Assembly (NCBI GenBank): GCA_903946925.1
Contig: CAJAXK010000372.1
Span: forward strand, 1-36,356
Direction of reading: 5' to 3'
Source of the DNA: an uncultured Bacteroidales bacterium
GTDB lineage: Bacteria; Bacteroidota; Bacteroidia; Bacteroidales; UBA4417
DNA length: 36,356 nucleotides
Positions 1 to 36,356 of this stretch are shown in pieces. Below the pieces are notes generated by a model. The model was given only the letters and a program-made list of their open reading frames with translations, was not told the DNA's origin and searched no databases. Both the position numbers and the translations under genes were made by a program. The stretch's first letter is position 1, and every line of letters starts with the position of its first letter.

Positions 1-398
1 CCCATGCTTTTGCGCACGTGGTGCAATCCAAATTCATCCAGCAGCGATTCGAGTTTTTCAGACTGTTCCTTTTTTTTCAATTTGGTAAATTCGAGTACGG
101 CACGGATATTATCCTCAACGCTCAACTGCCTGAAAACTGAGGCTTCCTGTGCAAGGTAACCAATCCCAATCTGCGCACGGCGATAAACCGGTTCGTTGGT
201 AATTTCGCGATCGTCCAAAAAAACTTTTCCCTGCAAAGGCTTTATCAGACCAACAATAATATAAAACGAAGTTGTTTTCCCAGCACCGTTAGGGCCGAGC
301 AGCCCTACAATTTCGCCTTGTTCCACCTGAATGGTAACGTGGTTAACAACTGTACGTTGGCGGTATTTTTTAACAATATCTTCGGTGCGTAATATCAT
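1..398 (-). CDS. lptB: LPS export ABC transporter ATP-binding protein LptB (5' part; gene continues beyond the left edge)
   Basis: The first 132 codons of an ABC ATPase read leftward from an ATG at 398-396 and leave the window without a stop. The Walker A motif GPNGAGKTT is near residue 36 and the Q-loop region reads IGIGYLAQEASVFRQLSVEDN, which is typical of LptB rather than of other importers or exporters. LptB drives extraction of lipopolysaccharide from the inner membrane together with LptF, LptG and LptC. The Walker B, signature and H-loop parts lie outside the window. The upstream neighbour on the same strand is the DUF5686 gene, about 460 bp away across a repeat-rich spacer, so it is probably transcribed separately. 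Identification is firm from the motifs; completeness cannot be judged. Confidence 0.93.
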   Translation of the reverse strand, partial: MILRTEDIVKKYRQRTVVNHVTIQVEQGEIVGLLGPNGAGKTTSFYIIVGLIKPLQGKVFLDDREITNEPVYRRAQIGIGYLAQEASVFRQLSVEDNIRAVLEFTKLKKKEQSEKLESLLDEFGLHHVRKSM

Positions 399-513
399 AT
401 TTGTGTTTTCGATGGGCAAAAGTAGTAAAATATTTGTTTGAAGGGGTTAGGGGTTTGGGGTTGGGGATTAGGGGATTGACGGTTGTTGCTCAAAGCTGGC
501 TAAATTGAATACT

Positions 514-749
514 GCACTTCGACAGACTCAGGGACCAACCCTTTGAACATTTAACAGCAAAGTGATTGAACATTTGCACTTCGACAGACTCAGTGCCCGG
601 CCTTTTTAAACTTTAACAGCGAAACGATTGCACTTCGACAGGTTCAGCTAACGGCTCTTTGAACTTTTAACAGCTAAGCGATTGAACAATTGAACATTCG
701 AACAATAGAACAAGTGAACAAGCGAACATTTGCAATTCGACAAGCTCAG
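514..749. repeat. Four degenerate ~55-65 bp repeats carrying a CTTCGACARRCTCAG core
   Basis: The core CTTCGACAGACTCAG and close variants occur at 517-531, 579-593, 633-647 and 735-749. The first three are followed by a similar tail (CTTTGAAC..TTAACAGC.AA.CGATTG); the fourth has a more degenerate tail leading into the 15-mer array. The copies are spaced 62, 54 and 102 bp apart; the last gap was widened by an octamer array. Further copies of the core lie at 20513-20527, 26237-26251 (reverse) and 31818-31832 (reverse, degenerate). No gene is visible in the spacer 399-861. Confidence 0.8.
684..731. repeat. Octamer array, six copies of GAACANNN
   Basis: Six consecutive 8-bp units share GAACA and differ in the last three bases (ATT, TTC, ATA, AGT, AGC, TTT). 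The array interrupts the series of CTTCGACA repeats and lies in the spacer downstream of the DUF5686 gene (stop at 862-864 on the minus strand). Confidence 0.85.
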
Positions 750-769
750 TGACCGATACTTTGAACCTT

Positions 770-829
770 GAACGCGAAGCAATTGAACGCGAAGCAATTG
801 AACGCGAAGCAATTGAACGCGAAGCAATT
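770..829. repeat. Perfect tandem array, four copies of a 15-bp unit
   Basis: GAACGCGAAGCAATT is repeated four times without any mismatch, followed by one more GAACA-type start. The exact identity suggests recent expansion. It ends 32 bp before the stop codon of the DUF5686 gene, on that gene's 3' side. Because 15 is a multiple of three, it creates an open reading frame on the minus strand that I do not regard as a gene. Confidence 0.9.
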
Positions 830-861
830 GAACATTTGAACCCTTAAACCTCTTTCCCTTC

Positions 862-3363
862 CTAAAAATCAAAATTCATCGAAACCATAACCCCAAAAGG
901 TTTGATATTTGGATGATCGTTGTAGAATAACCTCCAAACAGCATCCACCCTCAGGAAACGGAAAATATTTTCAAGGCCAACGCCAGCTTCCATGTATGGT
1001 TTTGTGATAAAATAACTTCCTGTAGGTAACTGATTGAAGAATTTATTCTCGTACGACGAATGGCCGTAAGCACCTTTAAACTGCACAACCTCGCGCCACT
1101 TTAGTTTTCGGATGGCAGGGATATGGTTTAGGAAAAAGCCTTGCATGTGGTAAATAAGATGATACGAAACATATTCGTCGCTTATAAACTCGTAATAATT
1201 CATCAGGTTGAACGCATAATCGTCGTGATAAAAAGTTTCGTTCCCTGGCAAAATTTTCAACAATGGGAAAGGCAATGTCCCCCAAGTTTTGCCAGCTTCG
1301 ATGGTATATTTGAGCCACCCTGCCGACAGGAAACTAAACCATTGCGAAGTATTTAGCCGCAGGCTGTGATACTTATATTCCCCGTTAAACAAACCTTTAA
1401 CACCATACGCATACTGAAAATTAAACACGGGATATTGCGAACTTACAACAGTGCGCTCAAACTCGCCCGTCAATACTTTTTCGCGGTAGCCGTAATGGAT
1501 ATCAATAGCTAATTCGGTTGTAATAATTTGGTTTCTTGGTATATAGCTGTCGCTAACAGGATCATAAAGATAAATTCCGGCACCTTCGAGGGTAAATATA
1601 CGGCGGTTGTTAATAGTAAAAGTATTATGAAAACCTGTGAACCATTCATGCTTGTAGGAACCTTTATATTCCGAAACCATCGAGAGTTTATCCTGGGGAT
1701 TTCTCCTAAAAATGGAGTTTAAAATAAAATCTTCCCTGAATGCCCCTTCCGAACCGCCCAATTGCTCCATATCGTATTTATAGGAACCCGAAAGAACACG
1801 GTCGGGGGTTTTGCCAATCATGTACATAAAACCGAGGCTGTACTTAAAATCCTGATCGCGGGTTCCATAAGCAACATAGCCGTTGAGCATCAGGCGTGTC
1901 GAAAAATCGTTGCTTGTTCGCGCCCCAATCCTGAATCGGCTGCCTTCAATTGCATTATAGCTATAGGTTGAAGCATACGGACCCCACTCCATTTTGCCTT
2001 TTACATAATATCCGGTTACTACCATTTTAATAATATCGAGATAGGTATTAAAAAGCGGCATTTTCATCAGCGTATCACTAAGCTTATACACAGAGGCCTC
2101 ACGTTTAGAAAGTGCTTCGGGGCGCGAGCTTTGCCAAAATTCATCTGTTTTACGGTTGGCATCCTCTAAAACAATTATATTGTTTGGCATCGAATAAATT
2201 TTTTCGTCGCGTACAGGGTTAAAATCGTATTTAGAGTACATCACGGTGCGTGTGCCAAAAAAACCAGTAGTTACCTTGGCATCATCCACAACATTAAAAT
2301 CGGCAACGGTTTTTTCGCGTGTTAGCATCCACTGCCCATCGGTGGTGTTATCGAACTCCTGCGAGATTACCATATCGTTGATAAAATTGATATTGGCATC
2401 GCCTGCCATACGCATTTCTAATTTTTTGAGCGCATACGAGGTATCGTTCACCCAAAAGTTACCGGTAAAAGCAAACTCCTGTTTCCGCCTTGGCTTAAAC
2501 ATGATATTATAACACCATTTATTATCGATAAATGTAGAGTCAACAAGGTAATACTTATAATATAGGAGTCCGAAATTTGAAATTGGGCTTACAAAATTCT
2601 TTTGAAAAAGGCTTATAAAATTATCATAAACCTTTACATCCTGTGCCAGGTTGCCCACAAATTGCGACATACTAGGATTTTCGACACCCGAAATTTGCGA
2701 AGCACGGATAATTTCTTTTCGTTCCCGGGGCGACTTGCGAAAATACAAATCGGAGAAAGTTTCGGAAATCATTATCGGAAGATACGTTTTGCCATTTACA
2801 ACACTTGTGTCCATTTGTTCAAATACGAACTTAAAAGGCTCCAAAATCCTTTTGTTCTGAAATTTTTCATTCAGGTTATTGATATCGAACTGCATTTTTG
2901 TATAAGCCTGGCACTGAAAAGATTCGACCTTGTCGGGATCGTTGTTCGGTTTATTTTCAATAATGCGCCGCAGGATTTTTTCGGCAGGGTTTTCGCCTGG
3001 CCTGATTACCACCCCGGTTAATTCGTAGCGTTCGGGTTCCATTAATATGTCAACCACCTGAAAACGGTTGCGCTGTATGGGCAAATAAATAGTGTTATAT
3101 CCAATGTAAGATGCTACAAGCGTGTCGGTTGCTTTGCGCGATTCGAGGGAAAAATGGCCATCGAAACCGGTGGTTGCACCAATTTGGGTGTTTTTAAAGT
3201 AAACGCTGACAAAGGGAAGGGTGTCGCCGGTTTGAGCATCACGAACCATTCCCATAATTTTTGTAGCTTCCTGAGCATGAACATGTTTAGGAATGCAAAC
3301 TGCCATAAATAGCAGCAAACCAACAAAAAGGAAAACAAATGGAATGTGTATCGGTTTATTCAT
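862..3363 (-). CDS. DUF5686 family outer-membrane protein with N-terminal carboxypeptidase-regulatory-like domain
   Basis: The protein has 833 residues. Residues 1-31 form a signal peptide ending ..KHVHAQ. About residues 35-112 form a CarboxypepD_reg-like beta-sandwich (GMVRDAQTGDTLPFVSVYFK..GATTGFDGHFSL), as found at the start of many Bacteroidota outer-membrane proteins. The rest, about 120-833, matches the DUF5686 family: an extended region followed by alternating aromatic-rich strands, ending in MVSMNFDF, with the terminal Phe usual for an outer-membrane beta-barrel. Members often occur near envelope genes, and their molecular role is not known to me. The ATG at 3363 directly precedes the signal peptide. 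It lies about 100 bp downstream of the AhpD-like gene on the same strand, so co-transcription is possible. The 3' side runs into tandem repeats. Confidence 0.88.
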   Translation of the reverse strand: MNKPIHIPFVFLFVGLLLFMAVCIPKHVHAQEATKIMGMVRDAQTGDTLPFVSVYFKNTQIGATTGFDGHFSLESRKATDTLVASYIGYNTIYLPIQRNRFQVVDILMEPERYELTGVVIRPGENPAEKILRRIIENKPNNDPDKVESFQCQAYTKMQFDINNLNEKFQNKRILEPFKFVFEQMDTSVVNGKTYLPIMISETFSDLYFRKSPRERKEIIRASQISGVENPSMSQFVGNLAQDVKVYDNFISLFQKNFVSPISNFGLLYYKYYLVDSTFIDNKWCYNIMFKPRRKQEFAFTGNFWVNDTSYALKKLEMRMAGDANINFINDMVISQEFDNTTDGQWMLTREKTVADFNVVDDAKVTTGFFGTRTVMYSKYDFNPVRDEKIYSMPNNIIVLEDANRKTDEFWQSSRPEALSKREASVYKLSDTLMKMPLFNTYLDIIKMVVTGYYVKGKMEWGPYASTYSYNAIEGSRFRIGARTSNDFSTRLMLNGYVAYGTRDQDFKYSLGFMYMIGKTPDRVLSGSYKYDMEQLGGSEGAFREDFILNSIFRRNPQDKLSMVSEYKGSYKHEWFTGFHNTFTINNRRIFTLEGAGIYLYDPVSDSYIPRNQIITTELAIDIHYGYREKVLTGEFERTVVSSQYPVFNFQYAYGVKGLFNGEYKYHSLRLNTSQWFSFLSAGWLKYTIEAGKTWGTLPFPLLKILPGNETFYHDDYAFNLMNYYEFISDEYVSYHLIYHMQGFFLNHIPAIRKLKWREVVQFKGAYGHSSYENKFFNQLPTGSYFITKPYMEAGVGLENIFRFLRVDAVWRLFYNDHPNIKPFGVMVSMNFDF

Positions 3364-3465
3364 GAATTTTTTGTCGGAACAATGTTTGTGCCAATTATAA
3401 TGTGGCAGCTAACCCTTTGTGTTAAAATTAATTAAAACGATTGGTATTTATAATAACTGGTTTGA

Positions 3466-3807
3466 TTAAAGCTTAAGGTCGTCCCAAAACTCAACGGCGC
3501 GGCGCATGTGGGGGACTACAATTGTGCCACCAACCAAAGTTGCGATGCCTAACACCTCAAATAGTTCCTCCTCTGTTACATTGTTTTCCTTGCATTTTAG
3601 CAAATGGTATTTAATGCAATCGTCGCAGCGCAACACAAGCGAAGCCACCAAACCCATAAGTTCTTTAGTTTTCACTGGCAAAGCCCCGGCTGTGTAAGCA
3701 TTGGTGTCAACATTAAAAATACGTTTCACCACCTTGTTATCAACAGAAAGGATACGTTCGTTCATCCTGGCACGGTAGTCGTTAAATTGGTCTGCTTTTT
3801 CGCCCAT
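3466..3807 (-). CDS. Carboxymuconolactone decarboxylase / AhpD-like family protein
   Basis: The protein has 113 residues if it starts at the ATG at 3807 (MGEKADQFNDYRARM..). A longer frame reaches 3879, but its first 24 residues (rich in INP and STP) are translated from the TTGATGGG repeat array, so I reject that start. The family signature is clear: RCDDCIKYH gives the C61-x2-C64-x3-H68 redox site, and the all-helical AhpD fold fits the rest, with VLGIATLVGGTIVVPHMRRAVEF at the C-terminus. AhpD-like proteins use the CxxC pair in peroxide or alkylhydroperoxide reduction or act as small decarboxylases; the substrate here cannot be inferred. It lies between kpsF and the DUF5686 gene, both on the minus strand, and is separated from kpsF by 443 bp of repeats. 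Confidence 0.87.
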   Translation of the reverse strand: MGEKADQFNDYRARMNERILSVDNKVVKRIFNVDTNAYTAGALPVKTKELMGLVASLVLRCDDCIKYHLLKCKENNVTEEELFEVLGIATLVGGTIVVPHMRRAVEFWDDLKL

Positions 3808-3825
3808 TGGTTGTTTTTTTTTAAG

Positions 3826-3867
3826 TTGATGGGTTGATGGGGTTGATGGGTTGATGGGGTTGATGGG
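3826..3867. repeat. Alternating 8/9-bp array (TTGATGGG / TTGATGGGG)
   Basis: Units TTGATGGG and TTGATGGGG alternate, giving a 17-bp period for 2.5 turns. It starts 18 bp upstream of the chosen ATG of the AhpD-like gene, so it would lie in that gene's leader. Changes in unit number could alter leader length. Confidence 0.85.
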
Positions 3868-3874
3868 TAATATG

Positions 3875-4127
3875 GTCATTCAGTGGTTGATTCGAGTGTC
3901 ATTCAATGGTTGATTCGGTGGTCATTCAGTGGTTGATTCGATTGTCAGTCTGTGGTTGATTCGGTTGTTATTCAGTGGTTGATTCAATTGTCATTCTGTG
4001 GTTGATTCGGTTGTTATTCAGTGGTTGATTCAATTGTCATTCAGTGGTTGATTCGAGTGTCATTCAGTGTTTGATTTGGTTGTCATTCAGTGGTTGATTC
4101 GAGTGTCATTCAGTGGTTGATTCGTAA
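3875..4127. repeat. Tandem array, eleven copies of a 23-bp unit
   Basis: The 19-base core GTCATTCAGTGGTTGATTC is followed by four variable bases: GAGT, GGTG, GATT, GGTT, AATT, GGTT, AATT, GAGT, GGTT, GAGT and finally GTAA. The phase is kept without a single indel over 253 bp. Units 4-5 and 6-7 form a 46-bp higher-order duplication. Core mismatches are few (for example CAATGG, CTGTGG, GTTATT). The array fills the spacer between kpsF (stop 4251) and the AhpD-like gene. It is not a CRISPR array, because there are no spacers of unique sequence. Confidence 0.95.
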
Positions 4128-4190
4128 ATCGTTATTCGTAAATCGCAAATGGATAATGGTTTTATAATTTCGACTCATTCATCTCACCGC

Positions 4191-4262
4191 ATTTTCAAAT
4201 TTTCAAATTCCCACATCCTCAAATTCCCACATTTTCACATCATCGCATTATCAAATTATCCC
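4191..4262. repeat. Octamer array, nine units, covering the kpsF stop codon
   Basis: Nine consecutive 8-bp units all start with AT and have C at position six (ATTTTCAA, ATTTTCAA, ATTCCCAC, ATCCTCAA, ATTCCCAC, ATTTTCAC, ATCATCGC, ATTATCAA, ATTATCCC). The kpsF stop (TCA at 4251-4253 on this strand, TGA in the gene) lies in unit eight, and the last codons of kpsF are inside unit nine. Just upstream of the array, the 9-mer CGTAAATCG occurs twice around 4123-4145. Confidence 0.85.
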
Positions 4263-5216
4263 CTCCTTCAATATGTCGTGCAAGTGAATCACCCCCATGT
4301 ATTTTCCTTCGTCAACAACCAAAAGTTGTGTAATGTTTTTGGAGCGCATCAAATCGAGCGCATCGCTTACCAATTCGTCCGAACCAACAGTAAGTGGGTT
4401 GGCCGAAAGGATATCTAAAGCCCTCAGACCCGAGACATCGGTGGTTCCTTGCAACATTCGGCGCAGGTCGCCATCGGTAATAATGCCGGCCAACTTATCA
4501 TTGTCCATCACGGCAGTGCAGCCTAAACGTTTCGACGAAATTTCGATAATTATTTCCCTTATCCCTTTTTCTATTGCCACCATTGGTTTTTCGTTATGGA
4601 AATACAAATCGGCGACACGCAGGTACAACCTCTTGCCAAGCGCACCACCTGGATGGTACCGCGCAAAATCGGCTGAAGTAAATCCACGGCATTCGAGCAA
4701 AGCAATAGCCAACGCATCGCCCATTACCAATTGTGCGGTTGTACTTGAGGTTGGGGCCAGGTTGTTAGGGCAGGCTTCGCGCAAAACCGATGAATCAAGT
4801 ATAACATCGGCCTGTAGTGCCAAATATGATTTTAAGTTCCCTACAAGGGCTACTAATTTGTTCCCGAGTAATTTTAACAAGGGCACCAAAACCTTTATCT
4901 CTGGGGTATTTCCACTTTTCGAAAGGCAAATAATAATGTCCTCCTGGCTTATCATACCCAAATCGCCGTGTATAGCATCGGCGGCATGCATAAAAACAGC
5001 CTGTGTACCAGTAGAATTCAGGGTAGAAACAATTTTTGCCGCAATATTTGCACTTTTGCCAATGCCCGTAACAACCACTTTGCCTTTTGATTGCAAAATG
5101 AGTTCGACGCATTTTACAAAATCGTCGTTAATTCCATTTCTAAGACCTTCAATTGCAGCCGTTTCTTCTGCAATAGTTTGAAGTGCAATCTGTTTAATTT
5201 CGTTTGAGGATTTCAA
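4251..5216 (-). CDS. kpsF: D-arabinose-5-phosphate isomerase, KpsF/GutQ (KdsD) family
   Basis: This enzyme makes arabinose-5-phosphate from ribulose-5-phosphate, the first step of KDO synthesis for LPS inner core. The protein shows a SIS domain (GIGKSANIAAKI, then ISKSGNTPE, then HPGGALGKR) followed by two CBS domains over roughly the last 120 residues. I start it at the TTG at 5216, giving 321 residues, the usual family length. The frame is open to another TTG at 5333, but that would add 39 residues of non-conserved hydrophobic sequence, and a good -7 element (TATCTTTG, 5248-5241) lies inside it, so transcription would start downstream of 5333. No in-frame ATG fits. The gene is divergent from recQ. 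Its stop codon and last two residues fall in an octamer repeat array. Confidence 0.93.
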   Translation of the reverse strand: MKSSNEIKQIALQTIAEETAAIEGLRNGINDDFVKCVELILQSKGKVVVTGIGKSANIAAKIVSTLNSTGTQAVFMHAADAIHGDLGMISQEDIIICLSKSGNTPEIKVLVPLLKLLGNKLVALVGNLKSYLALQADVILDSSVLREACPNNLAPTSSTTAQLVMGDALAIALLECRGFTSADFARYHPGGALGKRLYLRVADLYFHNEKPMVAIEKGIREIIIEISSKRLGCTAVMDNDKLAGIITDGDLRRMLQGTTDVSGLRALDILSANPLTVGSDELVSDALDLMRSKNITQLLVVDEGKYMGVIHLHDILKEGII

Positions 5217-5240
5217 TACCGGGTTGTTAAATTGAACCAG

Positions 5241-5248
5241 CAAAGATA
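5241..5248 (-). promoter_or_regulatory. Bacteroidota -7 promoter element of kpsF
   Basis: TATCTTTG on the minus strand matches TAnnTTTG exactly. It lies 25 bp before the TTG start at 5216, which would leave a leader of roughly 20 nt. No clear -33 TTG at the usual distance was seen. Confidence 0.6.
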
Positions 5249-5398
5249 GGAAGAAAAGCCGGAAATGATTTTTGAAACAAATTGCGTCATTAAGCCAACT
5301 ATAAAAGCTCTTTCCCCTTTGTAAATATATCAATATTTAGAGCCGTATATTGGTTAGTTAGAGTCTGTCCACAGAGTTGGGTTTTAATTCTATTTACG

Positions 5399-5456
5399 AT
5401 GTACGAGTTACAATTGACGAGCCTAACTCACTGAAAAACAATTGTAAGCGGTACAT
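5399..5456. promoter_or_regulatory. Long inverted repeat (dyad) in the kpsF-recQ spacer
   Basis: ATGTAC-N3-TTACAATTG on the left is mirrored exactly by CAATTGTAA-N3-GTACAT on the right, around a 22-base loop. The arms pair over 15 of 18 positions, with a symmetric 3-base mismatch. On the plus strand the right arm runs into TTTTT, so it could act as a terminator-like hairpin; otherwise it could be a protein-binding dyad. Confidence 0.6.
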
Positions 5457-5664
5457 TTTTGGTTAAACCAAGATTAAAAACACACACTAATTAAAATTAT
5501 ACCCCAAAGGGTTGCAAAAAAATATCCAGATTTTTTCATTTGATTTGCCCGATCAAAAAACTTAAAATGAAGAACCACAACTAAGCATCGTGATTAAAAG
5601 AGTTTTTTTAGAACGGGCCCATTGTTAAAATTTTCTTAATTACAAATTGCTTTGATTTTAATTA

Positions 5665-5672
5665 TACTTTTG
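5665..5672 (+). promoter_or_regulatory. Orphan Bacteroidota -7 promoter element
   Basis: TACTTTTG in the context TTATACTTTTGCACCC is a very typical Bacteroidota start region. A TTG lies 15 bp upstream, which is shorter than the usual spacing. The next gene, recQ, begins 450 bp downstream, so the transcript has either a long leader or is a separate small RNA. Confidence 0.5.
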
Positions 5673-6123
5673 CACCCTTTTTGGTTAACCCAACAATGAA
5701 GTTGGTATTTTTGCTTTAAATTTATGTGGCAGTGCGGATAAATAAACCTGGGTCGATTTGCGTTAAGAGCAATAAATTAAATAATTCAGAGTTTTTTTAT
5801 TTGGCTTGGAATTAATTAACCAACTGAATACAAAATGGTTACATTTAATGCATTAAAAAAAAATATTTTCAGGTTTATTTTTTTTGCATTTTCACGAAAA
5901 GTTGTATTAACTTTACCTTATACAACGGTAATCAACCTAAAATTTAGACTCATTTGTACACTTTAACCATACCGGTAAGCCGTGGGTATTTTTGAAAAAA
6001 TGGGTCTAAACAAGTAAGAAAAAATATGCCGGATGTAATGGGATTTTAACACAACAGATTAATTCTCATTTTTACCTTGCCTAAGTATCAATAAAGCAAG
6101 CATCACAAACCGATGCGAATAAT

Positions 6124-8349
6124 ATGAATAATGCCAGTGGAATGAAAAAAAATGCAGATTTCAAAGATTATCCATTACAATCTACTCTCAAAAAAATATT
6201 TGGTTTCGAGAGTTTTAAAGGAAATCAGGAAGCAATAATCAAGAATTTACTCAAAGGCAACGATACTTTTGTAATCATGCCAACGGGTGGAGGCAAGTCC
6301 ATGTGTTACCAATTGCCGGCAATGTTATTGCCTGGCACCGCCATAGTGATTTCCCCACTAATATCACTAATGAAGAACCAAGTAGATGCCATGAGGCAAT
6401 TTGGCGCCGATAAAGGCATCGCCCATGTGTTGAACTCTTCATTGTCGAAGGTTGAGGTATTACAGGTAAAAAGCGATCTGACCGAGGGAAAAACAAAACT
6501 TCTTTATGTGGCACCCGAATCGCTCACCAAAGAAGAAAATATTGCCTTTTTCAGGGATATCAAAGTATCGTTTTATGCCATTGACGAAGCGCATTGCATC
6601 TCGGAATGGGGCCATGATTTCAGGCCAGAATACAGGCGGCTACGGCCTATAATCGATGCTATTGGTCAGGATGTCCCGGTGCTTGCCCTTACCGCTACCG
6701 CAACGCCAAAAGTGCAACAGGACATACTCAAAAGTTTGGGCATGCAGGAAGCAGCCCTTTATAAATCCTCGTTTAACCGCTCCAACCTCTATTATGAAGT
6801 AAAGCAGAAAAACGATGATGTTAACAAGGATGTAATCCGGTTTATTAAAATGCACACCGGCAAATCGGGTATAATTTACTGCCTGAGCCGGCGACAAGTA
6901 GAGGAGTTGGCTGAAACACTTGTAGTTAACGGAATTAAAGCATTGCCATACCATGCAGGCTTGGATTCGTCGGTCAGGGTCGAGAACCAGGATAAATTCC
7001 TGATGGAAGAGTCGGATGTAATTGTTGCCACCATTGCTTTTGGGATGGGGATTGACAAACCTGATGTGCGCTTTGTAATACATTACGATATGCCCAAGAG
7101 CCTCGAAGGATACTATCAGGAAACAGGGCGTTCGGGCCGCGACGATGGCGAAGGCATTTGTCTTGCATTCTACGCTTATGAGGATATTGAAAAACTCGAA
7201 AAATTTAGTAAAAACAAAGGTGTTGCAGAGCAGGAAATAGCTAACCAATTATTAATGGAAGTAGTTTCCTTTGCCGAATCGGCCATGTGCCGCCGCAAAC
7301 AACTGCTGCATTATTTTGGCGAAATTTATAAAGAGGATAATTGTGGCAATTGCGATAACTGCCTGCATCCAAAAACCAAAATTGATGGCCGCGAATATGT
7401 TGACCTTGCACTTGAAACTGTACTGGCTACCAAACAATTATGCAAAGCAAAACATATTGTAAGCATATTAATCGGCAAAGTTACCTCGCACATTAAATCC
7501 TACAAGCACAACGAACTTGATGTTTTCGGCAAGGGGATGGAAGAGAGCGAGCGTTTTTGGGATGGCGTTGTGCGTCAGATGCTTATCGAAAGGCTTGTGG
7601 TAAAGGACATCGAAAATTATGGCATTCTGAAAATTACACCCGAAGGGCAAAAGTTTTTAAAGAAACCGTATGCCGTGATGGTGGTAAAAGATACCGATCC
7701 TGAAGAAGGGGACGATGATGAAATGATGTCGGGTGGCGGTGCGCGTACCAGCACTACCGACAAAACGCTTTTCTCCCTTTTAAAAGACCTTCGCAAGGAA
7801 CTTGCACGCAAAGAAAGCTTGCCGCCGTTTGTCATATTCCAGGATCCTTCGCTCGAAGACATGGCGATACAGTATCCTATCAATATGGATGAACTTCAGC
7901 GGATTACAGGTGTTGGCGCAGGCAAAGCCCAAAAGTATGGAAAACCATTCCTGGAACTTATTTCATCGTATGTGGAGGAAAATGAAATTATCAGGCCAAT
8001 GGATATGGTGGTAAAATCAGTTGTAAATAAATCGGGGTTAAAAGTCTATATTATTACCAATATCGACCGCAAAATCCTGCTCGAAGATATTGCAACAGCC
8101 AAAAACCTGACTGCCGACGAGTTGCTCACCGAAATTGAAAGCATAGTTGATTCTGGCACCAAACTCGACCTTACTTATTACCTTAACGAAACCATTGACC
8201 CATACCACCAAGAAGAAATAAGGGATTATTTTATGGAAGCCGAAACTGATTCGGTAGAGCAGGCACTGAGGGATTTAGGCGAAAACGAATTTACCGAAGA
8301 GGAAATAAGGTTGGTCCGTATCAAATACATTTCCGAAGTTGGCAATTAA
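6124..8349 (+). CDS. recQ: ATP-dependent DNA helicase RecQ
   Basis: The protein has 741 residues. RecQ unwinds DNA 3' to 5' in recombinational repair. Visible in order: Walker A MPTGGGKSMCYQLPA (K58), DEAH box AIDEAHCISEWGHDFR (about 154-157), the motif VI arginine region YYQETGRSGRD (about 331-340), the RecQ zinc site C389 with C407, C410 and C413 (CGNCDNC), a winged-helix RQC domain, and an HRDC domain about 545-625 (GVGAGKAQKYG). About 110 further residues after HRDC look helical and acidic, as in the long RecQ form common in this phylum. The ATG at 6124 is used; a second ATG at 6142 is an equally possible start and would drop six residues. A hairpin terminator follows at 8386-8419. Confidence 0.96.
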   Translation: MNNASGMKKNADFKDYPLQSTLKKIFGFESFKGNQEAIIKNLLKGNDTFVIMPTGGGKSMCYQLPAMLLPGTAIVISPLISLMKNQVDAMRQFGADKGIAHVLNSSLSKVEVLQVKSDLTEGKTKLLYVAPESLTKEENIAFFRDIKVSFYAIDEAHCISEWGHDFRPEYRRLRPIIDAIGQDVPVLALTATATPKVQQDILKSLGMQEAALYKSSFNRSNLYYEVKQKNDDVNKDVIRFIKMHTGKSGIIYCLSRRQVEELAETLVVNGIKALPYHAGLDSSVRVENQDKFLMEESDVIVATIAFGMGIDKPDVRFVIHYDMPKSLEGYYQETGRSGRDDGEGICLAFYAYEDIEKLEKFSKNKGVAEQEIANQLLMEVVSFAESAMCRRKQLLHYFGEIYKEDNCGNCDNCLHPKTKIDGREYVDLALETVLATKQLCKAKHIVSILIGKVTSHIKSYKHNELDVFGKGMEESERFWDGVVRQMLIERLVVKDIENYGILKITPEGQKFLKKPYAVMVVKDTDPEEGDDDEMMSGGGARTSTTDKTLFSLLKDLRKELARKESLPPFVIFQDPSLEDMAIQYPINMDELQRITGVGAGKAQKYGKPFLELISSYVEENEIIRPMDMVVKSVVNKSGLKVYIITNIDRKILLEDIATAKNLTADELLTEIESIVDSGTKLDLTYYLNETIDPYHQEEIRDYFMEAETDSVEQALRDLGENEFTEEEIRLVRIKYISEVGN

Positions 8350-8385
8350 TCGTTTAACAGATAAGTGTTTTTTTTAACTTCGCAG

Positions 8386-8419
8386 CCTGATTCATTTTAT
8401 TGTGGATCAGGTTGTTTTT
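8386..8419 (+). terminator. Rho-independent terminator after recQ, in the leader of the next gene
   Basis: CCTGATTCA (8386-8394) pairs with TGGATCAGG (8403-8411) over nine pairs including one G-T, with an 8-base loop, followed by TTGTTTTT. It lies 37 bp after the recQ stop and 27 bp before the next ATG. A near-match -7 element (TAACTTCG, about 8375-8382) precedes it, so the hairpin could also sit in a short transcript leader of the Skp-like gene. Confidence 0.6.
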
Positions 8420-8445
8420 ATTACAAATCAGATATTCAAAAAACA

Positions 8446-9168
8446 ATGACAGAAGAAACCAACAACACCATCGAAAACATTTCCACCCCCGAAAGCAGAG
8501 CTTCCAATCCTGTACCCGTGCAAACCATTGAAGCATCCGCTCCCGTTGCAACCAACAAAATAAACCCGCTATTGCTGGCACTCAACATTGTAATGCTGAT
8601 AGGGCTTGTAGTGCTGTATATCCTACATTTTACCGGTAGCGGGAAATCGGGCAATTCTATTGGCGGTGCTATCGCTAAAGCAAGCAAGGGAAACATTTCT
8701 GTAGCTTTTGTCAACAACGACAGCATTTTAAGCAATTACGAATTAGTTAAAAAAATGCGTGCCAACCTCGAAGCCAAAGGCAGGCGCCTCGAAGGCGAAG
8801 TAGCTTCTAAGCAGCAAGCGTTTGAAAAAGATGCTGCCTATTTCCAGGATCAGGTAGCCAAAAAAACGATAAGCGAGCAGAGCGCACAGGAAATTTACGG
8901 CGAATTGCAACAGAACCAGAAAGCAATATACGACCTCCGCGACCGCTACGCTGCCGAATTGCAGCAAAGCGAAATGGACATGAACGTTGCCCTCATAGAT
9001 TCGGTGATGAACTTCCTGAAACGCTATAACGACAAATATAAGTTTGATTATATACTCGGTTTTACCAAAGGTGGCAACATATTGTTCGCCAACGATACAC
9101 TTGATGTAACCGGCGATGTAATTAAAGAATTGAATTCAGCCTACAAACAAAAACACGGAGGGAAATAG
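8446..9168 (+). CDS. OmpH/Skp family periplasmic chaperone-like protein with N-terminal membrane anchor
   Basis: The protein has 240 residues from the ATG at 8446 (MTEETNNTIENIS..); a longer frame to 8365 crosses the recQ terminator and is rejected. Residues 1-42 are a low-complexity cytoplasmic segment, followed by one transmembrane helix (NPLLLALNIVMLIGLVVLYI), so it is anchored rather than secreted by a cleaved signal. The region from about residue 75 is OmpH/Skp-like: the strand ISVAFVNNDSIL, a long charged coiled coil (KKMRANLEAKGRRLEGEVASKQQAFEK broken here only for description), and the C-terminal strand YILGFTKGGNILFANDTLDVT. Skp-type proteins hold unfolded outer-membrane proteins in the periplasm. 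The anchored form suggests an envelope role of the same kind, which is inference. It probably shares a transcript with the following DUF4296 gene. Confidence 0.85.
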   Translation: MTEETNNTIENISTPESRASNPVPVQTIEASAPVATNKINPLLLALNIVMLIGLVVLYILHFTGSGKSGNSIGGAIAKASKGNISVAFVNNDSILSNYELVKKMRANLEAKGRRLEGEVASKQQAFEKDAAYFQDQVAKKTISEQSAQEIYGELQQNQKAIYDLRDRYAAELQQSEMDMNVALIDSVMNFLKRYNDKYKFDYILGFTKGGNILFANDTLDVTGDVIKELNSAYKQKHGGK

Positions 9169-9204
9169 GATTTCTTGGTGTGCTCATTTTTATAGTACAT
9201 TACG

Positions 9205-9220
9205 CACCTATTTTGAGGTG
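9205..9220. other. Small inverted repeat between the Skp-like and DUF4296 genes
   Basis: CACCT-ATTTTG-AGGTG forms a 5-bp stem; the flanking AGTA and TACT could extend it imperfectly. There is no T-run, so a terminator is unlikely. It may shape the 87-nt spacer or leader. Confidence 0.35.
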
Positions 9221-9255
9221 TACTCTTGGATAAACAACTTTCGAAAAGTTAAGAT

Positions 9256-9774
9256 ATGAAAAAGTGGGCTTTCTTATTTTGCATGTCATTACTCTGGGTG
9301 TCGTGCAACAGTATTTTAAGCTCAAAACCTGTTGGCACACTCAGCGAAAGCCAAATGGTTGATTTGCTTGTTGATATCCATTTAGCAGAAGCTTCTTTAA
9401 AAACAGGAAACGATTCAGTTTCGAGGTTGAACGATACCACGGGGATGCGTCAGCGTTTTTCCCAGGTTTTCGAAAAACATGATATTGCGCCAGACAGGTT
9501 CAATAAAAGCCTGAATTATTACATCGAGCATATCGAAGACCTGAATAAAATTTACTCCGAAGTTATTGCAAAGTTGACCGAAATGGATGCCCAGCTTACA
9601 GCGAAACCCCTTATATCAACTGAAGGGAAGAATTCCATAACTGGCCGACCCTCAAAAACACAAATGGCAAACCCATGGTACCGAACCCTCGATAAAAACT
9701 GGCAGCCAGTTGAATTTCAGTATTTTGATAATGAAAAATATCCTGTTACAACAACCAAAGGCCCTTTGAAATAG
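9256..9774 (+). CDS. DUF4296 family lipoprotein
   Basis: The protein has 172 residues. The N-terminus is a lipoprotein signal (MKKWAFLFCMSLLWVSCNS) with the likely lipidated Cys at residue 17. About residues 28-115 match DUF4296: the conserved start LSESQMVDLLVDIHLAEASL and the later FSQVFEKHDIAPDRFNKSLNYYIEHIEDLNKIYSEVI. The C-terminal 50 residues are hydrophilic and not conserved to my knowledge. The family is nearly confined to Bacteroidota and its function is unknown; lipidation places it at the periplasmic or outer face of the envelope. It follows the Skp-like gene by 87 bp on the same strand and converges on the M20 peptidase gene. Confidence 0.86.
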   Translation: MKKWAFLFCMSLLWVSCNSILSSKPVGTLSESQMVDLLVDIHLAEASLKTGNDSVSRLNDTTGMRQRFSQVFEKHDIAPDRFNKSLNYYIEHIEDLNKIYSEVIAKLTEMDAQLTAKPLISTEGKNSITGRPSKTQMANPWYRTLDKNWQPVEFQYFDNEKYPVTTTKGPLK

Positions 9775-9822
9775 GATCTCAATAAAATCAATTCCCCTTT
9801 TTGCGGTTCTTTTAATGGCCAT

Positions 9823-9925
9823 AAAAAAAGGAATGCAGGGAAATCATTTTTTCAGTCTTACAAAACAACTGGTTTCTAAATCAAAACCAGAAATAGCCAG
9901 CAGCCTGAAATTGTTTTCCCTGCAT
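9823..9925 (-). terminator. Three-tier long hairpin with T-run, terminator of the M20 peptidase gene
   Basis: Three nested arm pairs share one centre near 9879: ATGCAGGGAAA/TTTCCCTGCAT (9833-9843 and 9915-9925, perfect 11 bp), TTTCAG/CTGAAA (9850-9855 and 9905-9910) and CTGGTTT/AAACCAG (9869-9875 and 9884-9890). Read on the minus strand the outer stem is followed by TCCTTTTTTT, and the structure begins 22 bp after the M20 stop codon. It lies between convergent genes. It is much longer than a normal terminator hairpin. Confidence 0.65.
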
Positions 9926-9946
9926 CCAAAGATTAAATTGTGCCTT

Positions 9947-11320
9947 TTATCCTTCCAATTCCCCGCTATAGTATTTGTAAAACCAGATAATGGTTTCAAT
10001 TCCATTAAAGAAACATTCGAGGTGGTAATTTTCGTTTGGCGAGTGGGCTGCATCTGTATCGAGGCCAAAACCCATCAGTATGCTCTTAATCCCCAATACT
10101 TGCTCAAAGGTTGAAATGATTGGGATGCTCCCACCGCTCCGCACCGGAATTGGTTTAATGCCATAAACTGCTTCGTAGGCTTTGCTTGCGGCACGATATG
10201 CAGCCGTATCGGTTGGGGCTACATAAGGAAATCCGCCATGATGTTCGGTAACTTTTACCTTTACCGATGCTGGGGCGATAGATTCGAAATGCCGGGCAAA
10301 AAGTTCGGCCATTTTATGTGGCTCCTGATGCGGAACCAACCTCATGCTTATTTTAGCAAATGCTTTCGACGGCAAAACCGTTTTCGAGCCTTCGCCTGTA
10401 TATCCGCTCCAGATGCCATTAACATCCAAGGTTGGGCGAATTCCGGTACACTCGTTTACAGTATAACCCATTTCGCAGAGGGTGGTTTCAATATTCAGTT
10501 TTTTCTTGTACTCTTCCAGATTAAAAGGGGCACGTGCCATATCCTGGCGCTCATCAGCTGTGAGGTTTAAAACATCATCGTAAAATCCAGGAATCGTGAT
10601 ATGGTTGTTTTCGTCGTGCAGCGAAGCAATCATTTTGGCCAAAATATTTGCAGGGTTGGCAACAGCCCCACCATAGAGCCCTGAATGTAAATCCTTATCA
10701 GGACCGGTTACTTCCACTTCCATATATGCCAAGCCGCGCAGGCCAACGGTTATGCTCGGGATATTGATTGCGATCATACTTGTATCCGAAACCAAAATCA
10801 GGTCAGCTTTAAGCAATTCGGTATGGTTTGGAAGCCATTTGGCCAAAGCGGGCGAACCCATTTCTTCCTCGCCTTCAATCATCCATTTTACATTAAACTG
10901 TAGTTGGTTTGTGGAAACCAGATACTCAAAAGCCTTTACCTGCATAAAAAGCTGGCCTTTATCGTCAACCGCACCCCGGGCGAAAATTTTCCCATCGCGG
11001 ATTTCGGGTTCAAAAGGTGGCGAATCCCATAAATTAAGTGGGTCAACAGGCATAACATCATAATGACCATACACAAGTATTGTTGGTTTGGCCGGGTCAA
11101 TTATTTTTTCGCCATACACCACCGGATGGCCTGTGGTTGGCATGATTTCAGCTTTGTCGGCCCCAGCTTTAATAAGCTGGTCAACAATATATTGCGCTGT
11201 TTTCACCATATCGTCCTTATGCTCGTTTTCGGAACTTATGGATGGGATGCGTATCAGGCCGAACAGTTCGTCTAAAAAGCGGTCTTTATTGGTTTGGATG
11301 TAAGTTTTGATTGGATCCAT
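9947..11320 (-). CDS. M20 family dipeptidase / metallopeptidase
   Basis: The protein has 457 residues from the ATG at 11320 (MDPIKTYIQTNKDRFL); the frame also allows a TTG two codons upstream. It has the M20 two-zinc architecture: VYGHYDVMPVDP (first His and following Asp), GAVDDKGQ (bridging Asp), EGEEEMGSP (catalytic and metal Glu), then a dimerisation insert and the final metal-binding His in AAHSPNE. The length and the long insert match the CNDP/DapE-like dipeptidases that hydrolyse short peptides with unblocked ends. There is no signal peptide, so it is cytoplasmic and probably serves peptide catabolism. It lies 81 bp downstream of a T9SS protein gene on the same strand and ends in a large hairpin. 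Confidence 0.9.
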   Translation of the reverse strand: MDPIKTYIQTNKDRFLDELFGLIRIPSISSENEHKDDMVKTAQYIVDQLIKAGADKAEIMPTTGHPVVYGEKIIDPAKPTILVYGHYDVMPVDPLNLWDSPPFEPEIRDGKIFARGAVDDKGQLFMQVKAFEYLVSTNQLQFNVKWMIEGEEEMGSPALAKWLPNHTELLKADLILVSDTSMIAINIPSITVGLRGLAYMEVEVTGPDKDLHSGLYGGAVANPANILAKMIASLHDENNHITIPGFYDDVLNLTADERQDMARAPFNLEEYKKKLNIETTLCEMGYTVNECTGIRPTLDVNGIWSGYTGEGSKTVLPSKAFAKISMRLVPHQEPHKMAELFARHFESIAPASVKVKVTEHHGGFPYVAPTDTAAYRAASKAYEAVYGIKPIPVRSGGSIPIISTFEQVLGIKSILMGFGLDTDAAHSPNENYHLECFFNGIETIIWFYKYYSGELEG

Positions 11321-11401
11321 TTGCAAAAAGGGGTTAAATTATAAAGGATAAAAGTATAAAAAAGGGGGATAAGTCTTTACAATGCTAAAAATATTTCCAG
11401 A

Positions 11402-13480
11402 TTATTTTACCAATATTTTTTTTGTGAAAATTTGTTGCCCCATTTCTATTTTGAAAAAGTAAATCCCTGGTTTAAATCCTGACAAATCAATGTGTTCCAG
11501 TTTTTGCGAACCGTTAGATTGATGCACAAGCCTTCCCAATGGGTCAAAAATATTTAGCAAATAAGGTTTGACAAAGTTTCCGAATTCAATTGTTATATCA
11601 GTTTCCACAGGGTTTGGATAGATTTTAAAACTATTTTCAGGATTTTCGTCCTGCGATACAATCAAAATCTGGGTGTCGAATTTGCAAGTATCGGAGCCTA
11701 ACTGATTATATGCTATTAGTTTGCTATGAAATATCCCACTGCCCGGAAAAGTATGCGTGGGTGCCCATAAAGTAGAAAAGGTATTGTCGCCAAATTCCCA
11801 TTTCACTGAAGTGGAACAATACGACAAATTGGTATAATCAACCGTGAATAAATTTGCCGTATGCGATTGGTTTGCAAGGGGTTTGTCGGGTGTAACATTG
11901 ATAAACATGGAACCTACAACACCCGTATCAATATGGCACAAATACACATAATCCGATGTTTCGAGATGCAAAATTGGCGAGCTTGCCGATGAATCTGCGA
12001 ACATCCATGATGGTGCCCAGTAATAGCCTGTAAAGTCGTCAATACAGGCATCGAGGCACACAAAATCGTTGCACCTTTGTTCTATTTCGGCAATTGGAAA
12101 ATTTAAACATACTTCGTTGGCGCCAATCGAGGCCACAGCTTGGCGCAGCGTACTGTCGATATCGTAATCGTAATAATATCCCTGAAGCGGGATGGCTTTA
12201 TGTATCAACACCGGATTGGTGGCGTGCAAATCGCTGTCGGACACATACATGGCATCGTAAAACGAAGCATCATCGCCAATCATGGTAAGTTGGCAGGTGG
12301 GGCATGGAATGAAATTGTTGTTCACCATTTCGGTTCCAAGTGGCTGCATTATGGTATCGCTTACAAGTATGTTGTTTTTGACTTTGGCACTGCAAAGGTA
12401 AATTTCGAGTTTTGATTCCAGGCCAAAGTTGTTGTGATGGATCATCTGGTTGGGACCTGTTGTGAAAACAGCTTTACCATAAAAGAAGTTGGAAATCACC
12501 TTTTGGTTATCGGATGAAAATTTGCAATCGCCAAAAAATTTGTTGAAATAAAAGAAAGAGTTATGGCAGAAATTTACATACGTTTCTTTTTCGGAAATAT
12601 TTTCGACCATTTTCATGGTACTATGTGAAAAGGTTACGGGTTCGTGAAAAAGGTTGTTGTAAACAATTGAGGCCGTGATGTGTACAGTGCTGTAAAACTC
12701 ATTGCCTTTAACATTTCCGGTAATACTGAGCCAATTGTAGTATGAGCCGAGATAAATCTGGTTCCCTTCGAAATACTGGTTCATAATATCCATATCACCC
12801 TCATTCAGATAAAGTGTGTTGTGCAGATAGTTCTTAATTGGATGCCCAAAATTGTCATGAATTGCCCCATTTATAGTATCATATTCAAAATCAATTTTCC
12901 CTTTAACTCCATCTATCAGAATGGTTCGCAACTCCGATGAAATATACGAATGGCTGAATTTTGCCGATTTCACATTCCCGGTCCAATCATATTTCAAACT
13001 TATCAAAGCATTATCGGGACTAAAGTTTACATTATCGGTTTTTTCGATCCTACAATGGCTGAACAGGATTTTATCCGATTTGTCAATGGTGATGCAGGTA
13101 TTGGTTTGTCCCGGAAAAGGATGGATAGTGAGGTTTTTTAACGCTATATTGGATGTAGAAATAAATTTGACCGTTCCGGTAATTATCACAGAAGTAGGAT
13201 CCTGGTTTTCGGCCTGAAAAGTTATGGTATCGTTTGAGCCAACAACGGGTATCGTTGTAATGGTAAACCCCGGATAATTGCCTGGCCTTACATTGAAAAC
13301 CACATTTCCTGAAACGCCGTTGGAGCATACACTAGCAATAGCTTCGTAAAAATTTTCAAAATCGGGGTTTGTGCCTCCAATGGTAAACGTGCCCGACATT
13401 TGCGCAAAACAGTTTCTGGATAAAGAAAATAGGAGAAACAGGAATATCAGTATTTTTAATTTATTTGCTAAAGTATTCAT
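11402..13480 (-). CDS. Secreted parallel beta-helix / PKD protein with T9SS type A sorting domain
   Basis: The protein has 692 residues. Residues 1-27 are a signal peptide (..FSLSRNCFAQ). Residues about 30-460 look like a right-handed parallel beta-helix: many short strands and Asn/His-rich turns such as SNIALKNLTIHPF and NNLFHEPVTFSHS. The start GTFTIGGTNPDFENFYEAIASV is the usual opening of such proteins in this phylum. A PKD-like domain follows around 530-610 (VKWEFGDNTFSTLWAPTHTF). The C-terminal 75 residues are a T9SS type A sorting domain (FKIYPNPVETDITIEF..LSGFKPGIYFFKIEMG..KKILVK). The substrate is unknown; adhesion or polysaccharide binding is a guess. It follows lpxH by 89 bp on the same strand. 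Confidence 0.87.
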   Translation of the reverse strand: MNTLANKLKILIFLFLLFSLSRNCFAQMSGTFTIGGTNPDFENFYEAIASVCSNGVSGNVVFNVRPGNYPGFTITTIPVVGSNDTITFQAENQDPTSVIITGTVKFISTSNIALKNLTIHPFPGQTNTCITIDKSDKILFSHCRIEKTDNVNFSPDNALISLKYDWTGNVKSAKFSHSYISSELRTILIDGVKGKIDFEYDTINGAIHDNFGHPIKNYLHNTLYLNEGDMDIMNQYFEGNQIYLGSYYNWLSITGNVKGNEFYSTVHITASIVYNNLFHEPVTFSHSTMKMVENISEKETYVNFCHNSFFYFNKFFGDCKFSSDNQKVISNFFYGKAVFTTGPNQMIHHNNFGLESKLEIYLCSAKVKNNILVSDTIMQPLGTEMVNNNFIPCPTCQLTMIGDDASFYDAMYVSDSDLHATNPVLIHKAIPLQGYYYDYDIDSTLRQAVASIGANEVCLNFPIAEIEQRCNDFVCLDACIDDFTGYYWAPSWMFADSSASSPILHLETSDYVYLCHIDTGVVGSMFINVTPDKPLANQSHTANLFTVDYTNLSYCSTSVKWEFGDNTFSTLWAPTHTFPGSGIFHSKLIAYNQLGSDTCKFDTQILIVSQDENPENSFKIYPNPVETDITIEFGNFVKPYLLNIFDPLGRLVHQSNGSQKLEHIDLSGFKPGIYFFKIEMGQQIFTKKILVK

Positions 13481-13569
13481 TTTATGAGGATTGTTACTGT
13501 TTATTCAAAAAACTGATTTGGGATTTGGAAGCTGAAAATTATGGCGATTTCGTTAGAATCCAAAAGCCG

Positions 13570-14334
13570 TTATTCCTTTTCAAAGTATTTAATCTCAAAA
13601 GTTTCGCCATCGTATTTGCCGTACGAAAAGTGTTTTACCCAATCGCCCAAAATAATGCAACTTGCCTTATCCGATACTTTTATATTGGTTGGGATGTGCC
13701 TGTGCCCAAACACAAAGTAATCAATATCAGGGTTTTTGCTTGCCATTTCGCGCGAAAACACAAGCAAGTATTCTTTCTCGTGAAGGTAATAGTTTTGGTC
13801 TTTATCCTCTTTAATCATGTTCGAAATGCGGCTGCCACGCGAAAAATAAAGCCCCATTTTTGTGCCAAGGTCGGGATGCAACCAACGGAAAAGCCTTTGG
13901 TTGAATCGGAACAGGAAAACTTTTTTCATAAACTTGTACCTTTTGTCGCCAGGCCCAAGCCCATCGCCGTGTGCCAGGAAAAATTTCTTTCCTTTCAGTT
14001 CCGCTTCCTGTGTATCGTTGTGAATAATTACTCCCGCTTCGGTGTTGAGGTAATCAAATGCCCAAAAATCGTGGTTCCCTTTAAAGAAATGGACCGGGAT
14101 GCCTTTGTCGGTAAGTTCGGCCAATTTGCCGAAAAGCCGTGTATATCCTTTTGGGACAACAGTTTTGTACTCAAACCAAAAATCGAAAAGATCGCCCATA
14201 AGGTAAATGGCTTCGGCATCCTGTTCAACCATCGTTAACCAGCGGATCAGTTTTTTTTCGCGAACAAGGCTGCTCTTGCCATCGGGGATACCGAGGTGGA
14301 AATCGCTGGCAAAATATATATTGGTTTTTGTCAT
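13570..14334 (-). CDS. lpxH: UDP-2,3-diacylglucosamine diphosphatase LpxH
   Basis: The protein has 254 residues and shows the calcineurin-like phosphoesterase signature in order: SDFHLG (D11, H13), GDLFDFWFE (D48), GNHDFW (N87, H88), AHGDGLGPGD and GHRHIP. The LpxH-specific GDLFDFWFEY and HGD..GPGD contexts distinguish it from generic phosphoesterases. The enzyme cleaves UDP-2,3-diacylglucosamine to lipid X and UMP in lipid A synthesis at the inner membrane. The ATG at 14334 gives the normal family length. It lies 166 bp downstream of comEC on the same strand. Together with lptB and kpsF in this window it makes three separate LPS-assembly steps, although not in one operon. Confidence 0.92.
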   Translation of the reverse strand: MTKTNIYFASDFHLGIPDGKSSLVREKKLIRWLTMVEQDAEAIYLMGDLFDFWFEYKTVVPKGYTRLFGKLAELTDKGIPVHFFKGNHDFWAFDYLNTEAGVIIHNDTQEAELKGKKFFLAHGDGLGPGDKRYKFMKKVFLFRFNQRLFRWLHPDLGTKMGLYFSRGSRISNMIKEDKDQNYYLHEKEYLLVFSREMASKNPDIDYFVFGHRHIPTNIKVSDKASCIILGDWVKHFSYGKYDGETFEIKYFEKE

Positions 14335-14500
14335 TTATTGTGTTTTTGGAAGAGGTTCGCTTGGTGTTTATCAAAACAAAAATTCCGTTCCGAAGGTATT
14401 CAAGGTTAAACCAGGTATCGAATTTATCTCTTTAAAATATTTTGCTAATTTCCGATTTCATATCCTGTTAAAGTCGGGAATTGGTTTGCAAATTTAAGGC

Positions 14501-16624
14501 TTACAAGTCAACAATAAGTGCCCCTTGGTTTTTAATGCTATATGACTTTAATCCAGCTTTTTGTGTATCGGTGATCCATTTTTCTGTTTTATAAAAACTG
14601 TTGGAGCCATCAAAAATTATCAAACCCGGTTGGTAAAGCCTTTGCAAATCGTTGATGCGTAGCTTCGGATTGTTCCTGATTACCAAATAATCAACCTTAA
14701 GCTTAAAACAATTTCCTGTTGGCTTTGGGATGCTGTCAATCAAAGCAATGCGTTTATCGAAAAACAAAAAGTTATTGCCAAAATTCCTCAGCGAATGTAT
14801 TTGTTTTGGGACTTGTTGATGATGTTCGGTAACAGTATCGAGGGCAAAAACCATTGCTTGTGATAAACCATAGAGGGATTTTGCGCCATCGAGGTTAAAT
14901 TTATTGGCTTTTTTATCCTTCAGCAATGCCGAATCGGCTAAAAGCACCTGTTGTTGACCGTTAACAAACCCAACAGCAGTAAGCTTATTAGCACTATAAA
15001 ACACTATTTTTTGCTGCTTTTGCCGCTGGGTTTCGGTGAAGGTAAAACTTACCGAGAGCAACAAAACCAACATCATGGAAATGTATAGCATCCCTTTTTT
15101 CCTCAATGCGAAAAGCAGCATTAACGAAATCAGGATCATGTAAAGCAAGAGCATTTCTTTGGTAAAAATTGAAGTAACTTTTAAAACAGAGTATGGCAAA
15201 CGCTCTATAAACCCAACCGAATAGTTTAGCACAAATAGCAGGAAATTGGTAATAAGCCCTAAAAAATTACTAATTACCGGAATTGCGGAAGTAACCAACA
15301 CCGACAAACCCGAATATATGGCGAGAAAGGACAGCGGTATTGCAATGAGGTTGGCAGGGATAAAATAGGCGGGGAACTGATGGAAATAAAGCATGGTGAG
15401 CGGTGCGGTTGCAATTTGAGCAGCCAGCGAAACCGCAACCAAATCCCAGATTTGATTCCCGATTTTGGTTTTTGGGTTCAACAGGTTGGCAATTGGTTTG
15501 TTAATAAAAACTATCCCTACAATGGCAAGGTACGATAGTTGAAACCCGATATTGCTGATCATCAATGGGTTGATAAGTAACAAAACCAAAGCCGAAACAG
15601 CTAAAGAATTAATAATATGCACGTTGCGCTTGCTTGCATTTCCAAGCGAAATAAAGGTGAACATAGCCGCCGACCTCATTACGGGTGGCGACATTCCGGT
15701 TAAGAGGGCATACGCCCAAATTGTAACCAATATCAAAGCTGTTTTGAAATACAGTTGCCGGCCTTCTTTTTTCATAAACCCAAGCAGGAAGCTGATTACT
15801 ATAAAAATTACGCCCACATGGAGACCCGAAACGCTCAAAATGTGAGTTACCCCCGAACCTGAGTATGCCTGCAAAGTTTCACTGTCGAGCATGTCGTTTT
15901 GACCTAAAATCAAGGCTGATGCAACGGCAAATTCCTGTCCTTTCAAACCATTGTGGCTTAATATCGCCACAAATTTTTGCGAAACCTGATGCGCCAACCT
16001 GGTAATACTGAAACTAATAGGTTTAGAGGTAAGCTGCCACGAAAATTTGTTCAGATAGACCTGATGGTAAACATTGTTGGTGGCCATGTATTTTCGATAA
16101 TCGAAAGCGCCGGGGTTTTGTGGCGGGCCAATTTCCTGAACATCGCCCGAAAAGTAGATAGTGCTTCCTTCGGTTGGCATTTTTTTAAGTGAATCTTTTG
16201 CAAAATAGGCCAATATCCGGCCGTTTGCATTCATGATACTATTGCCTTTTTTCAGGCTTTTTACATGTAATATTGTTTTGAAACTATGGTCTTTTTCCTG
16301 CAAAGGCTCGGCTATTGTTGCAATAAATACGCCTTTGGTCTGGGTTTTCGAGAAGTGGCCAGGGCCAAGGATTTCTTTGTGGAGCATAACTGAATTGTAG
16401 CCGCTGATAAATAGGAATAAACTCAATACAACGCCGAAAAGCCAGCGTTTGACAGCACTTTTAACAATAAATGGAAGGAACCCCGAGGCAAGTGTAACAG
16501 CTAAAAACAGAACCCAGATGCTTATAGGAATGATAGTTACAGCAGAAATGGACACACACACAATAATTCCCGCCATAAATGGGAGCAAAATCCTGACCAT
16601 CGGGAACAAGTGCCTGTATTGCAT
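14501..16624 (-). CDS. comEC: ComEC/Rec2 family DNA uptake channel protein
   Basis: The protein has 707 residues and is highly hydrophobic. An N-terminal DUF4131 region (about 1-190) includes three membrane segments and a soluble OB-like part (GVFIATIAEPLQ, STIYFSGDVQEIGPPQNPGAFDYRKYM). The Competence domain follows with the signature SGVTHILSVSGLHVGVIF (about 245-262) and about eight more membrane helices. The last 180 residues are soluble and are not a recognisable metallo-beta-lactamase domain, as is usual for ComEC in Bacteroidota. ComEC carries single-stranded DNA across the inner membrane in natural transformation; whether this organism is competent is unknown. An exact -7 element (TAACTTTG, 16650-16643) lies just upstream of the ATG at 16624. 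Confidence 0.92.
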   Translation of the reverse strand: MQYRHLFPMVRILLPFMAGIIVCVSISAVTIIPISIWVLFLAVTLASGFLPFIVKSAVKRWLFGVVLSLFLFISGYNSVMLHKEILGPGHFSKTQTKGVFIATIAEPLQEKDHSFKTILHVKSLKKGNSIMNANGRILAYFAKDSLKKMPTEGSTIYFSGDVQEIGPPQNPGAFDYRKYMATNNVYHQVYLNKFSWQLTSKPISFSITRLAHQVSQKFVAILSHNGLKGQEFAVASALILGQNDMLDSETLQAYSGSGVTHILSVSGLHVGVIFIVISFLLGFMKKEGRQLYFKTALILVTIWAYALLTGMSPPVMRSAAMFTFISLGNASKRNVHIINSLAVSALVLLLINPLMISNIGFQLSYLAIVGIVFINKPIANLLNPKTKIGNQIWDLVAVSLAAQIATAPLTMLYFHQFPAYFIPANLIAIPLSFLAIYSGLSVLVTSAIPVISNFLGLITNFLLFVLNYSVGFIERLPYSVLKVTSIFTKEMLLLYMILISLMLLFALRKKGMLYISMMLVLLLSVSFTFTETQRQKQQKIVFYSANKLTAVGFVNGQQQVLLADSALLKDKKANKFNLDGAKSLYGLSQAMVFALDTVTEHHQQVPKQIHSLRNFGNNFLFFDKRIALIDSIPKPTGNCFKLKVDYLVIRNNPKLRINDLQRLYQPGLIIFDGSNSFYKTEKWITDTQKAGLKSYSIKNQGALIVDL

Positions 16625-16642
16625 ATTGGGATAACTTCACTT

Positions 16643-16650
16643 CAAAGTTA
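16643..16650 (-). promoter_or_regulatory. Bacteroidota -7 promoter element of comEC
   Basis: TAACTTTG on the minus strand lies 19 bp before the comEC ATG, leaving a leader of only about 10-15 nt. Confidence 0.55.
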
Positions 16651-16733
16651 GCAAATTTTGAATTACTGGAAAATGAATTGAAAAATAATAGGATAATATT
16701 CAAACCGAAAAACCATTTTTAGCACCGTCCTGC

Positions 16734-16773
16734 AAAAGAAAACCCACAAAATCCAGAAGGAAGTTGTGGGTTT
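16734..16773 (-). terminator. Rho-independent terminator after the OmpA-family gene
   Basis: AAACCCACAA (16740-16749) and TTGTGGGTTT (16764-16773) form a perfect 10-bp stem with a 14-base loop. Read on the minus strand it is followed by TTCTTTTG. It sits 43 bp downstream of the OmpA-family stop codon and separates that gene from comEC. Confidence 0.85.
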
Positions 16774-16815
16774 CAATAATGTTTCGATACGTTTTGAACC
16801 GTGAAAATCTACGGA

Positions 16816-17682
16816 TTATTTCTTTTCGAGTAGTTTAAAGAACTGATCCAACTGAGGCAGGATTACTATGCGGGTGCGGCGGTTGGCGGCTTTCCCTTCC
16901 GTTGTACTGTTGGAGGTAAGTGGTTGGTACTCACTGCGCCCGGCGGCAATAATATTGGATGGGTCGAGGCCGTATTTGGTTTGGAGAAGGCGCACAACGG
17001 TAGTCGAACGTTTTACACTCAAATCCCAGTTGTCGATCAAATCGCCTTTTTTAAATGGCACATTGTCGGTATGGCCTTCTACCATAAATTCCATATTGGG
17101 TTGATTTTTCAGCACAAGTGCCACTTTGCCAAGCACTTCGCTGGCTTTGTCGGTAACTATGTAGCTTCCGCTCTTGAACAAAAGTTTGTCGGAAATATCA
17201 ATAAACACAACACCTTTATCAACTTTAATATTGATGTCTTTATCGTCGAGGTTGCCGATTGCACCTTTAAGGTTCATTACCAAAGCCATGTTGAGCGAAT
17301 CTTTCTGTGCCAACGAAGTCTGCAAGCCCTGGATGTAAGCGTCTTTCATCCCAATGTTTTCCATTGATTTCTTGATGCTTTCGGCCTGTGTGCCGGTAAT
17401 AACCGAAAGTGCTTCCAACTGGTTCAAAACAACGGTATTGTTATTTTTGAGGTAAGTTTGTTCCTTGTTCAGGTCGGCAAGTTGTTTGTTCAGGTCTTCA
17501 ATCTGTTTCAGGTAATTTGCCTTAGCGGTTTCGCAGGCATTCAAATCGCTTTGTTTCTTGGTATATTGGGCGTTAAGGGATTCGAAGCTTGCAACCTGGG
17601 ATTTGTATTTTTTCTGGCTTACGCAGGAAGTCCCAATAATTGCAACCGATAGGCTGAGTACTAAAAAGAGTTTTGTTTTCAT
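16816..17682 (-). CDS. OmpA/MotB family peptidoglycan-binding envelope protein
   Basis: The protein has 288 residues. The N-terminus MKTKLFLVLSLSVAIIGTSC looks like a signal with a possible lipidation Cys at residue 20; the lipobox is not canonical. Residues about 25-130 form a coiled coil (LNAQYTKKQSDLNACETAKA, QIEDLNKQLADLNKEQ). Residues about 160-275 are an OmpA C-terminal domain with the peptidoglycan-binding pattern VEGHTDNVPF, NWDLSVKRSTTVVRLL and AAGRSEYQPL..GKAANRRTRIVI. It presumably ties the outer membrane to the cell wall. The gene stands alone, with its own promoter element (TAATTTTG, 17820-17813) and a strong terminator. A related use of this architecture is MotB-type proteins, but there is no motility gene nearby. 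Confidence 0.9.
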   Translation of the reverse strand: MKTKLFLVLSLSVAIIGTSCVSQKKYKSQVASFESLNAQYTKKQSDLNACETAKANYLKQIEDLNKQLADLNKEQTYLKNNNTVVLNQLEALSVITGTQAESIKKSMENIGMKDAYIQGLQTSLAQKDSLNMALVMNLKGAIGNLDDKDINIKVDKGVVFIDISDKLLFKSGSYIVTDKASEVLGKVALVLKNQPNMEFMVEGHTDNVPFKKGDLIDNWDLSVKRSTTVVRLLQTKYGLDPSNIIAAGRSEYQPLTSNSTTEGKAANRRTRIVILPQLDQFFKLLEKK

Positions 17683-17812
17683 GATTTTTGTTTAAATGAT
17701 ATGATTTGTTTAAAAATAGGCTTCTTAAAATAAGCGGCTTGGTTAACTGGAATGGTTAAAATCTATCGAAAAGATTGATTGGAAACCAGGCTGTTTATTT
17801 AATTTGACGCGG

Positions 17813-17820
17813 CAAAATTA
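17813..17820 (-). promoter_or_regulatory. Bacteroidota -7 promoter element upstream of the OmpA-family gene
   Basis: TAATTTTG on the minus strand lies 130 bp before the ATG at 17682, giving a leader of about 125 nt. A TTTG lies immediately upstream but closer than a normal -33 element. Confidence 0.45.
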
Positions 17821-17933
17821 GCAAACAATATTGGATTAAGTAACGTTTATCTGCTTTTACTATTGTGGAAATTATACCAAATCGGGAATTTAACTGCTTA
17901 AAAAAATGGTTCTACTACGAAATTAATGGGATT

Positions 17934-17965
17934 TTAGGCTTTTAGACTTGTAGGCTTGTAGGAGC
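17934..17965. repeat. Short octamer array, four units (xTAGGCTT type)
   Basis: Units TTAGGCTT, TTAGACTT, GTAGGCTT and GTAGGAGC follow each other in phase. They lie in the 646-bp spacer 17683-18328 between the OmpA-family gene and the sirtuin. Apart from this array, the heptamer array and the promoter element, I see nothing in that spacer. Confidence 0.55.
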
Positions 17966-18229
17966 CAGAAAGCCGAAGTGCCCTTAAAAATGATTTTCCT
18001 ATTTCTTTAGTAAAACTATATCAATCAAGTTAACTGCTATCAAAACCGGTATTTGTAATAAGAAATTGTTTTTTGTTCGGTTCAACCTGCAAACTTCCAG
18101 CTTCCCAACAAAATATTTTATCCACTAAACTGGATGTAGAACCAAAAAGAAATTGTGCTCTTGTATAAAATCCGACATCCGCAATCCACAAATGGTTATT
18201 GGTTATTGCGTTAATGGTTATTGGTCACA

Positions 18230-18327
18230 ATCCGACATCCGCAATCCGACATCCACAATCCGACATCCGCCATCCACAATCCGCCATCCCACATCCGCCA
18301 TCCCACATCCGCCATCCCACATCCGAA
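18230..18327. repeat. Heptamer array, fourteen copies of ATCCNNN, abutting the sirtuin stop codon
   Basis: Fourteen 7-bp units keep ATCC and vary in the last three bases (GAC, GCA, ACA, GCC, CAC, GAA). Later units alternate ATCCGCC and ATCCCAC, a 14-bp higher-order period. A partial fifteenth ATC follows and runs into the sirtuin stop (TCA at 18329-18331 on this strand). Because 7 is not a multiple of three, all three plus-strand frames stay open across it and yield false reading frames rich in His-Pro. Confidence 0.92.
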
Positions 18328-18328
18328 A

Positions 18329-19024
18329 TCAACCCTTTTCTTGCTCCAACAACTGTTTCACAAGCTTTGGTACACCTTTTCCTGCTGTTTCGCGAATAAC
18401 GGTAAGGTTTTTTACATCGGGCAGCATTTCGGCATGAGGGTCTATTAGGTAAACGGGTGTTCCTCTTTTAACATAATATACAAGTCCGGCAGCCGGATAC
18501 ACATTGAGCGAAGTGCCGATTACAATAAAAATATCAGCTTCTGCCGAAAGTTTTTGTGCAGGCGCAATCATGGGTACAGCTTCGCCAAACCAGACGATAT
18601 GCGGACGGAGCTGCGATCCCTCTTCGCATTTGTCGCCTTTTTTTAACTCCCAGCCATCTAGGGTGTAAACCAGGTTTTCGTCTAAAGTGCTCCTTACTTT
18701 TTTTAGTTCACCATGCAGGTGAAGCACTTTGGTGGAGCCGGCTTGTTCGTGAAGGTCATCCACATTTTGGGTGATAATTTGTACATCAAAATTTTTCTCC
18801 AGTTTTACCAGCGCATTATGCCCGGCATTTGGTTTAACCTCGTATAACTGCTTGCGTCTCTGGTTGTAAAACTCCAGCACCAGGTCGGGGTTCCGCTTCC
18901 AGGCATCAAATGTGGCCACATCCTCTATGCGGTGCTGCTCCCACAATCCGTTGGAATCGCGGAAAGTGCTGATGCCGCTTTCAGCACTTATTCCAGCACC
19001 GGTGAGTATTACGATCTTTTTCAT
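18329..19024 (-). CDS. NAD-dependent protein deacylase, SIR2 family (class III-like)
   Basis: The protein has 231 residues. Sirtuins remove acyl groups from lysines while consuming NAD. The NAD-binding start GAGISAESGISTFRDSNGLW, the QNVDDLH motif (about 86-92) and the catalytic His in LHLHGEL (H104) are all present. Y53-N-Q-R56 (FYNQRRKQL) is the Tyr-x-x-Arg pair that in class III sirtuins (SIRT5, bacterial CobB) binds acidic acyl groups, so desuccinylase or demalonylase activity is likely. The zinc-binding Cys tetrad is missing: only one Cys (KCEEG) lies in that region, as in some bacterial class III members. The start ATG at 19024 follows an exact promoter element that overlaps the stop codon of the upstream T9SS gene. 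The 3' end abuts a heptamer array. Confidence 0.93.
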   Translation of the reverse strand: MKKIVILTGAGISAESGISTFRDSNGLWEQHRIEDVATFDAWKRNPDLVLEFYNQRRKQLYEVKPNAGHNALVKLEKNFDVQIITQNVDDLHEQAGSTKVLHLHGELKKVRSTLDENLVYTLDGWELKKGDKCEEGSQLRPHIVWFGEAVPMIAPAQKLSAEADIFIVIGTSLNVYPAAGLVYYVKRGTPVYLIDPHAEMLPDVKNLTVIRETAGKGVPKLVKQLLEQEKG

Positions 19025-19075
19025 TGGAAATTTTTCGATTTATTCAATATGGATAGATATTTAGAAATAGGAAGC

Positions 19076-19083
19076 CAAAGCTA
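19076..19083 (-). promoter_or_regulatory. -7 promoter element of the sirtuin gene, overlapping the upstream stop codon
   Basis: TAGCTTTG on the minus strand uses the TAG stop (19083-19081) of the T9SS gene as its first three bases. The sirtuin ATG is 52 bp further on. It suggests the sirtuin can be transcribed separately from the preceding gene. Confidence 0.5.
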
Positions 19084-20307
19084 CTTTACAACAAATTTAT
19101 GGTTTTCAACACTTTTGGAAGTTTCGGTTTTTAACACATAAACCCCCGGGAGCAAATTGCTTATATCAACATTAAAAGTATTCCCGTTTTGAAAACTGCC
19201 TTGCCATTTCATTTTTCCGTTAATATCGTAAATGCTTGCGTTCAAATAACCGCTCAAGGCAAAACTGTTTTCAATGGTAATTTTATTGCTGGCGGGGTTT
19301 GGCGAAAGGCGTATGGTTTCTTTCGCAGGTTCCTTCACGGAAGTGGTAATATAAGTGTTCTTGGCAAAATCGTAATTGTCGCAAACAATTTCCGAAACGT
19401 TGTCGGGCATAAACCCGGTTTGATAGGTGTTGTTGTAGGTATCGAAAACAACCATCTGAACATCGGGGTTGCCATTGTATCCGACAAGCAAAAAGCTTCC
19501 CGAGTTTTGATCGAAGGAAGAGGAACCGACCAAAAATCCGTTAAAGCCCTGCAATTGGCCCCTGTTAACCACCTCGCCTGTGGTTTTGTTTATTTCAACC
19601 ACATACGTGCCGGTACTGCTTCCCGAACTGTTCGATTCGAAATTGAGCGCATAAATGGTATTGTTTGCATTATCGTAATTGATGCTCATCATATTGTTGC
19701 CGGGAGTTGGTGTTACCAAAGCCGTTTTGGTATACGTGAAAACCGGGTTGCGCACCTCTATGCCAAACAAACTTAGTATGGATTGCCCATCGTCGCCAAC
19801 ATAATAAATAATCCCGTTATTGGAATCGAAGCCAAGAGCATCCATCGCAATCCCGTTGATTCCGGGGTCGTAAACTTCGCCAATCAGCGTGTCGGTTCCG
19901 GTATTTATGTCGTATTCGTTCACCTTTATATAACCAGGTTGATCAATGGAAAGCGAGTAGATTTTGCCTGTACTCATATCTATTTCCGAAGTATTGGAAA
20001 ACGAGGAGAAATTTATCAGCGACTGCTCGTTTGTTACCGTGTTGAACTCCAACAAACCTGAAGCCGAAGCGCCAATCCCAGCTATATAATATTTGCTGTT
20101 GTAAGCATCAAACACCGATGAAGCCATGTAATAAGCCTGTAACAGGGAAGGGTATGGAGTAACTGAACCCGGATCGAGGGCATGCCATTTAACGACATCC
20201 ATAAATTCGGAGTTTTGATTGCCCCTCATTCCAACAAGCTTGATCTGTGCTTGTGTGTACATGGTAAAAAGCAATAGGAGCACCGGGAGGAATATTATCT
20301 TTATCAT
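19081..20307 (-). CDS. Secreted protein with T9SS type A sorting domain (beta-propeller-like body)
   Basis: The protein has 408 residues from the ATG at 20307 (MIKIIFLPVLLLLFTMYTQAQ, a clean signal peptide); nine upstream codons are open but start with TTG and spoil the signal. The body, about 25-330, consists of repeated short strands with recurring blocks such as NGIIYYVGDDG, NNTIYALNFES and SGSFLLVGYNG, which suggests a beta-propeller. The last 75 residues are a T9SS sorting domain (IRLSPNPASNKITIEN..ISNLLPGVYVLKTET..HKFVVK). Its target or partner is unknown. A MITE-like element begins only 45 bp upstream of the ATG, so the promoter must lie inside or beyond that element. Confidence 0.85.
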   Translation of the reverse strand: MIKIIFLPVLLLLFTMYTQAQIKLVGMRGNQNSEFMDVVKWHALDPGSVTPYPSLLQAYYMASSVFDAYNSKYYIAGIGASASGLLEFNTVTNEQSLINFSSFSNTSEIDMSTGKIYSLSIDQPGYIKVNEYDINTGTDTLIGEVYDPGINGIAMDALGFDSNNGIIYYVGDDGQSILSLFGIEVRNPVFTYTKTALVTPTPGNNMMSINYDNANNTIYALNFESNSSGSSTGTYVVEINKTTGEVVNRGQLQGFNGFLVGSSSFDQNSGSFLLVGYNGNPDVQMVVFDTYNNTYQTGFMPDNVSEIVCDNYDFAKNTYITTSVKEPAKETIRLSPNPASNKITIENSFALSGYLNASIYDINGKMKWQGSFQNGNTFNVDISNLLPGVYVLKTETSKSVENHKFVVK

Positions 20308-20351
20308 GATATTTTTGTTTTGAAGTAAAAACAAATTGGAAGTTTAAAAGT

Positions 20352-20575
20352 TGTGGACACTCCGACAAGACTTTTTTAGCTACAAAGAAACAACACCTCT
20401 AAGTTTACTCACAACTGCTTATTCTTTAGGTGTTCGTGATACCGCCAAGCTAAGCCCACAAACTTATAGTGCTTATTAACATCACCCTGTGTGGCCTTTG
20501 TTCCCTGCGCTGCTTCGGCAGGCTCAGCACATCGCTCCGCGGCTTTCTTTATGTTGGTTTTTCGGAATGGACTCA
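20352..20575. mobile_element. MITE-like element, copy A (224 bp)
   Basis: The left end TGTGGACACTCCGACAAG and the inverted right end TGAGTCCATTCCGAAAA match at 12 of 17 positions. The element is flanked on both sides by AAGT (20348-20351 and 20576-20579), a likely 4-bp target duplication. The interior is similar to copy B at 26204-26430 (shared CTCTAAGTTTACTCACAA, TTCGTGATA, TTATAGTGCT), in the same orientation. No transposase is encoded. It sits between the divergent T9SS gene (minus) and the Hdr-like locus (plus), and carries a CTTCGGCAGGCTCAG repeat core at 20513-20527. Confidence 0.75.
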
Positions 20576-20719
20576 AAGTTTGCACGTGCAGAAATCCATC
20601 ACCACATTGTAATGCCAAAATTAGCAAATTTGCTATGTAAAGCAGCGTTTTATTGCTACTATTTTTATTTAGTCTTTATAACAAATACAGCAATTTTACA
20701 TCCTTAAACCTGATTAATC

Positions 20720-20727
20720 TATCTTTG
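20720..20727 (+). promoter_or_regulatory. Bacteroidota -7 promoter element of the Hdr-like locus
   Basis: TATCTTTG matches TAnnTTTG exactly and lies 104 bp before the TTG start of the first gene, giving a leader of about 100 nt. It lies 145 bp beyond the end of MITE copy A. Confidence 0.55.
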
Positions 20728-20831
20728 CCCGATATTAATACTGAATTACAAAAACCAAGCTGAAAATAGTTATCTGCTTGTTTTTTCAGAAAAAAGTCAG
20801 CATACTAACCCTCTCTTCAAAGTAACTTGTT

Positions 20832-21542
20832 TTGGGTGAACTCTATAACCGTTTAGCGGCTGATATCAGATTTGTTGAAAGCCTGAAAGCCTGTATAAAT
20901 TGTGGCACATGCACCGCAATATGCCCTGCATCTGAATTTTACAATTACGACCCTCGAATCATTGCCACCACTGTGCAATCGCAGGATGATGAAAAAATCC
21001 GCGAACTGATGAGCAGCGATGTTATATGGTATTGTGGCGAGTGCATGTCGTGCAAAACACGTTGTCCGCGCGGGAATACCCCGGGAATGTTGATTATGGC
21101 ACTTCGTTCGCTGTCGCAGGATATGGGTTTTTTTACCGAATCGGAAAAAGGCCGGCAACAATTAGCATTAAAACGGGGCATTGGCGATCAAATATTATCA
21201 GCCGGATATTGTGTACATCCACAAACCGTTGATCCTGCGATGCATCCCGAACAAGGCCCTGTTTGGGATTGGGCATTCGAAAACCTTAACCCGGTAATGG
21301 ATAAATTGGGCGCGAATTTTAATGGCGAAGGTGCCGGTGCTTTGCGCAAAATTTCGAGGGATGACCTTGACGAACTAAAGAGAATATTTGAAGTTACCGG
21401 AGGACAGGAACGCTACGACAAAATAGAGGATTTTTCGAAGCAAAAAGCTGCTGAAATGGGTCTTGAGTTTGGCACCGATACCCATAGCGAGTATTTCAAT
21501 CATATTTATACTGCTAATAACCAAAAACATAATCACGAATGA
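20832..21542 (+). CDS. HdrC-like protein with two [4Fe-4S] clusters
   Basis: The protein has 236 residues and starts at TTG 20832 (MGELYNRLAADIRFVE): an in-frame TAA lies three codons upstream and no ATG occurs before the first cluster motif, so the TTG is well supported. Two 4Fe-4S motifs are seen: C21-x2-C24-x2-C27-x3-C31 (CINCGTCTAICP) and C68-x2-C71-x2-C74-x3-C78 (CGECMSCKTRCP). This is the layout of heterodisulfide reductase subunit C, which wires electrons between the flavin subunit and the HdrB site. About 130 more residues follow without further cluster motifs, longer than a minimal HdrC. It is the first gene of the locus and overlaps the HdrB gene by ATGA. A methanogen-type CoM/CoB function is not implied. 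Confidence 0.88.
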   Translation: MGELYNRLAADIRFVESLKACINCGTCTAICPASEFYNYDPRIIATTVQSQDDEKIRELMSSDVIWYCGECMSCKTRCPRGNTPGMLIMALRSLSQDMGFFTESEKGRQQLALKRGIGDQILSAGYCVHPQTVDPAMHPEQGPVWDWAFENLNPVMDKLGANFNGEGAGALRKISRDDLDELKRIFEVTGGQERYDKIEDFSKQKAAEMGLEFGTDTHSEYFNHIYTANNQKHNHE

Positions 21543-22615
21543 AGCTTGAAGGTAAAAGGCTGATTTGGCAGGAATATCAGAAAGAAATTGCCGATGACCA
21601 TTATTTCTATGCGCGGAGCTGTATCAGGCAAACTTTTTTCCCGGGGGCTGAAGCTGTTTTTGTCAAAATCATGAAAGATGAACTTGGCAAAGATATTCAT
21701 GACGAACAACATCATACTTCGTGTACCGGAATTGGGTATCATGCTGATGTTGTGCCATTTGACACCACCATGACGGTTATAGCCAGGCAATTTGCGCTTA
21801 TGACAGAGGCCGGGTACGAAAATTATGCCGCTTCGTGTGTTACCAGTTTTGGCTTGTACACCGAGGTACTCGAAACCTGGCATCATTTCCCTGAAAAAGA
21901 GGCACAGGTAAGGGAATTTCTCTATAAAGCTACTGGTCGCGAATTCAATAAACCTAAAAACCTGGCCCATGCCAGCGATATTGTTTATAAATTCCGTCAT
22001 CAAATTGCAGCAAAAGCAAAGTATAAATTAATTGACAAAAATACCGGTGAACCTTTAAAAGTAGTTGAACATATCGGCTGCCATTATTCAAAAATGTTCC
22101 CTCACAAAGGTATTGGAGGAGCCGAATATCCTTATGTACTTTCGGGGATGATTGAAGCCTGGGGCGGCGAAGTGATTGACTACCCTGAGCGGCGGCATTG
22201 CTGTGGGTTTGGGTTTCGGCAATATATTGTCCAGGCCAACCGTGGGTTTTCATTGTCATGTTCAAAAAAGAAATTTGATTCGATGGAGCCCTACCAGCCA
22301 GACATGATAATTACCAATTGCCCCGGATGCCCAATGTTCCTGGATCGATGGCAGTACGCACTTAGCGAAATGGAAGGGAAAACATACGGAAAAAACAACA
22401 ATGGGATTCCAGTTTTTACATACGAGGAAGTAGCCGGAATGATTATGGGATACGATCCCTGGAAAATTGGATTGCAGCTACACCAGGTATCCGCCGAACC
22501 ACTTTTGGATAAAATTGGGATTCCTTATGATCCGCTGAGTAAGTTTAAAGGGAAAAATGGGGAAGATTTGGGAATACCTGAAACTCCAAACTACCTAAAG
22601 TTTTATGCAGATTAA
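21539..22615 (+). CDS. HdrB-like protein with CCG domains, first one degenerate
   Basis: The protein has 358 residues, with its ATG overlapping the stop of the preceding gene. HdrB proteins carry two CCG domains that bind non-cubane [4Fe-4S] clusters at the disulfide-reducing site. Here the second domain is intact: C181, C221-C222 (RRHCCGFGF) and C261-x2-C264 (TNCPGC). The first is altered: C28, then S61-C62 where CC is expected, and C100-x2-S103 (ASCVTSF) where CxxC is expected. So one cluster site is probably lost or changed. The natural electron acceptor is unknown. The C-terminal 70 residues after the second CCG carry no motif I recognise. The next gene starts 98 bp downstream. Confidence 0.88.
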   Translation: MKLEGKRLIWQEYQKEIADDHYFYARSCIRQTFFPGAEAVFVKIMKDELGKDIHDEQHHTSCTGIGYHADVVPFDTTMTVIARQFALMTEAGYENYAASCVTSFGLYTEVLETWHHFPEKEAQVREFLYKATGREFNKPKNLAHASDIVYKFRHQIAAKAKYKLIDKNTGEPLKVVEHIGCHYSKMFPHKGIGGAEYPYVLSGMIEAWGGEVIDYPERRHCCGFGFRQYIVQANRGFSLSCSKKKFDSMEPYQPDMIITNCPGCPMFLDRWQYALSEMEGKTYGKNNNGIPVFTYEEVAGMIMGYDPWKIGLQLHQVSAEPLLDKIGIPYDPLSKFKGKNGEDLGIPETPNYLKFYAD

Positions 22616-22713
22616 CAAACCCCGTTCGAAATAAGTTGATCACCTGTAATACAAGCCCGTAAATCATTTCGTAAAAAAATGGTTGGATCCATACCTAATA
22701 GCTAAGCTTAAAA

Positions 22714-23730
22714 ATGCAAAAACACATTGTCGTAATTGGAGCAGGCCCAGCAGGGCTCGAATCTTCAGCCAATTTGTCGAATTTGGGCTTCCGTGTTACT
22801 TTAGTTGAAAAGGAGGAAGTTACAGGCGGGCATCTTAATAAATGGCATGCCCTATTCCCTTCGCTTGCATCGGGCAAGCATACCATTGAAGCCATTGTTA
22901 AAGGCTTGAACCCCGGTATAAAAATCCAAACGGCTACAAAAGTAACAGGCATAGAGGCTGTAAATGATTATTTTACAGTATCGGGGCACAATGGCTGGCA
23001 GGAAAAAGCGGATGCTGTTGTGCTAACTACAGGCTTTCAGCTTTTCGATTCACATCGTAAAGAAGAGTATGGATATGGCATTTATGAAAATGTGATTACA
23101 TCGGCCGATCTTGAAAAGCAGTTTGCTTCCGGAAAAGAATTTGTTAACCGGCAAGGCAAAAAACCTGAAAGGGTAGGTTTTGTGCATTGTGTTGGCTCGC
23201 GCGACGAAAAAGTTAACAACCTTCATTGTTCAAAAGTGTGTTGCATAACCGCTGTAAAACAAGCCATTGAAGTTAAACAAATGATTCCTGAGGCCGATGT
23301 GTTTTGTTTTTATATGGATTTGAGAATGTTTGGCCGCCACTACGAGGAACTTTACAAGCAAGCGCAGGAAAAATATAATATTCAATTTATCCGTGGCAGG
23401 CTCAGTGAATCAACCGAAGACAAGGACGGCAACATTATAGTAAAAGTTGAAGATACTTTATTGGGGAAGCCACTCCGGATAAAAGTTGGGTTGCTCGTAC
23501 TCATGGCTGGAATGGAGTTCCCTCCCGCCACAAAAGCCTTAACCAATATGCTTGGGTTGAAAAATGTATCCGATGGGTTTATCCAGCCGCTTGATGAGGT
23601 TTTGCATTCGAACTTAACCGAAATACCTGGCGTTTTTATTGCCGGGACCTGCTCTGGCCCAAAATCCGTTTCTGATACAATGGCCGATGCCCGCTCTGCC
23701 GCATTGGCAGTGGCCGAATATCTGAAATAA
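22714..23730 (+). CDS. HdrA/QmoA-like FAD protein, short single-FAD form
   Basis: The protein has 338 residues. The N-terminal Rossmann motif VIGAGPAGLESSANLSNLG binds FAD. The cysteine set C159-x12-C172-x3-C176-C177 (FVHCVGSRDE..HCSKVCCITAVKQA) is the HdrA/QmoA signature for an additional [4Fe-4S] cluster. The end IPGVFIAGTCSGPKSVSDTMADARSAALAVAEYL is also typical. Full-length HdrA is about twice as long, with ferredoxin-like inserts and a second domain; none of these is present. Electron bifurcation of the MvhADG-HdrABC kind is therefore unlikely for this protein alone; simple transfer to the FeS subunits or quinone, as in Qmo, fits better (inference). It is followed after 12 bp by the second HdrC-like gene. 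Confidence 0.88.
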   Translation: MQKHIVVIGAGPAGLESSANLSNLGFRVTLVEKEEVTGGHLNKWHALFPSLASGKHTIEAIVKGLNPGIKIQTATKVTGIEAVNDYFTVSGHNGWQEKADAVVLTTGFQLFDSHRKEEYGYGIYENVITSADLEKQFASGKEFVNRQGKKPERVGFVHCVGSRDEKVNNLHCSKVCCITAVKQAIEVKQMIPEADVFCFYMDLRMFGRHYEELYKQAQEKYNIQFIRGRLSESTEDKDGNIIVKVEDTLLGKPLRIKVGLLVLMAGMEFPPATKALTNMLGLKNVSDGFIQPLDEVLHSNLTEIPGVFIAGTCSGPKSVSDTMADARSAALAVAEYLK

Positions 23731-23742
23731 TAACAGCGTTGT

Positions 23743-24114
23743 ATGGAAAAGAAAGTTAAAAACTTCGGGTATTCGGTAACTCGCGACAGGCAAATCGATT
23801 TTGATGCAAACAACCACGATGTTGGTAAAATTGTTGCTTTGGCCGAACCAACCCTACATTTGTGCATATCGTGCGGAACATGCTCTGCTACATGCACAGC
23901 CAGCCAGTTTACCGAATTTAGCTTAAGGCAGGTTATCCTCCTTGTCCGCCGGGGCGAAACAAAAGGCTTGCTAAAAGAAGTTTCGAAATGCATGCTCTGT
24001 GGCAAATGCCAACTAGTATGCCCCCGCAATGTTAGCACACGGAATTTGATTATTCAAATCAGCAGGGCATTATGTAACCACGAGGTTTCTGGCTCGGCAA
24101 TGCTTAAACCTTGA
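23743..24114 (+). CDS. Second HdrC-like protein with two [4Fe-4S] clusters
   Basis: The protein has 123 residues from the ATG at 23743, only 12 bp after the FAD protein. It carries two 4Fe-4S motifs: CISCGTCSATCTA, in which Pro after the fourth Cys is replaced by Thr, and CMLCGKCQLVCPRN. This is the compact HdrC/QmoC N-terminal layout without a membrane part. The membrane function seems to be supplied by the next gene. Having two HdrC-type proteins in one locus suggests that one serves the HdrB side and the other the membrane subunit; this is inference from order only. A 140-bp spacer without recognisable signals separates it from the next gene. Confidence 0.87.
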   Translation: MEKKVKNFGYSVTRDRQIDFDANNHDVGKIVALAEPTLHLCISCGTCSATCTASQFTEFSLRQVILLVRRGETKGLLKEVSKCMLCGKCQLVCPRNVSTRNLIIQISRALCNHEVSGSAMLKP

Positions 24115-24254
24115 TTTTCGTGAAAGGAAATCCTATTAATAGGTTGCAACTATCAACCCAGAACCACTTTACTATTTTGTGAGCACTTAAATTGCTTAAA
24201 ACTAATACCCGACTCTATAAACAGACCCTAAACGATAACCACTGATTCCTACCC

Positions 24255-26087
24255 ATGACTTTTGACCTGTTTGTGCTTCCGTTTTTTTTTGGGCTTATAT
24301 TCCTGACTGTTGTTTTAGTGCAAAAATACAGCCGCTGGATAGCAATGATGGATTCATCTGACCGGGTAAAAGCAGGTATGGCGCTTTTCTCAGTCAACCT
24401 GCTAAAATCTATAAAGGAAGTGGTGCTCGAAAGCCTTTTGCACCGTAAAATGTTTAAGCGAAACCCTTTGCTGGGATATATGCACATGAGTTTCGCTTTG
24501 GGATGGTTACTGCTCATAATATTGGGCAACCTCGAATCGCGGGTTTATAGCGGAGGTCACATAAACCCGCCTTATTATCCAATATTCCTCAAATTTTTTA
24601 TCCACGACAAACGGGTATTACCCTTCGAGCTTTTTACCCTGCCCGGTTTTTTTAGGTTTATCATGGACTTTATCCTGCTTTTTGTCCTTTCCGGATTGGT
24701 ACTTGCACTTTTCAAGCGAACCCGCTCGAAGTGGTTTGGACTAAAAAAAACTACCCAGCATAATTCGTTCGATAAATGGGCAATTACTTCCCTGTGGCTC
24801 ATTTTTCCGATGCGGTTACTGGCCGAAAGTTTTACGGCAGGCCTGTATCAAGGAGGTGGATTCCTGACCAACACACTTGGGAGCATTTTCGATGCAATAC
24901 TTCCGTTGCAATATCTGGCTTATCCCGCGTGGTGGGCATATTCGACCATGCTGGGCATTTTTTTCGTAACGCTTCCCTGGAGCCGGTTTATGCACATCCC
25001 AACCGAAATTGTTCTGATTTTTTTGCGGAATGCCGGAATTGAGCAGGGAAAATATCCTGGCAGTTTCAGCGAAATCGAACTTAGTTCCTGCCCGCGATGT
25101 GGGGTTTGCATTGATGTTTGCCAAATGAACGAGGTAGATAAAACAAGTTCAACCGCTGTTTACCTGATACGCTCCTTGCGCGACCAACAGCCTGACAAAC
25201 AACTCAATGCCAACTGCATGATGTGTGGCCGCTGTCTTCAGGCCTGTCCAGTTGGTATCGATACGCTGGGTTTGCGCGTGGGCGCAAGGAGCGTTGACAA
25301 CAAAAGCATTGCAATGGATTTTAGCTATCTCAAAAAACAGCCGTTTGTTGGGGAAGAAACTGGGATAGTTTATTTTGCAGGTTGTATGGGACACCTTACC
25401 CCAGGCGTTAAACGTGCCATTGTACAAATTTTTAACCATGCCAAAATTGATTTTACTTTTCTCGACGAAGATGGTTCGATATGCTGTGGCCGCCCCTTAA
25501 AGCTTGCCGGACTTCGGGAAGCTGCCTCAAAACTGGTTTCGGAAAATACCCGGATGATAAAAAACACAGGCGCACAGCTTTTGGTAACCTCCTGCCCTAT
25601 TTGCCTTAAAACGTTCAACAACGATTATCAACTCGAAGGAATGAAAGTTATGCACCATTCCGTTTATATCGACAAACTGGTTACTGAAGGCAAACTTGCA
25701 CTGCGCCCCGAAGAACTGAAAGCAGTTTATCATGATCCATGTGAACTGGGAAGAGGTTCGGGCATTTACGAGCAACCCCGCAATGTGTTGAAACAAATTG
25801 CCGAAGTTGCCGATGTAGCCGAAGAGCAGGAGAATTCGTTATGTTGCGGGGGCAGCATCGGTGAACTGGCAATGGATTTTACACAGCGGAACATTATCCG
25901 CGACAATGCGCTTAAAATCCTCTGCGAATCAAAGCCCGATTTACTGGTAACAGCTTGCCCACTCTGCAAAAAAACCTACGATTCGGCAAATTGCATAAAG
26001 GTTAAAGATATTGCCGAAGTAGTTGCCGCAAACCTGGTTTCGGTTAAACATCAGCCAAAAACAACAGAAATGGTTGAACAGGGGTAA
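24255..26087 (+). CDS. Membrane-anchored FeS oxidoreductase, HdrD/FadF-like (NarI-type anchor + 2x[4Fe-4S] + two CCG domains)
   Basis: The protein has 610 residues. The first 255 or so hold about five membrane helices with His residues that could ligate heme b (GYMHMSFALGW, WSRFMHIPTE). Two 4Fe-4S motifs follow (CPRCGVCIDVCQM and CMMCGRCLQACPV), and then two complete CCG domains: FAGCMG..SICCGRPL..SCPIC and YHDPCELG..SLCCGGS..ACPLC. This architecture is that of HdrD fused to a NarI-like anchor, as in FadF or ETF:menaquinone oxidoreductases, and it most likely reduces or oxidises menaquinone. It is the last gene of the locus. Both CCG sites are intact, in contrast to the HdrB-like protein of the same locus. 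A run of GCCTAAA repeats and then MITE copy B follow. Confidence 0.88.
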   Translation: MTFDLFVLPFFFGLIFLTVVLVQKYSRWIAMMDSSDRVKAGMALFSVNLLKSIKEVVLESLLHRKMFKRNPLLGYMHMSFALGWLLLIILGNLESRVYSGGHINPPYYPIFLKFFIHDKRVLPFELFTLPGFFRFIMDFILLFVLSGLVLALFKRTRSKWFGLKKTTQHNSFDKWAITSLWLIFPMRLLAESFTAGLYQGGGFLTNTLGSIFDAILPLQYLAYPAWWAYSTMLGIFFVTLPWSRFMHIPTEIVLIFLRNAGIEQGKYPGSFSEIELSSCPRCGVCIDVCQMNEVDKTSSTAVYLIRSLRDQQPDKQLNANCMMCGRCLQACPVGIDTLGLRVGARSVDNKSIAMDFSYLKKQPFVGEETGIVYFAGCMGHLTPGVKRAIVQIFNHAKIDFTFLDEDGSICCGRPLKLAGLREAASKLVSENTRMIKNTGAQLLVTSCPICLKTFNNDYQLEGMKVMHHSVYIDKLVTEGKLALRPEELKAVYHDPCELGRGSGIYEQPRNVLKQIAEVADVAEEQENSLCCGGSIGELAMDFTQRNIIRDNALKILCESKPDLLVTACPLCKKTYDSANCIKVKDIAEVVAANLVSVKHQPKTTEMVEQG

Positions 26088-26110
26088 AGTGGATTTTGCA
26101 ACTATTCAGT

Positions 26111-26156
26111 GCCTAAAGAAGTGAGTGCCTAAAAGCCCACAGCCTAAAAGCCTAAA
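26111..26156. repeat. Four GCCTAAA repeats at the 3' side of the Hdr-like locus
   Basis: GCCTAAA occurs at 26111, 26127, 26142 and 26150, a loose array starting 24 bp after the stop of the HdrD/FadF-like gene. Spacing is irregular (16, 15, 8), unlike the strictly phased arrays elsewhere. The rest of the spacer 26088-26656 holds MITE copy B and AT-rich sequence. Confidence 0.5.
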
Positions 26157-26203
26157 TCAATTATTTGGTATGTTCTTCGGATTTCGGGTATAAGATGAAT
26201 GGT

Positions 26204-26430
26204 TGAGTCCACTCCGACAAGTCTTTTTTCGCCACAAAGTGATACACTGAGCTTGCCGATGAGGCACTAAATCTCTAAGTTTACTCACAATTGCTTATTT
26301 TAAAGGAGTTCGTGATATCGCTTCGCTAAGTTCACAAAGTTTATAGTGCTGATTAACAATACTCTGTGTACCTCTGTGTCCTCCATGCCTCCGTGGTTTT
26401 TTCTTTTTTAGGGTTATCGGAGCGGACTCA
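26204..26430. mobile_element. MITE-like element, copy B (227 bp)
   Basis: The ends TGAGTCCACTCCGACAA and, inverted, TGAGTCCGCTCCGATAA match at 15 of 17 positions. The element is flanked by TGGT on both sides (26200-26203 and 26431-26434), a likely 4-bp target duplication. Its interior is related to copy A and contains a CTTCGACARRCTCAG-type core in reverse (26237-26251) absent at this position in copy A, and a CCTCTGTGTCCTCCATGCC stretch of a kind common in dispersed repeats of environmental genomes. No transposase is encoded; a 66-codon frame on the minus strand across it is not convincing. Confidence 0.78.
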
Positions 26431-26620
26431 TGGTTACGTTTTTTCAAATATAATAAGCTGTATAAAAAAAGATTCCTTATTATTGCCCTTCGCAACCGGG
26501 AAATAAGAATTGGTGGTTTTTATTGGTTTTTTGTCTTTTTTGCTATGTACATGCTGTGCCATTTGCTTTGTGTGTTGCAAATAAATTGCAGGCTCCATCT
26601 TTTTTATACGCCCAAAACAT

Positions 26621-26628
26621 TAACTTTA
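26621..26628 (+). promoter_or_regulatory. Possible -7 promoter element of the histidine kinase gene
   Basis: TAACTTTA differs from TAnnTTTG in the last base and lies 29 bp before the ATG at 26657. No other candidate was seen between MITE copy B and the gene. Confidence 0.3.
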
Positions 26629-26656
26629 GCCCATTCAGCTTAGTATAACCCTCATT

Positions 26657-29600
26657 ATGAAACAATTACCGAACATACTTTTAGTTGACGACACCCCGGA
26701 AAACCTTGTTTTAGTAGAATCCATCATCAACCACTTAGAAATCAACATCATTAGTGCACAATCTGGGCTTGAGGCTTTGTCGAAAAGCAGGGGCGTTGAA
26801 TTAGCACTTGCAATTCTTGATGTTCGGATGCCAATTATGAATGGGTACGAACTGGCGACCAAACTAAATGAGGACCGCACAGACGATAAAGTTCCAATCA
26901 TTTTTCTTACCGCAAACCATTTCAACGAAATGGAGTTGTACAAAGGATACGATGCAGGTGCCGTTGACTATATGTTCAAACCAATCAACAACCCAATACT
27001 ATTAAGCAAAATAAACGTATTCCTCGAAATATATAAGCAAAAAAAGAAAATCATCGACAATGCGGCAATCATCGAAAAATCAGCCAACGATTTGTTCGGT
27101 GTAGTTCAAGCATTGAGAAAAAGCGAGGAAAAATTCAGGTCAGTTACCCATTCGGCCAGTGATGCCATTATTACGTCCGACCATAAAGGGAAAATAACAG
27201 GGTGGAACCTTGGTGCCGAGAGGATATTCGGTTACAAGGAGGCCGAAATGATGGGAAAGGAACTTAGCCTGATAATGCCAAAACAATTTGCCGAACACCA
27301 TGCCAAAAACATCAAAAATGCAGTTGAAAAAGGTGTTAGGAATATTATTGGCAAAACTACCGAACTGGTTGGGCTTCATAAACTGGGGAATGAGTTTCCG
27401 ATAGAATTGTCCTTATCGGAATGGGAAACCGCATCAGGCTTGTTTTTTACCGGTATTATCCGCGACATAAGCAGCCGCAGACTTGCAGAAAAAGAACTTC
27501 AGCAAAGCAAAGCCAACCTCGAAGAAGCACAACGCATTGCACATATAGGTAGCTGGCAGTGGGATATGGTAGCAAACACGGTAAAATGGTCGGCAGAAAT
27601 GTTTAGGATTTTTGATATCGATCCCGAAACCTACGATGGCGATCCAAAAGCCATGCTGCCAAAACTGCACCCCGACGATGTTGCCTTGTTTACCAACAGC
27701 ATGAGCGCTAATTTGGAAGATGGAAGTTCGCCGGTTCTCGAATACCGCATACTCCACAAGGATGGCACTGTCCACTATGTGATAGCCGAAGGCCTGGTAT
27801 CGTATGATGAACAGGGCAAACCGTTGAAAAGCATTGGCACGGTGCAGGATATAACAAGCCGAAAACTTGTCGAAAAAAAACTGCGCGAAAGCGAATCGCA
27901 CTTCACATCGCTTTTCGAAAATATGATTGATGGGTTCGCCTATTGCCAAATTTTATTAAAAGACAACCTCCCCAGCGATTTTATTTACCTGCAAGTGAAC
28001 AAGAGTTTTGAAACCTTGACCGGCTTGGTTGGGGTGGTTGGCAAAAAAGTATCCGAAATCATTCCCGGCATTGCCGAAACAAACCCTGAATTGATTGCAA
28101 CGTATGGAAGGGTAGCAATTACGGGCATTCCTGAAACATTTGAAGTGTATATTGCTACTTTAAAAATGTGGCTTTCGATATCCGCCTACAGCCCCGGGAA
28201 AGGCTATTTTGTGGCCATATTCGAAGTTATTACCGACCGCAAACAAGCCAACGAGGCTTTGCAGAAAAGCGAGGAACTGTTTAAGTCGGTTGTTAACAAT
28301 AGCAACGATCTAACTTCGCTCACCAATGCCGAAGGGGAAATTGTATATTTAAGCCCGCAGTGCGAAAACGTGCTGGGGTATGGCCCCGAAAAATTTATTG
28401 GGACGAGCATCCCCGAAATCATACATGCTGATGATAAGGAAAGGTGCATCAAAGCCTGGGAAGATATATTCTTCAACGATAACGAAATGTACGAGTTCGA
28501 ATACCGTATCATTGATGGCGGTGGCGAAGTGAGGTGGATGTCGCACAACGCAAAAATGGTGCATGCAAACGGCAGGATTGTAGGCATGCAGAATACCATA
28601 CGCAACATAACCCGGCGCAAACTTGCCGAACAAGCCTTGAAAGTTAACGAGGAAAAATACAGGACTTTGTTGAATTCGTCGCCCGATGGCATTTTGTTGA
28701 TCGACCTAAAAGGCACTATTCTCGAAGTGTCAGAAATTGGGCTTGAACTTCTTGGCTCCGCCAACAGGGACGAATTGTTGGGCCTCGATTTCCTCGATTT
28801 TGTGCCACCCGACGAAACACCTATTGCCAAGGAAATTATAGAAAAAACATTGAGCGAAGGGCTTGTGCAAAACACACAGTTGAAAATTAGGAGAAAAAAC
28901 GCGACCTTGTTTTTTAGCGAAATAAGTTCGACACTTATACAGGATCCCGACGGGGTGCCAATATCGTTCATGATGATTATCCGCGATATTACACAAAGGA
29001 TGAAAATGGAAGCAAAGCAGTTTCATGCCGACCGTATGCCAAACCTTGGCGAAATGGCTTCGGGCATTGCCCACGAAATAAACCAGCCGTTAAATATCAT
29101 TTCGCTTATAATGGACAATATTTTGTTTGAGGCCAGCAAGGAAAAGATGATAGAAAAGGATTACCTCAGACGGAAAATTGACAAAATATTCGAAAATATT
29201 ACACGTATCCGAAATATAATCGACCACGTAAGGGCCTTTTCGCGGAGCAACGACGATTATATTTTAACCGATTTTGCCATCAATACGAGTATTCGGAATG
29301 CCGTGGCAATGGTTTCGGAACAGTTCAACCATTTGGCAATTTACATCAACCTTCAGTTACAGGAAAACTTGCCCCAAATTTTGGGAAATACCATTAAATT
29401 TGAGCAGGTAATCATAAATTTGTTGTCGAATGCCAAGGACGCCCTGCTCGAAAAGAAGGAAATAGAAAAAGCGGAATTCGCCATGTTTATTTTGATAAAA
29501 ACATATTTAGAAAAACAATATGTTGTAATCGAAGTAACCGATAACGGAACAGGTATCAGCAAGGAAGATATTGACCATATAATGCTACCGTTTTATACCA

Positions 29601-29776
29601 CCAAAGATTCGGGTAAAGGGACTGGTTTGGGTCTGTCCATTTCGTACCAAATCATAAAAGACATGGATGGCAGCATCGAAATATCGGACAACGAGTTTCT
29701 GGGAACAACTTTTAGGATAAGTTTGAAGGTGAAGGAGTTGATGGTGAATAATGAAGAGTTAATAGTTAATAGTTAA
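26657..29776 (+). CDS. Hybrid sensor histidine kinase: N-terminal receiver, five PAS domains, NtrB-type kinase core
   Basis: The protein has 1039 residues and no membrane segment, so it is cytoplasmic. Residues 1-125 are a receiver domain (D11, D12, phosphoacceptor D55 in LAILDVRMP, K108 in FKPI). Five PAS/PAC modules follow at about 155-280, 290-410, 415-530, 540-660 and 665-785, each ending in a RDIT/RNIT-like motif. The kinase core has H806 in GEMASGIAHEINQPLNII, the HxxNQPL form found in NtrB/DctB-type kinases, and an ATPase domain with N-box NLLSNAKDAL, DNGTGI and GKGTGLGLSI. It is followed by an NtrC-type regulator after 209 bp, its probable partner. The last codons (ELIVNS) and the stop lie inside an AGTNNNN heptamer array, so the C-terminal tail is repeat-derived. 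Confidence 0.92.
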   Translation: MKQLPNILLVDDTPENLVLVESIINHLEINIISAQSGLEALSKSRGVELALAILDVRMPIMNGYELATKLNEDRTDDKVPIIFLTANHFNEMELYKGYDAGAVDYMFKPINNPILLSKINVFLEIYKQKKKIIDNAAIIEKSANDLFGVVQALRKSEEKFRSVTHSASDAIITSDHKGKITGWNLGAERIFGYKEAEMMGKELSLIMPKQFAEHHAKNIKNAVEKGVRNIIGKTTELVGLHKLGNEFPIELSLSEWETASGLFFTGIIRDISSRRLAEKELQQSKANLEEAQRIAHIGSWQWDMVANTVKWSAEMFRIFDIDPETYDGDPKAMLPKLHPDDVALFTNSMSANLEDGSSPVLEYRILHKDGTVHYVIAEGLVSYDEQGKPLKSIGTVQDITSRKLVEKKLRESESHFTSLFENMIDGFAYCQILLKDNLPSDFIYLQVNKSFETLTGLVGVVGKKVSEIIPGIAETNPELIATYGRVAITGIPETFEVYIATLKMWLSISAYSPGKGYFVAIFEVITDRKQANEALQKSEELFKSVVNNSNDLTSLTNAEGEIVYLSPQCENVLGYGPEKFIGTSIPEIIHADDKERCIKAWEDIFFNDNEMYEFEYRIIDGGGEVRWMSHNAKMVHANGRIVGMQNTIRNITRRKLAEQALKVNEEKYRTLLNSSPDGILLIDLKGTILEVSEIGLELLGSANRDELLGLDFLDFVPPDETPIAKEIIEKTLSEGLVQNTQLKIRRKNATLFFSEISSTLIQDPDGVPISFMMIIRDITQRMKMEAKQFHADRMPNLGEMASGIAHEINQPLNIISLIMDNILFEASKEKMIEKDYLRRKIDKIFENITRIRNIIDHVRAFSRSNDDYILTDFAINTSIRNAVAMVSEQFNHLAIYINLQLQENLPQILGNTIKFEQVIINLLSNAKDALLEKKEIEKAEFAMFILIKTYLEKQYVVIEVTDNGTGISKEDIDHIMLPFYTTKDSGKGTGLGLSISYQIIKDMDGSIEISDNEFLGTTFRISLKVKELMVNNEELIVNS

Positions 29777-29826
29777 TAGTGAAGAGTGAAAAGTGAAAAG
29801 TGAAAAGTGGATAGAAAATAGGGAAA
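29757..29826. repeat. Heptamer array (AGTNNNN), containing the histidine kinase stop codon
   Basis: Units AGTTAAT x3, AGTGAAG, AGTGAAA x3, AGTGGAT and two decayed units (AGAAAAT, AGGGAAA) run in strict 7-bp phase. The kinase stop TAA (29774-29776) is in the third unit, and the five preceding codons are also repeat-encoded. A gain or loss of units would change the C-terminal residues but keep a stop close by, because TAA/TAG occurs in every AGTTAAT frame. Confidence 0.9.
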
Positions 29827-29985
29827 TTGCGAACTGGAATGGAAATGGGAAAATAATCTATAGGATGGCAGTTTTTTGTAGTTATCTATATTGAGCCAAT
29901 TTTGGCAAAAAAAAAAGAAATTGAAGAGCAGGCAAAAAAATTGAAGAGCAACAAACGAGTAAAATTGAAAATGCAACCCTAAGCC

Positions 29986-31374
29986 ATGACAAAACAAGAC
30001 AAGATTGAAATCCTGATACTTGATGACGAAAAACAGTTTACTGAAGAATTGAACGAGTTTTTTGAAAATTCGGGTTTTGCTTCCTTTGAGGCCAACACTG
30101 AAGAAAAGGCCAGGGATATATTGGCTTCACACAGCATTGACCTGCTGATTCTCGATGTACGTTTGATGGGTGTTAACGGCCTCGACATTTTAAAAGAGAT
30201 TAAAGTACAGTTCCCAAATTTGGAAGTAATTGTGGTTTCGGCACACGGCGATATGGATACCGTAATAAAAGCCATGCGGCTTGGGGCTTTCGACTATTTG
30301 CGCAAGCCTTTCAGGCATATCGACATGCAGATTGCTATTGAGCGTACGCAAAAATACATGCAGATGCAGCGTAAACTGAAACAGATGGAAGAGCGCAACT
30401 CGTTGATATCGAAAACACTGGAACAGAAAATACAACGTCAGTTTATTGGCTTAAGCCCCAAAATATTGAAAGTATTCGAACAAGCCTTAACCGCTGCCAA
30501 TTACCCCGAAGCCAATGTGCTGATTACCGGCGAAAGCGGCACCGGAAAGGAAAACATTGCCCGCATTATCCATTATTCGAGTTTGCGGAAGGACCACCTT
30601 TTTTGCGCGGTAAACAGCAGCGCAATTACCGAATCGCTGTTGGAAAGCGAGTTTTTTGGCCATAAAAAAGGCTCGTTTACCGGTGCCATTAACGACAAAA
30701 TGGGCTTCTTCGAAGTTTGCCACCAAGGCACTTTATTCCTCGACGAAATAGCCGATATGCCTTTTAACCTTCAGGCAAAAATACTTCGTGCCACCGAGGA
30801 AAAAGTAATCACAAGGGTAGGCGACACCAAGCCCATACACACCGATTTCAGGATTGTTTCGGCAACAAACCACGATATTGAAGAACGTGTAATGGAAAAA
30901 AAATTCAGGCTCGACCTGCTGCACCGCCTCAACACCTTGCACATACATATACCCCCGTTGCGCGAAAGGCCCGAAGATATTGAGCCTTTGCTTATACATT
31001 ATGTTTCGTATTACGCAACCAAGTTCAACAAACCAACCATAAAGATTGACAACGAAATTTTTGCCGCCTTGTCAACATATAGCTTTCCGGGAAACGTTAG
31101 GGAATTGAAAAATATGGCCGAAAGGGCGATTATACTTTGTAAAAGCAATAGGCTGGGGTTGGATGATTTCCCTGTAAAGCAGCAAACCTCGGAGCCGAAC
31201 CCCGTAAAAGACGACTTGACGGCACTTAAGCTGGTTGAAATTAATATGATACGTAATGTGCTCAAAACATGCAATTACAACCAAACAGCCGCCGCCGAAA
31301 TATTGGATATTTCGCGCAACGCCCTGATACGGAAAATGGAAAAGTATAACATAACTATCAACAAAGGCGAATAA
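29986..31374 (+). CDS. Sigma-54-dependent response regulator, NtrC family
   Basis: The protein has 462 residues with the full NtrC layout. The receiver domain spans 1-120 (D13, D14, phosphoacceptor D57 in LLILDVRLM, K107). The AAA+ domain spans about 150-385, with Walker A GESGTGKE (182-189), the sigma-54 contact loop GSFTGA (229-234, the usual GAFTGA with Ser), Walker B TLFLDEIADM and the arginine region FRLDLLHRLN. A Fis-type helix-turn-helix is at about 420-455 (YNQTAAAEILDISRNALIRKM). Once phosphorylated it should activate RpoN promoters from upstream sites. It is probably paired with the preceding kinase. I searched by eye for TGGCAC-N5-TTGC promoters nearby and found none, so its targets are likely elsewhere. 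A terminator follows at 31396. Confidence 0.94.
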   Translation: MTKQDKIEILILDDEKQFTEELNEFFENSGFASFEANTEEKARDILASHSIDLLILDVRLMGVNGLDILKEIKVQFPNLEVIVVSAHGDMDTVIKAMRLGAFDYLRKPFRHIDMQIAIERTQKYMQMQRKLKQMEERNSLISKTLEQKIQRQFIGLSPKILKVFEQALTAANYPEANVLITGESGTGKENIARIIHYSSLRKDHLFCAVNSSAITESLLESEFFGHKKGSFTGAINDKMGFFEVCHQGTLFLDEIADMPFNLQAKILRATEEKVITRVGDTKPIHTDFRIVSATNHDIEERVMEKKFRLDLLHRLNTLHIHIPPLRERPEDIEPLLIHYVSYYATKFNKPTIKIDNEIFAALSTYSFPGNVRELKNMAERAIILCKSNRLGLDDFPVKQQTSEPNPVKDDLTALKLVEINMIRNVLKTCNYNQTAAAEILDISRNALIRKMEKYNITINKGE

Positions 31375-31395
31375 TCCTCAACTTTGTTCAGCAAC

Positions 31396-31440
31396 AACCG
31401 CACCGAAGGTTTTTCAACCAATGATGCGGTTTTTTCTTTT
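31396..31440 (+). terminator. Rho-independent terminator after the NtrC-type regulator
   Basis: AACCGCA (31396-31402) pairs with TGCGGTT (31425-31431); the loop holds a second small stem GGTT/AACC. A run of T (TTTTTTCTTTT) follows. It lies 22 bp after the stop codon. Confidence 0.75.
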
Positions 31441-31493
31441 TCAATTTTGCAATACTCCCTGTTGCCGTAAGCGTTTCACCCTATCTAAGTAAT

Positions 31494-31522
31494 CGTTACA
31501 CTGTGTTTTAGGTATTGTAACG
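31494..31522. promoter_or_regulatory. Perfect 7-bp dyad, possible operator
   Basis: CGTTACA-N15-TGTAACG is a 29-bp dyad lying 31 bp upstream of an exact -7 element (31553-31560). It could be an operator or upstream activator site. No T-run follows, so a terminator is unlikely. Confidence 0.45.
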
Positions 31523-31552
31523 AAATAACATATTTATTTTAATTCAAGGTTG

Positions 31553-31560
31553 TATTTTTG
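31553..31560 (+). promoter_or_regulatory. Bacteroidota -7 promoter element
   Basis: TATTTTTG matches TAnnTTTG. The next gene on this strand starts at 32199, about 640 bp away, so this may serve a long leader or a small RNA. Confidence 0.4.
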
Positions 31561-32107
31561 GCAGATGAAAGATACAGAATAAATAGTAAAGCGACACAAG
31601 ATTCAATCTCCATTTCTGGTTTAGAATTCTCGACGGTTAAAGAGTGTTAAAATTGCCAATAACGATTAACCATTTTCCATTAACTATTTTCCCCTTCCCT
31701 CCCCCGCCCAACCTGTGCCGGAAGGCTCCATGTGCATTTTCCTGTTACGGTATTTGCAGAAAAAGCAAATACACCGTGGCGCTCCTGGAAAAACCCAGCT
31801 CTTGTGGCGGGCGGTCATTGAGCCTGTCGAAAAGCGGTTTCTGCCAACCCTTTAAGATGCTATTCAAACCTTTATTTAAAAACATTCAAAATTACACTTG
31901 TTTTTATTGTTATTTTATTGTTATTGTTTACCTTTGGTTTACCATTTTCAAAACATGGTTTGAAACCCACTGGTAATATCCGTTTTCACCCGCTTGTAAA
32001 TGTTTGTTTTCGACTAAATTATTATCAGAATAATAGATGCCAAAATACCGCAAACCACCGAACCACAAATTCAAAAGGAATACATCAGTTACAACTAATG
32101 CTGAAAT

Positions 32108-32128
32108 AAACACAACATCTTTGTGTTT
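32108..32128. promoter_or_regulatory. 8-bp inverted repeat upstream of the large histidine kinase
   Basis: AAACACAA-N5-TTGTGTTT is a perfect dyad 71 bp before the ATG at 32199. It overlaps CATCTTTG (32116-32123), one base off the TAnnTTTG element, so it may be an operator over a promoter. Confidence 0.45.
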
Positions 32129-32198
32129 ACAAAGGTGTTATACGTCAATATCAAAAAAAAATGCAAATAGAAACGGTATTGTTCTAAAAAACAGTATA

Positions 32199-35100
32199 AT
32201 GAAAGATAAAGATAAAACCAATAAGGAACTCCTTCGCCACAATGCAGAAGAGCAACTGAAATTGCGTACAAACAAGCCAGGTGATATCTTCACAACAGAA
32301 TCTGACATGCTCAATCTGATTTATGAACTTCAGGTTCATCAGATAGAACTCGAACTGCAGAATGAAGAACTCGAACTGCAGAATGAAGAACTCGAACAGG
32401 CAAAGCTTGCATTGCAAAAAAGCGAGGAGAAATACCGACAACTTGCCGAAAGCTCTACAACGCTTGTTTATCGTTTATTATTAAAGCCAGAATTTAAATT
32501 CGATTATGTAAGCCCTTCAGCAACGGCTATTACAGGATATACACCCGAAGATCATTACAACGATCCGCAACTGGGGTTCAAACTGGTTCATCCTGACGAC
32601 AGGATGTTACTTGAAAATACGACCAGATACAGCAAAGGAGAACCCCTTGAGTTGAGATGGATACGAAAAGACGGTCAGGTAATCTGGACCGAACAACGTA
32701 ATGTTTTACTCTTTGATGAAAACAACGAACCTTATGCTATCGAAGGAAATGCCAGGGATATTACCGATCGGAAAAATATAGAACTGGGGCTTCGTAAAGA
32801 AGCTGAACGGCATACGTTGCTGCTCGGTTTATTTGAAGATGCCCCGGCTCTTACCGATAAAGAGCTTTACGACCAGGCACTGGATATAGCCGTAAAAATC
32901 ACCGATAGTAAAATCGGCTTCTTTCACCAGGTAAGCGATAACCAGCAGGAAGCCATGCTCACTACCTGGAATGATGAAGCAAAGAAAAATTGTACCACTA
33001 TTCATGATAACCATTATCCCATTGAAGCAGCAGGAAACTGGGCTGATTGTATAAGACAAAAGAAAGCGGTCGTTTACAACACCTATCCCGTATCCCCAAA
33101 TAGAAAAGGCTTGCCCGAAGGTCATGCCCCTGTCGCGAGGTTCATGAGTATTCCTGTAGTACATGAAGAAATAGTCCGGTTTATTTTTGGCGTAGGCAAC
33201 AAATCATCGGATTACACTGATCTGGATGTAATCCAGATACAAGCCGTAGCCAACGAATTGCATAAAATACTGGAAAAACGCAAAGTTGAAACAGACCTTC
33301 AGAAAAGCAGAGAACGCTGGCATTTTGCCATCGAAGGAAGCAATGATGGCATCTGGGACTGGAATGTGCAAACCGCTGATGTCTTTTTCTCCCGTCGGTG
33401 GAAAGAGATGATCGGCTATAAGCCAGACGAAATTGAAGGAAAACTCAGCGAATGGAAAAGCCGGGTTCATCCTGATGATATTGAAATGGTTATGTTCAAC
33501 CTGCAGCAGAATTTTGAAAAAATGACCCCGGATTATACATCTGAGCACCGTATATTATGCAAGGACGGATCTTGGAAATGGATACTGGATCGGGGCAAAG
33601 TGCTGGAATGGAACGATGAAGGGAAACCAGTCCGGATGGTCGGTACTCATTCTGATATTACAGAGCGCAAACTGGCAGAGGATAAATTGAAGGAGAGTGA
33701 AGAAAAATATAGATTACTATATGAATCTAACCAAATGCCAATATCGATTTTCGATATTGAAACACTTTATTTCCTTTCTGCAAACGAAGCTTTTGTAGCT
33801 AAATATGGCTATACAAAAGAAGAATTGTTAAATATGACTATTCTGGATATCAGGCCAGGTTCTGAGGTAGATAGAGTAAAACAGTCAATCAAAATAATTG
33901 ATAAAGGTCTTGTAAATGTAGGCGAATATCTTCACAAAAAGAAAAATGGTGAAATCATACAAGTTGAAATTATCAGGTATGATTTGGTTTTTGAAGGGAA
34001 AAATGCAAAACTGGTTTTTGCCAATGATATTACCAAACGTAAACTTACCGAAAAGCAATTGAGCGAGAGCGAAGTTCAGTACCGTAATCTGGCTGACTCC
34101 GGGTCTGCCCTGATCTGGACATCGGGTACCGATAAACTTTTTAATTATTTTAACGCTCCATGGCTTAAATTCACCGGAAGAACACTGGCAAAGGAAATGG
34201 GTAATGGCTGGGCAGAAGGGGTTCATCCCGATGATATCGACAAATACATTGAAATCTATAAAACTTCATTCGATAAACGCGAACCATTTAAAATGGAATG
34301 CCGTTTGCGCCATTCAAGCGGAGAATACAGGTGGATAGTAAACATGGGCACCCCAAATTTCGACAGCACTGGGGAATTTATCGGATACATCGGTCATTGT
34401 TTCGACATCTCCGAACGCAAGCTTTTCGAAGATACCCAAACTTTTTTACTAGGCTGCGGATTGCCTGGGACCGGCGAGGATTTTTTCGAGTCGCTGGCGC
34501 GGTACCTGTCCGAAACGCTGAAAATGGAATATGTTTGCATCGACCGGCTTATGGGTGACGGACTAACAGCACAAACCGTTGCCATATACAATGAAGGCCA
34601 GTTTGAAACCAATGTACAATATGCATTAAAAGATACCCCTTGCGGTGTAGTGGTTGACAAGCGTGTTTGTTGTTACCGGCATGGGGTGCGGCATCTCTTC
34701 CCGAATGACCTGGCATTACAGGACCTCAATGCGGAAAGCTATGTTGGTACCACACTGATTGACTCAAAAGGACAAGCTATTGGCCTGATCGCCATTATCG
34801 GGCATCAGCCATTACATAGAGAAGGAAAGGTGGAATCATTGCTGAAACTTGTTGCATCCCGTGCTGCCGGCGAACTGGAGCGACTTGGAGCAGAAAATGC
34901 ACTGAAAGAATCTCTGGTGCAATTATTGGAAGCCAAAGCAACTTCCGAAGAAAACGAAAGACGCCTGAAAAATTACTTTCAACTTGGGTTATTAGGCATG
35001 GCGATAACTTCAACAGATAAACATTGGATAGAGATCAATGATACTATATGCAATTTATTGGGCTATTCAAAAGAAGAACTATCGCAAAAAACATGGGCAG

Positions 35101-36356
35101 AACTTACTCATAAGGATGACCTTGAAATAGATTTTCTGCATTTTGACAGTGTCATGAAGGGCGAAATTGAAGGATACAAACTCGACAAACGGTTTATTCG
35201 CAAAAATGGCGAAACAATATATACTGAACTGGCTGTTCATTGCCTTCGTGATGAAAACAGAAAAGTCAAATATTTTCTTGCTCTTATTAATGATATTTCT
35301 GACCGTATAATTTCAGAACATCAAGTAGTATTGGCGAAAGAAAGAGCAGAAGAAAGCGAGAATAAATTTCGAACAGCAATTTTAACCAACCCCGAATCAG
35401 TAACATTTTCACGTTTAGATAGCGGAACCTATACATCTGTCAATTATGGTTTTACCAAAATGTTAGGATATTCGGAAAGTGAAGCCATTGGAAAAACCTC
35501 CGTTGAATTACAAGTCTGGCAAACGCAGGAAGAGCGCAGCCGCTTTACGCAACTATTGAAAAACGATGGTAAAATTGAAAATAAAGAGTTTCAATTTCGG
35601 ACAAAAAGTGGAAAAGTAATTGATTGTCTGGTATCATGCTCGATAATTGAGATAGGGAAAATACAGCATGTATTCAGCATAACCAGAGATATAAGTGACA
35701 GAAAAAAGATAGAGAAGATACTTGAGAAAAGAAACATTGACTATCAGATTGTAAATCAAGAACTAGAGGAAGCCAAAGAAAGAGCCGAAATGAGCGACCG
35801 CCTTAAATCCGCCTTTCTTGCCAATATGAGCCACGAACTCCGTACCCCCATGAACGGCATTTTAGGCTTTTCCGAACTGCTTAAAACACCGGGGCTTACC
35901 GGTGATGAGCAGCAGGGATATATCCGAATAATCGAAAAAAGCGGAAAACGGATGCTAAATATCATCAACGACATTGTCGATATCTCGAAAATAGAAGCCG
36001 GCCTGATCAAACTGAATACTACGGAGTCGAATATAAATGAACAAGTCGAATTCATCTATACTTTCTTCAAACCCGAGGTGGAAGCAAAAGGGTTGGAAAT
36101 TTCGTTTAACAACCCCTTGACGGCAAAAGAAGCCACCATCATCACCGACCGCGAAAAGTTATATGCCATCCTTACCAACTTGGTGAAAAATGCCATTAAA
36201 TACACTGAAAAAGGCGAAATAGGAATCGGTTATTATAAAAAGGATAAATACCTTGAATTTTACATAAAAGATACTGGAATTGGGATTGCAAAAGACAGGC
36301 AGGAGGCCATTTTCGAACGTTTTATCCAGGCTGATATTTCCGATAAGATGGCCCGG
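32199..36356 (+). CDS. Very large PAS/GAF multi-sensor histidine kinase (3' part beyond the window)
   Basis: The ATG at 32199 opens a frame of 1386 codons that leaves the right edge without a stop. In order: an N-terminal helical segment with the heptad-like duplication IELELQNEELELQNEELEQA, PAS (about 85-205), GAF (205-365), PAS (370-490), PAS (500-615), PAS (620-740), GAF (745-895), PAS (920-1045), PAS (1050-1170), a coiled coil, then HisKA with H1212 in FLANMSHELRTPMNGILGF and the start of an ATPase domain with NLVKNAIKY and DTGIGI. No membrane helix is seen, so it is cytoplasmic. The HELRTPMNGI H-box is that of hybrid kinases, and a receiver domain may follow outside the window. Signals sensed are unknown. 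It is separated from the NtrC-type regulator by 824 bp with a terminator and is probably an independent unit. Confidence 0.93.
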   Translation, partial: MKDKDKTNKELLRHNAEEQLKLRTNKPGDIFTTESDMLNLIYELQVHQIELELQNEELELQNEELEQAKLALQKSEEKYRQLAESSTTLVYRLLLKPEFKFDYVSPSATAITGYTPEDHYNDPQLGFKLVHPDDRMLLENTTRYSKGEPLELRWIRKDGQVIWTEQRNVLLFDENNEPYAIEGNARDITDRKNIELGLRKEAERHTLLLGLFEDAPALTDKELYDQALDIAVKITDSKIGFFHQVSDNQQEAMLTTWNDEAKKNCTTIHDNHYPIEAAGNWADCIRQKKAVVYNTYPVSPNRKGLPEGHAPVARFMSIPVVHEEIVRFIFGVGNKSSDYTDLDVIQIQAVANELHKILEKRKVETDLQKSRERWHFAIEGSNDGIWDWNVQTADVFFSRRWKEMIGYKPDEIEGKLSEWKSRVHPDDIEMVMFNLQQNFEKMTPDYTSEHRILCKDGSWKWILDRGKVLEWNDEGKPVRMVGTHSDITERKLAEDKLKESEEKYRLLYESNQMPISIFDIETLYFLSANEAFVAKYGYTKEELLNMTILDIRPGSEVDRVKQSIKIIDKGLVNVGEYLHKKKNGEIIQVEIIRYDLVFEGKNAKLVFANDITKRKLTEKQLSESEVQYRNLADSGSALIWTSGTDKLFNYFNAPWLKFTGRTLAKEMGNGWAEGVHPDDIDKYIEIYKTSFDKREPFKMECRLRHSSGEYRWIVNMGTPNFDSTGEFIGYIGHCFDISERKLFEDTQTFLLGCGLPGTGEDFFESLARYLSETLKMEYVCIDRLMGDGLTAQTVAIYNEGQFETNVQYALKDTPCGVVVDKRVCCYRHGVRHLFPNDLALQDLNAESYVGTTLIDSKGQAIGLIAIIGHQPLHREGKVESLLKLVASRAAGELERLGAENALKESLVQLLEAKATSEENERRLKNYFQLGLLGMAITSTDKHWIEINDTICNLLGYSKEELSQKTWAELTHKDDLEIDFLHFDSVMKGEIEGYKLDKRFIRKNGETIYTELAVHCLRDENRKVKYFLALINDISDRIISEHQVVLAKERAEESENKFRTAILTNPESVTFSRLDSGTYTSVNYGFTKMLGYSESEAIGKTSVELQVWQTQEERSRFTQLLKNDGKIENKEFQFRTKSGKVIDCLVSCSIIEIGKIQHVFSITRDISDRKKIEKILEKRNIDYQIVNQELEEAKERAEMSDRLKSAFLANMSHELRTPMNGILGFSELLKTPGLTGDEQQGYIRIIEKSGKRMLNIINDIVDISKIEAGLIKLNTTESNINEQVEFIYTFFKPEVEAKGLEISFNNPLTAKEATIITDREKLYAILTNLVKNAIKYTEKGEIGIGYYKKDKYLEFYIKDTGIGIAKDRQEAIFERFIQADISDKMAR

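Follow-up and report, generated by a model that had tools for sequence, protein, structure and literature searches.

What are the short tandem arrays that accompany several genes in this DNA of an uncultured Bacteroidales bacterium, and do they belong to gene 3′ ends? Within the window, meaning the whole stretch of 36,356 nucleotides analyzed, the first-pass annotation recognized at least six strictly phased arrays, described them as unrelated sequences built alike from an invariant core and a few variable bases, and proposed either a genome-wide 3′-end system or a mutational process that recruits local sequence. All six were located, and they are listed here with other arrays and the adjoining genes.

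684..731, no strand assigned: GAACANNN octamer array, 6 exact units
768..833, no strand assigned: perfect 15-mer array (TTGAACGCGAAGCAA, 4.4 copies), in the same gap as the GAACANNN array
3825..3868, plus strand: GTTGATGG(G) array, KGGGTTGA-like, G strand pointing away from gene 3466-3807(-) at its 5′ end
3875..4127, plus strand: 23-mer array, 11 units
4191..4262, minus strand: octamer array, GATAATTT-like, 9 units, overlapping the kpsF-like stop
4251..5243, minus strand: kpsF-like gene with SIS and CBS domains, start uncertain, stop at 4251
17934..17965, plus strand: TAGxCTT octamers, 3 units and a broken fourth (about 3.5); weak, with a score of 18, just at threshold
18230..18330, minus strand: ATCCNNN array (GGATNNN on the minus strand), 14 exact units (18230-18327), abutting the Sir2 stop
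18329..19024, minus strand: Sir2-family (sirtuin) gene, stop at 18329
26657..29776, plus strand: histidine kinase gene (ORF), domains in the last 258 codons
29745..29826, plus strand: AGTKAAN (AGTNNNN) heptamer array, crossing the kinase stop codon, 10 units in 29757-29826

The arrays of the window and their families

Three of the six arrays do contain or abut a stop codon, namely those at the kpsF-like, Sir2, and histidine kinase genes, the last of which ends at 29776 in codons that are themselves array sequence. The remainder had been placed just past 3′ ends, a description that does not hold: the nearest stop is 133 bp from the GAACANNN array; the 23-mer array lies 126 bp from the stop and 67 bp from a 5′ end, and for the TAGxCTT array these distances are 366 and 246 bp. 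The GAACANNN array has as much G as C and therefore no polarity, and the 15-mer array, 28 bp from the stop of gene 862-3306(-), has a slightly negative outward skew (-0.13). Among the units themselves, the final two of the AGT array depart from its core, substitutions in the 23-mer array fall on "core" positions too, and the invariant positions of the octamers at 4191..4262 are AT and a C at position 6.

Arrays were sampled in 1.10 Mb (1.097 Mb) of the 6.17-Mb genome at a detection threshold of score 18, with 740 genes called by a home-made hexamer model that misses small genes and leaves starts uncertain. Although 81% of the sample is coding, 172 of the 184 arrays detected are intergenic, which bears out the suggestion of genome-wide occurrence; the placement counts draw on the 136 located between two called genes, 12 are coding, and 36 are neither. 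Periods of 7 bp (66 arrays) and 8 bp (49) dominate among the 172. The arrays exceed chance (86 in 666 kb, versus 2 in one dinucleotide shuffle), and the ATCCNNN pattern in four tandem copies has 460 matches in the whole genome, versus 2 for the reversed pattern.

Grouping, which depends on the similarity threshold of 0.66, yields recurring heptamer families of 22, 13, and 10 arrays and octamer families of 15, 11, 7, and 5. The arrays are unrelated insofar as their sequences differ inside the window, but four of the six belong to these families: ATCCNNN (22), the octamers at the kpsF-like gene (15), TAGxCTT (7), and GAACANNN (5). The remaining two are likewise not isolated, since the AGT array, a one-member cluster, has its nearest relative in an AGTGAAA array in L037, and the 23-mer is also present in six further contigs of the sample (10 copies in L209) and at several sites in the related genome G002.

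Within a family the core is retained while a few positions vary, with per-position entropies from near 0 up to 1.8 bits. The phase of the variable positions lies above all 2000 permutations in six of seven families, the TAGG family being the exception, and tested array by array it gives p < 0.05 in only 23 of 88. The core-plus-variable build stands up to objective testing. Simple slippage had been thought incompatible with such phasing, an argument that fails because slippage by whole units would preserve phase by itself. CRISPR arrays consist of constant repeats with unique spacers of about 30 bp between them; the present units, 7-23 bp long with few variable bases, are not of that kind. Two results tell against copying between loci: exact 24-mers common to different gaps are mostly not periodic (798 of 884), and a composite array motif was found in 13 gaps, versus 8 for its reversed control.

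Position and polarity at gene boundaries

Distances to gene ends are non-random, as had been expected: the median from an array to the nearest gene boundary is 20 bp, compared with 50 bp when positions are drawn at random (minimum 35.5 over 1000 draws). Per kilobase of gap there are 0.34 arrays between divergent, 1.10 between codirectional, and 1.15 between convergent genes. A dedicated 3′-end system, serving transcript termination or protection of mRNA 3′ ends, would be consistent with the 34 arrays that begin within 3 bp of a stop, compared with 6 within 3 bp of a start, and with the greater frequency of TAG stops beside arrays (21/48 versus 103/423; p = 0.006, uncorrected for other tests). 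Such a system is nonetheless quite improbable, as the 107 arrays in codirectional gaps divide into 64 closer to the 3′ end and 43 closer to the 5′ end (p = 0.053). Intrinsic terminators, scanned for crudely, numbered 1/38 in array-bearing versus 32/305 in array-free codirectional gaps (p = 0.15) and 2/10 versus 30/118 in convergent ones (p = 1), and in this genome gaps with arrays are only slightly more foldable than those without (median fold z on the two strands -1.4 and -2.2, n = 62, versus -0.9 and -1.3, n = 50). To us, the arrays are more probably a by-product under selection than a device dedicated to 3′ ends. Displaced intrinsic terminators were rejected as a candidate, the same crude scan giving no significant difference.

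Arrays close to gene boundaries nearly always have their C-poor strand outward, at stop and start ends alike. Of the 68 boundaries whose nearest array is within 20 bp, 63 have the C-poor, G-richer strand leading away from the gene, 4 have the opposite, and 1 is a tie (3′ ends, 43 outward-G, 4 outward-C, and the tie; 5′ ends, 20 and 0); binomial p values take arrays as independent, and each boundary contributes a single array to the 63:4 count. Restriction to neighbor genes scoring >60 leaves 48:2 at 51 boundaries. At 3′ ends the G:C counts are 23:0 at distance 0, 10:3 at 1-5 bp, and 10:1 at 5-20 bp, and gaps with an array on each side have G on the left and C on the right in 21 of 31 cases and the reverse in 1 of 31. 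The polarity is lost among arrays separated from both boundaries by >100 bp (11 to 9), is not significant between divergent genes (7:4), and amounts to just 7:3 at 3′ ends in gaps of up to 200 bp. Within 20 bp it is repeated in G003, another species of the genus (10:1), and in G322 (7:0) and G401 (6:0), two genomes that belong to other families of Bacteroidota. ATCC-type matches guided the choice of the G401 stretches, of five of the six from G322, and of part of those from G003 and G004, so that array density in them is biased.

With a probability of roughly 0.5, the arrays are fast-evolving intergenic satellite families, mainly of 7- and 8-bp units, that are kept mostly in one orientation. 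Slippage in whole units would lengthen and shorten them, and a family could reach new loci either as a copy from another locus or because short homologies to C-poor gene ends recruit it. Arrays inside genes, in promoter regions, or wrongly oriented beside genes would be cleared by purifying selection. On the 5′ side, the polarity probably reflects the need of leaders for few G and no stray ATG, GTG, or TTG; the sense strand of array-free DNA directly upstream of starts is poor in G (outward GC skew 0.27), and start codons in arrays have a density of 0.115 on the G strand, compared with 0.025 on the C strand. Short arrays of about 2-4 units are already polar (5:1, 7:1, 3:0, and 4:1 in rising score bins), which for the 3′ polarity accords equally with selection and with a bias in how arrays arise.

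Several other candidates for the polarity were rejected. Local composition alone does not explain it at 3′ ends, as array-free DNA directly downstream of stops has no GC skew (-0.01). A stop-codon filter does not account for the 3′ polarity: the survivors of 40000 simulated insertions have G:C counts of 1439:863 at 0, 763:712 at 1-5 bp, and 3031:2950 at 5-20 bp, unlike the observed 23:0, 10:3, and 10:1. For outward promoters, the motif TANNTTTG occurs three times on the G strand and nine times on the C strand of arrays.

Alternative explanations of the polarity

It is conceivable, if unlikely, that the arrays are inward-facing Rho insulators, in which inbound RNA, antisense at the 3′ end and read-through at the 5′ end, would be C-rich and G-poor and would load Rho, ending unwanted transcription at the gene border. 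A single function would thereby cover polarity at both ends, a rho gene is present in the genome (TIGR00767, 637.6 bits), and the outward-G arrays within 20 bp of genes have a median length of 69 bp. By a simplified version of the RhoTermPredict criterion, Rut-like 78-nt windows occur on the inward strand of 7/56 3′ borders and 4/27 5′ borders that have an array no more than 50 bp away, compared with 3/306 and 1/344 array-free gap borders and with 1/56 and 0/27 on the outward strand of the array borders. However, 49/56 and 23/27 array borders have no such window, the enrichment is a consequence of composition, and at the other borders of array-bearing gaps the two strands are equal (1 and 1 of 34; 2 and 2 of 55). 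Moreover, where an array lies 5-50 bp upstream of a start, its C-rich tract may fall in the gene's own leader. A generalization of this idea, which we regard as rather unlikely, is that gene borders in array-rich bacterial genomes keep the outgoing strand C-poor at both ends, with unrelated families interchangeable as Rho-loading tracks that face inward, or as some comparable directional signal, and shield genes from intergenic transcription; the family would be swappable, and polarity and position would be kept.

Directional growth, whereby arrays extend or overwrite one way along the G strand and the outward-pointing ones survive, would explain why the two gene ends share the polarity and why it disappears at a distance from genes. 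It is improbable, given that adjacent-unit identity is similar in the two array halves (0.763 and 0.742; n = 85, p = 0.07) and the 26 arrays lying >50 bp away from genes likewise give no significant gradient (p = 0.25); directional growth as read from unit homogeneity was rejected accordingly.

The polarity might also be a by-product of palindromy, if each gap held a hairpin element with two mirrored arms, the G arm first. Inverted repeats are indeed prominent in G322, where 13 of 14 gaps exceed all 6 unit-shuffled controls and variable units stand in mirrored order where inspected; fold z medians are about -9 there (n = 14; array-free -2.7) and -14.6 in G401 (n = 6; array-free -3.9). Even in the present genome, 26 of 67 gaps lie above their 6 controls, about 10 being expected. 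But its left and right arrays share 6-mers in the inverted sense no more than swapped ones do (0.050 versus 0.057; 31 pairs, 2 above 0.3), and single-array gaps are equally polar (30:3 within 20 bp). Hairpins thus fail as a general cause in this genome, and we consider them very improbable.

The least credible explanation invokes G-quadruplex elements, as proposed for GGGNATC repeats. Some families do carry GG tracts (9 of 136 arrays with four GGG and 55 more with four GG), but arrays lacking four GG tracts are equally polar (31:1 and one tie, of 33 within 20 bp), and quadruplexes were rejected as the cause. The presence of polarity in several repeat families of one genome and in genomes of other Bacteroidota families speaks against them too, and the same breadth, arrays without G tracts included, points to a property that gene borders share. 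Were the arrays functional, they would constitute a border signal without fixed sequence, hard to detect by alignment; if not, they would illustrate cleanly how satellites are shaped by the positions and orientations that genes tolerate.

Known repeats and related species

Cyanobacterial STRR sequences, named earlier as the nearest analogue, are dispersed tandem heptamers, and the heptamer-repeat analogy is sound. REP and BIME elements share with the arrays a placement that is intergenic, rich at gene ends, and poor in promoter regions; REPs are palindromes, whereas the arrays are head-to-tail short units. The closest match found is the GGGNATC-type heptamers of Xanthomonas and Nostoc, one of two direct precedents in the literature, both dating from 2015 (PMC4692102; PMC4679880). 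The first report describes GGGAATC and GGGGA(C/T)T heptamers with fixed and variable positions (GGGANTN) that are mostly intergenic, with few between divergent genes (Rehm et al., 2015; PMC4692102). Their G strand starts near the neighbor gene (28 nt against 160 nt in xanthomonads) and points away regardless of gene direction, they overlap stop codons, and inverted pairs occur; between two related species 83% of repeats keep the same gene context with changed lengths, and the introduction mentions three tandem heptanucleotides in Calothrix (PMC4692102).

The present arrays share with that type the 7-bp tandem unit with fixed and variable positions (8-bp units also being common here, 49/172), the intergenic location (172/184) that is sparse between divergent genes (0.34/kb), and the outward G strand at both gene ends (63/68 within 20 bp). 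They differ from the GGGNATC or GGGGAYT consensus with its quadruplex-type GGG tracts: four GGG tracts occur in 9/136 arrays, and the nearest family is the GGAT type. The earlier repeats comprise one G-tract family per lineage, whereas here several coexist in one genome with octamers nearly as frequent, polarity extends to arrays without G tracts, families differ at the same gene end in relatives, and inverted arms are mostly unmatched in this genome. Variable positions, polarity, and inverted pairs were thus already described for one heptamer in Xanthomonas and Nostoc (PMC4692102), and the present arrays are a broader variant. The second precedent concerns a single unit, TAACTGA, repeated in Beggiatoaceae, Cyanobacteria, and five Bacteroidetes and lying mostly directly upstream of start codons in the main strain (MacGregor, 2015; PMC4679880). 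The likeness lies in intergenic tandem heptamers, Bacteroidetes included, and in some close relatives with shorter, repeat-free gaps; two tandem TAACTGA copies occur nowhere on either strand of the 1.097-Mb sample.

Orthologous gene ends were compared for six genes with up to four other species and for six with G002 (one truncated by the end of its contig). Arrays at a given gene end vary among related species in how many units they have and of what kind, and in some cases in the family to which they belong. At the kpsF-like, Sir2, and kinase ends, G002 has the same array type with different units, including about three ATCCNNN-type units at the Sir2 stop and an AGTGAAC-type array at the kinase end, and it has the same type at the GTTGATGG(G) boundary as well. 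The family differs between this genome and G003 at the end of L222:12661-13098 and between this genome and G002 at that of L050:347-2752, and the end of L049:20421-22568 is alike in G002 yet without an array there. The octamer beside the kpsF-like gene is ATAATTTG-like in this genome, and the gene ends in ATAATCTGA in G005 and G001, both array-free at that point; recruitment of local sequence is thus partly possible, but the occurrence of families at up to 22 sampled loci indicates that local sequence alone is insufficient to make them. Contrary to the prevailing polarity, the flank of L207:4807-6732 opens with C-rich units in this genome, G002, and G003.

Arrays of the window and their families

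All six core-plus-variable tandem arrays that the first-pass annotation had read as a possible 3′-end system (684-731, 3875-4127, 4191-4262, 17934-17965, 18230-18327 and 29757-29826) are present in the window. In three cases a stop codon lies within or directly beside the array, as had been proposed, the genes being identified from their domains as a SIS/CBS (kpsF-like) gene, a Sir2 gene and a histidine kinase gene. The other three had been placed just past 3′ ends; their distances to the nearest stop codon are 133, 126 and 366 bp, and two of them have a 5′ end closer by, at 67 and 246 bp. Two arrays are absent from that earlier list:

768-833, perfect 15-mer array
3825-3868, GTTGATGG array

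The draft genome comprises 6.17 Mb in 498 contigs, of which 93 contigs (1.097 Mb) were sampled; 740 genes were predicted with a hexamer model, leaving 81% of the sample coding, and G+C content is 39% in the first 666 kb. A lag-match detector returned 86 arrays from those 666 kb and 2 from one dinucleotide shuffle. At a second setting it returned 184 from the full sample (172 intergenic, 12 coding), which by scaling suggests roughly 1000 in the whole genome. Intergenic periods are 7 (n = 66), 8 (n = 49), 9 (n = 11) and 14 (n = 9), with fewer arrays at the rest, and the period is a multiple of three in 11 of the 12 coding arrays. An exact 21-bp repeat of 2.5 copies, its period also a multiple of three, lies within a long open reading frame of the window (32345-32397).

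Grouping the arrays by their unit profiles, read on the G-rich strand (the C-poor, G-richer strand, or G strand), gave seven main families and numerous small clusters. The heptamer families are the GGAT-type (22 arrays), TGGTTAW (13) and AAGGKYA (10); the octamer families are GNNAATKT (15), KGGGTTGA (11), TAGGCKKT (7) and ATNGAACA (5). The window's arrays had been described as unrelated in sequence, yet its GAACANNN, AT-octamer, TAGxCTT and ATCCNNN arrays belong to families of 5, 15, 7 and 22 members. The AGT array falls in no cluster but its own, an AGTGAAA array in another sampled stretch (L037) being the most similar to it, and the 23-mer has copies in six other sampled contigs, with ten copies in one stretch (L209). 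When every distinct unit was counted once, the concentration of mismatches in particular columns exceeded every one of 2000 permutations for six of seven families, the TAGG family failing, and single arrays reached p < 0.05 in 23 of 88 cases. The core-plus-variable build is thus objective, though it belongs chiefly to families, and common descent of the units may account for part of it. On the G strand, C is rare at variable positions, exceptions including one column of the GGAT and AAGG families.

Other repeats share this DNA. REP-like CACTTCGACAGRCTCAG copies at 513-680 adjoin the arrays, and a similar 18-mer occurs in eight gaps of the sample (none for the reversed 18-mer), at times within CAATAAC arrays. 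Two dispersed repeats of about 140-230 bp lie at 26202-26437 and 5354-5495, the former resembling over 20 places in the same-genus genome G002.

Placement and polarity at gene borders

Placement was counted on the 136 arrays that lie between two called genes. Their density per kb is 1.10 in codirectional, 1.15 in convergent and 0.34 in divergent gaps, and they sit closer to gene borders than random placement would put them (median 20 bp against 50). In codirectional gaps 64 of 107 arrays are nearer the 3′ end (p = 0.053). Exact abutment gives a larger contrast: 3 bp or less separates 34 arrays from a stop codon and 6 from a start. TAG is the stop codon at 21 of 48 array-adjacent 3′ ends and 103 of 423 array-free ones (p = 0.006, uncorrected).

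Arrays are polar relative to the genes they border. When one array, the closest within 20 bp, is counted for each boundary, the outward strand is G-rich and C-poor at 63 boundaries, C-rich at 4 and tied at 1 (43, 4 and 1 at 3′ ends; 20 and 0 at 5′ ends). Outward-G to outward-C counts are 104:26 over all 136 arrays, 11:9 for arrays with over 100 bp to either boundary, where polarity is lost, and 7:4 in divergent gaps for arrays closest to a 5′ end. For arrays no more than 20 bp from a 3′ end, gaps above 200 bp give 36:1 and shorter gaps 7:3. The C content of the outward strand in outward-G arrays is 7.7% where they border a 3′ end and 2.8% where they border a 5′ end. Where a gap carries an array on each side, G stands left and C right in 21 of 31 cases, the reverse in one. 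Polarity also appears in single-array gaps (30:3), with high-scoring neighbour genes only (48:2), and in short arrays of about 2-4 units separated from the other boundary by over 60 bp, for which four low score bins together give 19:3 at 3′ ends and 17:0 at 5′ ends.

Within the first 20 bp of array-free gaps, GC skew in the outward direction is +0.27 before starts and -0.01 after stops; 5′ polarity thus fits a general preference, which cannot be said of 3′ polarity. The 48 array-adjacent genes are themselves G-skewed over their final 30 nt (0.62, 0.46 and 0.39 in three bins, versus 0.25, 0.19 and 0.12 in 423 others).

Candidate sources of the polarity

Slippage by whole units would keep the phase and account for copy-number change, and the recurrence of families would require copying or recruitment between loci. 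Purifying selection could explain why arrays are nearly absent from genes and scarce between divergent genes. The rule of orientation would have to rest on something that tells coding from non-coding DNA irrespective of gene direction, in practice probably selection acting on gene borders, to which directional growth may add; no significant growth gradient was found in the arrays. At 5′ borders, a need for G-poor leaders without stray starts would be enough, given a start-codon density in arrays of 0.115 on the G strand and 0.025 on the C strand.

As sources of the 3′ polarity, stop-codon filtering is too weak in effect, promoters fail, and so do quadruplexes, arrays without four GG tracts being polar at 31:1. 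Rho loading on inbound RNA would offer one account for both gene ends. Rut-like tracts (78-nt windows, by a simplified RhoTermPredict-type criterion) are enriched at array borders on the inward strand, which heads from intergenic DNA into the gene, but they occur in only 11 of 83 such borders and their enrichment is a consequence of composition. The sole rho match, in stretch L289 (G000:C415:1686-3782), lies in an open frame that, at 714 codons, exceeds the 415 positions of the family model.

Other genomes and known heptamer arrays

Fifteen same-genus genomes (G001-G015) were searched. The closest match to the window's Sir2 protein, at 93%, comes from a MAG of an uncultured Bacteroidales bacterium; in G002, Sir2 matches at 93% and the kpsF-like protein at 90%. 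There the kpsF-like, Sir2 and kinase gene ends carry the same array type with differing units, about 3 at the Sir2 stop versus 14 in the window. The end of gene L050:347-2752 has GGATTGC in the source genome (G000) and TTACGA-type units in G002, and that of L049:20421-22568 has a similar counterpart in G002 but without an array. Six further gene ends were set against up to four other species and judged by eye. After L222:14974-15774, G-rich flanks of differing sequence occur in all four species seen; after L222:12661-13098, GGAT units in G000 stand against TTTACGA units in G003 and none in G009 and G005. The array after L222:15982-16434 is found in G000 alone among four species, and the clear one after L222:17514-17987 has a short similar stretch in G002 and nothing of that type in G003, G009 and G005. 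The TTAATGG/AAAATAG type after L207:15614-16930 is common to all four, and the flank after L207:4807-6732 starts with C-rich units in G000, G002 and G003 and G-rich units in G009. In G005 and G001 the kpsF-like gene ends as ATAATCTGA without an array, so a C-poor, array-like gene end is possible in an array's absence.

For one heptamer type of Xanthomonas and Nostoc, Rehm et al. (2015; PMC4692102) already described variable positions, polarity at both gene ends, overlap with stop codons, arrays paired in inverted orientation, and retention of arrays between the same genes. The present arrays are therefore of a known kind, with variation. They comprise several families of single polarity in one genome, include octamers, are polar independently of G tracts and when short, and have had the family swapped while position was kept; as far as our searches show, these features are new.

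The ATCCNNN pattern in five copies occurs in 59 of 395 Bacteroidota genomes; the matches listed are often pure repeats, but the triplets vary in some genomes, among them G322 and G401, which belong to other Bacteroidota families. Polarity is 22:4 in sampled G322 stretches (7:0 within 20 bp), 7:0 in G401 (6:0) and 15:4 in the same-genus G003 (10:1). With few arrays each, G001 gives 4:1, G004 3:2, G013 1:1, G011 1:0 and G002 4:2; stretches of G320 and G166 had no arrays placed relative to genes. Inverted repeats exceed controls in 13 of 14 gaps in G322, several with very stable predicted hairpins, and in 26 of 67 gaps in G000, where about 10 were expected; fold z is below -4 for the six G401 gaps. 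Complementarity between paired arrays of one gap was sought in G000 and is absent as a rule. Palindromy looks like an added state rather than the cause of polarity. Three G322 gaps (L260:17741-17996, L260:5330-5615 and L261:8914-9111) are each predicted to form one long hairpin (-115 to -165 kcal/mol) whose arms are mirrored heptamer arrays, and such hairpins occur in divergent, convergent and codirectional gaps alike.
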